The notes below the pieces were generated by a model. The model worked only from the letters and a program-made list of their open reading frames with translations. It made no database searches and was not told the origin of the DNA. From the NCBI GenBank assembly GCA_016926755.1, contig JAFGNZ010000224.1, forward strand, positions 1 through 64,000: a stretch of DNA of 64,000 bases. The letters are read 5' to 3'. Numbering within the stretch: the first letter of the stretch is position 1; each line of letters starts with the position of its first letter. The translations under genes and the position numbers were made by a program. Origin of the DNA: Myxococcaceae bacterium (GTDB taxonomy: Bacteria > Myxococcota > Myxococcia > Myxococcales > Myxococcaceae). Below are positions 1-64,000 of the stretch, piece by piece.

Positions 1-1138
1 GCGCCCATAGCCTCCGTGGCTGCCGGCCACGCCCTCCCGCCCGCTGGACACGTTGCCCTGCGTGCGCCCCGCCTTCTGCGCATTGGCCCCCTGGAACCCT
101 CCCAGGTACCCCTTCTCGCTCACGTCAATGCTGGCCCCGCTCCCCACCACCACCGCACCGCTCACCTCCAGCTCCAGCGGGTGCACCTGCTCGGTGCTCG
201 CTGTCTGCGCCCTCACGTACGCGCCGCTCCCCGTCACGCTCAGGCTCGACAGCTTCAGCGGCACTCCTCCCGCCACCACCAGCCCCGCGCTGCTACCCGA
301 CACCTCCACCGCCACTCCCTCCGCAAACCCCCACGGTTGCGTGAACGACACCACCGCATTGGCCACCCGGAGTCCCGTCACCTGCGGCGCCGAGAAGCTG
401 GCAATCGTCGTCCACGCTCCCAGCACCAGCTGCCCCACATTTTCCGCCTGCAGGTGGCCGTCGAACGTCGCCTGGCCCGAGGTGAGCTGCAGCGTCCCGA
501 CCGTCACGTCTCCGGACACATGCACGTTGGCGCCTCGGCTCACGACCAGCCGATCGAAGTGGCCTCCCGCCAACGGCGTGGCCTTCACATCCGTAATACC
601 GAAGACGCTTTCGCTGTCGAAGATGAGCTCGCCATGGTCCTGCGCCGTCCCCTTCAGGAAGACGGTGCCCGCTCCCCCCGCGAAGCTCTCCGCCCACACA
701 TGGCTCAGATCGAAGGTGCTGGTCGCCGTGTCGTAGTACACGGCCACACGCCCGCCGCCTCCGTAGAAGCCCCCCAGCGCTTCGATACTGCCGCCGCCCG
801 TCAGCGCGCCGACCTCCACACGGACGCCGCCGCCGGCACCCGAGTAGTAGCTGTCAGTCCCGTTGGCCATCAGCTTCCCGTCCAGCCTCAAGCTGCCCGC
901 CTTCAGCCGGATGAGGCCGCCGCCGTTGCCTCCGGGCGAGCTGACGCTCTCGCCCGCTCCTCCCGCGCCCATCTCTGTCGGGTTCGCGTAGTCCCCGTAC
1001 ACCTCCACCGGCGCCACGGCGCCGCTGTACCCGTAGCCTCCGTGGCTGCCGGCCACCTCTTCCAGCCCACTGGACACGTTGCCTTGCGTGCGCCCCGCCT
1101 TCTGCGCATTGGCCCCCTGGAACCCTCCCAGGTACCCC
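1..1138 (-). repeat. 342-codon glycine-rich direct repeat, second copy cut by window edge
   Basis: Bases 59-112 and 1085-1138 are identical over 54 nucleotides, an offset of exactly 1026 bases (342 codons), and the flanks are also close (11-30 matches 1037-1056). The encoded unit starts with a YLGGFQGANAQKAG motif, passes through GSHGGYG-like and GGGG-rich loops, and continues as a beta-helix-like or passenger-like stretch with strands such as GGRVAVYYD. Such near-identity, unlike the divergent Ig array, suggests recent duplication or conversion. More copies may follow beyond base 1. Confidence 0.85.
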
Positions 1139-4100
1139 CGGCCGCTCACGTCGATGCGGCTCGTGGCATCCACGCGCACCGCCCCCGTCACGACCAGATC
1201 CAGCACGTTGCGGCCCGACACTCCCTGCTGGCTGTGGGTGAGGATCGAGTGCTCCAGCACGTACACGTTGCGGAACGTGTGCTGGCCGTCCACTCGCAGC
1301 ATCTTGCCGCCTCGGATGATGATGTCCTGGTTCTCGAAGCGGAAGTCGTCCGCGGCGATGACGTCCGTCACCTCGGTGGGCTGCTGCGGCTCGACGACCG
1401 GCACCTCCAGGGAGGCCTCGTGCTGCAGGCCCATCAGGTCCTGCGCCACCAGGGACACCACCACCGTGCCCGTGGACGTCGGCGAGTACACCTGGCGCAG
1501 CACCACGCCCGCGGACGGCGACAGGAGCCTGTTGCCCACCCGGACGCCATTCACCCGGAACTCCGCCCAGGCGAGGGTCGCGCGCTCGTCGAGCACCTTG
1601 CCCGCGAGCTCCGCATCCACGCCGGTGCTCATATAGGCAATGGGGGTCAGCTGGGCGACGGGCGGCTGGTTCGGATTCAGCGTGAACGTCTGGCTGGCCG
1701 CCGTGCTCTCGCCGAGGTTGTCTTCAGCGATCGCCGCCACCACCACCTGGCTGGTGCTCTCAGTTGTCGCGACATCCCTGCACACCTCGCGGCACGCGGC
1801 GCCGCATGAGGTGGGCAGGGCCTCCATCGGCACGCCGTCCACCGTGGCGGCGAGGCCCGTGACGCTGAAGTTGTCAGTCGCCCGGGCGCACAGGCGCACC
1901 GTCTCCCCCCTCAGCGCCGGATTGGGCGACATGCTGAAGCTGAGCACCGGCGGCGAGTTGTCCAGCAGCGTCGTGGTGCGCTCCACCTCCGCCGTCCGCC
2001 CGCGCAGATCGGTGGCGACGGCGCGGAACACCACCGCCGTCTGCACCTCGAGCCTGGGGAGGGTGTACGTGGCGGTGATGGCAGAGCCAGTGCTGGCCGC
2101 GAGCTCCACTCCGTCCGCGTAGAGCCGCAGCGAGGCCAGATCCCCGTTCGGATCCGAGGCGCTGGCGCGAACGCTCACGGGCGTCCCCTCGGTCGCGCTC
2201 TGCGGCGGCTCGCTCCCTACGAACGACACCACCGGGGGCTCTCCGTCCGGGAGGACCGTGTAGCTCTTCTCGTTGACCGTGCGCCGGCCCGCGGCGTCCT
2301 CCGCGATCGCGCTCAACGTCACCTGCTGTCCCACCGCCTCCTCGGGCAGCAGGAGCGCGTAGGCAAGGCTCACGCTGCCATCGGACTCCTCGGGCGCAGC
2401 GGCCAGCTCCACGCCGTCCTTCTCGAGCGACAGGCGCACCGCGCCATCATCAGAGGCCTGCAGCTGGAGGGCGTTGACGAACGGACTCGCCCTCAACACG
2501 GCAGGCAACCCCACGGGCATTGCCGGAGCCTGGGTGTCGGGCAGCAGTTGCAGGACGACAGCGGCCTCCGCGATCCGCCCTGCCGCATCCGTGAGCACCA
2601 CCTTGAGCGGAGTGCTCGCCGTCGCGCTCACCACGGGCAGGCGCACCAGCCCAACGAGGCGCTCCGGATCAGCCGGGTCCGGCGCGAGGTTGCCCAGGTG
2701 CAGCATCCCCAGCATCACCGCCGCCGAAACCGGCGACAGCCCACCCGTGCGCCTGGCCGCCACGGAGATGACGGCGCCCGAGCGTGCAGTGCCTGAAGAG
2801 GGTGCCAGCAGCGACACGACCGGCGCGCCCGCGGTGGGGGCCTTCACTTCGACGACGAGCGCGGGTGACAGCGCCTCCGAGCCGCCCGCTCCACGCACGC
2901 GCAGCTGGACCTTGTGGCGCTGGCCCACCACGGACTGCCCGGGCACCGTCCAGCGCGCCCGCAGGCCCGTCTCATCCACTGCCACCACGGGCTGATCGTC
3001 CACGATCAGCTCCGCATCATCCAGGCCCAGGCCCCCCGCCAGCGCCGACAGGAACACCTCCGCGCCGGCCTCCACGGGCACCGGACTGGCCGGCGTGAAC
3101 ACCCGCGCCGAGGGCACCGCCGCGGCCGGCGGCACGAAGGCCCGCACTCCCGCGCTGGAGTCCGCCACGAGCAGCCGGCCAGCGGCCAGCACGGCGTCAC
3201 GCGCAAAGGAGGCCGCCACCTGCATCAGGCGCGTGGCAGGCTGGCCTTCCGGAAGGTGCCACAGCTCCACTCCCGCGGTGCCCTCGCTCACGAGGGCCAG
3301 CCGCCCCTCCAGCCGCACGCGCTGCACGGCGCCAGCCGTAGGGATGGTGCCCACCAGCTGCGGCGCCGAGGCATCCTCCAGCGAGTAGACGTGCAGCGAC
3401 GTCACCCCGCCAGCCACCGCCAGAGGCCCGTCGAGCGCCACCGCCGTCGCCGCCACGGGCAGGGTGGCCACGCGCCGCAGCTGCCCGGAGGGCGCCACCT
3501 CCACCACCGCCACGCCCTGCGCCCCCAACGCCACCAGCGCGCGCGCCTCCTCGCCGGCCACGTCCGAGGCCGCGCTGCCCAGCAGCAGGGACGCCTTCCC
3601 ATCTCCCGCGGGCCAGCGCACCGACTGCACGGTGCCCGCCGCCACGGTCCACAGCCGCCGCGGCGCCGCGGCGAAGTGCTCGACATTACCGAGCGCATTC
3701 AGCAGCTGGGAGCGGGCGCTGTCCGCCTGCAGCGTGCCCGCGGCGGTCTCCACCACCACCTTGAGCTGGGTGCCATCCAGCACCAGCACGTCACGGCCGG
3801 AGCGCTCCACCTGGCGCACGTCCGTCCCCGCCAGCAGCGCTCCCGTGGCGCGCACGTCCGCGCTGCCCACCGCGTCCAGCGCCTGCACGCCGGCGCCCCG
3901 AGCCGCCGCCAGCGCCCCCCCACGGAATGGCGCCAAGCCCATGGCCGTGTCCGGAATCGCCGCCAGGCCGGCGGGCGCCGCGGGCGTCGGCGTGGGCAGC
4001 CGCAGCGCCTGCACTCCTCCCGGCCCGGTCGCCAGCAGCAGGCCGCCGCCGAGGAGCAGCTCGCGCGCCTCCAGCGCCGAGCGTGCCATCACCCGCGGCT

Positions 4101-7100
4101 GCGCGGGCTCGCGGAAGTCGACCACCCGCAGCCAGCCGTCGTCGCACGCGACGTAGGCCACCCCGCGCACCACCTCCAGCGCACGCACCCCCGCTGGCAG
4201 CGACACGTCCGCCACCTGCGTCAACGTCTGGCCGCTCCCCCGCACCCACGCCCGCAGCGAGCGGTCCGTCCCCACCATCACGAGATCCCCATCCGCCTGC
4301 GCGGCCCGCACCAGCGCCGGGTGGACGGACAGCGACTGGAAGCCGAGCTGCCCTGCCTCGCTCCCCACCGGCACCCGCACCGAGGACGCGCTCTCCAGCA
4401 CCAGGGGCCCCTCCGCCAGCGCTCCCAGCAGTCGGCCGGAGCCGCCCTGTGCCATCGCCAGGCGCAGCGGCGCGGAGGGATCCCCCACGTCCCAGTACTC
4501 CACCACGTCCTGCCCGTTGCGCACGCGCGCCGTGTAGAACCGATCAGCCGATGCCACGTGGGTGTAGCGGCCCTCCAGCCGCGCCACCACCGCGGGCGAC
4601 TCCGGCGTGCCCACGTCCACCAGCCACAGGCCCCCCTCGTCCAGCGCCAGCGCCACATGCGAGCCCAGCGCCGCGAGGCCCACCGGCGCCTGGGGCGTTG
4701 CCACGGCTCCCAGCTCCTCCAGCGCCGGCTCCTCGGCCGTCCCGGACAGGCGCCCCACCCACAGCCCTGTCGCCGTGGCCACGTACAGCCGATCTCCCAG
4801 CCGCGCCATGCGCCCGGCGCCCTCCAGCGACACGCCCGCCACCGGGATGGGCAGCGCGGGCGCGACCACCGTGCGCGCCGACGTCGCCACCGCCGAGTTG
4901 CCGGAGCGATCCACCGCGCTCGCGCGCACCTCCAGCACCGCCCCAGCCGGCGCGTCCGCGGGCACGAGGAAGCGCAGCTCGGCGCCTCCCATGGCGCGCC
5001 GCACGCCCTCCAGCCAGATCTCCACCGACACCCGCTCCAACCCCACCGCGTCCGAGGTGATCGCGCGGACCGCCAGCTCGCTGCCCGCGGCCACCGTCCC
5101 GCCGGAGGGATCCACCGAGAGCGCGAGCGACGGCGCCACCAGATCGTCCACCACGGTGAGCGGCAGCGCCACGGGCTCGGACTCACGCCCCGCCCCGTCT
5201 CGGGCCACCGCCTTCACCACCACCGTGCGCGCCCCCACGCCGAGCGGCATCAGCAGCGAGGCCTCCACGTCCGAGCCCTCGAGCCGCGCCGCCTCCACGT
5301 CATCCACGAAGAAGCGCACCACGTCACCCGCGGAGCCAGGCGTGAGCTGAGCACGCACCCTCACGAGGCTGCCCTCGTAGATCGGCCCTGTGTCCACGCG
5401 CCCCAGCCACACGCCCGGGCCCATGCCGCCCGTCCCATCTCGCACGATCACCGTGCGCTCCACCGGCGCTCCACGGCGGCCCTCGGCGTCCACCGCGACC
5501 CACGTCACCTTGAGCGACACGTCCGCTCCCACCAGGGGCGCGCGCAGCTCACCGGACAGCGCCGGGGCCACCAGCTCCACCGGCTCCGAGCCCTCGAGCG
5601 TCACCTCCACCCTGGCGACCCGCGCCGGATCGACCGGCGCCGCCACCACCGCGAAGATCGCCCCCTCCTGGACCTCGAGGGGCACCTGCGCATCGGCGAG
5701 CTCCGGCCCTGCTCCGGCGTCGAACAGGGACACCTCGCGCGAGGCTCGGGCCTGGCGACCCGCAAGGTCGCGCACCACCAGCTCCACCACCGCCGTGTCA
5801 CCCGCGAGCGGCAGATCGACGTGGCTCGGCAGGCGCCCGTCGCGCGTGTCCAGGACAACCCCGTTGAGGACCAGCTCGGCGCTGAAGCCGTTGAGCGGCA
5901 GCACCTCGTCCGACACCTGAGCCCCCAGCGCCATCCGCGCCCCGCGAGCCCCCAACGAGGGGAGCCCCAGGGTCAACTGCGGAGTGGCCGGGCCTCGCGC
6001 GACGCCCAGGCGCGCCAGTCCGCGAGGCAGCCCACCCATGAGCGCCCCGGGGGCCAGCACCGCCGGGCCACGCACCGCCGGATACACGCCCGCACTCGCG
6101 GGCGCACCGCGCACGTCGAGCACGCGCGCCCCCTCCGCCGTCCCCACGATCAGCAGCTCGGCGAAGGCCGCCGCGCTGAGCGCAGGCGCGCCCAGAGGGG
6201 CCTCCCCACGCGCGGTGAGCGTGCCGGCCGACGCATCCACCGAGAAGCAGCTCACCTTCGCGCCGGCCACACAGGCGCCACCATCCGCCAGCGCCGCCAG
6301 CACCTTGAAGGACTCCGTGTCCAGAGCGGCGCGCGCAAGCACTCGCGGTGCATGCGGCACGGCGGCGTCCACCGCGACGAGCTCACCGTCAGCGAGCGCG
6401 AAGAGCCGCTCGCCTTCCGCCGCGAGGGCGGACACCGGGCCCAGCAGCAGCCGGCCAGCCCTGGTGCCCTGGGCGTCGCGCAGCTCCACGCCCTCATCCG
6501 TGGCGAGCGCGAGCCAGGAGCCCGCGCCGTCCAGCGCCAGAGGCTCCCGCGCCAGCGGTGTCGAGCCCTGTGGCTCGAGCCCAGGCAGCGCGAAGGACTC
6601 CAGCGCTCCGGCCCCGCCACGGCGCACCGCCACCACCACCGCGCTCCCCACGAAGGCTGCACCCACCGGCTCGCCGGAGAAGGTGCGCGCGGCCAGGCGC
6701 GCCCCGCTCTGCTGCGAGCGCAGCTCCACCACCCCCGCCCCACCGCCATCCGAGCGCACCACCAGCACGTGCTCCCCGCGTGCGGTGAGCGCCACGGGCT
6801 CGAGCGCGTCGGGCGCATCCTCCACCACGGCGGCCTGCCCGCTGGAGAAGACGGCCATCGCCCCCGTGCGCTCCGCCACGCCCGAGGCTCCACCTGGAGC
6901 CGTCACGCCCGCGCGTGCCACCACCGGAGCCCCCTCCGGGCCCTCCGGCAACAGCGCCTCGCCACGCCCACCGCCCAGGGAAGAGTGGAGCGGCACGTCC
7001 GCCCCCGCCACGCTGAGCGACAGCGCTGGCGCTCCGGCACCCTCCGCCTCACCCACCAGCACGAGGTTGGAGCCACCGAGCAGCAGCGAGCCGCCAGGCT

Positions 7101-10100
7101 CCTGCTCGAGCGACACGGTGACTGCTCCCTGGCCATCGTCCGCCACCATCACCTGGCGACGCACGAGGGCGCTCGTCACGCCGGAGCGGTCCGTCGCCTG
7201 CGCCTCCAGCGCCAGCGACGCCGAGCCACTGTCCAGCACCGGCGCCATGAAGGTGTGCCGCCATGGCTCCCGCGTCAGCACCGCCTCCTGGGCGCCCGCA
7301 CGCACCACCACCGAGGCCACTCCCGCCGGGGCTGCGACATCCACCACTACCTCGAAGGGCCTGCCCTCCTGCAAGGTGGCGCCCTCGGCTGGAGTGCGCA
7401 TGGCCACGTACGGCCGAGCCGACGGTGGCTCCACGCTGAACGTCGCCGTGGCCTCCCCCGCATTGCCGCGCCGATCGAGGGCCACCATCCGCACCGTGTG
7501 GCTCTCCGTGTCCGTCACGACCGGGGCCGCCCACGCCAGGCTCCACGGCGCCTGCGAGGCGCTGCCCACCCGCGCGCCATCCACGAAGAACTCCACCTCC
7601 TGGACGCCGTTGGTGTCGACGGCCTTTGCCTCCAGCCGCACCTTCGCGCCGCCCACCACTCGCATCCCCGTCACGGGCGAGAGCACCGTCACGGCAGGCG
7701 CGGTCACGTCCCGGGTGACAGTGAGGGTGCGCGGCTCGGCCGCGGCCACCTGACCGCGATCGTCGGTCGCGAAGGCCGTCAGCACCTGTGTGATGCTGGC
7801 GGCCTCCCCGGGCACCGCGCCGACCAGCACCTGATGATTCAGGAGCGCGGTGCTCGTCCCGCTCGCCACGCTCTTGCGCGCCAGCGACACGCCGCCCAGC
7901 TGGAGCTCCAGGGACGCGAGCGCGTGGTTGTCGGAGGCCGACACCACCACGTCCACCGCCGCGCCCTCCTCGAGCGTGAGGGCCGCCTGCGGCTGCTGGA
8001 AGGACACGGACGGGGGCGCGTCATCCACCACCTGCACCGTCACCTTCATGCTGCGGCTGTTGCCGCTCGGATCCTGCGTCACGGCCACCAGCTCCGAGAG
8101 GCCTTCCGCGGCCTCCATGGGCCAGCGCACGGTGAAGGTGCCTTGCGCGCCGGGCACCACCTGGGCCCCGACGACGCTCAGGGAGGCTGTCACGAAGCTG
8201 CCGCTGTCATCGGAGCCCTGCACCTGGAACGTCCAGTCCACGGCCGCGGCGAACAGATCGCCGTCCGCCACCGCGCCGCCTCCCACGCGACGCAGCTGCA
8301 CCGTCGGAGGCACGGTGTCCACCGTGCGGAAGGTGCGCTCGTAGCCCGCAGCGACATTGCCCGCGACGTCCGCCACGCCCTGCGCGCTCAGCACGTACAT
8401 CGTGGTGGACGCCAGGGGCGCCGCGGGAGTGAAGCGCAGGGTGCGCCCGTCTCCCATCAGCACCGCCCCCCCGGGCTCCGCCACGCGCGACGGGTGGCGC
8501 AGCAGCCGCAGGCCGCCCGCGCTGGAGGCCGCCAACGGCTCGTCGAAGCGCACCTCGAAGGCCGACGCGAGCGGCACCTCCAGGACCCCCACCGTGTCCA
8601 TCGGCTCCACGCGCACCACCGCGGGCGGACGCACGTCCCCACGGTAGAGGGCGCTCTCCACCTGCAGCGGCGGAGTCCCCGGCTGCCGCAAGGTGAGGGC
8701 CAGGAATCCCTCCAGGCCAGCAGGCACCAGCGCCTCGATCCGATCCGGCGCCCAGTTGCGGGTGGACACCAGCACCCCGTTGAACAGCACCTCCAGCCCG
8801 CGGGTGAAGCCCGCGCCCGAGATGCGAACCCAGCCCCCCGCCAGATCCACCGTGCCAGGCGTCACCCCCGCGAAGGTGAGCGGCGCCACATAGAGGAAGT
8901 TCGAGGGCGCGCGCGCCTCCGCGCCATCCTGCCGCACCACCCGCACCACCGCCGGCCCCGCGGAGGCCGCGGACGGCAGCGCCACGCGCAGCAGCTCCGG
9001 CTGGGCCTCCTCGAGCCGCGCCGCCTCCACTCCGCCGATGAAGACGCGGGTGGAGCTGTCGAAGCCAGCACCCACCACGTCCACGGGGATGCCTCCCACC
9101 ACCGGGCCGCTGCCGGGCGTCACCGCGTCCACGCGCAGCGACACGGGCTCGCCACCCGCCCGGAGCGCGTACCGCCACGCCTCGGCCACGCTCCCGCCCA
9201 CGACCTCCGGCCTCGGGGCGAGCTGCACCCGGGCCGTGTACGTCCGCGCCGGATCCAGCGTCACCGCGGGCACGAACGACAGCGTGCCCTGCGCGCGCAC
9301 CAGCTCTCCCGGAACGAGCACGGCCCCATCCAGCAGCTCCAGCGTGGAGTTGCTCGCCACCGCCGCCGGCAGCTCCACCGGCAGCGCCACCGTGACCGCC
9401 GCCCCCGGCGCCACGCGCCCACCGGGCACCGGCGCCAGGGTGTCCACCGTGGGGTACGGCAGCTTCAACAGCTGGAGCGAGCCGCCAGAGCCCACCACGG
9501 CCGTACCGTTGATCACCACCGCGCCCTGGCCTGTGCCCACCGACGCGAAGGTGCGCTCGCGCAGGCCGTCCGTGACGTCCACCCAGGAGACACGGCCCGG
9601 GCGGGCGGCCAGCAGCCACGGCCCGGAGAGGGAGAGCGCGCTCGAGGTGCTGCCATTGCCGTCCACCGCGGAGGCCAGGATGACGGGCGTGGCCGCATCC
9701 GTGACGTCCAGCAGCTGCAGGCGCCCGCCCGCGGCCACCGCCACGCGCGTCCCCTCGCGCGCCAGCCCGCCCACCGGCGCCCCCAGCCCGCGCACCATGC
9801 CGAGCAAGGGCAGGCTGCTGCTCTCCGTGCCGCGCAGCTCGAGGCGCGAGTTCACGCCGTCCTCCACGAGCACCAGCAGGACGTCCTCCACCACTTCGAG
9901 ATCGCGCACGACGCCCGGGCCGAGGAGGGTGCGGCCCACCACCGCGTACGCCCCCGCCACGGGCTCCAGCAGCGCCAGCTCGCTGCTCCCCGCCATCGCC
10001 ACATAGAGGGTCGTCCGGCCGGCAGCCACCGCCTGGATGCTGGGAGCGCTCGTCGGGGCGAGCCTCACACGCTCCAGCTCATCCGGGCTGCAGGCCGAGC

Positions 10101-13100
10101 GCGGCACCGGGCCGCATGCCGCCACGTCATAGCGGACCACCTCGCCCTGGCCGGCCAGGAACAGCTCATCGCCGCGAACGGCCAGATCCACCGGGAGGCT
10201 CACACCGTCCACAGTGTCGGCGGGCCATGGGCTCGCTGGGGTGCTGAAGTCCACCGCCTCGAGGCTCCCCGCGCGAGCCACGAAGAGCCGGTGCCCGCGG
10301 CGCGCCAGCACGGTGCCCATGCCCTCCAGCTTGAGGCCTGGCGCGAGCGTGAAGGTGAAGCCCTCGGCGAGCGCGGCGCGCTGCGGCGGCACTCCGGGCG
10401 TCGCCACGGCCAGCTCCACACGCCCCGTCACCCCCTCTGGGATCTCCACCTGGAGCGCCCCGGCGTCGTTGAGCACCACGCTGCGCGCGGGCACTCCGCC
10501 GAACGTGACCTGAGAGCCCGGGAAGAGCCCCTCACCCGTGATCGTCACCACCTGGTTGCTGCCGTAGGGCGCGGAGACAGGCAGCACCGAGGCGATGGTC
10601 GGCTTCACGAGGTAGCGGTACGCCCCCAGCTTCAGATCCGAGAGGAGGTTCGGGTTGATGACCTCGACGGCCGCCGCGCCCGCCTTCCCGGGTGGCACAC
10701 GGACACGCACCGAGCGGCCATCCGGCGCCACCGCCAGGACCTGCGCCGACAGCCCCCCCACACGAACGGAGCACCCCTGGAGGAAGCCACTGCCGAGCAC
10801 GTCCACCTCGTCCTCACCCGCCTCCAGCCCGTACGCCGGAGACACGGCGGTGATCAGCGGCCGCTCCTGAGAGGCGTTGCTCCCCGTGAGGAAGCGCACC
10901 TTCACCTCGGTGCCGAGCGTCGAGCCCCGCAGGTCCGCCAACCCGGCGCCCACGCGCAGCTCGTACGCCGTGTTCAGCGCGAGGGGCGCGTAGGGCACCA
11001 GCACCACCTGCCCCCCCTGCTCGTCCGCGCTCACCTGCCGCGCCACTGGCACCGCCTCGCCGTCGAACCGGGCCAGCGTCACCTCACCGGCGGTGGCCGC
11101 ATCCGGCAGCGCGTTGAGGAGCACGCGCGCCACCTCGCCAGGCGCCACCCTCTCACCCTCGCCGGGCCGGGTCCCTCGCACCTCCAGCGTGTCCAGCTCC
11201 ACCGAGGCCAGGGCGCCCGCCAGCGGGAGATCCTTGTCCTCCGGATCGCTCAGCGGCAGCTCCACGGGCGTGCCCTGGCGATCCAGCACGAGCGTGCCCA
11301 CCAGGAGGTAGCGGCCCATGAGCGCCAGCGTGCGCGCGTCGCCCACCACGGCGGCGCGGCTCAGCCGCACGGGCGGGGCCCCCACCGGCACGGCGAAGCG
11401 CTGCACCTTGCCACCACCGGCCGCCACGTACGCCACGCCCGCCGCCACCCGCGTCTGCTCGGCGGACACCCAGTGCCCACCCAGCGGATCATCCACCACC
11501 AGCGTGCCGGCGGGCGCCGGGCTCGCCGGGTCCGCCAGCTCGTAGATGGCCACCTGCTTCGCGCTCCCCTGCGACAGGAAGGCGCGCGTGCCCTCCGCGG
11601 TGACATGCACCGCGGGCGCCACCAGCTCCACCGAGCCCAGCTCCACCAGGTCTCCCGTGCGCGCGTCCAGCACGTGCAGCCGTGGCGCCTGCGCGGAGGC
11701 GCTCGAGACCAGCAGGTGCGGCCCGTGCAGCGCCAGCGCGCTCACCCCGCCAGGGATCGTTCGCGTCCCCACGCGCAGCGGCTTGCGCTCGTCGTCGGAC
11801 ACGTCGAACACCTTGATCCCCTGAGCGTCGCCGACGAACAGCAGCGCCCCGCCGAGGGCGATGTCCGTCGCCTCGCCTTCCACCAGGATCGTCGCCGTCT
11901 CGTGGGCCTCCGCCGGACGCTCGACATCCACCCGGCGAACGCCACCGGCGCCCGCCGCCACGAAGACGGCATTGCCCCGCTTGAGCACCCGGCGCGCCCC
12001 GCCGCTCCCCGGGAAGATCAACGGAGGGTTGATGGACGTGACGTGCGTGGGCTCGCTCAGGTTGGCGAGCAGCAGCCCGCCCTGGCTCGTCTTGCGGTCG
12101 GCCTTCAGCAGCTGGCCGTCGCTGCTGTAGATGTCCACGGTGGCCCCCAGCGCCGCGTAGGCCACGCCCCCCTCGATCACCACGTCTCGCACGGGCGGCG
12201 TGTCCAGCCGCGCCACCGCGCCCGAGCCATACAGGAACGCCGCCGGCAGCGTGAAGGCTTCGCTCCCCAGCCGCACCTCGACATCCACCACGCCCGCGGT
12301 GTGCGTGGGCGCCACCGCCTCGGCCTTCTGGGTGCCAGCCACGCGCACGTCGAACGCGGGGGTACCGCCAAAGATGACCCGCAGTCCGGGCGCGAACCCG
12401 CGGCCCTCGAGCTGCACGCGCACCCCACCCTGCTGCGGCGAGCGCTCCGGCGTCAGCCGGGTCAACTTGAGCGCCTCACGGTACACGAAGCCGCCGAGCC
12501 GCCGCGCGAACAGGCCGCTCGGGTCGCGCACCTCCACGGCCGCCGCGCCGGCCACTCCGCCGGGCGACGGGGGGACCACCAGCTCGATGAGCGTCTCGCT
12601 GAGCACCACGGCCTGCGCCTGCACTCCGCCCACCCACACGGTGCTGCCCTCGCGGAAGCCGCTGCCGGTGAGCACCGCCGCCGTCGGCAGCTCCGCGCGA
12701 CCCGAGGCGGGCTCGAGCGTCGCCAGCACCGGCTGCCGCGCCTGCTCGTCCACCACCTCGAAGGTTCCGGTGAACGCCGCCGCCTGCTGCCGCAGGTCGA
12801 AGGCGACGAGCCCATCCGCGTACACCTCCACCACGTCCCCTGGCTGGAAGGGCGCTTCCGGGGTGAAGAGCACCGACGAGCCGCGCACGGCGAACTCCAC
12901 CGTCTGGGTGCCCGCCACCGCGCCGCCCGTGCCATCCGCGTGCACCACGGACACCTGCAGCGTCTCCTCGGTGAGCGAGTCGGGCTTCACCGGCAGGGTG
13001 AAGTCCACCCGCACCTGCGTGCCCGGCGTCGCGAGCGAGCCCGGCGCGGGCACCATGCCCACCGGCAACAGCTCCACCGGCGGGATGGACTGCAGGGTGC

Positions 13101-16100
13101 TCTCGCCATCGGTCGCCACGAAGAGCGTGCCGCCGGCCCAGCCGATGCCGGCCAGCTCGGCGCCCAGATCGGTGGCCTGGATCCGTTGCGGGTGGGCCTC
13201 ATCCGAGAGATCGAACACGTACAGCCGGCGATTGGCCGTCACGTAGGCACGGCTCGCGCGCACCACCACCCGGCTGCGCACCAGCTCCTCGTATGAGGTC
13301 AGCTGCGCATCCACCGCGATGCGGCCGCGCTGCTGGCCCGTGCGGTCGTACACCGTGAGGGAGAGGCCATTGCCGCCACCGTCCACCACGTCCGAGGTGA
13401 GCGCATAGAGGCGCTCCGGCCCCAGCTCCAGGGCGAGCGCGTCGGCATTCAGTGGGATCGACTCGAGCAGCCCCAGCGAGGCCGACGTGGCGTCGAACAC
13501 CTGGACATAGCCGGGCGCCTCCGTGGCGTTGACGGTGCTGACGAAGGCCCGCGCGCCCTCGATCCGGACGGCCGTGGCCAGGCCCGCCGTGGGGGTGCTG
13601 CGCACGAGGAAGGGCATCTCCGGACGAGACACATCCACCGCGGCCAGCCCGAGCACATCGGTGGCGAGCAGCGCCAGCGCCCCCTCCACGTCCAGCCCGC
13701 GCACCGGCGCCTGGGTGGAGAGGCCGCCCAGCCTCAACGGCCGCTCCTCCAGGCGGACGTCGAAGATCTCCAGCCCGAAGAGGTTCGGGGTCGGCACACC
13801 GACGTAGAGCCGATCCCCCACGAGCTTGATGTCCGAGGCCTCGCGAGGCGGGAAGCCCGGCAGGTCCATCGTCACGCCCACGGGCAGATCGTACGAGTAG
13901 ATCCCCACCGCCACCGGGTCCTCACCCGGCCGCACGAGCTCGACCGCGGCCAGGCCCGCCCCTTCCGCCTCGGGCGTGGTGAACTCCAGCGAGGACAGAT
14001 CCCGCACATCCACGTCCTCCGCGGCGAGGCCGCCCACGCGCACTTGCGTACCGGGAGCCACGGCCCGGCCCGTCACCGCCAGGCGCACCCGTGTGCCGCC
14101 CTCGATCGGCCCGTGGTCCGGGCTGAGCGTCACCTTTCGGCCGGCCAGCGGATCCAGGTACAACAGCCCGGCCGAGAGGGTGGCCTCGGGCCCCCCCTGA
14201 TCCACCACCCGCAGATCCACGGGGCCCGCCGTCGCCGCCGCCGGCACGGTGAGGTGCAGCTCCTCCTCGGAGACGAGGGTGACACCCGCGGGCTGGCCGC
14301 CGATGAAGGCCTCGCTCACGCCGCCCAACCCCGTGCCGAGCACCTTCACCACCTGCCCACCCACGGTGGACGCGGTGGTGGGCTCCACGGAGACGATGCG
14401 AGGCGCGCGCGCGCCGCTGCCCGCGGTGCGGAACGTGGTGCGCAGCGGGACGAGCAGCGCGCCGCCTCGCTGATCCGTGACGGTCGTGTCCACCTCCAGC
14501 TGGTAGGTGGCATCGGGTGCCAGCGGCTGCTGCGGCACGGCGACGATGGCGTAATCCAGCCAGGAGTGGTCCTCGCGCACGCTGAGCGTCAGGGGCACCG
14601 CGCCTTCAGGGCCCACCAGCCGCACCGTCTCCGCGGTGACGCTGGGCGCCGCCAGGGGCCGGCTCGTCCGCACCTCCAGCGCGGAGATCGACGGCGGCAC
14701 CCGCTCGCCGCGGGCCGGAAGGGTGTCCGTCACCAGCATGAACGGCATCTCCAGCTCGGCCAGGCGCGTCTGGCCCGCCAGCAGCAGCCGGTCCCCCACC
14801 GGCAGCACGTCCATCGCCTTCTCGGTGTTGCCGCCGCTGAGCAGCACGGGCTCGTGCGGATCAGACACGTCCACCAGCACCACGCCACCCTCGTTGGCGG
14901 CCACGAACAGCACGTCTCCGATCAGCCGCAGCCGCTGGGGCTCGCCCGGAGTGTTCGACAGCGCCGTGTCGAACGGGATCCGGTGGAACACGAGGGGGTG
15001 CGCTGGATCGGACACGTCCGCGAACGCCAGCCCATGCTCGGCCGAGGCGATGAAGGCCACGTCCCCGCGCACCAGGACATCCGTGAGGTTGCCATCCTCC
15101 TGCAGGGAGCCCACCGGCGCGGCGTCCGCCCCCGCCGACGAGTAGACGAGCAGCGAGCCACGCGGCTTGGACTCCTTGCGTGAATAGAGCGTCCGCTGTC
15201 CCCCACGGGAGCCGCCGGCCATCGAGTACTCCGGCAGCGGAGGGAGCGGCTGGTCCAGCTCGCACTTCAGATACCCCACGCCCTGGTGGTGCCCGGTGAC
15301 GACGTAGAGCCGTCCGTTGGCCACCGTCGCGGAATAAGGCTCGAACCCGTCCCCGCCGGGGCCGGCCGCCACGATGAGCGGGTCCGTCGGCACACGCGCG
15401 TCGACGAGCGTCACGGCCCCGCCCGCGCCGATCTGGTCCTTCACGGGCGAGCAGCCGGGAGGCGGCTGATCCGAGGGCGGATCCTTCAGGCCGTTGGAGA
15501 TCACCCAGGCGCCCACCGGCGTGGGCACCACGCGGGTGGCGAGCAGGCTCAGCTTCGCCCGCCCGAGCAGCGCCAGGCTGACCAGGTTGCCATCGGGCCC
15601 CTGCTCGAGCGTGCCGTTGCCATCCAACACCGACAGGCCGCTCAGGCCATTGGCGACGTAGAGCCGCTCCCCCGAGAGCGCCACATCGAGCGAGTCCGGC
15701 ATCAGCTCCACGTCCGGCAGGGGCGTGCTGGCCGGGAGATAGCGCTCGAGCACCGCCATCAGCAGATCCACCTGATCATCCGGCGGATTCACCACCTGCG
15801 CCCCGGCGCCGCGCGGGCGCCCGGCCAGCTGCACGTCGAAGCTGGCCATCCGGTATGACTCGGGCACCGTGCCGCCGCCCGTGAGCCTGCCCCAGTACGG
15901 CTGCTGGAACTTGTTACCCTTCCCCGCCGCACCGGCGGACGTATAGATGTAGTAGGGCGACAGCGGACTGCGCGCGAACGCCCCAGGCCGCACCGCCATG
16001 GCCCGCTCCTCGCCGAGGAAGGGCAGCCCGTAGCCCACCTTGCTCGGCGCCGCGCTGCGCTCCACCCCATCCGGAGACACCACCATCACCGTTGCGTCGC

Positions 16101-19100
16101 CGAAGGAGCCCGGCGGCGCGATCGCCCGCAGCCGCGTGGGCGACAACACCGTCACCTGGGAGGCGACCATGCCGCGCACCCGCGCCTGGGTCGATCCCAG
16201 CGGGTGGGCCCAATCCGGCAGGAAGCCCTCACCCACCACCTCCACGGTGCTGCCGCCGCGCGGGTTGAGGAAGCGCGGCGTGGCGGCGAAGGCCTGCAGC
16301 GGCAGCGTGTAGAAGTAGCCCCCCGGCCGACGCGCGCTCAGCCCGGTGTGCTGGCTCACCACCACCACGTCCGCCAGCCCCGGCTCGCCGGGCGGGATCT
16401 CGAGGGTGAGCCGCGTCAGCGAGCGGGCGAGCACCTCCGCCTGGACACCGCCGACGAACACCTCGCACGAGTCGTCGAAGTACTGGCCCAGCAGCTCGCT
16501 GAAGGTGCCGCCGCCCACCGGCCCCACCCGAGGCACCAGCTGGGAGATCCGCGGGGCGCTCCCAGGCGCGAACGCGGCCTGGAAGTCCACCTGGAGCGGC
16601 GCGACCAGGGCCTTGCCGAACCGGTTGCGCAGGGCGTTGCTCACGGTCAACCGCATGGCCGCGCCCGGTGGCAGCGGCCCTTGCAGCCGGAACAGCATGG
16701 TGCTGCGCGCATCCTGGGCATCGCCTGCCTCCAGGACGCCAGGCACCTCCACCCCGTCCGCGGTCAGGCGGAAGGCCTCCGCCGCGGACGAGGGCTCCAC
16801 GGTGGTGGACAGCACCACGGTGATGGAGGCCAGATCGAGCGGGACCCGCTCGCCGGGAGCCACGCTCACGCCCACCACGGACAGATCCGTCGCCGGGCCA
16901 AAGTCCACCCGCCACCCGCCACCCGCCGCCGACTGTCGCAGGCTCACCAGGCGCCCGCCAGGCGTGAGCGCCACGGCCCGCGCGCTGCCGCCCAGCGCAC
17001 CTGTCACGTGGTAGAGCAGCCGCGGCTGGGCGAGGGACGAGATGTCCACCACCGCCACCCCTGCGCTCCCAGCCGCCACGTAAGCCAGGTCCCCCGCGAG
17101 CCGGACATCCGTGGCGAAGCCCTTGACGTCCACCGCCGCCAGCTGCGCCGGGGCGCTCGGATCACTGACATCCACCAGCACCAGGCCCTGGTCGCCCGCG
17201 GCCACCGCCGCCAGCGGGCCACGCAGCCTCACCCGCTGCACGTCCATGGGCAGTTGGCCCAGCACGGCCACCGCGCCCTCGACGGAGAGCGTGCGGAACA
17301 GGCCATCCTCCACGTCACCCGAAGCGGTGCGAACGCCGACCCCCACCGCCGCCAGCCCCCCCTCGATGGAGGCGGCCTGGGCCGCGGGCTGCGAGGGGAA
17401 GTCGCGGATGGGGAACGGCGGATGGGAGATGTCGAAGGTGTGGAAGCCCTGCGTGGCGGCCGCCCCCAGGAGCCGATCGCCCCGTGCGTCCACGTCGTAG
17501 ACGCCGTCACCTGGGATGGCCTGCGTGGCCACCAGCCGCGGCTGCTGAGGGTTGGAGATATCGAACTCGTACACCGCGCCCGCGGTGATGGCGCCCTCCT
17601 CGTCGCGTGAGTGGATGCCGCTGGCGAACAGCCGGTCCCCGCCCTCCGGCGGGTACGACACGGCCCACAGGTCGCCCGCACTGGCCCACCCCACGATACG
17701 GTCATCGATGAGATCGTTGTCTTCATCCACCAGCTCCGCCTGGCGATCCGGCGGGATGGCCACACCGCCGCCCGCGTTGGGCCCGCGCGTGTAGAGGCCG
17801 CTCAGGTCCACCACGTGCAACCCAGCGCTCCCCACCACATAGGAGTACGAGCCGATGACCACCGCATCACGCAACGTGCCCGACACCCCCACCGAGGCCT
17901 GGGTGGGCTGATCGAAGGTGAAGGCCTTGGGCAAGGTGGCGCTCGCGCCGTCCGGGTTCTCCACGGTGACGTCCGCCGGCCCGCGCAGCCCATTGGGCGT
18001 ATACACCTCCAGCCAGTTGAGCCCGAGCACCCGCGGGAGGTGGCCCTCGACACCATTGAAGCGCACGCGCACCAGCCCCGTGGGCGAGAAGCCCCGCCCC
18101 TGGATCAGCACCCGCGTGCCACCCGAGGTCGGCCCTCGCGCCGGTGACAGTCCGGTGAGCGCCAGCGCCTCGGTATAGAGGAACGCGCCCGGGCGCAGCA
18201 GCCCCGTGCCCGAAGGGTTCTTCACCTCGAGCGTGGCCGCGCCCTCGGCGCCCGCGGGCGAGCGCAGCGTCACCGTCGTCCCATCCTCGGACACCTGCAC
18301 CTCGGTGGCTGGCAGGCCGTTGAAGCGCACCTCCACGCCCGGCTCGAAGCCGCTGCCGCTGAGCACCACCTGGGTGCCGCCCCCGGTGGGCCCCTGCCGG
18401 GGCAGCATGGCGGCGAGCGACACCGGCGTGGCCGTGCGCGAGAGCGACGTGCCGAACTCGAGCCAGAACGCGCCCGGCATCACCGCCTGGGTGTCGGCAG
18501 CTCGCAGGCCCTCCAGCACCAGGCGGTAGCGGCTCCCAGTCTCCAGCTCCGCCTCCGGCGCCACCGTCACCTCCGCGCCGGACACCGTGACAGCCGCCGG
18601 CACCTCGGTGCCATTGGCCGAGCCATCCAGCACGAGCAGGCGCACCTGGCCCGCCGGCCCGAGCTCCACCGGGACGTTGAAGCTCACCCGCGGCGCCACC
18701 GTGGGCCGCGCCGTCATCTCACCCGCCATGGGAGTCGTGGCCACCACCATGGGGAAGGGCAGCCGCACGACCGCCAGGCCATCCTGCGCGCTCCCCAACG
18801 AGGTGGAGTAGGTGGAGGAGATCGTCGCCACCACCACGTCCCGCTCGATGGCCACGTCCGAGAGCCCCATGGCCGGGAAGAGATCGAGCGCATCGATGCT
18901 CCTGGGAGCCGACAGCTGGGATGCCTCCACCATCTGGAGGGCGGCCGCTCCGGGACTACCCGAGGCGGCCGCCGCCACGTGCGGCCCCATCGCGGAGGCG
19001 ACGAAGTTCAGCGACGGCATCAGCGGAGGGATCAGCGCCTGGACGTAGGGGCGCTCCGCCGGCGTCAGAGACAGCGTCCGCAGCCTGCCCATGGCCGAGA

Positions 19101-22100
19101 GCGCCTGGGTGCCACGCGCCACCACGTCACCGAGCGGCTCGGGGAACTCGCCCACCGCCGCCAGCCCGGTCGTCGCGAGATCCACCACGAGGGTACTGGC
19201 CTCATCGTCCACCCTGGCCTCCACCAGCGCGTAGCGATCCGCGATGCCCACGCGCTCGACGCTGACCTCCCTCACCTGCCCTCCCATGAGGAAGCTCCGC
19301 TGCGCGCCGAGCAGCACCGGGCGGTCCGGGTCGGCGATCGAGAAGACCGTCAGCCCGCCCTCGCCAGCGGCCACCAGCGCCAGGTCACCCGCGAGCGCCA
19401 CCCCGCGCGCGCGGCCCGTGAAGGGCACCGCGGTGACGTGCGCGGGAGCCGTGCGATCGCTCAGGTCGAACACCAGCAGCGAGGGCCCGCCCTCGCCCGC
19501 CACCTCCACGAAGGGCAGCTCCGGCGCGTCCGCCACCACGTAGGCCCGCGTGCCGCGCACGGTCAGATCCACCGGCATGTACGGCGGCAGGATGGAGACG
19601 CCCCCCAGCACCGAGGCGTTCTCGGGCTCCTCGACATCGACCGCCCCCAGCCCTCCAGGCGTGCTGAGGGTGAGGAGCTCCGCGGGTGTCTTCGCGCCCA
19701 GGTAGACGCTGGCCGCCGAGAGCACCCATGCCGTGCGCTCGTGCAGGGCCACCCGCAGCGGAGTGCCGCGCGCGAGCCGGTAGTCCGGCTGGGTGTCGCC
19801 GTCGGTCCTCGGATCATAGCGGCCGATGACGGAGGAGACGACCAGCTTGCTGTAGAGGAAGGCGCCGGGAGCGATGGCGCGCTTGCCATCCGGGTTCTCC
19901 ACCGTGACGTCCGCCGGGCCGAACGCCCCCGCGGGTGTCACCGCTTCCAGCCTCCCGGGGCCGAGCACCCGCACCTGCGTGGCCGGCTGGCCCTTGAAGC
20001 GCACCGCGGCGCCGCGCTGGAAGCCCCCACCGAAGAGCTCCACCCGCGTCCCACCCTCCACGGAGCCCGAGGCTGGCGCCACGAAGTTGATCTGCAGGAT
20101 GGGCAGGTAGATGAAGCCCCCCAGCAGCGAGCCCTCCCCACCATCCGGGTTGACCACCGTCACCAGCGCGGGCCCCTCCACCTGCGGGGGCGTGAGGGCC
20201 TTCAGCGTCTTGCCATCCGCCGACACCTCCACCTGCTGCGCCTCGGCCTCCGAGAAGAAGAGCCGCGCCCCCGGGGCGAAGTCCGTCCCGGTCAGGACCA
20301 CCTGCGTCGCGCCCTCCACGGGGCCGGCGCTCGGCTGCACCGAGGCGATGTGAGGCGCCGCGCCAGCGGTCGCTCGGGTACGGAACCAGGCGATGAACGG
20401 CTCGGCCAGCTCCTGGCCGGAGCCCGTCGTCACACACGCGATCTCCGCCTCCTCATCACACGCGGGGACCACCACGAAATAGGGCGTCGACACCGCCAGC
20501 GGGGCCGCGGGCGTCAGCTGCACCGTGCGGCCCTCCACGGCGAGCGCCGCCGGAACCACTCGGCCGAGTGTCGGGTCAGCCTCCCGCAGCTGCACCGTCG
20601 CCGCGGTCACGCTGGTGGGATCCGGAGGTGCCGAGAACTCCACCGCCACGGAGCTCTCCACCGCCACCTGCCGGTCTCCCTCGGAGGGGCTGACGTCCGT
20701 CACGAGGAAGCGCGGCAGACTGAAGACGGCGGCGCCCTCGTTGCCGAAGAGCGCCACGGGCTGGCCCGCGGCGATGGCGAGGTCCGCCGCCCGCGGGAGG
20801 TTGGCGCGCACGAAGGTGGACAGGGTGCCGTCCGCGCGCAGCACCGAGGCCGACAGCAGCCCCTTGATGGGCTGACCGTCCTGATTGACCAGCGACGAGG
20901 AGGCCAGGGCGAGGTTCCCGCTGACGGACACCGCCGCCAGCCCCGTGGCCAGCAGATCCTGGCGCGCCGAGCGGTGGGGCAGCAGCGCGCGCACCAGCGG
21001 CTCCCGCGGGTTGGCCACGTCCACCACGGCGAGGGTGGCGTTGGAGTCCCTGCACGCCACGTAGGCCCGCTCGGCCTCGACCGCCACGCGCACCGCCTCG
21101 CCAGGCAGCGCGACGAAGCCCAGCTCGCGCAGCATCGGGTCGCGCAGATCCAGCACCCGCAACCCGCCCGGGCCGGCGGCGACCAGCAGCAGCTCTCCCA
21201 TCACCGCCACGTCGTGGGCCGGGCCCACGATGGGCCGGGTGTTCAGCCGTATCGGCGAGTACGGGTCGCCCACGTCCACCACCGCCACGCCCTCCTCGCC
21301 ATTGGCGACGAAGGCCAGGCGCCCGGCGGCAGCCATCCCGAGGATGTTCTCGCCCGGCAGGTCCACCTTCCCCCGCCGACTGAGCATCGGGGCGGCGGAC
21401 GTGTCCACCACGGTGAGCAGTGGCGGGAACTCCGCCCCTTGTGGCGTGCGATAGCGCTCGGTGCCCACCAACACGAGCTCCCCCAGGAAGGCGGCCGCCT
21501 TCGGCGGGCCGTCCACCTCCAGCAAGCCCAGCTCGGTCGCGACGCCCTGCTCCACGCGCGACAGCGCCACCCGATTGAGGCTCGGATCCGAACCAGCGGT
21601 GCCCAGAACCACCCGGCGATCCGGGTTGCCTCGCAGCAGCGTCGAGCTCGCGGGGCCTGGCGGGGGCGGAGGGAAGGGATTGAAGATAAACGCCGGCGCC
21701 AGGCCCAGCTCCACATGCTCGATGGTGGAGAGCCCGCGGTTCTCGCTGGGGTCAACGGCCGCCGCGTGCACCTGCCTCGTCTGACCGGCGAAGCCCGTGG
21801 GAGCCAGCCACTGCCGCTGGTAGAGGGGGCGGTTCGCGGGCCCCGGAACGGACACGGCGGTGGAGCCCACGCTCAGGCCCTCGATGAAGAACTCCACCTG
21901 CGCCACCGAGGCGTTGTCGTCGGCCGCGGCCGAGAGCGTCACCAGCTCGCCCTCGGTCACCACGTCCCAGCCCGGAGGGTCCACCAGCTCGACCTCGGGC
22001 GCCACCGTGTCGCGCACCGTCCCCAGCACCACGGGCGCGGAGGACGTCTCCTGCCCCGCCAGGTCCACCGCCACCGCGGTGAGCGTCATCGCGCGGTTGC

Positions 22101-25100
22101 CGCTGCCCAGCGCGGGCAGGAAGGTGGCGCTGAACACGGTGGGCTTGCCGGGGATGCCCGCCGGCGCGCTGGCGGTGGCCACGTTGCGACCATCCACGAA
22201 GAAGTGGACCGTCTGCACGCGCCCCTCCGCGTCGCGCGCGTCCGCCTCCATCCGCACGGGCTGTCCCTCGAAGATGGCGCTCCCGCTGAGGGGCTTGATC
22301 AAGGCCACGGTGGGCCTCTGATCCGGCGTCACCAGCACGGACACCGCCGAGCTCCATGCCTCCTGGCCCGCGACGTCCACCGCGCGCGCCCGGAAGACGA
22401 GCGTCTGATCCACCTCGGCCGGATCCGGCACGTAGACGAACTCGAAAGGCAGCTGGTTCTTGCGGCCGATCTCCACCTCGCCCGCGCCCGGACGGGTGAC
22501 GAAGAAGCCCACGCTGGCCACCGCCACATCGTCCGAGGCGGAGGCGAGCAGCGGCGAGGGCCTGCCGGCCACCATGCTGTCGGCAGCGGCCAGGGCCACC
22601 TGCGGGGGCTCATCCGCCACCACCTGGACCGTCACCGAGCCCGTGCCCTGGTTGCCAGAGGTGTCCGTCGCCGTGGCGGTGATGCTCAGCGCCTCCCCGG
22701 CCAGCTCCTTGGGCACCCGGTAGCCGAAGGCATACGGAGCCACGGGCATCGATGTGTGGGCGGTGCCGTTGAGAGCGAAGTCCACGCGCACCACGCCCAC
22801 GTTGTCGTCCGCGTCCGCCTCCACCCGCAGCAGCTGGCCGGCCTTGATCTGCGAGCCCGCCACTGGAGCGCGGAAGCTCACCGTGGGCGCCAGCGTGTCG
22901 GCAACCACCTGCACCTGGACGACGGGGGCCAGCGCCTCCTTGCCCGTGGTATCCCAGACCCGGGCGCTCAGCGTGAGCGTGCGGCCCGCCGACCCGTAGG
23001 GCAGCGGGATGCGGAAGCGATACGGAGCGCTGGTGCCGACGAAGCGGAGCATCCCGGCCGCCCCACCCTCCACCGTCGCCTCCACGCGCTGCACCCCCAG
23101 GTCATCACTCGCGGCCACCACGAAGGCGGCGTCACGGCCCTCGGTGAGGTTCTGGCCCTCACGCGGCTCGGCGATGACCACCGTGGGCGGGCGATCCTCG
23201 ACCACTGGCAGCCGCACCACCTGGCTGCGCCCCTCATGGCCGAACGAGTCAACCGCGAAGGCCTGCAGCTCCACCGCCTCGGCGCCCTCGGGCACGGACA
23301 CCCGGAAGACGAACGGCGGCGCCCGCAGCACCGTATCCAGGAAGACGCCGTTGACGCGCAGGCGCGCGCTGGTGACGCCCACGTCATCCTCGGCCGCCAA
23401 CGTCACCGTCACGTGGCTCTGCTCCACGACGGGGGTGCCGTCCGGAGGCGACAGGATCACGACGGAGGGCTCCTGATCCCGCACCACGTCCACCAGCTGG
23501 AGCGCCAGAGCGCTGAGGTTGCCGGCCGAATCGCGCGCGCGTGCCGCGATGAAGTAGGGCGCCGAGTCGCCCGCCGCCAGCTCGGCCAGCAGCGGCGCCT
23601 TGAACACGGCGCTCACCACCGGGCTGGTGACGGTGTAGCCATCCTCCTGGGTGACGCTCTCGGGCGAGAAGCCACCGGCGCGGCGGATGACCTTCAGCTG
23701 ATCCAGGCTCGCACCGGCGAGGATCTCCACCTCCTGGACGAAGGCATTGTCCAGGCCCACCGCCTCGACGGTGACGGCGCTCCCCTCCACCAGATCCTTG
23801 CCCAGCGCGGGGCGGAGGACGATCGCCTCGGGAGCAGAGGTGTCCGGCACCACCCTCACGACCTGCTCCAGGATCGAGCTGTGCCCCTCGAGATCCGTGG
23901 CCACCGCGCGCACCGTCAGCTGCGCCTCGGGGCGCGAGGGATCCAGCGCCACGAAGCCTGGCGGCAGCTGGAGCCGGCCTTTGAACTCGCGGAGCAGGGT
24001 GACGTCATTGTAGGGGGGCGACAGGCGCTGGGCCGCCAGACGCACCGCCGGATCCATCGCGATGGGGAGCCCGTCCTCGGAGAGCTGGTCTTCGAAGTAC
24101 TGGATCCCCCGTGACTCGGCGTACGAGACCTGCAGCGCCGGCTGCCCGTTGACGAAGTACTCCACCTGGGACACGCGCGTGTCGTCCCCGGACACCGCGG
24201 AGAGGACCAGCGAGATGCTGCCCTCGCTGAGCGTGGCTCCGGGGGCCGGCGCCACCATGGACAGCGCCGGGGCCTTCGGCTGCTTCCCCTCCACCAGGAG
24301 CCGCGCGCTCTGGCTCACGCCCAGGGTGTCCGTGGCCGTCAGCACCAACACCGTGGGGGCGCCGTCCGCCTGCACGGGTGGCGTGAACGAGGCCACGCCG
24401 CTGTAGCTCTTGCTCCCCGCGGCCGGTGTCACCGAGAGCACCGTGGCGCCCGCATACTGGAGCTCCACCTGGGCCAGCCCGACGTCATCCTCCGCTTTCA
24501 CCGCCAGCTGGTGAGGCACCGCCTGCAACAGCCGCACGTACCCGCTGTTGACCTCGGTGCTGGAGACGACGTGCCTGGCGCCGGGTGCATCCATGGGCAG
24601 GTGGTACTCCAGGGTGCCGAAGGAGACGCGCGGCCCGGAGTCCGCGAGGATCTCCAGGAAGCTCGCGGTGGAGGCAGTGGCGTTGCCGGCCCGGTCATAG
24701 GCGAGCGCCGTCAGCTGCAGCGGCGTGCCCGAGGTGGGCGTGGAGATGCTCAGCGGGAAGGAGGCCTGGCGCAGGTCGCGCCCCTCGCGGACACCGCGGA
24801 CGGCGCCATCCACCAGCAGCTGGACGCTCTGCACGGCCGTCTCATCCGAGACACTCACGTCAACCTGGAAAACCTCGCCGATCACCCGGGCCGAGCCGCT
24901 GATCGGCCGCGTGATGGACACCTGGGGCCCGCGCGTGTCCGCGCGCGCCACCACCTGTTGGCTCCGAGAGGACACCGCCCCGGCGTCATCCCGCACCACC
25001 GCGGTCAGCAGCGCCGAGCGCGGCGCCCACCCCTCGGGGATGCGCAGCTCGCTGCTCAGCGGCCGGGGCTGCCCAGGCGTGATCTCGATCCCTGACCAGG

Positions 25101-28100
25101 CCTGCACCGCCACCCGCTCGCCCGCCGCCTCCGCGCGCAGCTGGACGCGCTGCTGCTCGTAGCGCAGCCCCACCCGAGAGAGGGCCGGCGCCGTGCCGTC
25201 CGCCGCGCTCAGCAGCGTCACCACCACCTCCTCCACCTGCACCGCTCCAGGGAAGGACAAGTCCGCGCGGTGCGGCGCCGCGCTCAGATCCACCTGCCGG
25301 CGTCCACCGGGATGCGCCGCGAGGAAGGCCTGCGCCGCGGCGCTCCCCTCCAGCCCGGGCGTGAGGGCGAAGCGATACCGCACCTCGGCCCGCAACCCCG
25401 CCGCGGCGGCCTCGGGCTCCGCCGCGAGCACGAGCCTTCCAGGCTGATCTCCGAGCAGCCCCGTCGCCGGCGGCGCCACTCGAAGTGAGGCCGCCTCCGC
25501 CTGGAGCGCGAAGGCTTGATCCACACCGAACTCCAGCCGCACCGCGCTGCCGTGCGCGGCGACTCCCTGCGTCGAAGTCGGAAGGTGGAAGCTGCCGTCC
25601 GCGGAGAGGGCGACGAGAGCGCGCGTGGAGGCCACCAGCCAGGCCGCCTCCAACCCGGTATCCTCCTCCACCTCCACCGCGACCTGCTGCGCCGCCTCCT
25701 CGATCACGTACGTACCGGACGTGGGCCGCACCCACGTCAGCACGGGCGGCATGTCGGCCAGCAGCTCGCACGACAGGCTCGCGTGAGTGGTCCGCCCGAC
25801 GGCGTCCGCGGTCTGCGCGGTGACGGTGTAGGTGCGGGGCCCGAACGCGCCAAGGGCGGGCAGTTGAAGCTGCCACTGGCGCTGCACGCTGCTCGCGGGC
25901 TCGAAGGGCTCCACCGGCAGCGCGGTGCCATCCGCGGTCACCTGGAGCGACTGGACCTTCCCATCGTCACTCGCGGAGGCCACCAACTTCACCGTCGAAC
26001 CGGCGACGCACGTCTTCGCCGAGGGGGTGCCCTGTAGCTGCAGGTGCAGCCGAGGCGCCTCGGTGTCCTGGGCCTCGACGATGTCGAACGCGAGCTCGGT
26101 GGTCGGCGTGGCGTTGCCGGCGGGATCCAAGGCCCGCGCCCGCAGCACGTGGTGCCCCACGGCCACGCCCTGGAGGCTGAGCGTTCCCTCGAAGCTCGCC
26201 AGATAGCGCCGGCCGATGAGGATCTCCCCGGGGGACTGGGGGTTGGGCGTGCGCGTCTCCTCGAAGCGCTCATCCTTGGGGGCGAGCACCTCCGTGCCGC
26301 ACCCCTCTGCCCCGGGCTCGCAGTCCAGCTCCACCAGGACGCGCGCCACGCGCACGTCGTCCTCCACCTCCACGCGCACTCCCAGCGCGCCATCACGGCG
26401 CACGGCGAGCGTGCCCTCCCGAGGCGGGAGCGGCGCGGCCAACAGCGCGGAGGGCGGCTCGACGTCCGGCCTCACGTCCAGGATGACCTCGGCCTTGCCC
26501 GTCTGCCCGGCGGTGTCACGGGCCTCGGCGCCCACGGTCGGCGGGGCGCCCTTGCTGACAATGGGGGCCCAGACGGTGAGGAACTGCTGGCCATTGACCT
26601 GCAGGCGTGGCCCCGTCTCGGGCAGCGGCTGCTGGCGCACCCCGCCGGCCAGGCCCACCCAGCCCACGAGGCCATCGTCATCCCCCACGGTGATGGCCAG
26701 CCGCACATCCTCGCCTTCCTTGTAGGGCGTGCCCGCGGCCGGAGACACCACGCCGACCACCGGGAGCTCGTCCTTCACCACCGCCACCTCCAGCGTGCGC
26801 TCCGCGGTGAGGCCGGCCTTGTCGGTGGCCACTGCCCGCAGGGGCAGCTGCTGCCCGACAAGCTCCGCGCCAACGGGGATCTCCCACCGGAACACCTGGT
26901 AGAGGCCCTCGGTCGTCCCCGAGGTGAGGGCTCCGCGACTGTCCGGCGCGAACAGCTCCACCTTGCTGAGCCCCGTGTTGTCCGAAGAGGCCAGCTCCAC
27001 CGTCAGGGTGCGCCCGGCGAAGATCGGCGCGCCGGGGGCGGGCGAGCGGAAGGTGAGCAGCGGAGGACGGCTGTCCGGCACCAGCTCGACCTCCCACTGG
27101 GCCGTCTCGGTGTGCACCCCATCCGTTGCCCGCGCCTCGAGCACCACGGTGCGTGGAGCGCCGCTGGTGACGACGGAGAAGCGGTAGGGCGCCACGAGGT
27201 CGCTCCCCAGCGGCGCGCCATCCAGCAACAGCGTCACTCCCTTCACGCCCCCGTCGTCATTGGCGAACACCTCCACGTCCAGGGTGGCGCCCACCGTGAG
27301 CTCCGTGGGCGTGGACGGGTGGAAGGACACCTCGGGCGGCTGGTCGGCGCGGGTGTGGAATTGCACGTCGGGCGCCGCGCCCATGTTGCCCGACGCGTCA
27401 TAGGCACGCGCGGACAGCGTATGCAGCGGCCCGGTCATCAGCTGCTCGGGACGCAGCACCGCATGGGTCACGAACGAGCCGCGGACGCCGCTGTTCTCTC
27501 CCGGCGAGGTGTCGGTGAAGACGAGCTGGCCGTCCAACAGGATCTCGGCCTTCACCACGTCCCCGTCATCGAGGCCGGCCACGGTCACCAGCAGGTCCTG
27601 CGTCTCCAGAACCTCCGCCTGGGCGCGCGGGACGACGAAGGACGCGGAGGGCGGAACAGTGTCGGGGACGACGAAGAGCTCTATCTGCGCGTGCCTCACG
27701 AGCCCGGCCGAGTCGCGCGCCTGCGCCTCCACCACCAGGGGCGTCTGCGCCTGCACGGCCGGCAAGATGAACGGGATCCGGAACGGCGGCGTGGTGGCAA
27801 TGCCCACCGGAGCCTCGTTCACCGTCCAGCGCACCTCTACCGGCCCTCCCGAGTCATCGACAGCTCTCGCGGTCAGCTCGATGGAGCTGCCGCCCAGCAG
27901 GGTGGCCTGGGAGGCCGGTGTCAGGATGCTCAGCTGGGGCGGACTGTCCGCCTTCACCGTGACGTCCACCGATACCCGGCGCACCTGGCCGGCACTGTCG
28001 GTGGCCACCACCTCCAGGCGGCGGACACGCCCCACGTCCTCGCCAGGCGGCGTCCACGGAAGGGAGAACGGCTCGCTGCCCGCCGGGGTGCCACCGAGCC

Positions 28101-30237
28101 CGCCACGGGTGATGCGGGTGGAGGCCACCGAGGTCCCATCCACCAGCAGCGCCACCTGCGTGCCGAAGGCCATGGCATCGTCGCCCACCGTCCCGCTCAG
28201 CTGGAGGGGGCTGCCCGCGACCGCGTCCGCCGTGGGGCCGCGCGGCTGATGCAGCGTCAGCAACGGGGGCGAATCGGGGACGATGCGCACCAGGAGCGTG
28301 TCCGCACGGACCGGCCTCCGCGCCCGATCCAGCGCCTCCACCCGCAGCGCGACGCTGGAGCCAGCCGTCCCCTGGCGCGGAGTGAAGGTGAGCTCCCAGA
28401 GCGGCACCGGAATGGCCTCGCCCGTCGTGGGGTGCCTGCGGATCTCCACCCGGGGCAGATCCACGGACCCGGCCAGTGCGTCGTCGATGAAGTAGCGCAC
28501 CACCTGGAAGTCCGAGGTGGACAGGGTCCCGCTCATCCAGTTGCCGCTGGTGACGCGCAGCACCTGGGGCAGCCCCTCCACCAGCATCGCTCCCGGCTGG
28601 GGGAGCTCGATGACCATGGGCTGCTGGCTGGGCGTCGGCGTGCCCACCACCGGTACGGCGAGCTCCGGCCCCACCACGCGCTGGCCCCCGCTGTCGATGG
28701 CGGCGGCGGACAGGCGCAGCGTGCTCCCGCCGTACGGGGGCGCCTGGATGCGCAGGGAGTATGGGGGCTCGGCATCACGCCCGGCAGGGACGCCGTTGAC
28801 GAGGAACTCGACGGAGGGCATTGGGAGGTCGTCGGTGACCGCGGCGCTCAACTCGAATGAAGTGCCCGCGACGACGGACGAGGGGGCCACCAGGCGCACC
28901 GTGGGAGCGCCGTCCTTGACCTGCACCTGCGCCTCCACGCTCTGCTGGGCGTGCACGGCCCTGATGGTCGCCACGCCCGGGCGCAGCCCCGTCACCTTGC
29001 CGTCCCCGCCCACGCTGGCGACGTCCGGCGTCAGCGACGACCACACCGTCCCCAGCGCTCCCGGGGTGAGGTCCACGACGCGCTCGACGTCGTCTTCATC
29101 GACGATCACGCCCTCCAGGTGCAGTGAGGTCGAGCCCCCTACCCGCTCCACCACCGGCGCGTTCTCTTTGATGCGAATGGCCCTCAGGATCGCGGTGGAC
29201 TCCACGATGATCTCGGCGGAGGCGCTCTCGCTGGCGAACCGGGCCGTCAGCGTGGCGGTCCCATTGTTCCGAGCCTGGATGAGGCCCTCGGGAGACACGA
29301 CGAAGACCTCCGGGTTCGAGCTCTCGTAGGTGACGCCGTGCAAGGCGCCGCTGAGCTCCACCTCCCCTGCCATCGCGAAGTGGCCGATCACCTTCACCCG
29401 GGCGGTGGAGCCATAGCCCTGGGAGAGCAGCAACGGCGAGGGGTGTACCGACAGCTTCATCAGCGGATCGAACGCGCGCCCGCTGGTGAACTCGACCGTC
29501 GAGGCGTACGCCACCCGGCCATTGGCGCCAAACACGCTCACATCCGCCACGACGGCGCCATCCGGCGGCACCTTGCCGCCGTCCCGCACCGGGATGGAGA
29601 AGGCCACCTTGCCACTCCCCTGCACCTGCGGACGTGCCTGCTGACGGCGGACGCTGGCGAAGGCCACGGCCTCCGCGTCGCTGAGGCTGCCGTGAACCCT
29701 CCGGAGCGCCTCCACCGAGGCGCCGACGAGCGTCAGCTCCGCGTACGCCACGGGCCCTTGAGCCTCCACCGTCACCAGCAGCCGCGAGAGATCCTCGCTG
29801 GTCTGCACCTGCACGGCCCGAGGAGGCAGGGCGGGTGGCCCCTCGCTCAGCTTGAACTGGGCCGTGAGGGCCTCGCCGCTGCCACTGTTCGCGGGGCCAG
29901 CCACCACGGAGATGACCGCATCCTCCGGCAGCTGGTAACGCAGGGGCACGCGGAGGTGGAAGGGCACGGCGCCTACCACGTCCTGATCGACGATCAGCTC
30001 CTTCACCTCGACCAGCGTCCCCCGCGAGGCGGAGGTCGCCTTCACCGTCACCCGCAGCTGGGTGGCGCCTCCCTCGGTCGAGAAGCCCAGGTCCAGGGCG
30101 TTCGCCCCAGGCTGAAAGGGCGTGAGGGGGAATGCCGTCAGGACCCGATCCTGGGCGAAGGCACTGCCTGCCCACAAGGCCCCCAGCATGAGCGCACCCA
30201 CCGCTACGTACTGACGAAGCAACGCCCGCCGGGTCAT
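1..30237 (-). CDS. giant exported modular Ig/propeller/IPT protein, 3' end off window
   Basis: The frame begins with ATG at 30237 and runs without a stop to base 1, so at least 10,079 residues are encoded and the C terminus is not seen. A GAGGGGG ribosome site lies about 5 bases upstream. Residues 1-28 form a Sec signal peptide (RR near the N terminus, hydrophobic core, AFA-QD cleavage). Reading the minus strand gives, in order: an unassigned beta-rich segment; two BIG2-like domains (about 257-434); about two dozen tandem Ig-like domains of 95-100 residues (about 445-2838); about seven super-modules of LVIVD-type propeller repeats, a Big_5 domain and two IPT/TIG-like domains (about 2840-7200); alternating Ig and propeller blocks; and glycine-rich repeats from about 9529. 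The start overlaps the upstream prolyl isomerase stop as ATGA. It is probably a surface or secreted adhesin or scaffold; no catalytic domain was recognised. Export route and anchoring cannot be judged without the C terminus. Confidence 0.93.
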   Translation of the reverse strand, partial: MTRRALLRQYVAVGALMLGALWAGSAFAQDRVLTAFPLTPFQPGANALDLGFSTEGGATQLRVTVKATSASRGTLVEVKELIVDQDVVGAVPFHLRVPLRYQLPEDAVISVVAGPANSGSGEALTAQFKLSEGPPALPPRAVQVQTSEDLSRLLVTVEAQGPVAYAELTLVGASVEALRRVHGSLSDAEAVAFASVRRQQARPQVQGSGKVAFSIPVRDGGKVPPDGAVVADVSVFGANGRVAYASTVEFTSGRAFDPLMKLSVHPSPLLLSQGYGSTARVKVIGHFAMAGEVELSGALHGVTYESSNPEVFVVSPEGLIQARNNGTATLTARFASESASAEIIVESTAILRAIRIKENAPVVERVGGSTSLHLEGVIVDEDDVERVVDLTPGALGTVWSSLTPDVASVGGDGKVTGLRPGVATIRAVHAQQSVEAQVQVKDGAPTVRLVAPSSVVAGTSFELSAAVTDDLPMPSVEFLVNGVPAGRDAEPPYSLRIQAPPYGGSTLRLSAAAIDSGGQRVVGPELAVPVVGTPTPSQQPMVIELPQPGAMLVEGLPQVLRVTSGNWMSGTLSTSDFQVVRYFIDDALAGSVDLPRVEIRRHPTTGEAIPVPLWELTFTPRQGTAGSSVALRVEALDRARRPVRADTLLVRIVPDSPPLLTLHQPRGPTADAVAGSPLQLSGTVGDDAMAFGTQVALLVDGTSVASTRITRGGLGGTPAGSEPFSLPWTPPGEDVGRVRRLEVVATDSAGQVRRVSVDVTVKADSPPQLSILTPASQATLLGGSSIELTARAVDDSGGPVEVRWTVNEAPVGIATTPPFRIPFILPAVQAQTPLVVEAQARDSAGLVRHAQIELFVVPDTVPPSASFVVPRAQAEVLETQDLLVTVAGLDDGDVVKAEILLDGQLVFTDTSPGENSGVRGSFVTHAVLRPEQLMTGPLHTLSARAYDASGNMGAAPDVQFHTRADQPPEVSFHPSTPTELTVGATLDVEVFANDDGGVKGVTLLLDGAPLGSDLVAPYRFSVVTSGAPRTVVLEARATDGVHTETAQWEVELVPDSRPPLLTFRSPAPGAPIFAGRTLTVELASSDNTGLSKVELFAPDSRGALTSGTTEGLYQVFRWEIPVGAELVGQQLPLRAVATDKAGLTAERTLEVAVVKDELPVVGVVSPAAGTPYKEGEDVRLAITVGDDDGLVGWVGLAGGVRQQPLPETGPRLQVNGQQFLTVWAPIVSKGAPPTVGAEARDTAGQTGKAEVILDVRPDVEPPSALLAAPLPPREGTLAVRRDGALGVRVEVEDDVRVARVLVELDCEPGAEGCGTEVLAPKDERFEETRTPNPQSPGEILIGRRYLASFEGTLSLQGVAVGHHVLRARALDPAGNATPTTELAFDIVEAQDTEAPRLHLQLQGTPSAKTCVAGSTVKLVASASDDGKVQSLQVTADGTALPVEPFEPASSVQRQWQLQLPALGAFGPRTYTVTAQTADAVGRTTHASLSCELLADMPPVLTWVRPTSGTYVIEEAAQQVAVEVEEDTGLEAAWLVASTRALVALSADGSFHLPTSTQGVAAHGSAVRLEFGVDQAFALQAEAASLRVAPPATGLLGDQPGRLVLAAEPEAAAAGLRAEVRYRFALTPGLEGSAAAQAFLAAHPGGRRQVDLSAAPHRADLSFPGAVQVEEVVVTLLSAADGTAPALSRVGLRYEQQRVQLRAEAAGERVAVQAWSGIEITPGQPRPLSSELRIPEGWAPRSALLTAVVRDDAGAVSSRSQQVVARADTRGPQVSITRPISGSARVIGEVFQVDVSVSDETAVQSVQLLVDGAVRGVREGRDLRQASFPLSISTPTSGTPLQLTALAYDRAGNATASTASFLEILADSGPRVSFGTLEYHLPMDAPGARHVVSSTEVNSGYVRLLQAVPHQLAVKAEDDVGLAQVELQYAGATVLSVTPAAGSKSYSGVASFTPPVQADGAPTVLVLTATDTLGVSQSARLLVEGKQPKAPALSMVAPAPGATLSEGSISLVLSAVSGDDTRVSQVEYFVNGQPALQVSYAESRGIQYFEDQLSEDGLPIAMDPAVRLAAQRLSPPYNDVTLLREFKGRLQLPPGFVALDPSRPEAQLTVRAVATDLEGHSSILEQVVRVVPDTSAPEAIVLRPALGKDLVEGSAVTVEAVGLDNAFVQEVEILAGASLDQLKVIRRAGGFSPESVTQEDGYTVTSPVVSAVFKAPLLAELAAGDSAPYFIAARARDSAGNLSALALQLVDVVRDQEPSVVILSPPDGTPVVEQSHVTVTLAAEDDVGVTSARLRVNGVFLDTVLRAPPFVFRVSVPEGAEAVELQAFAVDSFGHEGRSQVVRLPVVEDRPPTVVIAEPREGQNLTEGRDAAFVVAASDDLGVQRVEATVEGGAAGMLRFVGTSAPYRFRIPLPYGSAGRTLTLSARVWDTTGKEALAPVVQVQVVADTLAPTVSFRAPVAGSQIKAGQLLRVEADADDNVGVVRVDFALNGTAHTSMPVAPYAFGYRVPKELAGEALSITATATDTSGNQGTGSVTVQVVADEPPQVALAAADSMVAGRPSPLLASASDDVAVASVGFFVTRPGAGEVEIGRKNQLPFEFVYVPDPAEVDQTLVFRARAVDVAGQEAWSSAVSVLVTPDQRPTVALIKPLSGSAIFEGQPVRMEADARDAEGRVQTVHFFVDGRNVATASAPAGIPGKPTVFSATFLPALGSGNRAMTLTAVAVDLAGQETSSAPVVLGTVRDTVAPEVELVDPPGWDVVTEGELVTLSAAADDNASVAQVEFFIEGLSVGSTAVSVPGPANRPLYQRQWLAPTGFAGQTRQVHAAAVDPSENRGLSTIEHVELGLAPAFIFNPFPPPPPGPASSTLLRGNPDRRVVLGTAGSDPSLNRVALSRVEQGVATELGLLEVDGPPKAAAFLGELVLVGTERYRTPQGAEFPPLLTVVDTSAAPMLSRRGKVDLPGENILGMAAAGRLAFVANGEEGVAVVDVGDPYSPIRLNTRPIVGPAHDVAVMGELLLVAAGPGGLRVLDLRDPMLRELGFVALPGEAVRVAVEAERAYVACRDSNATLAVVDVANPREPLVRALLPHRSARQDLLATGLAAVSVSGNLALASSSLVNQDGQPIKGLLSASVLRADGTLSTFVRANLPRAADLAIAAGQPVALFGNEGAAVFSLPRFLVTDVSPSEGDRQVAVESSVAVEFSAPPDPTSVTAATVQLREADPTLGRVVPAALAVEGRTVQLTPAAPLAVSTPYFVVVPACDEEAEIACVTTGSGQELAEPFIAWFRTRATAGAAPHIASVQPSAGPVEGATQVVLTGTDFAPGARLFFSEAEAQQVEVSADGKTLKALTPPQVEGPALVTVVNPDGGEGSLLGGFIYLPILQINFVAPASGSVEGGTRVELFGGGFQRGAAVRFKGQPATQVRVLGPGRLEAVTPAGAFGPADVTVENPDGKRAIAPGAFLYSKLVVSSVIGRYDPRTDGDTQPDYRLARGTPLRVALHERTAWVLSAASVYLGAKTPAELLTLSTPGGLGAVDVEEPENASVLGGVSILPPYMPVDLTVRGTRAYVVADAPELPFVEVAGEGGPSLLVFDLSDRTAPAHVTAVPFTGRARGVALAGDLALVAAGEGGLTVFSIADPDRPVLLGAQRSFLMGGQVREVSVERVGIADRYALVEARVDDEASTLVVDLATTGLAAVGEFPEPLGDVVARGTQALSAMGRLRTLSLTPAERPYVQALIPPLMPSLNFVASAMGPHVAAAASGSPGAAALQMVEASQLSAPRSIDALDLFPAMGLSDVAIERDVVVATISSTYSTSLGSAQDGLAVVRLPFPMVVATTPMAGEMTARPTVAPRVSFNVPVELGPAGQVRLLVLDGSANGTEVPAAVTVSGAEVTVAPEAELETGSRYRLVLEGLRAADTQAVMPGAFWLEFGTSLSRTATPVSLAAMLPRQGPTGGGTQVVLSGSGFEPGVEVRFNGLPATEVQVSEDGTTVTLRSPAGAEGAATLEVKNPSGTGLLRPGAFLYTEALALTGLSPARGPTSGGTRVLIQGRGFSPTGLVRVRFNGVEGHLPRVLGLNWLEVYTPNGLRGPADVTVENPDGASATLPKAFTFDQPTQASVGVSGTLRDAVVIGSYSYVVGSAGLHVVDLSGLYTRGPNAGGGVAIPPDRQAELVDEDNDLIDDRIVGWASAGDLWAVSYPPEGGDRLFASGIHSRDEEGAITAGAVYEFDISNPQQPRLVATQAIPGDGVYDVDARGDRLLGAAATQGFHTFDISHPPFPIRDFPSQPAAQAASIEGGLAAVGVGVRTASGDVEDGLFRTLSVEGAVAVLGQLPMDVQRVRLRGPLAAVAAGDQGLVLVDVSDPSAPAQLAAVDVKGFATDVRLAGDLAYVAAGSAGVAVVDISSLAQPRLLYHVTGALGGSARAVALTPGGRLVSLRQSAAGGGWRVDFGPATDLSVVGVSVAPGERVPLDLASITVVLSTTVEPSSAAEAFRLTADGVEVPGVLEAGDAQDARSTMLFRLQGPLPPGAAMRLTVSNALRNRFGKALVAPLQVDFQAAFAPGSAPRISQLVPRVGPVGGGTFSELLGQYFDDSCEVFVGGVQAEVLARSLTRLTLEIPPGEPGLADVVVVSQHTGLSARRPGGYFYTLPLQAFAATPRFLNPRGGSTVEVVGEGFLPDWAHPLGSTQARVRGMVASQVTVLSPTRLRAIAPPGSFGDATVMVVSPDGVERSAAPSKVGYGLPFLGEERAMAVRPGAFARSPLSPYYIYTSAGAAGKGNKFQQPYWGRLTGGGTVPESYRMASFDVQLAGRPRGAGAQVVNPPDDQVDLLMAVLERYLPASTPLPDVELMPDSLDVALSGERLYVANGLSGLSVLDGNGTLEQGPDGNLVSLALLGRAKLSLLATRVVPTPVGAWVISNGLKDPPSDQPPPGCSPVKDQIGAGGAVTLVDARVPTDPLIVAAGPGGDGFEPYSATVANGRLYVVTGHHQGVGYLKCELDQPLPPLPEYSMAGGSRGGQRTLYSRKESKPRGSLLVYSSAGADAAPVGSLQEDGNLTDVLVRGDVAFIASAEHGLAFADVSDPAHPLVFHRIPFDTALSNTPGEPQRLRLIGDVLFVAANEGGVVLVDVSDPHEPVLLSGGNTEKAMDVLPVGDRLLLAGQTRLAELEMPFMLVTDTLPARGERVPPSISALEVRTSRPLAAPSVTAETVRLVGPEGAVPLTLSVREDHSWLDYAIVAVPQQPLAPDATYQLEVDTTVTDQRGGALLVPLRTTFRTAGSGARAPRIVSVEPTTASTVGGQVVKVLGTGLGGVSEAFIGGQPAGVTLVSEEELHLTVPAAATAGPVDLRVVDQGGPEATLSAGLLYLDPLAGRKVTLSPDHGPIEGGTRVRLAVTGRAVAPGTQVRVGGLAAEDVDVRDLSSLEFTTPEAEGAGLAAVELVRPGEDPVAVGIYSYDLPVGVTMDLPGFPPREASDIKLVGDRLYVGVPTPNLFGLEIFDVRLEERPLRLGGLSTQAPVRGLDVEGALALLATDVLGLAAVDVSRPEMPFLVRSTPTAGLATAVRIEGARAFVSTVNATEAPGYVQVFDATSASLGLLESIPLNADALALELGPERLYALTSDVVDGGGNGLSLTVYDRTGQQRGRIAVDAQLTSYEELVRSRVVVRASRAYVTANRRLYVFDLSDEAHPQRIQATDLGAELAGIGWAGGTLFVATDGESTLQSIPPVELLPVGMVPAPGSLATPGTQVRVDFTLPVKPDSLTEETLQVSVVHADGTGGAVAGTQTVEFAVRGSSVLFTPEAPFQPGDVVEVYADGLVAFDLRQQAAAFTGTFEVVDEQARQPVLATLEPASGRAELPTAAVLTGSGFREGSTVWVGGVQAQAVVLSETLIELVVPPSPGGVAGAAAVEVRDPSGLFARRLGGFVYREALKLTRLTPERSPQQGGVRVQLEGRGFAPGLRVIFGGTPAFDVRVAGTQKAEAVAPTHTAGVVDVEVRLGSEAFTLPAAFLYGSGAVARLDTPPVRDVVIEGGVAYAALGATVDIYSSDGQLLKADRKTSQGGLLLANLSEPTHVTSINPPLIFPGSGGARRVLKRGNAVFVAAGAGGVRRVDVERPAEAHETATILVEGEATDIALGGALLFVGDAQGIKVFDVSDDERKPLRVGTRTIPGGVSALALHGPHLLVSSASAQAPRLHVLDARTGDLVELGSVELVAPAVHVTAEGTRAFLSQGSAKQVAIYELADPASPAPAGTLVVDDPLGGHWVSAEQTRVAAGVAYVAAGGGKVQRFAVPVGAPPVRLSRAAVVGDARTLALMGRYLLVGTLVLDRQGTPVELPLSDPEDKDLPLAGALASVELDTLEVRGTRPGEGERVAPGEVARVLLNALPDAATAGEVTLARFDGEAVPVARQVSADEQGGQVVLVPYAPLALNTAYELRVGAGLADLRGSTLGTEVKVRFLTGSNASQERPLITAVSPAYGLEAGEDEVDVLGSGFLQGCSVRVGGLSAQVLAVAPDGRSVRVRVPPGKAGAAAVEVINPNLLSDLKLGAYRYLVKPTIASVLPVSAPYGSNQVVTITGEGLFPGSQVTFGGVPARSVVLNDAGALQVEIPEGVTGRVELAVATPGVPPQRAALAEGFTFTLAPGLKLEGMGTVLARRGHRLFVARAGSLEAVDFSTPASPWPADTVDGVSLPVDLAVRGDELFLAGQGEVVRYDVAACGPVPRSACSPDELERVRLAPTSAPSIQAVAAGRTTLYVAMAGSSELALLEPVAGAYAVVGRTLLGPGVVRDLEVVEDVLLVLVEDGVNSRLELRGTESSSLPLLGMVRGLGAPVGGLAREGTRVAVAAGGRLQLLDVTDAATPVILASAVDGNGSTSSALSLSGPWLLAARPGRVSWVDVTDGLRERTFASVGTGQGAVVINGTAVVGSGGSLQLLKLPYPTVDTLAPVPGGRVAPGAAVTVALPVELPAAVASNSTLELLDGAVLVPGELVRAQGTLSFVPAVTLDPARTYTARVQLAPRPEVVGGSVAEAWRYALRAGGEPVSLRVDAVTPGSGPVVGGIPVDVVGAGFDSSTRVFIGGVEAARLEEAQPELLRVALPSAASAGPAVVRVVRQDGAEARAPSNFLYVAPLTFAGVTPGTVDLAGGWVRISGAGFTRGLEVLFNGVLVSTRNWAPDRIEALVPAGLEGFLALTLRQPGTPPLQVESALYRGDVRPPAVVRVEPMDTVGVLEVPLASAFEVRFDEPLAASSAGGLRLLRHPSRVAEPGGAVLMGDGRTLRFTPAAPLASTTMYVLSAQGVADVAGNVAAGYERTFRTVDTVPPTVQLRRVGGGAVADGDLFAAAVDWTFQVQGSDDSGSFVTASLSVVGAQVVPGAQGTFTVRWPMEAAEGLSELVAVTQDPSGNSRSMKVTVQVVDDAPPSVSFQQPQAALTLEEGAAVDVVVSASDNHALASLELQLGGVSLARKSVASGTSTALLNHQVLVGAVPGEAASITQVLTAFATDDRGQVAAAEPRTLTVTRDVTAPAVTVLSPVTGMRVVGGAKVRLEAKAVDTNGVQEVEFFVDGARVGSASQAPWSLAWAAPVVTDTESHTVRMVALDRRGNAGEATATFSVEPPSARPYVAMRTPAEGATLQEGRPFEVVVDVAAPAGVASVVVRAGAQEAVLTREPWRHTFMAPVLDSGSASLALEAQATDRSGVTSALVRRQVMVADDGQGAVTVSLEQEPGGSLLLGGSNLVLVGEAEGAGAPALSLSVAGADVPLHSSLGGGRGEALLPEGPEGAPVVARAGVTAPGGASGVAERTGAMAVFSSGQAAVVEDAPDALEPVALTARGEHVLVVRSDGGGAGVVELRSQQSGARLAARTFSGEPVGAAFVGSAVVVAVRRGGAGALESFALPGLEPQGSTPLAREPLALDGAGSWLALATDEGVELRDAQGTRAGRLLLGPVSALAAEGERLFALADGELVAVDAAVPHAPRVLARAALDTESFKVLAALADGGACVAGAKVSCFSVDASAGTLTARGEAPLGAPALSAAAFAELLIVGTAEGARVLDVRGAPASAGVYPAVRGPAVLAPGALMGGLPRGLARLGVARGPATPQLTLGLPSLGARGARMALGAQVSDEVLPLNGFSAELVLNGVVLDTRDGRLPSHVDLPLAGDTAVVELVVRDLAGRQARASREVSLFDAGAGPELADAQVPLEVQEGAIFAVVAAPVDPARVARVEVTLEGSEPVELVAPALSGELRAPLVGADVSLKVTWVAVDAEGRRGAPVERTVIVRDGTGGMGPGVWLGRVDTGPIYEGSLVRVRAQLTPGSAGDVVRFFVDDVEAARLEGSDVEASLLMPLGVGARTVVVKAVARDGAGRESEPVALPLTVVDDLVAPSLALSVDPSGGTVAAGSELAVRAITSDAVGLERVSVEIWLEGVRRAMGGAELRFLVPADAPAGAVLEVRASAVDRSGNSAVATSARTVVAPALPIPVAGVSLEGAGRMARLGDRLYVATATGLWVGRLSGTAEEPALEELGAVATPQAPVGLAALGSHVALALDEGGLWLVDVGTPESPAVVARLEGRYTHVASADRFYTARVRNGQDVVEYWDVGDPSAPLRLAMAQGGSGRLLGALAEGPLVLESASSVRVPVGSEAGQLGFQSLSVHPALVRAAQADGDLVMVGTDRSLRAWVRGSGQTLTQVADVSLPAGVRALEVVRGVAYVACDDGWLRVVDFREPAQPRVMARSALEARELLLGGGLLLATGPGGVQALRLPTPTPAAPAGLAAIPDTAMGLAPFRGGALAAARGAGVQALDAVGSADVRATGALLAGTDVRQVERSGRDVLVLDGTQLKVVVETAAGTLQADSARSQLLNALGNVEHFAAAPRRLWTVAAGTVQSVRWPAGDGKASLLLGSAASDVAGEEARALVALGAQGVAVVEVAPSGQLRRVATLPVAATAVALDGPLAVAGGVTSLHVYSLEDASAPQLVGTIPTAGAVQRVRLEGRLALVSEGTAGVELWHLPEGQPATRLMQVAASFARDAVLAAGRLLVADSSAGVRAFVPPAAAVPSARVFTPASPVPVEAGAEVFLSALAGGLGLDDAELIVDDQPVVAVDETGLRARWTVPGQSVVGQRHKVQLRVRGAGGSEALSPALVVEVKAPTAGAPVVSLLAPSSGTARSGAVISVAARRTGGLSPVSAAVMLGMLHLGNLAPDPADPERLVGLVRLPVVSATASTPLKVVLTDAAGRIAEAAVVLQLLPDTQAPAMPVGLPAVLRASPFVNALQLQASDDGAVRLSLEKDGVELAAAPEESDGSVSLAYALLLPEEAVGQQVTLSAIAEDAAGRRTVNEKSYTVLPDGEPPVVSFVGSEPPQSATEGTPVSVRASASDPNGDLASLRLYADGVELAASTGSAITATYTLPRLEVQTAVVFRAVATDLRGRTAEVERTTTLLDNSPPVLSFSMSPNPALRGETVRLCARATDNFSVTGLAATVDGVPMEALPTSCGAACREVCRDVATTESTSQVVVAAIAEDNLGESTAASQTFTLNPNQPPVAQLTPIAYMSTGVDAELAGKVLDERATLAWAEFRVNGVRVGNRLLSPSAGVVLRQVYSPTSTGTVVVSLVAQDLMGLQHEASLEVPVVEPQQPTEVTDVIAADDFRFENQDIIIRGGKMLRVDGQHTFRNVYVLEHSILTHSQQGVSGRNVLDLVVTGAVRVDATSRIDVSGRGYLGGFQGANAQKAGRTQGNVSSGLEEVAGSHGGYGYSGAVAPVEVYGDYANPTEMGAGGAGESVSSPGGNGGGLIRLKAGSLRLDGKLMANGTDSYYSGAGGGVRVEVGALTGGGSIEALGGFYGGGGRVAVYYDTATSTFDLSHVWAESFAGGAGTVFLKGTAQDHGELIFDSESVFGITDVKATPLAGGHFDRLVVSRGANVHVSGDVTVGTLQLTSGQATFDGHLQAENVGQLVLGAWTTIASFSAPQVTGLRVANAVVSFTQPWGFAEGVAVEVSGSSAGLVVAGGVPLKLSSLSVTGSGAYVRAQTASTEQVHPLELEVSGAVVVGSGASIDVSEKGYLGGFQGANAQKAGRTQGNVSSGREGVAGSHGGYGR
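8640..21780 (-). repeat. about seven propeller/Big_5/IPT/IPT super-modules inside the giant gene
   Basis: Big_5-like domains (SbsA-type Ig domains ending in a Y-x-L/V strand and an F-x-T-like strand) occur near 20.5, 18.6, 16.7, 14.6, 12.9, 11.0 and 9.3 kb. Each is followed by one or two IPT/TIG-like domains with a GGTxVxxxGxGF core. Each is preceded by LVIVD-type strands (for example GVALAGDLALVAAGEGGLTV) that would form a beta-propeller. The spacing of 1.65-2.1 kb marks a higher-order repeat of about 550-700 residues. A last Big_5 domain near 8.5 kb closes the region and leads into Ig-like domains at about 8.3-7.1 kb. Confidence 0.75.
21780..28920 (-). repeat. tandem Ig-like domain array inside the giant gene
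   Basis: Translation of this stretch gives a run of similar ~95-100-residue beta-sandwich domains. Each opens with a pattern like P-x-V-x-L-x-x-P, carries an acidic turn such as DDxxV or DNxSV, then a VEFFVDG-like strand, and ends with a strand like AxAxDxxG. The spacing suggests roughly 24-25 copies. The copies differ a lot at DNA level, so the array is old rather than freshly expanded. Such arrays usually act as stiff extenders in bacterial surface proteins; that role is inference here. Confidence 0.8.
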
Positions 30238-31187
30238 CGCGTCCCCCTCGAAGACTGCGTCTGCAAGTGCTGGCCGACCGCGTCGCTGCTGGCGGCCGCT
30301 CCGGATCCCTGCTCCAGCGAGGTGCCCAGCTCCGCCCGCAGGCGCGCGAGCACCCCGTCGAACACCTTCCGCTGCGCCATGGGCGCCATGCGCCCCAGCA
30401 CCTCCTGGCGGACCTCCTCGAACGGCCGCACCCGCGGCGGCTGGCGCTCGAGGAGCACCAGCGCCGAGGCCCCCTCGGGCTCCTCCACGACCGGTGATGC
30501 CGCCCCCACCTTGGACAGCGCGGCCGCCGCCGACTCGATCGCCGGGCTGCTGAACTCTCCACGCGCCAGCAGCCCGAGCTCGCCGCCGCGCGCGCGCTCC
30601 GGCCCATCCCCGCCCTGCGCCACCTTGGCCACCGGCTCGCCCGCGAGCAGCCGCCGGCGCCAGCCCTCGGCGCGTTGACGGGCCTGGCTCCACTTCGCGC
30701 GCGAGCTGCCCGTGGGCACCGCGGCGAGCACCCTCGCCACCCTCAGGCGCTCCGGCTCGGTGAAGCGCTCCTTGTTGGCCTCGTAGAAGGCGCGCGCCTC
30801 GGCCTCCGTTATGGGCGGCGCGGCGCGCTCCTCGGCCGCCAGCAGGGCCTTGATCGCCAGCTGCTCCTCGAGCTCGCGCACCTGGCGGCGGAGCTCGGGA
30901 TCCCGGGTGAAGCCGCGCCGCGCGGCCTCGAACGCCAGCAACTGCTTGTCCCTTATCGACCGGGTGAGCTCGAGCCGGCCCGCCTGGCTCTCGAACCGCC
31001 TCCGCAGGTTTGGAGGCAGACGCTGCAGCTGGCGCTGCACCTCCTCCTCCGTCACCGGGCCCGGCTCGAAGCGCGCCACGGCTGACGCGCCGTTGGGTGC
31101 CTCCTCAGGGCCGGGCTCCTCGCAGGCCCAGAGGGCAAACACCCCCCAGGCGCAGAGCATGACGAGACCAGGATGTCTGATCGACAT
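30234..31187 (-). CDS. lipoprotein peptidyl-prolyl isomerase (SurA/parvulin type), coupled to the giant gene
   Basis: The product is a predicted periplasmic foldase of 317 residues. The ATG at 31187 was chosen over 31220 because GGAGG stands nine bases upstream and the protein then opens with a lipoprotein signal (MSIRHPGLVMLCAWGVFALWAC); the lipobox LWAC is slightly atypical. A helical SurA-N-like segment (about residues 30-110) is followed by a parvulin-type rotamase domain containing the GGELGLLARGEF signature (about 205-217) typical of PpiC/SurA. The stop overlaps the giant gene's start as ATGA, so the two should be cotranslated. I infer that it helps fold or deliver that very large beta-rich protein across the periplasm. 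Substrate specificity is not shown by sequence. Confidence 0.85.
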   Translation of the reverse strand: MSIRHPGLVMLCAWGVFALWACEEPGPEEAPNGASAVARFEPGPVTEEEVQRQLQRLPPNLRRRFESQAGRLELTRSIRDKQLLAFEAARRGFTRDPELRRQVRELEEQLAIKALLAAEERAAPPITEAEARAFYEANKERFTEPERLRVARVLAAVPTGSSRAKWSQARQRAEGWRRRLLAGEPVAKVAQGGDGPERARGGELGLLARGEFSSPAIESAAAALSKVGAASPVVEEPEGASALVLLERQPPRVRPFEEVRQEVLGRMAPMAQRKVFDGVLARLRAELGTSLEQGSGAAASSDAVGQHLQTQSSRGTR

Positions 31188-31552
31188 AAAGGGGGGCCTC
31201 CGCCGGCGGTAGCGGTCCAAGAGAGAAACCGGTCAATGTCTGGACGGGGGCGGCCCACGGCGTCCGGCGTGGGGCCCCACGTGCGAACCACTCTCGCGGG
31301 CTGCTCTGGGCCGTCGCCCCGGCAGTCCCTCAGCGGTTGCAAGGGGAAGATGCGGTGCGGCTGATTTGTTACCTGCAACCCCTTTTTTTGGCCGACGGAG
31401 AAAAGATCAGCGGCCCAGGTAACAACTGGGGCCCTTCGCATCCTCTCTCTGAATCACCGAGGGACTACCACTCAGGCCAGCATCCCGCTGGCCCCCATCG
31501 CTCTCGCGTTCCCGCGGCATGAGAGTGGTAGCGCCGATTCACGGAGGGCTTC
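31188..31552. promoter_or_regulatory. divergent intergenic region between two prolyl isomerase genes
   Basis: This 365-base gap must hold the promoters of both divergent foldase transcription units. It contains a perfect 10-base inverted repeat, TTGTTACCTG (31366-31375) and CAGGTAACAA (31416-31425), with centres 50 bases apart, and a T7 run at 31383-31389. No confident -35/-10 or sigma-54 match was found, and no reading frame here has a ribosome site or recognisable product. Confidence 0.55.
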
Positions 31553-32530
31553 ATGCGCATGCATTCTCGTTGGACGAAGATGACCGCGGTTGCCGTGGGG
31601 CTGTGCGCCGCGAGCGGCTGCAATGACAAGCCTCAGGCGCCCGCCCCGGAGGTCCACGGGGAGATCGTGGCGACAGTGGGAGACGAGGCCATCACCCGGG
31701 AGGAGTTCGAGGCGAAGCTGGCCGAGCAGCCCCCCTTCATTCGCACGCGCCTGAGCGCGCCGGAGAAGAAGAAGGAGTTCCTCGAGAACCAGGTGCGCCT
31801 CAAGATGATGGCGCAGGAGGCCATGCGGCGCGGGCTCGAGTCGGACCCGGAGGTCCGCGAGATGATCGAGACGCTGCTGGTCCAGCAGCTCGTGAAGGCG
31901 CACACGGAGTCGCCAGAGGTCGTCCAGGTGAGCGACACGGAGGCGAAGGCCTACTACGAGGCCAACCTCTCGGACTACGTGAAGCCCGAGCGGGTGCGGA
32001 TCAGCCAGCTGGTGCTCACCGCTCCCCGCGGCAGCCCCGAGCGGCAGAAGGCGCGGGCGCGCGCGGCCCAGCTGATCGCGAGCGTTCAGCGCAGTGATGA
32101 CGTCTCGCGGGCGTTCGATGCGGCCGTGCGGGCCCACTCGCAGGACACCGCCACCCAGGCCCTTGGCGGGGAGCTGGGCTTCCGCACCCGGGAGGAGCTC
32201 GAGGCGCAGGGGGGGGCGCCGCTCGCGGAGTCGGCCTTCGCGCTGAAGACCGTGGGCCAGCTCTCCGCGCCGGTGGAGACGGACCAGGGCGTACACGTGC
32301 TCATGCTCCAGGCGCGGCAGCTGGGCAGCGAGCAGTCCTTCGAGCAGGCCATGCCGCGCATCACCCAGCTGCTCAGGGCCCAGCGGCGGGCCAAGGCGCT
32401 CGACGAGCTGGTGCAGGCGCTGCGCGAGAAGACGCGCATCGAAGTGAAGGAGGACGTGCTCTCCAAGGTGGACCCTGGCAGCCTGGCCATGGCCAGCACG
32501 CAGGCGCCCGGCGGCGCCGCGTCTCCCTGA
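31553..32530 (+). CDS. lipoprotein peptidyl-prolyl isomerase (SurA/parvulin type), divergent
   Basis: This 325-residue protein resembles the product of the divergent gene at 30234-31187. It has a lipoprotein signal with lipobox ASGC (Cys at residue 23), a charged helical SurA-N-like region with the TREEFEAKL motif (about 48-56), and a parvulin-type domain with RVRISQLVL opening and GGELGFRTREEL core (about residues 140-265). GGAGGG lies five bases before the ATG. It is probably an outer- or inner-membrane-anchored foldase in the periplasm. The gene ends in a strong terminator. Two related foldases back to back next to a giant exported protein suggest a shared job; this is inference from position and similarity. 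Confidence 0.85.
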   Translation: MRMHSRWTKMTAVAVGLCAASGCNDKPQAPAPEVHGEIVATVGDEAITREEFEAKLAEQPPFIRTRLSAPEKKKEFLENQVRLKMMAQEAMRRGLESDPEVREMIETLLVQQLVKAHTESPEVVQVSDTEAKAYYEANLSDYVKPERVRISQLVLTAPRGSPERQKARARAAQLIASVQRSDDVSRAFDAAVRAHSQDTATQALGGELGFRTREELEAQGGAPLAESAFALKTVGQLSAPVETDQGVHVLMLQARQLGSEQSFEQAMPRITQLLRAQRRAKALDELVQALREKTRIEVKEDVLSKVDPGSLAMASTQAPGGAASP

Positions 32531-32570
32531 GCCTGCGCCACCCGCGGAGCCCGGTGCTTCGTCAACACGT

Positions 32571-32613
32571 GGGGCCACTCCATCGGGATGATGGAGTGGC
32601 CCCTGTTGTTTTT
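32571..32613. terminator. strong intrinsic terminator between convergent genes
   Basis: GGGGCCACTCCATC (32571-32584) pairs perfectly with GATGGAGTGGCCCC (32590-32603) around a 5-base loop and is followed by a T-rich tail ending in TTTTT. It serves the plus-strand foldase gene. The hairpin would also form in RNA from the minus strand, where it lies just past the CHAT-STAND stop, though without as good a T run. Confidence 0.9.
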
Positions 32614-32654
32614 CCGGCCGACGGCTCGTCTCTCTTGGTGTTACCCGCGCCTGG

Positions 32655-35390
32655 CTACAGCCGCTCGACGACCAGCGCCGCCACCGATGCCAGCAGCAGC
32701 ACGGCCGTTACCCCGAAGACTCTTCGGAACAGACGCACCTCACGAAGCCGTGCTTCCGAGATCGCTCGAATCTCCGCGGTCTCTCTCTGCCGCACCTCCT
32801 GCTCCTGCTCGATCTGGCGCAGCTCCTGGGCCAGGGTCTCGTCGACATCCAGAAGGACACGGATCACCTCCTTCTCCTTTTCCTGCCGACGCTCCTCCGC
32901 GACCAGGGACTCGTCGAGCAGGCGCTGGCTCCGCGACGACAGCTCGCTGCCATACTTGCCTCGCAGGCCCTGGGCATACTCCAGCCGGTATCCCGTCAGC
33001 AGGTACGAGGCCCCTTCATCCTCGTTGCCCCGGTGTGCCTCCCAGTCCTCCGCGCACCTCTCCAGCTCCCGCAGCTGCTTCTCCCGCTCCCAATCCTCCT
33101 CGACCCACCGCTCCAACCGCTTCCACCGGCGCAGCAGCGTCTCGTGCGCGAGCTGCACCCACACGCCTCTGCCCCCCTCCTCCCGCTCTTCACCACCTCC
33201 CGTCACCAGCAGCCGGCTCCTCACCAGCTTCTCCAGCACGGCCTGGAAGGCCCTGCTCCCCTCGCTGTCCCGTGGCTGCATCTCCTCCACCCACGCCCGT
33301 CCCTGGGTGCGCGGGCCGGACATGTCCCGGATCGCCACCAGCCGCACCAGCAGTCGCCGCGCCTGGGCGCGCTCGGCATCACTCAGCTCGTCGCCCAGCT
33401 GCTCCGCCGTCTGGATCAGCGCCCCCGTCAGCCCATCCATCTCCTTGTAGGCCCGGTGCGTCAGCCACTGCCCCTCCCTGCGCTGCCAAAGCAGATCCAG
33501 CGCATGCTCCAGCAGCGGCAGTGCTCCCGGCTCCTGCCCCACGTCCCGGCACAGCCGCTCCACCAGCCCCGGCTTCAGCTCCAGCCCCACCTTCCGCGCG
33601 GGCTGCTCGATGGCCTCCGTCAGCTCCTCCAGCCCGGGCTGCGCCACGAACATCCGGTACCTCTCGGCATAGAGGACCGCGTCCAGCCGCCTCCCATCGT
33701 CCAGCAGGATCTCCCCGCACCGCTCGAGGTAGTCCACTCGCAACGTGGCCACGATCACGCACTCCAGCCCGGGCTTCTTCCCAAGCGCCCATCCTCCTCG
33801 GATCAACGCCCGGCGCTCGTCTTTCTGGAGCAGGGTGAACACCTCCTCGAACTGGTCCAGCACCAGCAGCAGCTTGCGATCCGGGCGCGCCTGCCTCAGC
33901 TGACGCACCTCCTCCACCACATCCTCCATGGAGGCCCCGTCGCTGACCGGCAACGGCTCGGTGGACCAGAGCTGGTGCACACGGCGCCGCACCTCCTTCA
34001 GCGCCACGGAGCGCTCCCCCCCGGAGCAGGTCTCGCTGCGCACCAGCTCCCCCGGCCTGAGCGCAACCAGGTCCCACTCCTGCCGTGACAGCTGCGGCAC
34101 CAGCCCGGCCATCACCAGTGAGGACTTGCCCACCCCGGAGGCCCCCAGCACCACCTGGAAGCGCGACTTCTCCCCACGGACCGCCTGCCCCACCCGCTCC
34201 AGCAGCTCTGCCTCGAGCTTGCGTCGGCCGAAGAAGAAGCGCCGATCCTTCGGCCCGAAGGCCAGCAGTCCGCGGTAGGGGCGGAAGACGAAGGGCCGCA
34301 GGGCCAGCTCATCCCCTCCTCGGGCGTACATCTGCAGCGAGGCCCAGTCCAGGCTCTCCGCATCCTCCTGCAGCCGGCCGCGCACCGCCGACAGCGCCCG
34401 GCTCAAAGGCGACAGCTTGCCGAGCAGCTCCTCGTACAAGATCCGAGTCATCTGGATGGAGCCCCTCACCGTCAGCGGCATCCTCGAGGCCACCACCGCG
34501 GGGATCCCCACCCGATGCAGCGCTTGCGCCACGCTGCCCAGGTGGCTGTCCGGCACCGCGTTGCCGCTCAGGCACGCGCACAGCACCACCATCCTCACCT
34601 TGCCAGCATGGGGGGCCAGCGCCTGCCTCAAGTCCCCCGGGTCCACGAAGGCCTTGCCCTCCCCCTCCGAGGCATTCCACTGCAGCCCGAAATCACCGGA
34701 GCCTCGGTAGGGAGAACGTGCCCCGTGGCACAGGATGTGGAGCGCCGCCACGGGCTCCTCCGAGGCCGCCAGGGCCTCTCTCAGCTTGCGCAGCGACACC
34801 TGCCCCACCACATCCCGCCCCGGATCGAAGGGGTAGTCGTTGCGCTCGCACACCTCCCTCAGCGCGTTCAGGTGCTCCTCCGCTGGCACATCGCCCCCGG
34901 CCGCTGACCACGCGAACAGGATGCGTCCCCCCTCGGCCGGAGCCGCCGCGTCCTCCGCAGGCGCAGGCACCCCCGGCCATTCGTAGTGCACGTGGCACCT
35001 GGGCAGCTCCCCCAGGTGCTGCCCGGAGGCCTTCAGCGTCACCAGCTCCCACGGCAGGCTGTAGAGCTCGGCGGCCGCCAGCCGGAAGGTGATGTGCACC
35101 TCCCGGCCCTCTCGCACCGCCTCCTGCAACCGCGCCTCGTGCGTCCCCCACCCCAGCTCTTCCAGGAACTCTCTCAGCGTGTCTCCCAGCCGCTGCGCCG
35201 CCTCCCTGTTCGGCGAGGGCTTCCCCAGCTCCGCGAGATCCTCCTGGCACTGGCTGTCCCACGTCAGCCGCGCTGACAGGTACCCATCCTCCTGCCTCAG
35301 CAGGTACTCCTGCTCCTTGTAGAGGAACTCGAACGGATTCGAGGCCGCCTCGCCTCGCGCGATCTCCAACGTCAACGTGTAGGGCTTCAT
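32655..35390 (-). CDS. CHAT protease fused to STAND-type ATPase, C-terminal membrane anchor
   Basis: This 911-residue protein is likely a ligand-switched caspase-like protease or scaffold. Residues about 150-330 form a CHAT domain: His222 in CHG and Cys273 in CACLSG are the expected dyad. A P-loop NTPase of the STAND/nSTAND1 type follows, with Walker A GASGVGKSS (416-424) and Walker B LLLVLDQFEEVF (507-518, Asp512). A helical region follows, with a charged coiled coil at about 825-885. A single membrane helix (about 891-909) ends the protein. Many relatives carry WD40 or other sensor repeats after the ATPase; none are seen here. The start at 35390 was chosen for AGGAG upstream and the fit of the N terminus; a 59-codon upstream extension is low complexity. 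It is the last gene of the sigma factor operon, 13 bases after the C25-like gene. Confidence 0.9.
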   Translation of the reverse strand: MKPYTLTLEIARGEAASNPFEFLYKEQEYLLRQEDGYLSARLTWDSQCQEDLAELGKPSPNREAAQRLGDTLREFLEELGWGTHEARLQEAVREGREVHITFRLAAAELYSLPWELVTLKASGQHLGELPRCHVHYEWPGVPAPAEDAAAPAEGGRILFAWSAAGGDVPAEEHLNALREVCERNDYPFDPGRDVVGQVSLRKLREALAASEEPVAALHILCHGARSPYRGSGDFGLQWNASEGEGKAFVDPGDLRQALAPHAGKVRMVVLCACLSGNAVPDSHLGSVAQALHRVGIPAVVASRMPLTVRGSIQMTRILYEELLGKLSPLSRALSAVRGRLQEDAESLDWASLQMYARGGDELALRPFVFRPYRGLLAFGPKDRRFFFGRRKLEAELLERVGQAVRGEKSRFQVVLGASGVGKSSLVMAGLVPQLSRQEWDLVALRPGELVRSETCSGGERSVALKEVRRRVHQLWSTEPLPVSDGASMEDVVEEVRQLRQARPDRKLLLVLDQFEEVFTLLQKDERRALIRGGWALGKKPGLECVIVATLRVDYLERCGEILLDDGRRLDAVLYAERYRMFVAQPGLEELTEAIEQPARKVGLELKPGLVERLCRDVGQEPGALPLLEHALDLLWQRREGQWLTHRAYKEMDGLTGALIQTAEQLGDELSDAERAQARRLLVRLVAIRDMSGPRTQGRAWVEEMQPRDSEGSRAFQAVLEKLVRSRLLVTGGGEEREEGGRGVWVQLAHETLLRRWKRLERWVEEDWEREKQLRELERCAEDWEAHRGNEDEGASYLLTGYRLEYAQGLRGKYGSELSSRSQRLLDESLVAEERRQEKEKEVIRVLLDVDETLAQELRQIEQEQEVRQRETAEIRAISEARLREVRLFRRVFGVTAVLLLASVAALVVERL

Positions 35391-35403
35391 CTCGAGACGC
35401 TCC

Positions 35404-37032
35404 TCACTCCTTCGCGGAGAGGTAACGGGACAACGCCGCGCGGCCGGCGGCTCGGAAGAGCTCCTCCCACTCGCGAAGCTCGCGGGTGGAGACACTGTGA
35501 CGGTCGGCGACCCTCGACAGCGCGTGGCCGGAGAGGAGCTCGAGGACGGCCTTCTCCGCGACGGCAAGCCCTGCCGGGGGCAACGAGCCCGCGCGGAGCG
35601 CTGGAGGGGGCCCTGGACACACGGGCTCCTGCTCGCTCGAGGCCAGGGGCAGCCGGACCGCGGGATCCCCCAGCAGGATGTAGTTGGAGAGATCCTGGCG
35701 CACCATCCACAGCTCGGCCCACTTCGCCGTCTCGATCGGAGACCGGCCCCTGCCCACGGGCTTCCTCTGAGCCTCCCCGTAGAGCATCGTCAGCTCGATG
35801 CTCGTCTCACTGACGAACCGCTGCAGGGCGTGCAGGGCGACGCCAGCGCGGCCCCCCTCGGCGAGCGCCCTCAGGACCCCGATGAAGCGAGAGGGTGTAG
35901 GGCGGCCGTGATCCCTGAAGCCATAGGACCAGGCGAGATCCACGTGCCCCATGACCGCCAGCGGCCCCTCGGGGTTGGCCAGCACCGCCTGAGGCAGCGC
36001 GGCGATGAACGGCTCCTCCCCCTCCGGCAACAGCTCGGAGGCGATGCGCTCCGCCGCATCCGGCGCGTACTCACGGAGCTGGTCCAGCCAGTGCGAGTAG
36101 GAGCTCCGCACCGGCGTCCCCGCGCTGAAGCACGCGAAGAAGAACCAGATGCCTCCTGGGAGGAAGGGCCGCGCCGCGACATCCTTCGCCATCAGGCTCC
36201 CGCGCTCCGCGAGCATCAGCGCACCCTGGCGCTCGCGCCGGTTCCCCCCGAAGCCCGACGCCCCGTGGCTCAGCGAGAACAGCACGCCTGGCCCGAGCTG
36301 CGCCGCCTGGGCCAGGAGCTGCTCGGCGGGCGCCGGGAGCTCACCCCCGAGCTCGAGGATCTCCGCCCTGGGAAACTCTCCCAGCTGCTGCCCCCCTCGG
36401 CAGGCCTCGACGCTCGGGGCGATCAGCCCCCGGTACCCGTTGATGGTTGCCTCGGTGCCATCCCGCGACGTGTAGAAGAGCATGCGCGCGCGCTTCTCGC
36501 GCGGGAGCAACCCCTCCCAGCGAAGCACCTTGTCGACATAGGCCACGTAGCCTGCCCGGGAGGGGAAGGCCAGCCGCCCCACGAAGGCATCCGTGGCCAG
36601 CACCTGCTGCAGCTCGAGCGGGAGCTCGTGCAGATCTCCCAGCAACAGCAGGTAGCGCGGGAGCGTCGCCTCGGACGGCCCTTCCTTCCGGAAGAACTCC
36701 TTCTTCCAGCGCATGGCCCACGTCACTTCCAGCTCTCTCGTGGGCTTCTTCGGGTAGCGGTACACGGCGACAGGCGCGCCCTGGGCCTCCTCGCGCACCC
36801 GCCGTAGCGGCTCGACAGCCTCCAGGAGCCAGTCTGACTCCGCCCCCGCCGGGGCCACGATGCCCCAGCGTTGCTTCGAGAGATCGTTGGGATCACTGTT
36901 CACGTCCCACAGATGCGCTGGGAGCTCACCGCGGCTGGGAGGGGGAACACCGAGGAGCGTCTCTTCGGCGAGCCCCTGGCGAAGCACCGGCTGGCAATCA
37001 TCGGCACGAGCGAGCAGCAGCTCGAGAGTCAT
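35404..37032 (-). CDS. gingipain/C25-like caspase-fold peptidase
   Basis: The 542-residue protein has no signal peptide, so it is probably cytoplasmic. The sequence LFSLSHGASGFGG places the catalytic His at 256, and GIWFFFACFSAGTP places Cys at 301, the strand-His-Gly and strand-Cys pattern of clan CD peptidases, closest in layout to C25/gingipain-like proteins. The C terminus (about 495-542) is a small helical segment, LSGHALSRVADRHSVSTREL and on, that resembles a helix-turn-helix or an adaptor-like effector-associated domain. A GAGGAGGGGG ribosome site precedes the ATG. It lies between an unknown gene (49 bases upstream) and the CHAT-STAND gene. It may be a caspase-like effector activated by its neighbours; substrate unknown. 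Confidence 0.8.
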   Translation of the reverse strand: MTLELLLARADDCQPVLRQGLAEETLLGVPPPSRGELPAHLWDVNSDPNDLSKQRWGIVAPAGAESDWLLEAVEPLRRVREEAQGAPVAVYRYPKKPTRELEVTWAMRWKKEFFRKEGPSEATLPRYLLLLGDLHELPLELQQVLATDAFVGRLAFPSRAGYVAYVDKVLRWEGLLPREKRARMLFYTSRDGTEATINGYRGLIAPSVEACRGGQQLGEFPRAEILELGGELPAPAEQLLAQAAQLGPGVLFSLSHGASGFGGNRRERQGALMLAERGSLMAKDVAARPFLPGGIWFFFACFSAGTPVRSSYSHWLDQLREYAPDAAERIASELLPEGEEPFIAALPQAVLANPEGPLAVMGHVDLAWSYGFRDHGRPTPSRFIGVLRALAEGGRAGVALHALQRFVSETSIELTMLYGEAQRKPVGRGRSPIETAKWAELWMVRQDLSNYILLGDPAVRLPLASSEQEPVCPGPPPALRAGSLPPAGLAVAEKAVLELLSGHALSRVADRHSVSTRELREWEELFRAAGRAALSRYLSAKE

Positions 37033-37080
37033 CGCGTTCCCCCTCCTCTACGTAGGATCCGGCTGGCAGCGAGCGGGCGG

Positions 37081-37764
37081 CTAGGCCGCCTTCTTCAGGC
37101 TCCCCGAGAAGTACAGGGCCCAGTAGTCCACCAACGACCGGCACTCCGGGTCGCTGTAGTTCTCCACGGTGATCCCGTCAGCGATCAGCTGGTCGATGAG
37201 GTCCGAGCTGCTCGTCCCCACGCGGCCCACGAAGGACACGCCCCAGAAGTAGGAGGAGTTGTTCACCTCGTGCAGGCCGAAGACCAGGCGCGAGGTGGAG
37301 TCAGGCACCGGCAACACCCAGGCCACCTTGCTAGAGCCGCCGAAGGGCCAGAGGTTGCTCACTTCGGAGAGTGAGTACTGCGTCGAGTCACCCTTGAAGA
37401 TGATCTGATCTTCCTGCGCGTTGAACGTGGGCGGAGGAGGGGGCGGCTCGGTCTCCTTCTGCTCGTGGGGTTTGCCCCCGATGTACTCATTCACGATGGC
37501 GTCCGGCAGCGGCGGCCGGGCGTACAACTCCACGAGGGCCCCAGCCTGCTCCATCCGGACGATGAAGTCCCCGAGATGATCGAGGACGTGGCCCCGCGCC
37601 ACGAAGAGCACCTCATTCGAGGGAGCGAGCACCCCGAAGCCCAGGAACTCGGAGGGCTCTGCGAGCGGCATGATGAAGACGCGCCGCGTCGAAGCATCCC
37701 CCTGGGTCCAGAAGTTGGCATCACTGAAGAAATCGAGTGAGTGGAAATCCGGCTGCTTGTGCAT
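37081..37764 (-). CDS. hypothetical protein in the caspase-fold operon
   Basis: I do not recognise this 227-residue protein. It has no signal peptide and no membrane segment. Two apparent domains (about 1-95 and 118-222) are joined by an acidic, proline-rich linker with six consecutive prolines (about residues 107-112). Aromatic residues are frequent in the second half (SSYFWGVSFVG, DYWALYF). GAGGAAA stands six bases before the ATG. It sits between the anti-sigma/CHAT gene and the C25-like peptidase, so it could be a sensor, an adaptor or a protease substrate; the exposed linker would suit the last idea, but nothing in the sequence proves it. Confidence 0.7.
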   Translation of the reverse strand: MHKQPDFHSLDFFSDANFWTQGDASTRRVFIMPLAEPSEFLGFGVLAPSNEVLFVARGHVLDHLGDFIVRMEQAGALVELYARPPLPDAIVNEYIGGKPHEQKETEPPPPPPTFNAQEDQIIFKGDSTQYSLSEVSNLWPFGGSSKVAWVLPVPDSTSRLVFGLHEVNNSSYFWGVSFVGRVGTSSSDLIDQLIADGITVENYSDPECRSLVDYWALYFSGSLKKAA

Positions 37765-37933
37765 GGCTTTTTCCTCGTCCTGGGGCCTAAGGCTCCTTCG
37801 CCTTCCCCAATGACAAGAATGCCAGTCTCTCGATTTCTTACCTTCCTGACAGGTTCTTTTTTTTCACGCCCGTCTCCGACTCGCGCTCCCTGGGAGAACC
37901 AACCCAGGAAGTTGGGCAAAAAAGGAAATCCTC

Positions 37934-40870
37934 TCACTCGAAGAGGAGGACCTTGTCGAGCCACTCCGCGCCTCGGCCCTCACGCATCCACCGCAGGCGC
38001 TCCTGGTGAAGCGCCACGGCGGGGGAGAGCCCGGACCGCATGTGCTCGCGGACCGCGTTGAAGAAGGCCTCGGCCTCCAGATCCGGGATCTCCACCGTGG
38101 CGGCGAGCACGCCACGCGCGCCCGCGGCGATGAAGGCCGCCGGGAGGCTGAGCGGCTCATCGACCGAGTAGGTCGCGTGGGCGGCGTGGCAGGCCGCGAG
38201 CACCACGAAGGGAGCCCCTTGGAGCGAGGCGGCGCGCACCTCGGACTCGCTCAACTCCGGGCCCTCCGGCTGCTCGGGCGCCAGCAACAGATAGGAGGCG
38301 TCGGAAGCGTCGCTGAGGATGCCGTGAGCCACCAGGTCGATCTCGGTGGCGTCCTTCATGGCGGCGAGGACCCGAGTGGGTGTCGCCGCGGCCCCCGAGA
38401 GCCGCTCGGGCTGCTCTTCGGGGCCGAAGCTGGCCTCCCAGTCGTTGAGGCGCTCAAGGGGAGCATCGGGCGGCAGCTCCACGTTGGAGACGACGAGGTG
38501 GACCGCGGGGCCCGGCCGAGCAGCACGCGGGGGCGAGGTTCGTGTCAGGTAGCTCCAGGCCAGCTCCAGAGGGAGGAGCCCCGCCCTGCCATGCAGCGGA
38601 GGCCGGGCGAGCACTTCCACCTGCTCACACTTGCGGAGCGGAGCCAGGAGCGCCTCCGGCACCAGCCCATCGAGCCGCCGCGGCAGGGGCTCCTCCCGCT
38701 CGTTCTCATAATGGCCGACCAGCCCCCCCTCATCCCCCCGCGCCACGAGCAGGGTCCGCTCGGAGTCCGCGGTGGCTGCCAGCAGGCACCGCTTCGGCAG
38801 CTCCAGCCTGCGCTCCCGCTCGAACAGCTCCAGCGCTTCCTGGAAGGCACCGCGCTGTCCCGCGGCCATGAGCAAGGAGGTGAAGCTGTAGGCTCGCGCC
38901 CGCCGGGCGCCCTTGTCCCCGGTGAGCTCCGGCGCCTCTGCCTCCTGGATGACGCGCAAGAGCAGGTCGCGCCCTCTCTCCTTCTCCTTCTCCACCTCGC
39001 TGTCGATGAAGAAGCGCCCGAGCACGTGCGTGGCGATCACCCGCTCTCCCGGGCTCAGGTTGGGCTTGAGCTCCTCCACCGCCCGGGTCAGGTACGCCTC
39101 GTCATTGGGAGCGCGCCGCTTCCGTGAGATGTCCGCCACGGCAAAGACGCCAGGGAGGCCCAGCGGACGTCCGGTGGCAATCGCCGCGTCGATCTCCCGT
39201 CGGGCCTCATCCCGCCGGAGCTCCTGCATCGCCATGACCGCGAGCTCCTGATGGACCCTGCGCACGGCATCAGGCGTGTTCCCGTTGTGCTCGCGGTATT
39301 CCCCGAGGTAGGCGCGCGCCAGGGACGTGTCACCACTGAGCCGCGCGATCTGCGAGAGGTTCCACAGCAGGCTCGGCTCCAGCAGCCACTCGTTGCGCTT
39401 GCGGGCCTCCTCCCATCCCTGCTCGGCGTGTTTGCGCGCGCGCTCGAGCTTGTGGAGGTTGGTGTAGAGGCTGGACAGCTCGAGCTCCAGCGTGATGCAG
39501 CGATACTCGAGCCCCCCACCGCAGAGGCGCCGCGCGTCACGAATTGTCCCAATGGCCTTCATCGACTGCCCGGCGGCGGCCTCGGCCTTCGCGCGCAGCT
39601 GGGCCGCGACGAGCTGGAACCAGGGATCACCCGAGGCAGCGGCCTTCTCTTGATAGACGTCCGGGTAGCGGGAGGTGGCCTCCATCGCCACGAGCGCGCC
39701 CAGCAGGATGTCATCCTCCCCCGAGCCGAGGAGCTCCACGAGGAAGCGCTCTCGCTCCTCCCGCGAGAGGCGCCCCCGGAGCAGCGCCGCGTAGGCTCCG
39801 GCGAGCGGGGCGCGTCGCTTGAAGTCCTCCTTCGCGACCCGGAGCACATGGCCCTCGAGCACATTCCCCCCCGCCTGTGCATCGAGTTCCCGGGCGGTAG
39901 GCAGCAGCGCCAGCACGCGCTCGCGGGAAGGCGCCGTCCGGACGACCTCGTAGAAGAGGCGACGGGCATCCGGGAGCTGACTGAAGTTCTTGGGGAGGTC
40001 CAGTGACTCATGGATGAGTCTGTCAGCGGCCTGAGAGGCCTGCTCCCACTGGTTCCTACGCTTGGACTCGGCGCTCCGGAGAGCAGCGGCCCTCCTCTCT
40101 GCCTCCTGGGACCAGCCCTCCTCGTTCAGCTCATGAACCCTCGAGAAGTCCCGGGCCGCCAACAGCGGCAGGTTCAGGTCGCGCAGCACCAGGCCGCGGT
40201 TCCACAGCGCCTGAGGGTGCTGGGGGTGCTGCGCCAGCACGGCATCGAGCAGCCGGAGCGCCTGCTCGTGCTCGCCCCGGAGCAGCAGGGCCACCGCTCG
40301 GTCGCTGTCCAGGTCCGGCGAGCGCTCCATCTTCTTCAGCGTCCTCAACGCCCGCTCCGCCAGATCGCGATCGGCCTGGACCAGGTAGGCCGCGATGAGG
40401 CCATGCGGGTCGTGCTTCTCGAGCACAGCCAGATCCTCGAGCGAGAGCTCCTCGCCATCCCCGCCGCTTCCCATCTTCACCGGCCGGTCGCGGTGCTTGT
40501 CAGCGATACGGTAGCTGACGCGCGCCTCCAGCAAGCGGTAGTCTCGCTCCGCCAGCCATACATCGTGCTGGGGGGCGTCCGAGAAGGGCATGCGCACCAC
40601 CAGCACCGACAGGGCAGCGGCGAGTGCGGCCATCGCTCCCAGGGCAGGGAACCTCCAACGCCGGGGAGGTACAAGGCGCCGGGCCTGGGCCTCCTCCCGC
40701 TCGGCACGCTCCTGGACGTAACCCTCCGCCAGGAAGTCGAGCTGCATGAGGTTGGCCACCTCCTGCTGGCACTTCACACAGTCGGGGAGGTGGAGACGGA
40801 ATGCCTCGGCCTCCTCGGGAGGGAGCTCCCCATCCACGAAGAGCTGGGCCTTATCGCAGTAGCTAGCCAT
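37934..40870 (-). CDS. anti-sigma factor zinc finger fused to TPR repeats and CHAT protease
   Basis: The 978-residue protein starts with a zf-HC2 anti-sigma module: Cys5 and the H27-x3-C31-x2-C34 motif. A membrane helix follows at about 74-92, preceded by an RR-rich stretch, which predicts a cytoplasmic N terminus and an exoplasmic remainder. Residues about 130-800 are helical with TPR-like repeats. A CHAT domain closes the protein, with His849 in LVAHGIL and Cys894 in LAACHAAH as the likely catalytic pair. The ATG overlaps the sigma factor stop as TGATG, so the two are translationally coupled and should interact. The likely role is holding the ECF factor at the membrane. Whether the CHAT protease cuts this protein to release sigma is a hypothesis. 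Confidence 0.9.
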   Translation of the reverse strand: MASYCDKAQLFVDGELPPEEAEAFRLHLPDCVKCQQEVANLMQLDFLAEGYVQERAEREEAQARRLVPPRRWRFPALGAMAALAAALSVLVVRMPFSDAPQHDVWLAERDYRLLEARVSYRIADKHRDRPVKMGSGGDGEELSLEDLAVLEKHDPHGLIAAYLVQADRDLAERALRTLKKMERSPDLDSDRAVALLLRGEHEQALRLLDAVLAQHPQHPQALWNRGLVLRDLNLPLLAARDFSRVHELNEEGWSQEAERRAAALRSAESKRRNQWEQASQAADRLIHESLDLPKNFSQLPDARRLFYEVVRTAPSRERVLALLPTARELDAQAGGNVLEGHVLRVAKEDFKRRAPLAGAYAALLRGRLSREERERFLVELLGSGEDDILLGALVAMEATSRYPDVYQEKAAASGDPWFQLVAAQLRAKAEAAAGQSMKAIGTIRDARRLCGGGLEYRCITLELELSSLYTNLHKLERARKHAEQGWEEARKRNEWLLEPSLLWNLSQIARLSGDTSLARAYLGEYREHNGNTPDAVRRVHQELAVMAMQELRRDEARREIDAAIATGRPLGLPGVFAVADISRKRRAPNDEAYLTRAVEELKPNLSPGERVIATHVLGRFFIDSEVEKEKERGRDLLLRVIQEAEAPELTGDKGARRARAYSFTSLLMAAGQRGAFQEALELFERERRLELPKRCLLAATADSERTLLVARGDEGGLVGHYENEREEPLPRRLDGLVPEALLAPLRKCEQVEVLARPPLHGRAGLLPLELAWSYLTRTSPPRAARPGPAVHLVVSNVELPPDAPLERLNDWEASFGPEEQPERLSGAAATPTRVLAAMKDATEIDLVAHGILSDASDASYLLLAPEQPEGPELSESEVRAASLQGAPFVVLAACHAAHATYSVDEPLSLPAAFIAAGARGVLAATVEIPDLEAEAFFNAVREHMRSGLSPAVALHQERLRWMREGRGAEWLDKVLLFE

Positions 40871-41406
40871 CAGTGCACCTCTGGGGAGATGAACCGCTGG
40901 AGCAGCTCACGCAGCTTCGCGCGAGCGTCATACAGTCGCTTGGCGACCGTCCCCACCGGAACACCAAATGCCTGCGCGATTTCCTGGTAGCTCTTCCCCT
41001 CCGCGTGCAGCACGAACGTCTCGCGGAGCTTCGGGCTCAGGAGCGGAAGTGCCTTGGCGAGGTGCTCGGAGGTGACGACGTCGAACACCGACCCCGCGGA
41101 GGGCTCCAGCGGTGTGACGAGCTCGTTGCTCAGGCTCGGCTCCTTCGCGTTCTCCTCCTGCACCTTCCGCTTCCGGCACTGGCCGTAGAAGAGGTTGATC
41201 AGGGTGGTCATCATCCACGACTCGCAGCTCCGCGGGTCGGGAGGGACCACCACCTTCTCGAAGGTCTGGATGAACCGAACGAGGGTCTCCTGGACGAGAT
41301 CCTCCGCATCGCTCCGGTCACGGCACACGTTCCTGGCACGCGCCAGGAGCCGCTCCCTGCGCTGCATTGCGAACTCTCCCACCCAGTGTCCGCGCTTGTC
41401 GCTCAT
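40870..41406 (-). CDS. ECF-type RNA polymerase sigma factor, first gene of the caspase-fold operon
   Basis: The 178-residue product has sigma region 2 (about 15-80; DAEDLVQETLVRFIQTF is the core) and region 4 (about 113-170; QEIAQAFGVPVGTVAKRL is the helix-turn-helix). Length and layout fit ECF sigma-70 factors. The start is uncertain: ATG at 41406 fits the family, while an in-frame ATG at 41436 would add ten residues; neither has a strong ribosome site, which could mean weak translation. It overlaps the anti-sigma gene by one base. It probably directs its own operon; targets are unknown. Confidence 0.9.
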   Translation of the reverse strand: MSDKRGHWVGEFAMQRRERLLARARNVCRDRSDAEDLVQETLVRFIQTFEKVVVPPDPRSCESWMMTTLINLFYGQCRKRKVQEENAKEPSLSNELVTPLEPSAGSVFDVVTSEHLAKALPLLSPKLRETFVLHAEGKSYQEIAQAFGVPVGTVAKRLYDARAKLRELLQRFISPEVH

Positions 41407-41682
41407 GGTGTCAGGAGGTGCCTTCCGTTCCCATACATGCCGTCGAGGCGTGGGAACCGGATGGCTCCCTACATGAGCCTCTCCGACCTCAGGGGATATT
41501 TCCAGTAAGCACAGCGTGGATGCCAGGAGTGACATGGAGGTTCTCGTGCCCTCCAGGATGCCGAGCGCCGGATTTATTACCCCGCGCTCGCACCTCCCGC
41601 CCCCGCCCTGTTCAGCTTGTCCAACGTCGGGGACTCGGGGATGAGGGGGGCAGCGGTTTCCAGGGAAGAGGGACGCTTGGGC
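41407..41682. promoter_or_regulatory. divergent region between ECF sigma gene and RlmK-like gene
   Basis: This gap must contain the minus-strand promoter of the caspase-fold operon. It includes an AT-richer patch around 41491-41515 against the high-GC background. I could not assign -35/-10 boxes with confidence. Confidence 0.35.
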
Positions 41683-42675
41683 ATGGCTACTCCACAGGGT
41701 GAGCACACCCCGCAGAATCCAGCAGGTATGTTCGAGAACCGGCTGCGCAAGAACGCCCGGCACTTCCGGAAGTGGGCGCGCGCGCGTGGCCTCACCTGCT
41801 TCCGCGTCTACGACCGGGACATCCCCGAGTACCCCTACGCGGTGGACCTGTACGGGGAGCGGGTGCAGCTCGTGGAGTTCCCCCGCCGCCGTGCCCTCCA
41901 GACAGGCACGGTGGAGGAGCAGCGCGAGGAGGTGCTCGCCGCGGTGGCGGCCGTGCTGGAGGTGGCGCCGGAGCACATCCACGTCAAGACGCACACCCCC
42001 CAGCCCTGGGGCCGCAAGCAGTACGAGCGGATCGGCCAGGGCAGCGAGCGCTTCGTCGTCGAGGAGCAGGGCCTGAAGTTCTGGGTGAACCTCGGCGACT
42101 ACCTCGACACCGGCCTCTTCATGGACCACCGGCTCACCCGCGCGCGCGTGCGCGAGGAGGCCCGGGGCCAGCACTTCCTCAACCTCTTCGCGTACACGGG
42201 CGCCTTCACCGTCTACGCGGCCGCCGGGGGCGCGGCCCGCACGGTGACGGTGGACCTGTCCAACACGTACCTCGACTGGGCCGAGGAGAACCTCGCGCTC
42301 AACGGCCTGGCGCAGGCGCGCCACACCCTCATCCGCGCCGACGTGCTCCCCTGGCTCGAGGCCCAGCGAGACGCGCCGGAGCGCTACGGGCTGGTGGTGT
42401 GCGATCCGCCGTCCTTCTCCACCTCCAAGCGCATGAGCGGCACCTTCAACGTGCAGAGAGATCACCCCCGGCTGCTGGCCGCCATCCGCGCCGTGCTCGC
42501 GCCCGGCGGCGTCCTCTACTTCTCCACCAACTTCCAGGGCTTCGCGCTCAGCGACGCCGCCGTCCGAGGGCTGGAGGTGCAGGAGCTGACCCCCGACTCC
42601 ATCCCCGAGGACTTCCAGCGCAAGGAGATCCACCGCTGCTGGCGCATGGTGGCGCCTCGCGGCGGCCGCCCCTGA
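41683..42675 (+). CDS. class I SAM-dependent rRNA methyltransferase, RlmK-like
   Basis: The 330-residue protein matches the C-terminal half (RlmK part) of RlmKL, which makes m7G in 23S rRNA, and exists here as a stand-alone enzyme. The N-terminal part includes FENRLRKNARHFRKWARARG and YDRDIPEYPYAVDLY. The SAM-binding motif is NLFAYTGAFTVYAA, motif II ends in TVDLSNTYLDWAEENL, and the catalytic loop is CDPPSFSTSKRM. ATG at 41683 is preferred to 41617 because homology begins soon after it and a GAGGGA sequence lies upstream. It is probably a cytoplasmic single-gene unit. The exact rRNA position modified is inferred from family. Confidence 0.87.
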   Translation: MATPQGEHTPQNPAGMFENRLRKNARHFRKWARARGLTCFRVYDRDIPEYPYAVDLYGERVQLVEFPRRRALQTGTVEEQREEVLAAVAAVLEVAPEHIHVKTHTPQPWGRKQYERIGQGSERFVVEEQGLKFWVNLGDYLDTGLFMDHRLTRARVREEARGQHFLNLFAYTGAFTVYAAAGGAARTVTVDLSNTYLDWAEENLALNGLAQARHTLIRADVLPWLEAQRDAPERYGLVVCDPPSFSTSKRMSGTFNVQRDHPRLLAAIRAVLAPGGVLYFSTNFQGFALSDAAVRGLEVQELTPDSIPEDFQRKEIHRCWRMVAPRGGRP

Positions 42676-42866
42676 GCGCACGTCCAGTCCGCAAGAACGA
42701 CAGCCCCCCTCAGCAAGCCGCCCCGCCTGATTGAACTTCGGGCCGGGTCCGCCGAGAATGCGCGCCAGCAACAGTCCCGTCCCACTTCCGAACCCAGGAG
42801 CTGGAGCTCGGGCGTCACAACCACCGCCTGGCCTTCGGCGGAAGCAGGGGGCAGGGGGAGAACGAA

Positions 42867-44519
42867 ATGCACGTGTCTCGAAAAACAGTCTGGGGCCACA
42901 GCGGCGGTTTGCTGGCACTCGCCTTGACCCTTGTCCTGACGCCGGGGTGCCCGGACAACAACTGTGAGGGCGAGCTGGCCAACACCCCAGAGTGTGACGG
43001 CGGTGGCGGTGGCGGTGGAGGGGGGGGGAGCGGCCCGGGGACCGTCAGCGGCAAGGCGACCTACGACTTCGTCCCGGCGGTCTACGATCCGTCCACTCGC
43101 GCGGGCACCCTCCAATTCAACGCGACCGTGAAGAAGTCCATCCGGAACGCGGTCGTCCAGGTGCGCCAGGGCACGACGATCCTCGCCACCGGGGCCACTG
43201 ACGAGCAGGGCAGCTACCAGCTCAGCTTCACCGCGAACGGCAGCGGCACCCTCTCCCTCGTGGTGCTCGCGAAGACCACCAGCCCGGCGATCCAGGTCCA
43301 GGACAACACGGACGGGGACGCCGTCTGGGCGATCAGCGGCGGCATCACCACCGGCACCACGACCAAGGACCTGCACGCCAGCCACGGCTGGACGGGCTCG
43401 AGCTTCAACGCCACTCAGCGCACCGCGGCGCCCTTCGCCGTCCTCGACTCCATGTACACCGCCGCCAAGGCGTTCCAGGCGGTCCGCCCGGTCACCTTCC
43501 CCGACCTCAAGGTGAACTGGAGCCCGAACAACGTCCCCCAGGGCGGCAACAAGGCGAACGGCTTCATCGGCACCTCGCACTACACGTCCCAGGAGAAGGA
43601 GATCTACATCCTCGGGAAGGAGGGCGCGGACACCGACGAGTTCGACAGCCACGTCATCGTCCACGAGTGGGGGCACTACTTCGAGGACGGCCTGTCGCGC
43701 TCGGACAGCCCCGGCGGTCCGCACGGCCGTGGCGACGTCCTCGATCCCCGCCTGGCCTTCGGCGAGGGCTACGGCAACGCCCTGGCGGCGATGGTCCTCC
43801 CCGAGTCCGTGTACACCGACACGAGCTGGAGCGGCGGGCAGATTGCCGCCTTTGGCTTCGACGCGGAGCTCGAGCCCGGCACCACGGACGATCCGAGCCC
43901 CGGGGCCTTCTCGGAGATGACCGTGCTCCGGGTGCTCTACGATCTCTTCGACTCCACCAATGAGGGCCTGAACGATCAGATCGCGGTCGGCCTCGGCACC
44001 GTCTACGACGTGCTGGTGGGCCCCCAGAAGACGACGGAGGCGATGACGACCATCGGCTCGTTCATCGCCGGGCTCAAGGCGCAGCAGGGCGTCAACGCGA
44101 GCGCGGTGGACACCCTGCTCGCCAACCACAACATCGGCCCCATCTCGTCAGCCTATGGCGACGGGGACGACGGGGCCACGGGGCTGCGCGCCATCTACAC
44201 CCAAGTGAACACGCTGCCCTTCAGCGGCACCATCTCCCTGGGCGGCGGCTTCGACTACAACAAGTGGGAGCAGAACCAGTACTACGTGTTCACGGGCACC
44301 GGGGGCACCATGACCCTCACCGCCTCGAACGCCGACCATGACGTGGGGATCGCCGCCTATCGCCAGGGCCAGATGGTGGGCTCGGCGGACAAGCTCCTCA
44401 AGGGCACGGAGACGTTCACCTTCTCCTCCCAGGCCGATACGAAGTACATCCTGGTGTTGACGGGCTTCAAGGAAACCCCGGGCGACTACCCCATCTCCAT
44501 CTCCATCACGAGCCCGTGA
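42867..44519 (+). CDS. lipoprotein zinc metallopeptidase with HEWGH motif
   Basis: The 550-residue protein begins with a lipoprotein signal ending in lipobox LTPGC (Cys28). It is followed by a run of ten glycines (45-54) that acts as a flexible tether. Residues about 60-140 resemble a carboxypeptidase-regulatory-like Ig fold (TDEQGSYQL). The peptidase core has HEWGH (266-270) and a downstream glutamate in AFGEGYGNALAA (Glu300) that could be the third zinc ligand. The last ~95 residues look like a pre-peptidase C-terminal (PPC) domain. GGGGGAG precedes the ATG. It is a cell-surface or periplasmic enzyme, likely degradative; substrate unknown. A small lipoprotein gene follows 37 bases later in the same operon. 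Confidence 0.85.
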   Translation: MHVSRKTVWGHSGGLLALALTLVLTPGCPDNNCEGELANTPECDGGGGGGGGGGSGPGTVSGKATYDFVPAVYDPSTRAGTLQFNATVKKSIRNAVVQVRQGTTILATGATDEQGSYQLSFTANGSGTLSLVVLAKTTSPAIQVQDNTDGDAVWAISGGITTGTTTKDLHASHGWTGSSFNATQRTAAPFAVLDSMYTAAKAFQAVRPVTFPDLKVNWSPNNVPQGGNKANGFIGTSHYTSQEKEIYILGKEGADTDEFDSHVIVHEWGHYFEDGLSRSDSPGGPHGRGDVLDPRLAFGEGYGNALAAMVLPESVYTDTSWSGGQIAAFGFDAELEPGTTDDPSPGAFSEMTVLRVLYDLFDSTNEGLNDQIAVGLGTVYDVLVGPQKTTEAMTTIGSFIAGLKAQQGVNASAVDTLLANHNIGPISSAYGDGDDGATGLRAIYTQVNTLPFSGTISLGGGFDYNKWEQNQYYVFTGTGGTMTLTASNADHDVGIAAYRQGQMVGSADKLLKGTETFTFSSQADTKYILVLTGFKETPGDYPISISITSP

Positions 44520-44556
44520 CCCGGCCTCGCACCTCGCAACCGAATCAGGAGCGCAC

Positions 44557-45078
44557 ATGAATCGCATGGCACTCGCAGTCCTCTCGAGCCTCCTGGCGCT
44601 GCTGGCGCCGGTGGCCTGCACCTCCTCGGGGACGGCCACCTCGCCCTCGAACACCAAGCCCGAGTCCTCTTACGAGACCACGAAGACGAGCGCCCCCATC
44701 GCGGTGGACGCCGAGCTGAGCGATGGACGGGCCCGGGTCACCGTTCGCTTCGACTCCCCAGCGACCGACGTCAAGGTGAACGTCTCCGGCACCGATGGCC
44801 TGGTGGTGAAGAGCACGCCCACGCCCGTGGATGGCGCCAGCTTCGTGGACTCCGCCGTCTCGACCTTCGACGTGGACTTCACCCCGGGGGAGGGCCGCTC
44901 CCACCTCGTCGTGGCCGTGAGCGGCATGTTCAAGGGCTCCCACCTGTCGAAGGTGTCCAGCTTCGCCATCGGCACGCCGACGGCCGCGCAGCAGAGCGCC
45001 TCCGGCTCGACCGTGACGGGCAGCGACGGCGAGCGCATCAAGGTGATGCCCGTCGACGGACAGCCGCAGCAGCAGTAG
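44557..45078 (+). CDS. small lipoprotein, unknown function
   Basis: This 173-residue protein has a signal peptide with lipobox PVAC (Cys21) and a Ser/Thr-rich linker to about residue 45. A single beta-rich domain (about 47-140) follows, with strands such as RARVTVRFDSPATDVKVNVS. The tail is polar and Gln-rich. AGGAG precedes the ATG. It lies 37 bases after the metallopeptidase gene and ends at a hairpin terminator, so the two form one operon; it may be a partner or inhibitor of the peptidase. No family recognised. Confidence 0.75.
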   Translation: MNRMALAVLSSLLALLAPVACTSSGTATSPSNTKPESSYETTKTSAPIAVDAELSDGRARVTVRFDSPATDVKVNVSGTDGLVVKSTPTPVDGASFVDSAVSTFDVDFTPGEGRSHLVVAVSGMFKGSHLSKVSSFAIGTPTAAQQSASGSTVTGSDGERIKVMPVDGQPQQQ

Positions 45079-45100
45079 GAGCAGCGCGAAGAGACACCAC

Positions 45101-45144
45101 GGCGCCTGGAAGCGGTGGGGAGGCTCCCCGCACTTCCAGGCGCC
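45101..45144. terminator. hairpin terminator between convergent lipoprotein genes
   Basis: GGCGCCTGGAAG (45101-45112) pairs perfectly with CTTCCAGGCGCC (45133-45144), with an inner GGGG/CCCC helix. Only a weak T-containing tail follows. It sits between stops at 45078 (plus) and 45167 (minus) and can serve both. Confidence 0.8.
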
Positions 45145-45166
45145 CGTCATTTGCGGGCCCGGCAGC

Positions 45167-45946
45167 TCAGGGCGCGCAGTACCCGTTCAGGCAGCGCTCG
45201 CCCGCGGGGCAGTCGCAGTTGACGGTGCACGCCTTGCCGGGGCCCGAGCCAGGCAGGCAGTAACCGATCTGGCACACATAGCCCGTGGCGCACTGCGCGT
45301 TGGAGGTGCAGTGCGCGCGGCACTTGCCGTCCACGCAGTCCTGCTCGGCGGCGCACTGCGCGCTGCTGGAGCACTGGTCGGGCGCCGGCCGGCACAGGCC
45401 CGACTGGCACGTCTCGCTGGCGGAGCACTGCGTGCTGGTGCTGCAGCCGCGGTAGCAGGTGGCGTTGATGCAGTAGTTGCCGTAGCCGCAGTCGCTGTTC
45501 AGGCGGCAGCCACCCGAGCCCGCATCCGGCGGGGGAGGCGGAGGCTGCTGCTGGCAGGAGCCCCCATCCGGCGGAGGCGTGCCTGCGTCCGGCCGGGTCG
45601 GCGGCGGAGAATCGCAGTAGTCGTCATCGCCGCAGGTGCCTCCGCTGCCGCAGTCCGAGTCCTGGTCGCAGGACTGGCAGCACACGCCGCCCATGCAGCT
45701 CTCTCCCCAGCCGCACTGGGTGTTGGAGGTACACCGCTGCGCGTCCTGCGGAAGGTCTCGGCACATCCCGCTGCGGCAGTACTGGTTGGAGTGACAGTCG
45801 CTCTCGTCCGCGCAGAAGTGGTACTCGTCTTCGCACCAGTCTCCGTGTTCTCCGGAGTCTCCGTGCTCGGTGATGATGCAGCCAGCCGACAGGCTGAGGG
45901 CGAAGAGGGACACCAGCCACGACAGGCGAATGGGGGTGTTGGACAT
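45167..45946 (-). CDS. cysteine-rich repeat lipoprotein
   Basis: The 259-residue protein has a lipoprotein signal with lipobox SAGC (Cys23) and GGAG before the ATG. The mature part holds about seven short Cys-rich units of the form C-x-S/T-x2-Q/D-C-x5-7-C-x3-C, like the EGF/Dickkopf-like cysteine modules common in myxobacterial lipoproteins. A proline/aspartate-rich spacer (about 115-150) splits the protein into two clusters. It is likely surface exposed and disulfide bonded. It is divergent from an ECF sigma factor and shares a 133-base control region with it, so it is a candidate target of that factor. Confidence 0.82.
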   Translation of the reverse strand: MSNTPIRLSWLVSLFALSLSAGCIITEHGDSGEHGDWCEDEYHFCADESDCHSNQYCRSGMCRDLPQDAQRCTSNTQCGWGESCMGGVCCQSCDQDSDCGSGGTCGDDDYCDSPPPTRPDAGTPPPDGGSCQQQPPPPPPDAGSGGCRLNSDCGYGNYCINATCYRGCSTSTQCSASETCQSGLCRPAPDQCSSSAQCAAEQDCVDGKCRAHCTSNAQCATGYVCQIGYCLPGSGPGKACTVNCDCPAGERCLNGYCAP

Positions 45947-46019
45947 AGGGGCTCCGAAGGAGGCGGTCCGGCCAACCGTCCTCGGTTTGACGGGCTTGGT
46001 CTCCGAGGCTCGCGAAATT

Positions 46020-46039
46020 GATCAAAATTCTTTTTGATC
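46020..46039. promoter_or_regulatory. AT-rich palindrome in a divergent promoter region
   Basis: GATCAAAA (46020-46027) and TTTTGATC (46032-46039) form a perfect 8-base inverted repeat around TTCT. It is by far the most AT-rich site nearby and lies 41 bases upstream of the sigma gene start. It may be an operator or a promoter core for either divergent gene. Confidence 0.55.
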
Positions 46040-46079
46040 GCTTTGCGTCGGTGCGGAGACCCAGGAGCACGGAGGTAAT

Positions 46080-46829
46080 GTGCTGGCCTGGACCATCCAA
46101 ATGGGCGAAGGAAGGCTCCGCGGGCGGATCCTCCCCGCCTTCGCCACTCATGGGGGACAAGGGTTGTTCTTCCGAGGAGCACGTTCCCTGGAGACGGCGC
46201 CGGCTCTCGGAGAGCGGCTGGACCTGGCCCCCGTGCCCGCGCAGGCCGGCGACGAGGCCCAGCTCCTCGCGCTCGTGCGGCGCGTCCAGGACGGGGACCT
46301 CACCGCCTTTGACCGGCTCTACCAGCTGACCCGTGTGGACGCGGCGCGCACGTTGCATCACCTGGTGGGCAACCGGACGGAGGTGGAGGATCTGCTCCAG
46401 GAGACGTACCTGCGGCTGCTCTCGGCGGTGAAGGGGTTCCGCGGAGAGGCACGCTTCCGCACCTTCCTCTATCGGGTGTGCGCCAACGTGGCCCTCTCCC
46501 ACCTGCGCTGGAGGCGGCGCCGCCCGGAGGATCCGATGGCGGAGCCCCCGGAGCTGCTGGCCACGGGCCAGGATCCGGAGCGCGAGGCGGCCCGGCGGCA
46601 GGCCGCGCGCCTGGTGGAGCGGGCGCTGGAGCGGCTCAAGCCCAAGAAGCGCATCGTCTTCGTCTATTACGAGCTGTGTGGGATGAGCCCGGACGAGATC
46701 GCCGAGGCTGTGGGAAGCTCGGTGAATACTGTCCGCAGCCGCCTCCACCACGCGCGGCTGGAGTTCACCGAGGCCATGCAACGACTGCTCGCTCAGCCCC
46801 GCGCGGGAGGCCCCCATGGCTCGCCATGA
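46080..46829 (+). CDS. ECF-type RNA polymerase sigma factor with N-terminal extension
   Basis: The 249-residue product has region 2 (LTAFDRLYQLTRVDAAR and VEDLLQETYLRLLSAVKGFR) and region 4 (IVFVYYELCGMSPDEIAEA, SSVNTVRSRLHHARLEF). About 60 residues precede region 2, longer than usual; the GTG start at 46080 has GGAGG four bases upstream, but a later start cannot be excluded. The 3' end overlaps the anti-sigma gene by 14 bases. The pair resembles myxobacterial ECF/FecR-type units. Its stimulus is unknown. Confidence 0.88.
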   Translation: MLAWTIQMGEGRLRGRILPAFATHGGQGLFFRGARSLETAPALGERLDLAPVPAQAGDEAQLLALVRRVQDGDLTAFDRLYQLTRVDAARTLHHLVGNRTEVEDLLQETYLRLLSAVKGFRGEARFRTFLYRVCANVALSHLRWRRRRPEDPMAEPPELLATGQDPEREAARRQAARLVERALERLKPKKRIVFVYYELCGMSPDEIAEAVGSSVNTVRSRLHHARLEFTEAMQRLLAQPRAGGPHGSP

Positions 46830-48366
46830 GCAGGAGGCGCTGTGGGCGCTCGCCGCGGAGGAGCTGGAGGGCGAGGAGCGGGCTCGCGTGGCGGAGCACG
46901 TGGCCGGCTGCGAGGACTGCGCCCGCAAGCTCTCGGAGGTACGCCAGGCCCAGGCCCGCCTCCACCTGGTGCGGGAGGATGTGCCCCCGGTGCGCTGGGC
47001 CGAGGTGGATGAGCGCATCCAGAGCGCCGCGGCGCGACGGCTGGCCCGGCTCGAGCGGCAGCCGCGGTGGCCCTGGGCCCTGGTGACCGCGGGGGCCCTG
47101 GCCGCCGTGCTCGCCCTCGTGGTGCTCCGCCCGGTGGCCTCCCCTCCCCCTTCGAGCGCGCCCGTGGCCGTCCGCGAGCAGGAGCAGCCCCCCGCGCCGG
47201 CGCTGCCCGCCCCCATCGCGGAGCCACCTCCCGCGCCCGCGCCGGCCATCGCCACGCGCGTCGAGAGCGCCAGCGGTGCGTGGATCCGCGAGGCGGGCAC
47301 CCCCGAGCGCTCGCTCCAGGCGGGCGCCCCGCTCCGTGCGGGGGCCTCCGTGCGGACGCGCGCGAAGTCCGGTGCCCTGCTGCGGCTGCCTGACGCGAGC
47401 CGGGTGCGCCTGTCCCCGAACTCGGAGGTGACGCTGGCGCGCACCGAGGCGAAGGACGTGCACCTCAACGTCACCCGGGGCCGGCTCACCGTGCAGGCCT
47501 CGCACGTGGCGCGGCAGGGCTTCACCGTGGAGGCGGCGGGCCTCCGCGCCTCCGTGGTGGGCACCGTCTTCTCCGTCGAGCGCACGTCCCAGGGGGCCGT
47601 GGTGGCCGTGCTCGAGGGGAAGGTGCGCGTCGAGGCCGAGGGGCAGGCTCCCCGCTTCGTGTCCGCCGGGCAGCGCCTCGAGGTGCTGTCCGGCCAGCGA
47701 GCGCCCAAGGCCCGAGCCCTCTCTTCTCAGGATCGCAAGGCGTTTCAGGAGCTGGGGCTGCCTCTGGCGGAGGCCGTGCCCGCGAGCCGCTCCGTGGCGC
47801 GCGAGCCTGCCCCGGCCGTGGCGCCGGCTCCTCCCGCGGGGGAGCCTCTTGTGGCGGAGGCTCCTCCCACCGAGCCCCCCGCCCCCATGAGCGCACCGCC
47901 CGAGGAGCCCCCTGCCCCTGCCGTGGCCGCGGCGCCTTCGGAGGTAGAGGAGTCCGGCTCGGAGTTCGCGCCCTACCCCGTGCCCACGAGCCCGGAGCCG
48001 CTGGAGGCGGGGGTGCTGGCACCCTCCTCCGCGGCTCCCGACGCAAGCCAGGGGTTCGCGTCGCAATCGCCCTGGGCGCCACCGCACCCGGGGGTGGCGC
48101 TGCCGGGCACCGCGGACGCCCGCTTCCTTTGGCACGCCCGCGAGCAGCTCAGCGCCACGACGTGCGAGAGCTTCCTGGTGGGGCTGGCGGAGATCGCCGA
48201 GCGCAGCCGGGTCCGCGAGTTCCGCGAGCAGGCGCGCTACCTGCGCGCGCGGTGCTTCGAGGAGCGGCTGGCAGCGCCAGAGGCCTCGGCCGAGTACCGC
48301 CGCTACCTGCGCGAGTTCCCGAAGGGGCGCTACGTCCGCGAGGCCAAGGCCGCGCTGCTTCCCTGA
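46816..48366 (+). CDS. anti-sigma factor with zinc finger, FecR domain and C-terminal helical repeats
   Basis: The 516-residue protein begins with a zf-HC2 module (H28-x3-C32-x2-C35). A membrane helix spans about residues 83-106. A FecR-type beta domain (about 125-265) follows, with RLSPNSEVTLARTEAKDVHL and VVGTVFSVE. A long Pro/Ala/Glu-rich linker (about 320-420) leads to a short TPR-like end (about 430-516). Topology predicts a cytoplasmic zinc finger and an exoplasmic FecR part. GGAGG precedes the ATG inside the sigma gene, so translation is coupled. It probably binds the preceding sigma factor and senses an envelope signal. Confidence 0.88.
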   Translation: MARHEQEALWALAAEELEGEERARVAEHVAGCEDCARKLSEVRQAQARLHLVREDVPPVRWAEVDERIQSAAARRLARLERQPRWPWALVTAGALAAVLALVVLRPVASPPPSSAPVAVREQEQPPAPALPAPIAEPPPAPAPAIATRVESASGAWIREAGTPERSLQAGAPLRAGASVRTRAKSGALLRLPDASRVRLSPNSEVTLARTEAKDVHLNVTRGRLTVQASHVARQGFTVEAAGLRASVVGTVFSVERTSQGAVVAVLEGKVRVEAEGQAPRFVSAGQRLEVLSGQRAPKARALSSQDRKAFQELGLPLAEAVPASRSVAREPAPAVAPAPPAGEPLVAEAPPTEPPAPMSAPPEEPPAPAVAAAPSEVEESGSEFAPYPVPTSPEPLEAGVLAPSSAAPDASQGFASQSPWAPPHPGVALPGTADARFLWHAREQLSATTCESFLVGLAEIAERSRVREFREQARYLRARCFEERLAAPEASAEYRRYLREFPKGRYVREAKAALLP

Positions 48367-48405
48367 GCGCGCTCGCGGCTCACGCGCCTTGCTCCGGGCG
48401 ATGGC

Positions 48406-48921
48406 TCAACGTCCCGGGCCTTCCTCGGTGAACTCGGCATCCACCTCGCCGGGCATGTGGCGAGAGGCAGGAGCCGAAGGACGGGGGGAGCCCCCCCGCG
48501 AGGAACGTGCGCCGCCGAAGCCGCCAAAGCCGAAGGAGGTGACGTGCAGCGTGCCAGCCTGCATGCGGCGCTCCAGCGCGCGACGGAGCCGAGCGGCGAT
48601 CCACCGCCGTGTCGGAGGGATGAGCAGGAGCAAGCCCACCACGTCGGTGAGGACGCCCGGGGTGACGAGCAGCACTCCGCCCACCAGCACGAGGGCGCCG
48701 CTCAGGATGGCATCCTCGGGCAGGCGCCCCTGGGACGTCGCGGCCTGCCAGCTCCGGAGGACACGCCGGCCCTCCCGCCTGGCGAGTGAGGCGCCGAGAA
48801 GGCCCGTCACCAGGACGAGCGCAATGGTGGGCAGCACGCCCACCTCCCGGCCAATGCCGATGAGGAGGTACAGCTCCAGGAACGGCACCACCGTGAACGC
48901 GAGGAAGAGGTATTTCGCCAC
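48406..48921 (-). CDS. fxsA: FxsA family membrane protein
   Basis: The 171-residue protein matches the FxsA family. Its N-terminal helices include FLAFTVVPFLELYLLIGIG, a loop GLLGASLARREGRRVL and a second hydrophobic pair, ending near residue 110 with LLLIPPTRRWIA. The C-terminal ~60 residues are Gly/Ser/Arg-rich and likely disordered. In Escherichia coli, FxsA relieves phage T7 exclusion by F plasmid; its normal role is unclear. It lies 9 bases downstream of the DUF1499 gene in the same direction and is convergent with the FecR-type gene. Confidence 0.88.
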   Translation of the reverse strand: MAKYLFLAFTVVPFLELYLLIGIGREVGVLPTIALVLVTGLLGASLARREGRRVLRSWQAATSQGRLPEDAILSGALVLVGGVLLVTPGVLTDVVGLLLLIPPTRRWIAARLRRALERRMQAGTLHVTSFGFGGFGGARSSRGGSPRPSAPASRHMPGEVDAEFTEEGPGR

Positions 48922-48930
48922 GCCTCCTCC

Positions 48931-49662
48931 CTAACGCCCCGACTCCGCGTTTTCCGCTCCCGCGCCGACCCGGGAGGCGAGCGCCTGGAGGAATCGGTCG
49001 ATGCGCTCGGCGTTGGCGCCGAGATCCCCCTTGCCCACGCGAGACTTGGAGCGCATGTCCACGCGCGTCCCGTCCCCGTCGGGGCGGACCCTCACGACGA
49101 AGTCGTCTCGGAAGCGGAAGAGGCGGGTCTCCACCACGCCCTCGAAGGTCCGGGTCTGCGGGTCCACGGCCGTCACCTGCCAGCCTGACTGCTCGCGGGC
49201 CAGCACCAGGGCCTGCTGGAAGACGGCCTCTGGCGGCGCGCCCACCCGCAGCGGCGCGAGCTTCTTGTAGAAGTCGCGGACGATGGGCTTGAACTCCTCC
49301 GGGTAGGCCATGTCCCGCCCCTTGTTCTCGGGCAGGGCACCGGCCTGGGCAAAGGCGGGCACGTCCTCCAGGTCCGTGCTGATGTCATTGATGCGTGGCC
49401 GCCCTCCGGACGCGAAGCCGGGGAACACCACCACCAAGACGACCGCCAGCCCCAGCGCCACCGCGGTGAGCCCGTGCGCAACCCTGCCTCGCAGCGCGGC
49501 GATGAGCCCGGCCACCACGCCCAACAGGCCCACCACCGCCGCGAGCCCATAGAGGAGGAAGCCATACAGGCCCGACAGCAGGCCGCTGAGGGCGAGCAGC
49601 GGCCCCAGCACCAGCAGGAGGGCCGCGAGGAGGGAGATCCGGACCGACCAGGAGCGGAGCAT
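48931..49662 (-). CDS. DUF1499 family membrane protein
   Basis: The 243-residue protein has three membrane helices in the first ~85 residues. A soluble DUF1499 domain (about 90-230) follows, marked by RINDISTDLEDVPAF, the YPEEFKPIVRDFY stretch and TFEGVVETRLFRFRDDFVVRV. Family function is unknown. It precedes fxsA by nine bases, so the two probably form an operon. The start at 49662 lies directly before the first helix. Confidence 0.85.
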   Translation of the reverse strand: MLRSWSVRISLLAALLLVLGPLLALSGLLSGLYGFLLYGLAAVVGLLGVVAGLIAALRGRVAHGLTAVALGLAVVLVVVFPGFASGGRPRINDISTDLEDVPAFAQAGALPENKGRDMAYPEEFKPIVRDFYKKLAPLRVGAPPEAVFQQALVLAREQSGWQVTAVDPQTRTFEGVVETRLFRFRDDFVVRVRPDGDGTRVDMRSKSRVGKGDLGANAERIDRFLQALASRVGAGAENAESGR

Positions 49663-49719
49663 GGGCCGCAGGCTTGCTCAACTGGGGGCCGGAAATCCAG
49701 CGTTTCAGCCCAGGTGGCT

Positions 49720-50229
49720 TCAGCCGAGGTGATCGAGGAACGAGTTCGCCAGCAGGTACAGCAGGATGAGCCCGCCAATGACCGCGATGACCTTCGCCCC
49801 CGCCGGGAAGCCCTCGGGCGGAGGGGCATAGCTGGCGGACACGGCCTCGGACAGGCCCATCATCTCCCCCGCGTAGCGCGCGGTGCGCAGGAACTGGTCG
49901 GCCACCGTGTTGGCGTCATTGGCGGACAGGGGCCGCCCGAGCTGCGGATCCACGAGGCGGACCTCGGCGGAAGCGGCCAGCCCGGCGGCCTCCTCCACCA
50001 GCTCTCGGACGAGCTCCGTCCGGTCCGACAGCGGCACGCGCAGCTCCGTGGCGACGATCTGGCCGTTCTCGCGCAGCTCGCCCAGCTCCACGTCCCCGCT
50101 CTTGAGGCCCCACATGCGCGAGCCATTCGGGCGCGAGCTCGCCCCCCGTGCCGACAGGAGGGCGTCCACCCGGGCGCTGTCATAGGGCGTCCCGGGAACC
50201 AGGGTCTGAAGGAGCAGCTCGTATCTCAC
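49720..50229 (-). CDS. hypothetical C-terminally membrane-anchored protein
   Basis: I assign GTG at 50229, giving 169 residues beginning MRYELLLQTL, because ATG at 50262 would overlap the divergent gene's start. The soluble part (about 1-125) has an alpha/beta pattern with ELRVPLSDRTELVRELVEEA; a single membrane helix closes the protein (about 148-165). No family recognised. There is no Shine-Dalgarno before the GTG, but TATACT lies ten bases upstream, which would suit a leaderless transcript. It is divergent from the RlmI-like gene. Confidence 0.65.
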   Translation of the reverse strand: MRYELLLQTLVPGTPYDSARVDALLSARGASSRPNGSRMWGLKSGDVELGELRENGQIVATELRVPLSDRTELVRELVEEAAGLAASAEVRLVDPQLGRPLSANDANTVADQFLRTARYAGEMMGLSEAVSASYAPPPEGFPAGAKVIAVIGGLILLYLLANSFLDHLG

Positions 50230-50260
50230 GCGGGTTGGCAGTATACGCCGCGCCACGATC

Positions 50261-51547
50261 ATGCCCATGCCGCCCGGACACAAGAAGCAGGGAAGGCCCG
50301 CGCGCCCGCCGCCCGGCCGCGGACGCACACACCGCCCGGAGACTCCGGCGCCGGACCGCGCCGCGCCCGAGCTGGGCCCGGACGGCCTCCCCCAGGTCTC
50401 GCTCCTGCGCCGAGGCGTCGAGCGCTGGCAGGGCGGCCACCCGTGGATCTACCGCGCGGACCTGAACGGAGATCCCGGCCTGCCCGGCGGCGAGGTGGTG
50501 CGCGTCATCGACGGGCGCGGCTGGTTCATTGGCAAGGCCTTCTACTCGCGGCACTCCAAGATCGCCCTGCGCTGGCTCACCTACGAGGACGTCCCGGTGG
50601 ACGAGGACTTCTTCCGCCAGCGGCTGGCCGCGGCCGACGCGCTGCGGCGTAGGGCCCTGCCGGGCGAGACGACGTACCGGCTGGTGCACGGCGAGGCGGA
50701 CCAGCTGCCGGGGCTCGTGGTGGACCGCTACGGGGACTACCTCAGCGTGCAGTTCCTCGTGCCGGCCATGGAGGCCCGCAAGGAGCTGATCGCGGACCTG
50801 CTCACCGAGCTGTTCAAGCCGCGCGGCCTGGTGAACCGCTCGGATGTAGGCGTGCGCGCGCTGGAGGGCCTGCCGCAGGAGAAGGGCCTGATGCGCGGCC
50901 AGCTCCCGGGCCCCGTCCCCTTCGACGAGGGGCTGGTGCGCATGCGCGCGGATCTGCTGGAGGGCCAGAAGACGGGCGCCTTCCTGGACCAGCGGGAGAA
51001 CCACGTCATGGCGGCGCAGTACGCCTCGGGCGAGGCGCTGGACTGCTTCGCCTACGTGGGCGGCTTCGCGCTACAGCTCGCCACCAAGGCGCAGCGCGTC
51101 ACCGCCGTGGAGATCTCCGACGCCGCCGCCGCGCAGCTGCGCGAGAACGCCGCCGCCAACCGCATCACCAACCTGGACGTGGTGGTGGCCAACGCCTTTG
51201 ACTTCCTGCGTGACGCGGTGGACGAGGGGCGACGCTTCGACACCATCGTCCTGGATCCACCCTCCTTCGCGAAGAACAAGGAAGCCGTGGCGGCCGCGCT
51301 TCGCGGGTACAAGGAGATCAACCTGCGTGCCATGCAGCTGCTGCGGCCCGGCGGGTACCTGATCTCCGCCAGCTGCACCTACCACGTCAATGAGCAGGCC
51401 TTCGAAGACATGCTGGCCTCGGCGGCGGCGGACGCTCGGCGGCGCGTGCAGATCATCGAGCGCCGCGGCGCGGGCAGGGATCACCCGGTACTCCTGAATT
51501 TGAGGGAAACGCGCTATCTGAAGTGCTTCGTCCTCCGGGTCCTGTGA
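50261..51547 (+). CDS. 23S rRNA cytosine-C5 methyltransferase, RlmI-like
   Basis: The 428-residue protein fits the RlmI family, which makes m5C in 23S rRNA. A basic, Pro-rich tail (about 1-35) precedes a PUA RNA-binding domain with RRGVERWQGGHPWIYRADL and FYSRHSKIALRWL. A central EEHD-like domain contains the stretch from GEADQLPGLVVDRYG. The Rossmann methylase has DCFAYVGGFALQLA, VLDPPSFAKNK and the Cys of SASCTYHV. A second ATG at 50267 is possible. It heads a plus-strand run with the YkgJ-type, lipoprotein and glycerate kinase genes. The modified base is inferred from family. Confidence 0.87.
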   Translation: MPMPPGHKKQGRPARPPPGRGRTHRPETPAPDRAAPELGPDGLPQVSLLRRGVERWQGGHPWIYRADLNGDPGLPGGEVVRVIDGRGWFIGKAFYSRHSKIALRWLTYEDVPVDEDFFRQRLAAADALRRRALPGETTYRLVHGEADQLPGLVVDRYGDYLSVQFLVPAMEARKELIADLLTELFKPRGLVNRSDVGVRALEGLPQEKGLMRGQLPGPVPFDEGLVRMRADLLEGQKTGAFLDQRENHVMAAQYASGEALDCFAYVGGFALQLATKAQRVTAVEISDAAAAQLRENAAANRITNLDVVVANAFDFLRDAVDEGRRFDTIVLDPPSFAKNKEAVAAALRGYKEINLRAMQLLRPGGYLISASCTYHVNEQAFEDMLASAAADARRRVQIIERRGAGRDHPVLLNLRETRYLKCFVLRVL

Positions 51548-51595
51548 AACGGCCGGTTCGACCGCGGCCCCTCCGTTGTGAGAAAAGACACATGG

Positions 51596-52084
51596 ATGCG
51601 ACCGCGGAACTGGGACGACGAGGCCGAAGCCCCTACGGCCATAGGGGCTCTCGCAGAGGCGCGCGCGGTGCGCGAGCTGCGCGCCATCTATCGCCAGGCT
51701 GACGCGGCCTACGCTCCCTACTCCTGTCCCGCCAGCGGGGAGTGCTGCCAGCTGGCCCGGACGCGGCGCCAGCCCTGGCTGTGGTACCCCGAGTGGAAGG
51801 TGCTCTCCGGCCAGCGCCCCCTGCCGCCGCCGCGCGCGGACGGGGGCTGCCCGTACCTGGACGCCGCGGGCACGCGGTGCACCGCCTACGCGGATCGGCC
51901 CTTCGGCTGCCGGACCTTCTTCTGCGAGCGGATCCGCGGCCCCGCGCGCCAACCCGTGGACACGGTGGACGCGCTCCTGCGGCGCCTCGAGGCCGTCTCG
52001 CAGCGGGTGATGCCATCCCTGACTGGCCCTCGGCCCCTGCTGGCGTGGCATGCCGAGGCCCTATCCCTGGAGGAGCGGCGATGA
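51596..52084 (+). CDS. YkgJ family cysteine cluster protein
   Basis: The protein of 162 residues has the YkgJ-type metal-binding cluster: CPASGECC near the start, then CPYLDAAGTRCTAY, and PFGCRTFFC. These cysteines are thought to bind zinc or iron. The ATG at 51596 is used; an in-frame GTG at 51578 would add six residues. The stop overlaps the next lipoprotein gene's start as ATGA. Function is unknown; in other bacteria such genes often neighbour metal or redox functions. Confidence 0.85.
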   Translation: MRPRNWDDEAEAPTAIGALAEARAVRELRAIYRQADAAYAPYSCPASGECCQLARTRRQPWLWYPEWKVLSGQRPLPPPRADGGCPYLDAAGTRCTAYADRPFGCRTFFCERIRGPARQPVDTVDALLRRLEAVSQRVMPSLTGPRPLLAWHAEALSLEERR

Positions 52085-52425
52085 AGCGTCGATGGAAACA
52101 GTGGCTGGCGGTGGTGCTGCTGACGCTGCCGGTAGGCTGCCGCGGAGGTGGCTCGGGAGGTGTCGCCGAGGCAGTCATCGGCACCACGATCGCGGTGGCC
52201 AGCGCGGGCGTCTCGCGCTCCCAGGGCGGCTGCTACGCCTCGTGCCCCACCGGCACCACCTGCGACGAGAACACCGGCTACTGCGTCGCCCTGCCCTGCC
52301 GAGGCCAGTGCAAGGCGCACGAGCAATGCGTGGAGAGCGGGCTCCAGAGTCGCTGTGTCGCCATCGCGCTGCCGGGCGGAAACGTCACGGTCGAGCCTTC
52401 CAAGGAAGCGAAGACCGAACCGTGA
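52081..52425 (+). CDS. small Cys-rich lipoprotein
   Basis: The 114-residue protein is too short to stand out. It has a lipoprotein signal with lipobox PVGC (Cys20) and a Gly/Ser linker. A mature part holds about eight cysteines in C-x3-C, C-x6-C and C-x3-C-x5-C spacings. GGAG precedes the ATG, which overlaps the YkgJ-type stop (ATGA). The stop overlaps the glycerate kinase GTG start (GTGA). Tight coupling on both sides makes the gene call firm; function is unknown. Confidence 0.82.
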   Translation: MKRRWKQWLAVVLLTLPVGCRGGGSGGVAEAVIGTTIAVASAGVSRSQGGCYASCPTGTTCDENTGYCVALPCRGQCKAHEQCVESGLQSRCVAIALPGGNVTVEPSKEAKTEP

Positions 52426-53597
52426 TCCTCCGCTGGCTCGTTGCCCCTCAGGAGTTCAAGGGAACCCTCACCGCCGCCGAGGCCGCCGAGGCCCTCCGCT
52501 CAGGGCTGCGGCAGGCGGCGCCGGAGGTCCTCTTGGATGTTGCGCCCCTGGCGGATGGAGGGCCGGGGACGGTGGACGCGCTGCTCACGGGGACCCCCGG
52601 CGAGCGGCGGGTGCTCACCGTGCAAGGACCGTTCGGGGCGCCGGTCCAGGCGGCGTACGCCCTGCTGGAGGGCGGAAAGACGGCGATCATCGAGATGGCC
52701 GCCGCCTCGGGGCTGTCGCTGCTGGCGCCCGAGGAGCGGGACGCGCGGCGCGCCTCCACCTACGGCACGGGCGAGCTGATCTGCGCGGCGCTGGATGTGG
52801 GCTGCTCTCGGCTGATCGTCGGGCTGGGGGGGAGCGCGACGAATGACGCGGGGGCCGGGGCGCTCACGGCGCTGGGCTACCGCTTCCTCGACGCGGAGGG
52901 CCGGCAGCTGCCGCCGGGCGGGGCCGCGCTGAGGCGCATGGCGCGGGTGGACACCAGCCAGCGGCACCCGCGGCTGACGGAGGTGGAGCTGCTGGTGGCC
53001 ACGGACGTCACCTCGCCGCTGCTCGGGCCCAATGGGGCCTCCCGGCTGTTCGGCCCGCAGAAGGGCGCGGATCCGGCGGCGGTGGAGGAGCTGGAGCAGG
53101 CGCTGGCGTTCTTCGCGCAGAGCGTGGCGCCCGAGTTCATCCGGGTCCCCGGCTCGGGGGCGGCGGGAGGCCTGGGGTATGGGCTCGCGGTGCTCGCGGG
53201 CGCCAACATCGTCTCGGGCTACGCGCTGGTGGCCCAGGCGCTGCACCTCGAGCGGCGGGTGGCGGTGGCGGACGCGGTGCTCACCGGCGAGGGGCGCTTC
53301 GATCGGCAGACGTCGCTGGGCAAGGGCCCCGCCGCGCTGGCGCGCTCGGGCAAGGAGCTGGGCAAGCCGGTGGTGCTCTTCGCGGGCTCGGTGGTGCACG
53401 AGGAGGGGCTGGACGCCTCGCTGTTCCACGAGGTCATCGACGTGGGCAACCCGGCGCTCGACAAGGAGGCCGCCATCCTGGCGCTCCGGGCCGCCGCCGA
53501 GCGCTGGGCCTCCACGGCCCGGCACATGAAGCCCCACGACGCGCGCGACCGGAAGTACCGGGACGATGAAGAGCACATGGGGTCGGGATCATTCTAG
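52422..53597 (+). CDS. glycerate kinase (GlxK/GarK family)
   Basis: The 391-residue protein matches glycerate kinases that phosphorylate glycerate to 2-phosphoglycerate (or the 3-isomer) with ATP, feeding glycolysis. Diagnostic stretches are WLVAPQEFKGTLTAAEAAEA (about residues 5-24), the LADGGPGTVDAL motif, RLIVGLGGSATNDAGAGAL and ADAVLTGEGRFDRQTSLGKG. The start is GTG at 52422, overlapping the lipoprotein stop, with GGAAG upstream. The last ~20 residues are polar and beyond the conserved fold. It closes the operon and converges on a nicotinamidase-like gene. Confidence 0.92.
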   Translation: MILRWLVAPQEFKGTLTAAEAAEALRSGLRQAAPEVLLDVAPLADGGPGTVDALLTGTPGERRVLTVQGPFGAPVQAAYALLEGGKTAIIEMAAASGLSLLAPEERDARRASTYGTGELICAALDVGCSRLIVGLGGSATNDAGAGALTALGYRFLDAEGRQLPPGGAALRRMARVDTSQRHPRLTEVELLVATDVTSPLLGPNGASRLFGPQKGADPAAVEELEQALAFFAQSVAPEFIRVPGSGAAGGLGYGLAVLAGANIVSGYALVAQALHLERRVAVADAVLTGEGRFDRQTSLGKGPAALARSGKELGKPVVLFAGSVVHEEGLDASLFHEVIDVGNPALDKEAAILALRAAAERWASTARHMKPHDARDRKYRDDEEHMGSGSF

Positions 53598-53605
53598 CGG
53601 CGCGG

Positions 53606-53624
53606 GGCCGGGGCCTCCCCGGCC
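53606..53624. terminator. short GC hairpin between convergent genes
   Basis: GGCCGGGG and CCCCGGCC form an 8-base stem around CCT right after the glycerate kinase stop and touching the stop of the opposite gene. No T run follows, so termination is likely but not certain. Confidence 0.5.
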
Positions 53625-54595
53625 TACACGTCGAGCGGATCCGTGGTCCGCACCACCCGCATCCCCGCCTGCTGGAGCTCGCGGAGGGCCGCCTCCGCCA
53701 CGCGCGGGAAGTCGAGCGCGGGCGGCAGCGGATCCAGGGGCGGCGCCGGGACGGGGCTCATCGCGTCCTCGAGGATGAAGACGCGGCCCAGCTTCGAGCG
53801 GTCCGTCTTCTCGAGGTGCTGGCGCAGATCCATCAGCGTGGACAGCACGCAGTGGGATTTGGCCTGCCCGAAGACGTACACCCGGTCGAAGGACATGAGG
53901 CGATCGAAGAGCTTCGTGTTGAACTCGCCGACCTTCTGGCCACGCACCTCGGTCACCTCGGGAGAGAGGACGGAGTAGTTCTCCGTGAGCGGGTGCTCGC
54001 CCTTGAGCTCGAACCAGGTGGGCGTGTCCCGCGCGAGCGCGTGGAAGAGGCTGGCCTCGTACATGGCGGGCGCCAGCGGGTGGCTCAGGCCGCCGAGCAG
54101 CGCGTGGTAGGGCCACACGGTGAGGACATACTTGCCGCTGGCCTCGAGCCGCTCGCAGTAGGCCAGGCTCTCCTCCGGGTGGCGGGTAGGCCGCCAGCGG
54201 CCCTGGCGGATGTCCGCGGCGGTGATGGGCGTGAGCGGCGGCGGGGGCTTGCCGCTGGCGTCCTGCCACCAGGCGGGGTGGAAGATCTGGAAGGCCCGGT
54301 GGGTGTCGAGCGAGAAGAACAGCTCCGTGAGCCGGTCCAGGTTCCCGTAGATCCAGCGCAGCGCGCGCTGGGTGTCCTCGACGGCGCCTGGGACGAAGAG
54401 GCTGGCGCCCGGGATGCAGAAGGCCACCTGCACGTCGATGCCGAAGGCGGCGATCCGGACGCGATCCTCGCGGGCGGGGCGCAGGCGGTGTGCCTCGGCG
54501 TAGCGGCGGGCCTCGTCGGAGATCTCGCCGACGCGCTCGAGGTAGAGCTGTCCAGCGCGAGCGTCCTCATGGAAGCGGGGGATGGGCAGGGCCAT
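53624..54595 (-). CDS. nicotinamidase/isochorismatase-like cysteine hydrolase
   Basis: The 323-residue protein belongs to the isochorismatase-like hydrolases and is longer than a typical nicotinamidase (about 200). The catalytic triad is readable as Asp54 (FGIDVQVAFC), Lys198 (FELKGEHPLTENYSVL) and Cys249 (FGQAKSHCVLSTL). A WPYH motif fits the metal- or substrate-binding region. ATG at 54595 was chosen for GGAG six bases upstream; the upstream in-frame ATG lacks one. It may act in NAD salvage, but the family also hydrolyses other amides, so the substrate is open. Confidence 0.82.
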   Translation of the reverse strand: MALPIPRFHEDARAGQLYLERVGEISDEARRYAEAHRLRPAREDRVRIAAFGIDVQVAFCIPGASLFVPGAVEDTQRALRWIYGNLDRLTELFFSLDTHRAFQIFHPAWWQDASGKPPPPLTPITAADIRQGRWRPTRHPEESLAYCERLEASGKYVLTVWPYHALLGGLSHPLAPAMYEASLFHALARDTPTWFELKGEHPLTENYSVLSPEVTEVRGQKVGEFNTKLFDRLMSFDRVYVFGQAKSHCVLSTLMDLRQHLEKTDRSKLGRVFILEDAMSPVPAPPLDPLPPALDFPRVAEAALRELQQAGMRVVRTTDPLDV

Positions 54596-54818
54596 GGTGT
54601 TCTCCGAGAGCCCCTCGGTGGCTGGGGCCCTGTCACGCATCGTAGCCGCCAGCCCACGGCGCCGCACTGAGTCCCGCCGCGCGGGCGCGCGCGAGGAGGC
54701 GTAGGAGCGCTGCTACACGCTGGAGGAGGTCCACAGCAGCCCCGGGCGGGGGCACCCGCAGGTGCTCGACCTCCCGGCCGCCCTCTGTGCTGAAATCCCC
54801 CGTCTGCGCCAATCCATT
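54596..54818. other. 223-base intergenic stretch, no gene seen
   Basis: This holds the promoter of the hydrolase gene. I see no convincing reading frame or hairpin and no toxin-like remnant. Confidence 0.4.
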
Positions 54819-55721
54819 TCAGTCCAGGAAGCGACGCTCCCAGCGGCGCGTCTCCTCCTTCGACTGGTGGAGTACGTGACCATCCTGATGGTAGAGCCAG
54901 GGCTCCAGCACCCGAGCCAGCTCCCGGTAGGCCGGCAGCCTCTGGTTGCGCTCCGCATCTCCCGCTTCGGGCCACGGCCCTAGCGTGATGACGACCTTGT
55001 CGCCCGCCAACTCCTGTACGCTGGTATCCGGGCTGTGAAGCCGCGCGCGCAGCCCCGCGGCCCCGCCCAGCTCTCCCAGCACGGGTTGGCCGAGGAAGTT
55101 CACCCAGTGGGGGCCGCGCAGGCGGGTCCCACTGTCGTATGAATGCGAGTCAGCAATGTCGATGCCGGGGTAGCGCTTCCAGTACGGCAGCAGCTTGCGC
55201 CATATCCCCACGAGTTCGAGTTCCCCGATGAAGGCCAGGCCGCAGGATCCCGAGCACAAGGGCAGCACGGAGGCCAGCTCCATGGCCAACTCGCGGACCC
55301 GCCCCGGGCCCTGCTCCTCCAGGTACTCCGTGGTCAGCCAGAATGTCGCCTCGCACATCGCATCCGGCTTGTTCATCCGGGTGAGGTACCCCGAATCCTT
55401 GCCGTAGTAATGGAAGGCGTAGCGGCTCCCGGTGGGGTTCGCCTCCTCCAAGGTGGCGAGCGGGCACTTCCACTCCCGTAGCTCGCGTCGTGTCAGCTCC
55501 CAGCCCGCGTCATTCAGATCCTGCCAATCCCCTTCTTCATCTGCATAGAGCCCCAAGGCATTAGGCCCCACGTAGCGCAGGTAGATGCCCAGAGCACGAA
55601 GCACATCCTCAGCAAATTCCGGATGGCGCGGGGGCATGTAGAAGGTGAGGCTCAGCCCCTCGCGCACTCGGGCGTATCCGCTTTGAGTCTGGACGCGGAT
55701 TCGAGGGTAGTGCTCGCTCAT
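54819..55721 (-). CDS. DUF3396/TsiV-type immunity family protein, orphan
   Basis: The 300-residue protein has the features of DUF3396, the type VI immunity family named TsiV for VRR-NUC toxins: LSLTFYMPPRHPEF near residue 25, GLAFIGELELVG in the centre, and GPHWVNFLGQPVLGELGG. Such proteins are common in multiple copies in myxobacteria. Neither flank carries a recognisable toxin, VgrG or T6SS gene, so it is an orphan immunity gene or has been recruited elsewhere. No signal peptide; cytoplasmic. Confidence 0.82.
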   Translation of the reverse strand: MSEHYPRIRVQTQSGYARVREGLSLTFYMPPRHPEFAEDVLRALGIYLRYVGPNALGLYADEEGDWQDLNDAGWELTRRELREWKCPLATLEEANPTGSRYAFHYYGKDSGYLTRMNKPDAMCEATFWLTTEYLEEQGPGRVRELAMELASVLPLCSGSCGLAFIGELELVGIWRKLLPYWKRYPGIDIADSHSYDSGTRLRGPHWVNFLGQPVLGELGGAAGLRARLHSPDTSVQELAGDKVVITLGPWPEAGDAERNQRLPAYRELARVLEPWLYHQDGHVLHQSKEETRRWERRFLD

Positions 55722-55879
55722 CGATTGACTCCCAGGTGGGGCTGAACCCGCGCCGGCCTGACCTTCAGGGCTGCCTTGTACAGGGCTCCCTGATTGTTTT
55801 CAGCATGCGCATGCCCTTCACGGTACTTCCTCCACGGAGCCCCCTTTCATGGCTGCGCTTGACGAGTCATCGCAGCAGC

Positions 55880-56752
55880 TCACCGCTCCACGCGCTTGGG
55901 GTCCAGCGCGTCACGCACGGCGTCGCCCAGGAAGTTGAAGCCCAGCACGGTGAGGGCCAGCGCGAGCCCGGGGAACAGCGCCACGTGCGGCGCCACGAGC
56001 AGGTACTGCGTGCCCTGATCCACCAGGGCGCCCCAGGAGGGCGTGCCCGGCGGAACGCCCAGGCCCAGGAAGCTCAGCGAGGCCTCGGCGAGGATGGCGC
56101 CGGGGAAGGCGAACGTCGCCTGGATGAGCAGCGGCCCCGCGGCGTTGGGCAGCAGGTGGCGGAAGAGGATGCGCGCGCTGCCGCTGCCCAGGGCCCGCGC
56201 GGCCTGCACGTACTCGCGCTCGCGCAGCGTGAGCACCTGTCCGCGCGCCAGCCGCGCGTAGCCCGTCCACCCCGTGAAGGACAGGGCGAACACCACGTTG
56301 GCGAGGCTCGGCCCCAGCACCGAGGTGATGAAGATGGCCAGCAGGATGCCGGGGAAGGCGAGCAGCACGTCCACCACCCGCATCACCCCCTCGTCCACCA
56401 GGCCGCCCAGGTACCCCGCCAGCGCGCCCAGCGTCGCGCCGACGAGCGCCGACACCACCACGGCGAAGAACGCCACCACCAGGGACACCCGCGCTCCATG
56501 GAGGACGTGGGTGAGCACGTCGATCCCGTTCTCCCCCGCGCCCAGCAGGTGCCCGGGGCCCGGCGGCGCCAGCTCCGCGGACAGCTCGATGGCCTCCGGC
56601 GAGTATGGGCTGAGCCAGGGGCCCAGCAGCGCGGTGAGCACCAGCAGCACGGCCACGCCCAGGCCGAACCAGCCCCCCAGCGTGCGCAGGCGGAAGCCCC
56701 GGCGAGCCACGGGCTCGCTCACGACGGCGGCCACCGGCGAGGCCTCGCTCAC
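55880..56752 (-). CDS. ABC peptide transporter permease (DppC/OppC type)
   Basis: The 290-residue integral membrane protein has an N-terminal OppC-N-like helix and the later permease core with about five helices. The EAA motif region is EYVQAARALGSGSARILFRH, and AEASLSFLGLGVPPGTPSWG is typical of DppC. The GTG start at 56752 overlaps the DppB-type stop (GTGA). It pairs with that permease to form the membrane channel of a peptide or nickel-type importer. No ATPase gene follows. Confidence 0.9.
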   Translation of the reverse strand: MSEASPVAAVVSEPVARRGFRLRTLGGWFGLGVAVLLVLTALLGPWLSPYSPEAIELSAELAPPGPGHLLGAGENGIDVLTHVLHGARVSLVVAFFAVVVSALVGATLGALAGYLGGLVDEGVMRVVDVLLAFPGILLAIFITSVLGPSLANVVFALSFTGWTGYARLARGQVLTLREREYVQAARALGSGSARILFRHLLPNAAGPLLIQATFAFPGAILAEASLSFLGLGVPPGTPSWGALVDQGTQYLLVAPHVALFPGLALALTVLGFNFLGDAVRDALDPKRVER

Positions 56753-57660
56753 GAGCGCCTCCTCACGCGCGGATCCACCAGGGTGTAGGCCACGTCCGTC
56801 AGCGCGTTGACGAGCACGTAGCACAGGGTGAACACGAGCACGGTGGCGCGCACGGTGTTGTAGTCGCGCTTCTCGATGGCGGTGAGCAGCAGCGTCCCCA
56901 TGCCGGGCCAGGCGAACACCTTCTCGGTGACGATGGCCCCGCCCAGGAGGCCGCCGAACTCCAGGCCGAGCACCGTGAGGATGGGCAGCAGCGCGTTGCG
57001 GAAGGCGTGCTTCCACAGCACCACGCGCGGGTGCAGCCCCTTGGCCCGGGCCGTGGTGACGAAGTCCTCGCGCAGCGTCTCCAGCATCGCCGCGCGCGTC
57101 ATGCGCGACAGGAAGGCCGCCAGCGCCGTGCCCAGGGTGAGCGAGGGCAACACCAGGTGGCGCCAGGACTCGGCGCCGGACACGGGCAGCCAGTCCAGCC
57201 AGAGCGCGAAGACGATGATCAGCATGGGCCCGAGCCAGAAGCGCGGCAGGGCCACGCCCGCCACCGCCACGCCCATCGCCGCCGAGTCCACCGCCGTCCC
57301 CTTGCGCGCCGCGGCCGCCACGCCCAGCGGGATCGCCAGGGCCACCGAGATGAGCAGGGAGGCCAGCGTGAGCAGCAGCGTCTTCGGCAGCGCCTCGCCG
57401 ATGGCCGGCAGCACCTTCTTCTGGAACGGTGGCAGGGAGGTGCGCAGCTCGCCGGTGACGAACGCCCGCGTGAACGTCCACAGCTGCGTGTACCAGGGCT
57501 GGTCCAGGCCCACCGAGCGCCGCAGGGCCTCGCGATCCACCTCGGAGGCCTGCTCGCCCAGCATCACGTCGATCGGATCCCCGGGCACGAGGTTGAGGAA
57601 GAGGGAGACGAGCAGCAGCGCCCCCACCACCGCGATGCTCGCGGAGACCGCCCGCCTCAC
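56749..57660 (-). CDS. ABC peptide transporter permease (DppB/OppB type)
   Basis: The 303-residue protein shows the DppB pattern: helix 1, then LNLVPGDPIDVMLG, then about five more helices. The EAA motif is in EDFVTTARAKGLHPRVVLWK, with PGMGTLLLTAIEKRDYN near the end. The GTG at 57660 overlaps the binding lipoprotein's stop (GTGA). Long upstream extensions in this frame belong to the shadow of the binding protein gene. Confidence 0.9.
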   Translation of the reverse strand: MRRAVSASIAVVGALLLVSLFLNLVPGDPIDVMLGEQASEVDREALRRSVGLDQPWYTQLWTFTRAFVTGELRTSLPPFQKKVLPAIGEALPKTLLLTLASLLISVALAIPLGVAAAARKGTAVDSAAMGVAVAGVALPRFWLGPMLIIVFALWLDWLPVSGAESWRHLVLPSLTLGTALAAFLSRMTRAAMLETLREDFVTTARAKGLHPRVVLWKHAFRNALLPILTVLGLEFGGLLGGAIVTEKVFAWPGMGTLLLTAIEKRDYNTVRATVLVFTLCYVLVNALTDVAYTLVDPRVRRRS

Positions 57661-59204
57661 GGCGCCACCTGCCGCGCCCGGGCCAGCGGCGTGAAGAGGC
57701 CGTGCGCGCTCGGCTCGAAGCCCTCGAGCCGCCGGGACACCACCGCCACGCTGCTCTCGTGCCACAGCGGCGCGTAGGGCAGCAGCGTGTCCAGCCGCGC
57801 CTGCGCCCGCGCGTAGAGCGCCTTGCGCTCCGAGTGCTCCGCCCGGCTGGCCTCGTCCAGCAGCGCGTCCAGCTGCGCATCCTTCAGCGCGCCCCGGTTC
57901 CACCCGCCCCAGTGGTTCCCCTCCGTGGGCACGTTGCTCGAGTGGTACACGCCGCGCATCAGGTCCGGCTCCATCACCGAAGCCCACTTGAGCGTCACCA
58001 CCTCGAAGTTGCCCCGGCGGATGTCGCTGAAGAGGGTGCCGAACTCCAGCGAGCGCACCTCGAGCTCCACGCCGCCCCGCGCCAGCTGCTCCTTGAACAC
58101 CAGCGCCACGGACTTGCGGAACCGGTCCGTGCTCACCTTGAGGCTCAGCGTCAGCCGCGGCCGGCCCCCCGGCCCATCCGGATCCGGGTAGCCCGCCGCG
58201 TCCAGCAGCCGCGCCGCCTCGGCCGCGTCATACCGGCAGCCCTCTCCGGGCACGTGGGCCCAGTGCGTCGCGGGCAGCATCCCCGTGGCGGGCACCGCCA
58301 GGCCGTGGAACTTGTGCTCCACGATGGGCTGCACCTCCAGGAGGTGGCACACCGCCCGGCGCACGCGCGCGTCCGCCAGCGGCCCCGAGCGCAGGTTGAA
58401 GCCCAGGTAGGCATATCCCGTGCCGGGCCGGGTGAGGACCCGCAGGCCCGGCTCCCTCCTCAGCATGGGCAGCACCGCCGGAGAGACCGCGTTGTTGACC
58501 AGGTCCGCGCGCCCCTTGAGCAGCTCCAGCACGCGCGTCGTCTCGTCTCTGACGACTCGGAAGTGCAGCCGGGGGATGGCGGGCGCGCCGCCATGAAAGC
58601 CCTCGAAGGACACCAGGGTGAGGTGCTCCTCATCCGGTTGGGACTCAAAACGAAAGGCCCCCGCGCCCACCGGGTGGGCTGCCTGGAGCTCCACACCCTC
58701 CAGCCCGGCGCGCTCGGAGGGGAGGATGCTCAGGGACATCTCCGCCAGCAGCGGCGCGTACGGCCGGTGCAGGTGGAAGCGCACGGTGCGATCATCGACT
58801 ACCTCCACCTCCTGGATGGGCGCGTACCGGTGCGTCTTGGGGCTCTGGAGGGGCCGGGCGCGCACGCTGTCATAGGTGGCCTTCACGTCCTCGGCGGTGA
58901 GCGCCGTGCCGTCATGGAAGGTGAGCCCGGCGCGCAGGGTGAACTCCATCACGGTGGGGGAGCGCCACCGGAAGGCCTCGGCCAGCGACGGCACCGGAGT
59001 GCTGGTATCATCGAAGGTGATGAGACCCGGGGCGATGAGCTGGCTGATGCGCTGGCCGATGGCCGTCAGGGCGAAGCGGTCATCCAGGCTGTCCGGTGGT
59101 GCCTCCACCAGCACCGTGATGCCGTCGGGCGGCCGCTCCGGGCGGCACCCAGCGACCAGTGCGAGCAGCAACCCCAGGGCGGCGCGGCGGTGCAGTGGTG
59201 ACAT
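57657..59204 (-). CDS. ABC peptide-binding lipoprotein (SBP family 5, DppA/OppA type)
   Basis: The 515-residue lipoprotein has lipobox LVAGC (Cys20) and the family 5 fold: EAFRWRSPTVMEFTLRAGLT, FHDGTALTAEDVKATYDSV, and the later GTGYAYLGFNLRSGPLADAR. ATG at 59204 has AGGA just upstream, and everything before it lacks homology. The gene leads a three-gene operon with two permeases, each joined by GTGA overlaps. ATPases must come from elsewhere. The ligand, probably oligopeptide, is inferred. Confidence 0.9.
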   Translation of the reverse strand: MSPLHRRAALGLLLALVAGCRPERPPDGITVLVEAPPDSLDDRFALTAIGQRISQLIAPGLITFDDTSTPVPSLAEAFRWRSPTVMEFTLRAGLTFHDGTALTAEDVKATYDSVRARPLQSPKTHRYAPIQEVEVVDDRTVRFHLHRPYAPLLAEMSLSILPSERAGLEGVELQAAHPVGAGAFRFESQPDEEHLTLVSFEGFHGGAPAIPRLHFRVVRDETTRVLELLKGRADLVNNAVSPAVLPMLRREPGLRVLTRPGTGYAYLGFNLRSGPLADARVRRAVCHLLEVQPIVEHKFHGLAVPATGMLPATHWAHVPGEGCRYDAAEAARLLDAAGYPDPDGPGGRPRLTLSLKVSTDRFRKSVALVFKEQLARGGVELEVRSLEFGTLFSDIRRGNFEVVTLKWASVMEPDLMRGVYHSSNVPTEGNHWGGWNRGALKDAQLDALLDEASRAEHSERKALYARAQARLDTLLPYAPLWHESSVAVVSRRLEGFEPSAHGLFTPLARARQVAP

Positions 59205-59490
59205 CCGTTTCCTGGTTCTGTCACACCCGGATGGTAGGGTCGACGGCGTCGCGCCCATCCCACAATGCCTCGGTGACCAGGGCCGCCGTGACAGCGCTGG
59301 GACAGGAGGTCGGTTCACGGGGTCGCAGGTGGGCGTCGGTCGCCGCCAGATGAAGAAAAGTCCACACCTCTGGAACTGCACTTTTGCCCGGTGGATGAGC
59401 GAGCGCCCAGGCGTGGAGGTGCCTACCCTTCCTCCCTTGCTTCTCATGGATCGGCTTCTCATGATGGCGCACGACTTCCTCGGAGCGAGC
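59205..59490. promoter_or_regulatory. divergent region between the peptide importer and dacB
   Basis: The 286-base gap holds both promoters. An AT-rich patch around 59350-59387 is the only clear compositional dip. I assign no boxes. Confidence 0.35.
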
Positions 59491-61725
59491 GTGCAGGTTC
59501 ATCGAGCCAGACTCGTCTTGGCGGCGACGGTCGCCATCATCCTTTCGCTGCCCACCGCTCAGGCCGCCCCCGCGGACAAGCGCGCGGAGCGCGAGGCTCT
59601 GAAGGCGGCGCTCGTGGACGTGCTCCAACGCGCGCCGCTCAGGGCCAGCCGCGTGGGCGTCCACGTCCAGAGCCTGGATGACGGCACGGTGGTGTTCAGC
59701 CAGAACGCGGACGAGCTGCTCAACCCGGCCTCCAACGTGAAGCTCGTCACCGCCGCCGCGGCGCTGGCGACGCTGGGGCCCGAGTACCGCTTCGACACCG
59801 AGTTCCTGGTGGACCCGGAGCTGCCGCCGGACGGTAAGATCAAGGCGCTCTACGTGCGCGGCAAGGGCGACCCGTCGATGACGACGGAGCGCCTGTACAG
59901 CATCACCTCCGAGCTGTTCCACACCGGCCTGCGCGAGGTGCAGGACATCATCGTCGACGACTCGTGGTTCGACGCCGAGCGCACCCCACCGGGGTATGAC
60001 CAGGAGGAGTCGGACCGGGCCTACATGGCGCCCACTGGCGCGGTGAGCCTCAACTGGAACGCGACGGCCATCTTCCTGCGGCCTGGCGCCCAGCCCGGCG
60101 CCAAGGGCGTGGTGGAGGTGGAGCCCCACAGCGACTACTTCATCGTGGAGAACGCGCTGACGACGGGCAGCCGCCGCGCCCGGCGTGTGTCCGTCGCCAG
60201 CAAGCCCGCGGGCGACAAGCAGCGCATCACCGTGCGCGGGCAGCTGCCGGCGGACCAGGGCAGCCTGAGCATCTACAAGAAGATCGACAACCCGCCCCAG
60301 TACTTCGGCTTCACGCTGAAGGAGATGCTGAGGGCGCGCGGCATCAAGGTGCGAGGCCGGGTGAAGCTGGGCCTGTCGCCCTCCCGGGCGAGGCTGCTGT
60401 ACGTGGCCCAGTCGGACACCTTCGACATCGTCCTCAAGCGGCTCAACAAGCTGTCCAACAACTTCGTCGCGGAGATGCTCCTCAAGACGATGGGCGCCGA
60501 GCTGAAGGGGGCGCCAGGCACCTTCTCCAAGGGCATCGAGGTGGTGGAGTCGTTCCTCGAGCGCGACGTGGGCATCCCCCGCGGCTCCTACGTGATGAAG
60601 AACGGCAGCGGCCTGAATGACGCCAACCGCTTCTCCGTCGCGCAGGTGTCCCGCATCCTCCGCCACATGTACGAGCGCTTCCCGCTCGCGCCCGAGTTCC
60701 TCTCCTCGGTGGGCATCGCCGGCAAGGACGGGACGCTCAAGTACCGCTTCGAGGGCAGCGAGGCCGTGGGCCGGCTGCGCGCGAAGACGGGCACCCTGGA
60801 GAACGTGTCCGCGCTGAGCGGCTACGTGCAGGCGGCCGGCGGGGAGAAGTTCATCTTCTCGATGATGGTGAATGACTACCCGGGGCGCTCGGGGCCGATC
60901 ATCCAGGGGCTGGACGCGCTGGGCGCGGCGGTGGCGGCCACTGGCTCCACGCTGGGGCCCTCGCGCGCGGTGGCGGCGCTGGCGGACAGCACGCGCCTGG
61001 GCAGCGAGCTGAACGCGGTGGCCAGCCGCATCAAGACGTACCTGGAGCTGGGCAAGCAGCGAGATCAGCGCAACATCAGCTTCCTGCGCACGGCGTGGCG
61101 CAGCGAGCGGGATCCGGCGGTGCGGGCGGTGCTGGCCGAGAGCCTCTACCAGTCCAACCCGAATGACTACCTGGGCGCGCGCACGCTGCTGGACAGCTAC
61201 TCGGCGAGCAGCGAGGTGTACGGCCGGCTCAGGGCGGTCGCAAAGGAGCTGGCGGTGGAGGTGCCCGGGGTGGGCAGCATGGTGGAGCTGGCCGCGAGCG
61301 GCAACGCGGAGGCGCTCGCGCGCGTGGTGGAGCTGGCGGGCGCGTCCCGCGGGGATGGGCAGGCGGAGACGGAGCTGGCCGAGGCGTTGGGCGAGGTGGC
61401 TCGCACCGCGCCGGAGGAGCTCGTCGTCGCGCTGCGCGAGTCGCAGGCCGCCGAGCGGGACGTGGCCGTCGCGCTCCTGGCTCGCGGGCTGGTGCAGGTG
61501 GGGGACGCGGAGCATCCGTTCTGGAAGTCGCTGCGCAAGCAGCTCGGGGCCTCGGATCCGGCGCTGGTCGTGTTCGTGCGGAGCCTGGACGCCGCGCTCT
61601 CGCAGAAGGTGGCCGAGCAGAAGGCGCCGCGCGCCGCGGACTCCACGGAGGTGCTGATCCCCGTGCCCGGGCTGCCCGCGGGTACTGGCACCTCGCGCAC
61701 GGCGGAGACGCGCCCGGGCGGGTGA
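59491..61725 (+). CDS. dacB: D-alanyl-D-alanine carboxypeptidase/endopeptidase (PBP4/DacB) with long C-terminal extension
   Basis: The enzyme trims or cleaves peptidoglycan peptides in the periplasm. The start is a GTG at 59491 with GGAG five bases upstream and a signal peptide ending near AQAAPAD; ATGs at 59446-59464 are alternatives. The active-site triad is Ser81-x-x-Lys84 (PASNVKL), Ser322-Asn-Asn (KLSNNF) and Lys432-Thr-Gly (RAKTGTL). PBP4 proteins usually end about 60-70 residues after KTG. Here about 240 more residues follow (from about 505), mostly helical with HEAT-like Ala/Leu/Glu-rich stretches, then a Pro/Thr-rich tail. Its partner may be an envelope protein bound by this extension. 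Confidence 0.9.
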   Translation: MQVHRARLVLAATVAIILSLPTAQAAPADKRAEREALKAALVDVLQRAPLRASRVGVHVQSLDDGTVVFSQNADELLNPASNVKLVTAAAALATLGPEYRFDTEFLVDPELPPDGKIKALYVRGKGDPSMTTERLYSITSELFHTGLREVQDIIVDDSWFDAERTPPGYDQEESDRAYMAPTGAVSLNWNATAIFLRPGAQPGAKGVVEVEPHSDYFIVENALTTGSRRARRVSVASKPAGDKQRITVRGQLPADQGSLSIYKKIDNPPQYFGFTLKEMLRARGIKVRGRVKLGLSPSRARLLYVAQSDTFDIVLKRLNKLSNNFVAEMLLKTMGAELKGAPGTFSKGIEVVESFLERDVGIPRGSYVMKNGSGLNDANRFSVAQVSRILRHMYERFPLAPEFLSSVGIAGKDGTLKYRFEGSEAVGRLRAKTGTLENVSALSGYVQAAGGEKFIFSMMVNDYPGRSGPIIQGLDALGAAVAATGSTLGPSRAVAALADSTRLGSELNAVASRIKTYLELGKQRDQRNISFLRTAWRSERDPAVRAVLAESLYQSNPNDYLGARTLLDSYSASSEVYGRLRAVAKELAVEVPGVGSMVELAASGNAEALARVVELAGASRGDGQAETELAEALGEVARTAPEELVVALRESQAAERDVAVALLARGLVQVGDAEHPFWKSLRKQLGASDPALVVFVRSLDAALSQKVAEQKAPRAADSTEVLIPVPGLPAGTGTSRTAETRPGG

Positions 61726-61738
61726 GCCCGCGCTCGCG

Positions 61739-61791
61739 GATCCCCGAGTGATCTCGGGGATCTCCGTTGCCTGCCCGGCTGCCGGGCAGGC
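61739..61791. terminator. tandem hairpins after dacB
   Basis: GATCCCCGAG (61739-61748) pairs with CTCGGGGATC (61753-61762). GCCTGCCCGGC (61769-61779) pairs with GCCGGGCAGGC (61781-61791). There is no T run. Two adjacent perfect stems right after the stop suggest a GC-rich terminator or a 3' stabilising structure. Confidence 0.65.
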
Positions 61792-61920
61792 TCGCGTCAG
61801 CAAGGCCCGCGCGCGGCGCCGTTTTCATGTATACCTGTCAAGTATTCCGCCAGGGACCGAACCTGCGGAATGGCGCTGGTCCGTGGTGGACCGGCTTTCG
61901 AGCAGAAAGGAACGGCAGTC

Positions 61921-62403
61921 ATGGCTGGAGGCGTCAACAAGGTCATCCTCATCGGCAACCTCGGAGCGGATCCGGAGGTGCGCTTCACCCCGGGCGGTCA
62001 GGCGGTCGCCAACTTCCGCATCGCCACCAGCGAGAGCTGGACTGACAAGAACGGGCAGAAGCAGGAGCGGACCGAGTGGCACCGCATCGTCGTCTGGGGA
62101 AAGCTGGCGGAGCTGTGCGGCGAGTACCTGAAGAAGGGCCGCCAGTGCTACGTCGAGGGCCGCCTGCAGACGCGCGAGTGGACGGACAAGGAGAACCGGA
62201 AGAACTACACCACCGAGGTGGTGGCCACCTCCGTCACCTTCCTGGGCGGGCGTGATGGAGCCAGCGAGGGCGGTGGCCGGCGCGGCGGTGGCTCGTCCGA
62301 GCGCCGCGGGGACTCGGACTACGGCCCGCCTCCTCCGGGGATGGATGACGGGATGAACCAGAGCGGCGGCAACTCGGGCGGGGACGACGACATCCCCTTT
62401 TAG
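61921..62403 (+). CDS. ssb: single-stranded DNA-binding protein
   Basis: The 160-residue SSB has an OB-fold (about 1-108) with [40 protein letters not shown] and [16 protein letters not shown] Gly/Arg/Ser-rich linker follows, and the acidic tip DDDIPF that recruits partner proteins. ATG at 61921 is set by AGGA nine bases upstream and by the family N terminus. It is a single-gene unit between dacB and a convergent sdhC. Confidence 0.96.
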
Positions 62404-62429
62404 GCCGCCCCCGTCCCGCTGAAGAACGA

Positions 62430-62464
62430 ACCGGCCGCCCCCTACGTCTCGGGGAGCGGCCGGT
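62430..62464. terminator. hairpin terminator between ssb and sdhC
   Basis: ACCGGCCGC (62430-62438) pairs with GCGGCCGGT (62456-62464), extended by CCCC/GGGG with one bulged A. It lies between convergent stops and likely serves both strands. Confidence 0.75.
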
Positions 62465-62490
62465 GGTGCTTCAGGCGGTGTTCGCGGCGG

Positions 62491-63156
62491 CTACAGGCGG
62501 GGCCCGAGCGCCTCGCCGGCCTGGTACAGCGCGTAGAGCACGCCCCAGCTCATGGCCAGCAGCACCAGGAAGAGGACGATGACCCAGGGCTCGAAGCGGC
62601 GCATGGAGCGCTCGCTGGAGAAGATGCCCCAGGCCATGCCGAAGCCCTGGAGGCCGTTGGCCAGGTGGTACGAGGCGGCCAGCGTGCCCAGCACGTAGAC
62701 GACGAGCGTGGGGCCGTGGAAGCGCATCTCCCGGGCGATGTCGTCGAAGGCCTCGGGGGCGCCGTTGAGCAGCCGGGGCGCGAGGAAGGCCTTCCAGAGG
62801 TGGGCGCCCAGGAAGGCCAGCAGGCCCACGGCGCTCAGGCGCTGGAGCAGGTACTTGAGGTTGTCGTAGTAGCCGTACGCGAGGTTGTTGGGCCGGAAGG
62901 TGAACAGCCGGGCGAGGCCCCAGCCGGTGTGGATCAGCAGCGGCACCAGGGAGATGAGGAAGGCCACGGCCTGGGAGAACGGGTGCGCGTACGTCGTCAC
63001 CGAAGTCTCCCACGCCTCGGCGCCCTGGAAGGCGGACAGGTTGTCCCACAGGTGGTTGAGCACCCAGATGGACAGGGGGAGGACCGCGAGGAACGAGCCC
63101 AGGCGGGACTGGAGGAGCGGCGTCTTGCGAGGGAGGGCGGCGGCTTCGGTGCTCAT
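62491..63156 (-). CDS. sdhC: succinate dehydrogenase cytochrome b subunit
   Basis: The 221-residue protein resembles the five-helix cytochrome b558 type (as in Bacillus SdhC). Conserved histidines occur in TTYAHPFSQAV, PLLIHTGWGLARL, GAHLWKAF and SYHLANGLQGFGMAWG and would ligate heme b. ATG at 63156 has GGAG eight bases before. It anchors succinate dehydrogenase in the inner membrane and passes electrons to quinone. No sdhA or sdhB follows: the next gene is convergent ssb. Those subunits must be encoded elsewhere. Confidence 0.92.
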   Translation of the reverse strand: MSTEAAALPRKTPLLQSRLGSFLAVLPLSIWVLNHLWDNLSAFQGAEAWETSVTTYAHPFSQAVAFLISLVPLLIHTGWGLARLFTFRPNNLAYGYYDNLKYLLQRLSAVGLLAFLGAHLWKAFLAPRLLNGAPEAFDDIAREMRFHGPTLVVYVLGTLAASYHLANGLQGFGMAWGIFSSERSMRRFEPWVIVLFLVLLAMSWGVLYALYQAGEALGPRL

Positions 63157-63401
63157 CAGGACTCCAGCAAAGCAACGCGCGGGTGAGGCCACCCCGCGGG
63201 TAGGTGCGTCCGACCGGACTTTATAGCCGGTCCCGGAGGCCGAGGGGTTGGGATCTGCCGGGCAGGGTGGCAGCCAGGACGCTCGGAGGCATAAGCCGGG
63301 CAGATGCCTGGGTCCAGGAACTCCTCCTCGGGCGGGCATGCCGCCGAGCCTCTTCTTCGTTGGCGAGCGCGGCGCGCTTGGGCACGCTACAGCCTCACCT
63401 T
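63157..63401. promoter_or_regulatory. divergent region between sdhC and hslO
   Basis: The 245-base gap must hold both promoters; no element could be assigned with confidence. Confidence 0.3.
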
Positions 63402-64000
63402 ATGGCCGATGAACTCGTCAGTGGACTGTTGAAGGACGTGGACGTGCGCGTGGTGCTGGCGCTCACCTCGGAGCTGTCGCGCCAGGCCCGGGCCACGCAC
63501 AAGAGCGAGGCGGCCTCGGCCGCGCTGCTCTCTCAGGGCCTCACCGCCGCCGCGCTGATGGCGGCGCTGCAGAAGGGGGACACCCGCATCAACCTGCAGC
63601 TGGAGTGTGATGGGCCGCTGCGCGGCCTCTTCGTGGATGGAGACACCTCCGGCCTGGTGCGCGGCTACGTGAAGAACCCCCTGGTGGCCCACCTGGGCGC
63701 CGCGGGCGAGTACCGCTGGCGCCCGGTGCTGGGCAACAAGGGCTTCATCTCCGTGCTGAGAGACCTCGGCGGCGGCGAGTACTACCGCTCCTCGGTGGAG
63801 CTGGAGCGCTTCGAGCTGGTGGGGGATCTGGAGCGCTACTTCGCCATCTCCGATCAGGTGGCCACCCAGCTCAAGATGGAGCAGCTGCCCGCGCCGGTGG
63901 ACGGTGCCACGGATCCGCTGGGGCGGGTGGCGGGCGTGCTCCTCCAGCCGCTGCCGGATGGGGACCGTGAGGCCTTCCAGGAGCTCGGCCGCCAGCTTGG
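63402..64000 (+). CDS. hslO: Hsp33 redox-regulated chaperone, 5' part
   Basis: The first 199 codons of an Hsp33 family protein are present; the frame is open at the window end. It starts MADELVSGLLKDVDVRVVLA and shows LINE-type Hsp33 N-terminal features: SELSRQARATHKSEAASAAL, GDTRINLQLECDGPLRGLFV and YFAISDQVATQLKM. The C-terminal zinc redox switch with four cysteines lies beyond base 64000. In other bacteria Hsp33 binds unfolded proteins on oxidative stress. Confidence 0.92.
   Translation, partial: MADELVSGLLKDVDVRVVLALTSELSRQARATHKSEAASAALLSQGLTAAALMAALQKGDTRINLQLECDGPLRGLFVDGDTSGLVRGYVKNPLVAHLGAAGEYRWRPVLGNKGFISVLRDLGGGEYYRSSVELERFELVGDLERYFAISDQVATQLKMEQLPAPVDGATDPLGRVAGVLLQPLPDGDREAFQELGRQL

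What the first reader, a model, noticed from the sequence alone, without database searches (positions are those of the whole stretch)
1..30237. One uninterrupted reading frame of at least 10,079 codons
Minus-strand codons keep one register from the ATG at 30237 to base 1: no terminated minus-strand frame occurs in that register anywhere in the interval, and translation read in many places gives coherent Ig, propeller and IPT domains in the same register. The protein would exceed 1 MDa and is still incomplete, placing it among the largest predicted bacterial proteins.
Basis: partly seen in the sequence, partly recalled or inferred. Interest (0 to 1): 0.85.

Follow-up and report, generated by a model that had tools for sequence, protein, structure and literature searches.

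The report
Megadalton surface protein paired with toxin
In a myxobacterium, one gene more than 30,000 bases long encodes a roughly 10,300-residue secreted chain of immunoglobulin-like and propeller domains, and relatives across the order almost always carry it in one operon with a large cell-surface Rhs toxin, so it is probably part of a contact-killing system whose delivery step is unknown.

Summary
The frame is real: no stop in 10,079 codons from ATG 30237 to base 1, with a constant coding signature. It is cut only by the contig end. The missing C-terminus lies on contig C194, across an assembly gap in glycine-rich repeats, giving at least ~10,283 aa. It is not a one-off. Collinear orthologues at 42-45% identity over about 9,400-9,600 residues occur in the same genus. 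32 of 96 genomes of the family carry the family-defining N-terminus, with intact frames of 9.7-11.5 kaa wherever the contig is long enough, except one. A one-contig genome elsewhere in the order has 12.7 kaa.

The new point is the operon: PpiC foldase lipoprotein - giant - PpiC foldase lipoprotein - 4-5 kaa Rhs polymorphic-toxin lipoprotein, with 4-bp stop/start overlaps. In the family, giant and this Rhs subfamily co-occur 31/32 versus 0/64 (Fisher p=2e-24), match in copy number, and co-diverge (Mantel r=0.91). I infer a surface fibre that displays or aims the Rhs toxin at contacting cells. Function is inferred; no experiment was possible.

The parts
1..30237 (-). Giant secreted protein, residues 1-10079, cut by the contig end; continues across an assembly gap onto contig C194 (at least ~10,283 aa in all)
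30151..30237 (-). Probable Sec signal peptide, residues 1-29 (MTRRALLRQYVAVGALMLGALWAGSAFAQ)
   Evidence: read from the sequence; start aligned in relatives
29458..30150 (-). Family-defining N-terminal pair of FN3/Ig-like beta-sandwich domains, residues 30-260
   Evidence: AlphaFold2 mean pLDDT 88.6; used as search profile
28918..29454 (-). Two Big_2 Ig-like domains, residues 262-440
21859..28905 (-). Array of Big_7 Ig-like domains, residues 445-2793
8368..21570 (-). Six modules [LVIVD-type propeller - Big_5 - TIG - TIG], then a propeller-sized stretch with TIG-TIG-Big_5, residues ~2890-7290
   Evidence: propeller limits inferred from LVIVD repeats and spacing
1378..8367 (-). Big_7-type Ig domains and a further propeller-like region, residues ~7291-9620; end of the part collinear with G001
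1..1290 (-). Variable C-terminal region, residues ~9650-10079: glycine-rich, probably beta-helical ~330-aa repeats that broke the assembly
   Evidence: no Pfam match
30234..31187 (-). PpiC1, peptidyl-prolyl isomerase lipoprotein; its stop overlaps the giant's ATG (ATGA)
   Evidence: Rotamase_2; junction
31553..32530 (+). Divergently transcribed PpiC-type isomerase, also next to most other copies of the operon examined

Best explanation
The frame encodes one secreted megadalton surface protein. It is the second gene of a conserved, translationally coupled operon: PpiC1 - giant - PpiC2 - Rhs toxin lipoprotein - small downstream gene (likely immunity). Proposed mechanism. (1) All products leave by Sec; the two PpiC lipoproteins act as periplasmic foldases for the long beta-rich chains. 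(2) The giant becomes an extended cell-surface fibre of roughly 50-60 Ig-like domains and about 8 propellers, with an exchangeable C-terminal end. (3) The Rhs lipoprotein holds a variable toxin in its YD shell. (4) The giant holds, displays or aims the Rhs shell at a neighbouring cell, so toxin is handed over on contact; relatives with the matching immunity gene survive. Shown here: frame, conservation, operon, co-occurrence, co-divergence, polymorphic Rhs C-termini. Inferred: surface location, physical contact between giant and Rhs, delivery.
For: Collinear single alignments over 8-9624 (44.8%) and 1-9373 (42.5%); N-terminal dN/dS 0.09-0.25 in nine of ten close pairs, 0.41 in the tenth. 36 loci in 32 of 96 genomes of the family; five short frames run into contig ends and one, G059, is truly interrupted. 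Giant/PpiC2 and PpiC2/Rhs stop-start overlaps of 4 bp in G000, G001, G005, G034, G041 and G068. Rhs subfamily present in 31 of 32 giant-positive and 0 of 64 giant-negative genomes, p=2e-24; two-copy genomes have two of each; all same-contig pairs adjacent. Four more genomes of other families in the order carry both. Mantel r=0.914 (p<=0.0002), holding for paralogous clades within one genome. Rhs cores similar in 45/45 pairs, C-termini in only 2/45. PpiC domains. A review says delivery of large signal-bearing M. xanthus Rhs toxins is T6SS-independent and presumed, not shown, to resemble CDI (PMC10433427); another paper finds no obvious delivery machinery for bacterial teneurin-like toxins (PMC13018210).
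Against: No expression, localisation or binding data. No outer-membrane exporter was identified. No such partner is mentioned for the Bacillus teneurin-like toxin in the parts of PMC13018210 that I read, so a YD-shell toxin need not have a giant in general. Two genomes (G016, G157) have the giant without a detected Rhs, although in both the giant runs off its contig. Co-inheritance shows a joint function, not physical contact. Relatedness of genomes inflates the Fisher and Mantel figures.
Confidence: 0.58

Rival explanations
1. The giant is a surface adhesin or cell-surface coat with its own role (cell cohesion, prey or matrix binding); the Rhs toxin is only co-regulated with it and is delivered independently.
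For: Ig arrays and propellers are typical adhesion parts; the N-terminal model resembles LigA and S-layer proteins; a BAP-type giant adhesin of Ig-like modules is known (PMC4647330).
Against: Near-perfect co-occurrence, equal copy number and co-divergence of the two genes are more than co-regulation needs; two gene orders keep the pair together.
Confidence: 0.22
2. The giant is an envelope scaffold or export factor that folds or moves the Rhs lipoprotein to the surface rather than aiming it at targets.
For: Two PpiC foldases flank the giant and precede the Rhs gene; tight coupling suggests fixed stoichiometry.
Against: No barrel or secretion-pore family passed its cut-off in the giant; about 1 MDa of Ig and propeller domains is an unlikely export pore.
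Confidence: 0.12
3. The frame is translated as one chain but cut into several mature proteins, so the functional units are shorter.
For: Modular layout with clear boundaries; bacterial teneurin-like shells cleave themselves (PMC13018210).
Against: Length and domain order are fixed across genera, with no sign of splitting into separate genes except G059. Processing was not tested.
Confidence: 0.07
4. Assembly chimaera or pseudogene.
For: Draft assembly of 409 contigs, broken in repeats; G059 carries an interrupted copy.
Against: Collinear copies in one- to three-contig genomes, low dN/dS, constant coding signature.
Confidence: 0.01

Closest known systems
Large surface Rhs/YD polymorphic toxins of myxobacteria (M. 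xanthus Rhs4/Rhs5; PMC10433427)
   Same: The operon partner is a ~4,000-5,000-aa Rhs protein with a signal sequence and polymorphic C-terminus.
   Different: The passages of the review that I read mention no giant partner or PpiC foldases; whether Rhs4/5 have one was not tested here.
Bacterial teneurin-like proteins (TLP; PMC13018210)
   Same: Lipoprotein, Ig/TTR-like N-terminus, YD shell, polymorphic C-terminal toxin, enriched in Myxococcaceae.
   Different: FN-plug and NHL propeller not detected in the partner here; the passages read mention no ~10,000-aa co-encoded protein, and 'PpiC' does not occur in that paper's text.
Giant ORFs of Omnitrophota and other host- or prey-attached bacteria (PMC10066038)
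   Same: Very long secreted or surface proteins linked to contact lifestyles.
   Different: Most of those of Velamenicoccia are poorly conserved with few annotated domains; this one has fixed length and domain order over an order and a fixed operon.
Ig-repeat adhesins (LigA/LigB, BAP)
   Same: Tandem bacterial Ig domains; the N-terminal model matches LigA (Z 14.2 over 174 residues but rmsd 13.2, i.e. two domains at different angles).
   Different: Here combined with seven propeller/TIG/Big_5 units and an Rhs toxin operon.
Grappling-hook protein GhpA of Aureispira (9flw)
   Same: Large Ig-like protein of a contact predator; a fragment appears in the fold list (Z 7.9, within the background).
   Different: No sequence or system homology shown; analogy only.

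Membership tests
Surface Rhs/YD polymorphic toxin (operon partner) | RHS repeats and Rhs-associated core | tested here: met
   RHS_repeat, DUF6531 and Rhs_assc_core; Rhs cocoon structures are the best PDB matches
Surface Rhs/YD polymorphic toxin (operon partner) | Polymorphic C-terminal domain after a DPxG-type core end | tested here: met
   cores similar in 45/45 pairs, C-termini in 2/45
Surface Rhs/YD polymorphic toxin (operon partner) | Signal peptide with lipobox | tested here: met
   motif in N-termini such as WAGAC, LAAGC, VVGC; motif only, no signal-peptide predictor
Surface Rhs/YD polymorphic toxin (operon partner) | Immunity gene directly downstream | tested here: inconclusive
   a 117-aa ORF follows the G000 Rhs stop directly; function untested
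Bacterial teneurin-like protein (operon partner) | FN-plug and NHL propeller before the YD shell | tested here: inconclusive
   profile's best stretch on TLP 9ifo/9pt5 is in the C-terminal YD part; the preceding 844 positions match nothing convincing; the model of that region is poor, pLDDT 53
[quoted passage not shown]
   TTR_TEN1-4 at E 1e-4, below its curated cut-off
RTX adhesin secreted by type I (LapA/SiiE type) | RTX (HemolysinCabind) repeats | tested here: not met
   no RTX family in any quarter of the giant; a Sec-like signal peptide is present. The last ~200 residues lie on C194 or in the gap and were not scanned
Two-partner (type V) secreted exoprotein | N-terminal haemagglutination-activity (TPS) domain | tested here: not met
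   N-terminus is Ig/FN3-like by model and Big_2 by Pfam
Ig-domain surface protein (BIG superfamily), for the giant | Tandem bacterial Ig-like domains behind a secretion signal | tested here: met

The most novel reading that the evidence does not exclude
The giant is a dedicated, T6SS-independent display and delivery device for surface Rhs toxins: a fibre possibly a quarter of a micrometre long that presents a toxin-filled shell to neighbouring cells, a two-giant contact-killing system specific to myxobacteria.
Probability: 0.33. Interest if true: 0.9.

Novelty: new variant of a known kind. Interest (0 to 1): 0.72.

Why it matters
How surface Rhs toxins of myxobacteria and bacterial teneurin-like toxins reach their targets is not settled in recent papers (PMC10433427, PMC13018210). 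A ~1 MDa protein that nearly always shares an operon with one such toxin subfamily is a concrete, testable candidate for the missing part. It also gives a very long bacterial gene a conserved context: length and order of parts are fixed over an order of bacteria, under purifying selection where measured.

Tried and rejected
Chance ORF or GC shadow: rejected; the 3,460-aa plus-strand ORF at 2914-13296 is the shadow. Assembly chimaera: rejected by closed-genome orthologues. A single-sequence scan of genome contigs found nothing; the alignment-based scan found six named relatives. Plasmid and phage collections: no match. AlphaFold2 of the Rhs region before the YD shell gave pLDDT 53 and was not used for a fold search. 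Fold search with the N-terminal model returned common Ig/FN3 folds, so it says 'Ig-like chain' and no more; no match to known Rhs or Tc delivery subunits was listed, which is not evidence of absence. Pfam found nothing in the C-terminal repeats. Seven literature searches returned no PpiC-giant-Rhs operon, but preprints and most subscription journals are not held.

Full report
Observation. The minus-strand register from ATG 30237 to base 1 has no stop in 10,079 codons. The other minus frames carry 234 and 83 stops, and the longest stop-free run in 200 shuffles of the window is 740 codons. Codon-position G+C is constant in every 500-codon block. The translated part weighs 1,034 kDa. The frame is open to a GTG at 30693, but ATG 30237 opens a signal peptide, overlaps the upstream gene's stop (ATGA) and aligns with the starts of relatives.

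The missing end. Base 1 of the window is base 1 of contig C317 of a 9.59 Mb, 409-contig genome. The right end of contig C194 (30,427 bp), read on the minus strand, starts inside the same glycine-rich repeat and stops after 115 codons. That fragment aligns best with the very last residues of the giant in the one-contig genome G034, so it is most likely the true C-terminus. If C317 and C194 end in the same repeat unit, 89 residues are missing, giving about 10,283 aa. G034 has several more units, so the true protein may be longer. No contig filling the gap was found.

One conserved protein. Two genomes of the same genus carry full-length homologues, 9,773 and 9,955 codons stop to stop, one of them in a two-contig genome. 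Single local alignments run from residue 8 to 9624 (44.8%) and 1 to 9373 (42.5%); identity is spread evenly at 31-58% per 250 residues and drops only in the last ~600. A profile of the N-terminus finds 36 loci in 32 of 96 genomes of the family. Thirty frames are 9,682-11,473 codons. Five shorter ones run into contig ends (arithmetic). Only G059 is truly interrupted (6,143 + 4,266 codons). Outside the family the profile finds five genomes of the same order, including a 12,712-codon frame in the one-contig genome G131. N-terminal dN/dS is 0.09-0.25 in nine of ten close pairs and 0.41 in the tenth. Named carriers include Myxococcus xanthus AM003, M. vastator, Corallococcus exercitus and Pyxidicoccus caerfyrddinensis.

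Anatomy. Signal peptide; two FN3/Ig-like domains that define the family (model pLDDT 88.6); two Big_2 domains; an array of Big_7 Ig domains to about residue 2800; then six modules of propeller - Big_5 - TIG - TIG and a seventh with the order changed, to about residue 7290; then more Ig domains and a propeller-like region; then a variable end. Iterated profiles find 14 TIG domains and 7-8 Big_5 in each of the three species. The variable end is repeat-rich in G000, G034 and G157, Ig-like with cysteines in G001 and G041, and cysteine-rich with other domains in G005, G068 and G131.

Operon. Gene calls around other copies show the same layout: often a divergent PpiC gene, then PpiC1, the giant, PpiC2, and a 4-5 kaa protein with YD repeats and a lipobox. 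In the window, PpiC1 is 30234-31187 and the divergent PpiC 31553-32530; PpiC2 and the 4,774-aa Rhs gene are on C194. PpiC1/giant, giant/PpiC2 and PpiC2/Rhs overlap by 4 bp in G000, and the last two junctions do so in G001, G005, G034, G041 and G068 as well. A 117-aa ORF follows the G000 Rhs stop directly. A second arrangement, with Rhs upstream of the giant, occurs in six loci.

The partner. Pfam and NCBIfam give RHS repeats, DUF6531 and the Rhs-associated core, with Ig-like and Glucodextran_B repeats in front. Rhs cocoons are the nearest solved structures. Cores are similar in all 45 pairs tested, C-termini in two: a polymorphic toxin. Whether it is a teneurin-like protein in the strict sense is undecided, because the FN-plug and NHL parts were not detected and the model of that region is poor.

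Linkage. A profile of the Rhs region upstream of the shell finds 31 of the 32 giant-positive genomes and none of the 64 others (Fisher p=2e-24). Genomes with two giants have two of these Rhs genes. Every pair on one contig is adjacent. Four genomes of other families in the order carry both; G016 and G157, without a detected Rhs, have giants that run off their contigs. Distances of giant and Rhs correlate at r=0.914. This is not just species descent: within G063 the two copies differ (41% and 46% identity) more than one of them differs from copies in G055 (60-61% and 69-71%), and both genes agree.

How it probably works. The PpiC lipoproteins fold or chaperone the long beta-rich chains. The giant forms a surface fibre, and the Rhs shell carries the toxin. 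The giant displays or aims the Rhs at contacting cells, while the downstream gene protects kin. Only the genetics is shown; location, contact and delivery are inferred. A review states that signal-bearing Rhs toxins of M. xanthus act independently of T6SS, with delivery only presumed to resemble CDI, and another paper that teneurin-like toxins, frequent in Myxococcaceae, have no obvious delivery machinery.

Known and new. Bacterial giants are known up to at least 39,678 aa, so size is not the novelty. A collinear ~10,000-aa protein in a fixed operon with an Rhs toxin was not found in the papers I could search. I file the system as a new variant of surface polymorphic toxin systems, with the giant as a previously undescribed component as far as those searches reach.

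Limits. The link of C317 to C194 rests on sequence similarity, not on reads. Distribution counts come from one genome per species and are not corrected for phylogeny. Signal peptides and lipoboxes were judged by eye or simple motif. No RNA or protein data were available.

Noticed in passing
window 32655-40870 (-): A cluster upstream of the operon encodes CHAT/nSTAND1 (also a PADLOC SAVED_CHAT match), a C25-like peptidase and a zf-HC2/TPR/CHAT protein; it is not seen next to the other copies of the operon and may be a separate caspase-like signalling or defence locus.
   Followed up: partly
L079/L080 (G059): In a one-contig 9.49 Mb genome the giant is split into frames of 6,143 and 4,266 codons, either a real break or a sequencing error; the Rhs gene downstream is present.
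   Followed up: partly
L068:2743-6897 and L080:15053-19207: Operons G063a and G059 have an extra 1,384-aa YD-repeat protein with a signal peptide between the giant and the large Rhs gene.
   Followed up: no
window 1-1290; L105 start: Assemblies of G000 and G157 both break inside the glycine-rich C-terminal repeats of the giant, so short-read databases will under-report its length.
   Followed up: partly
L091, L092, L084: A second clade of the system has the Rhs gene upstream of the giant; at least one genome (G063) carries both arrangements.
   Followed up: partly
window 2914-13296 (+): A 3,460-codon open frame on the opposite strand of the giant gene is a shadow of its GC-rich codon use and could be mis-annotated.
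   Followed up: yes
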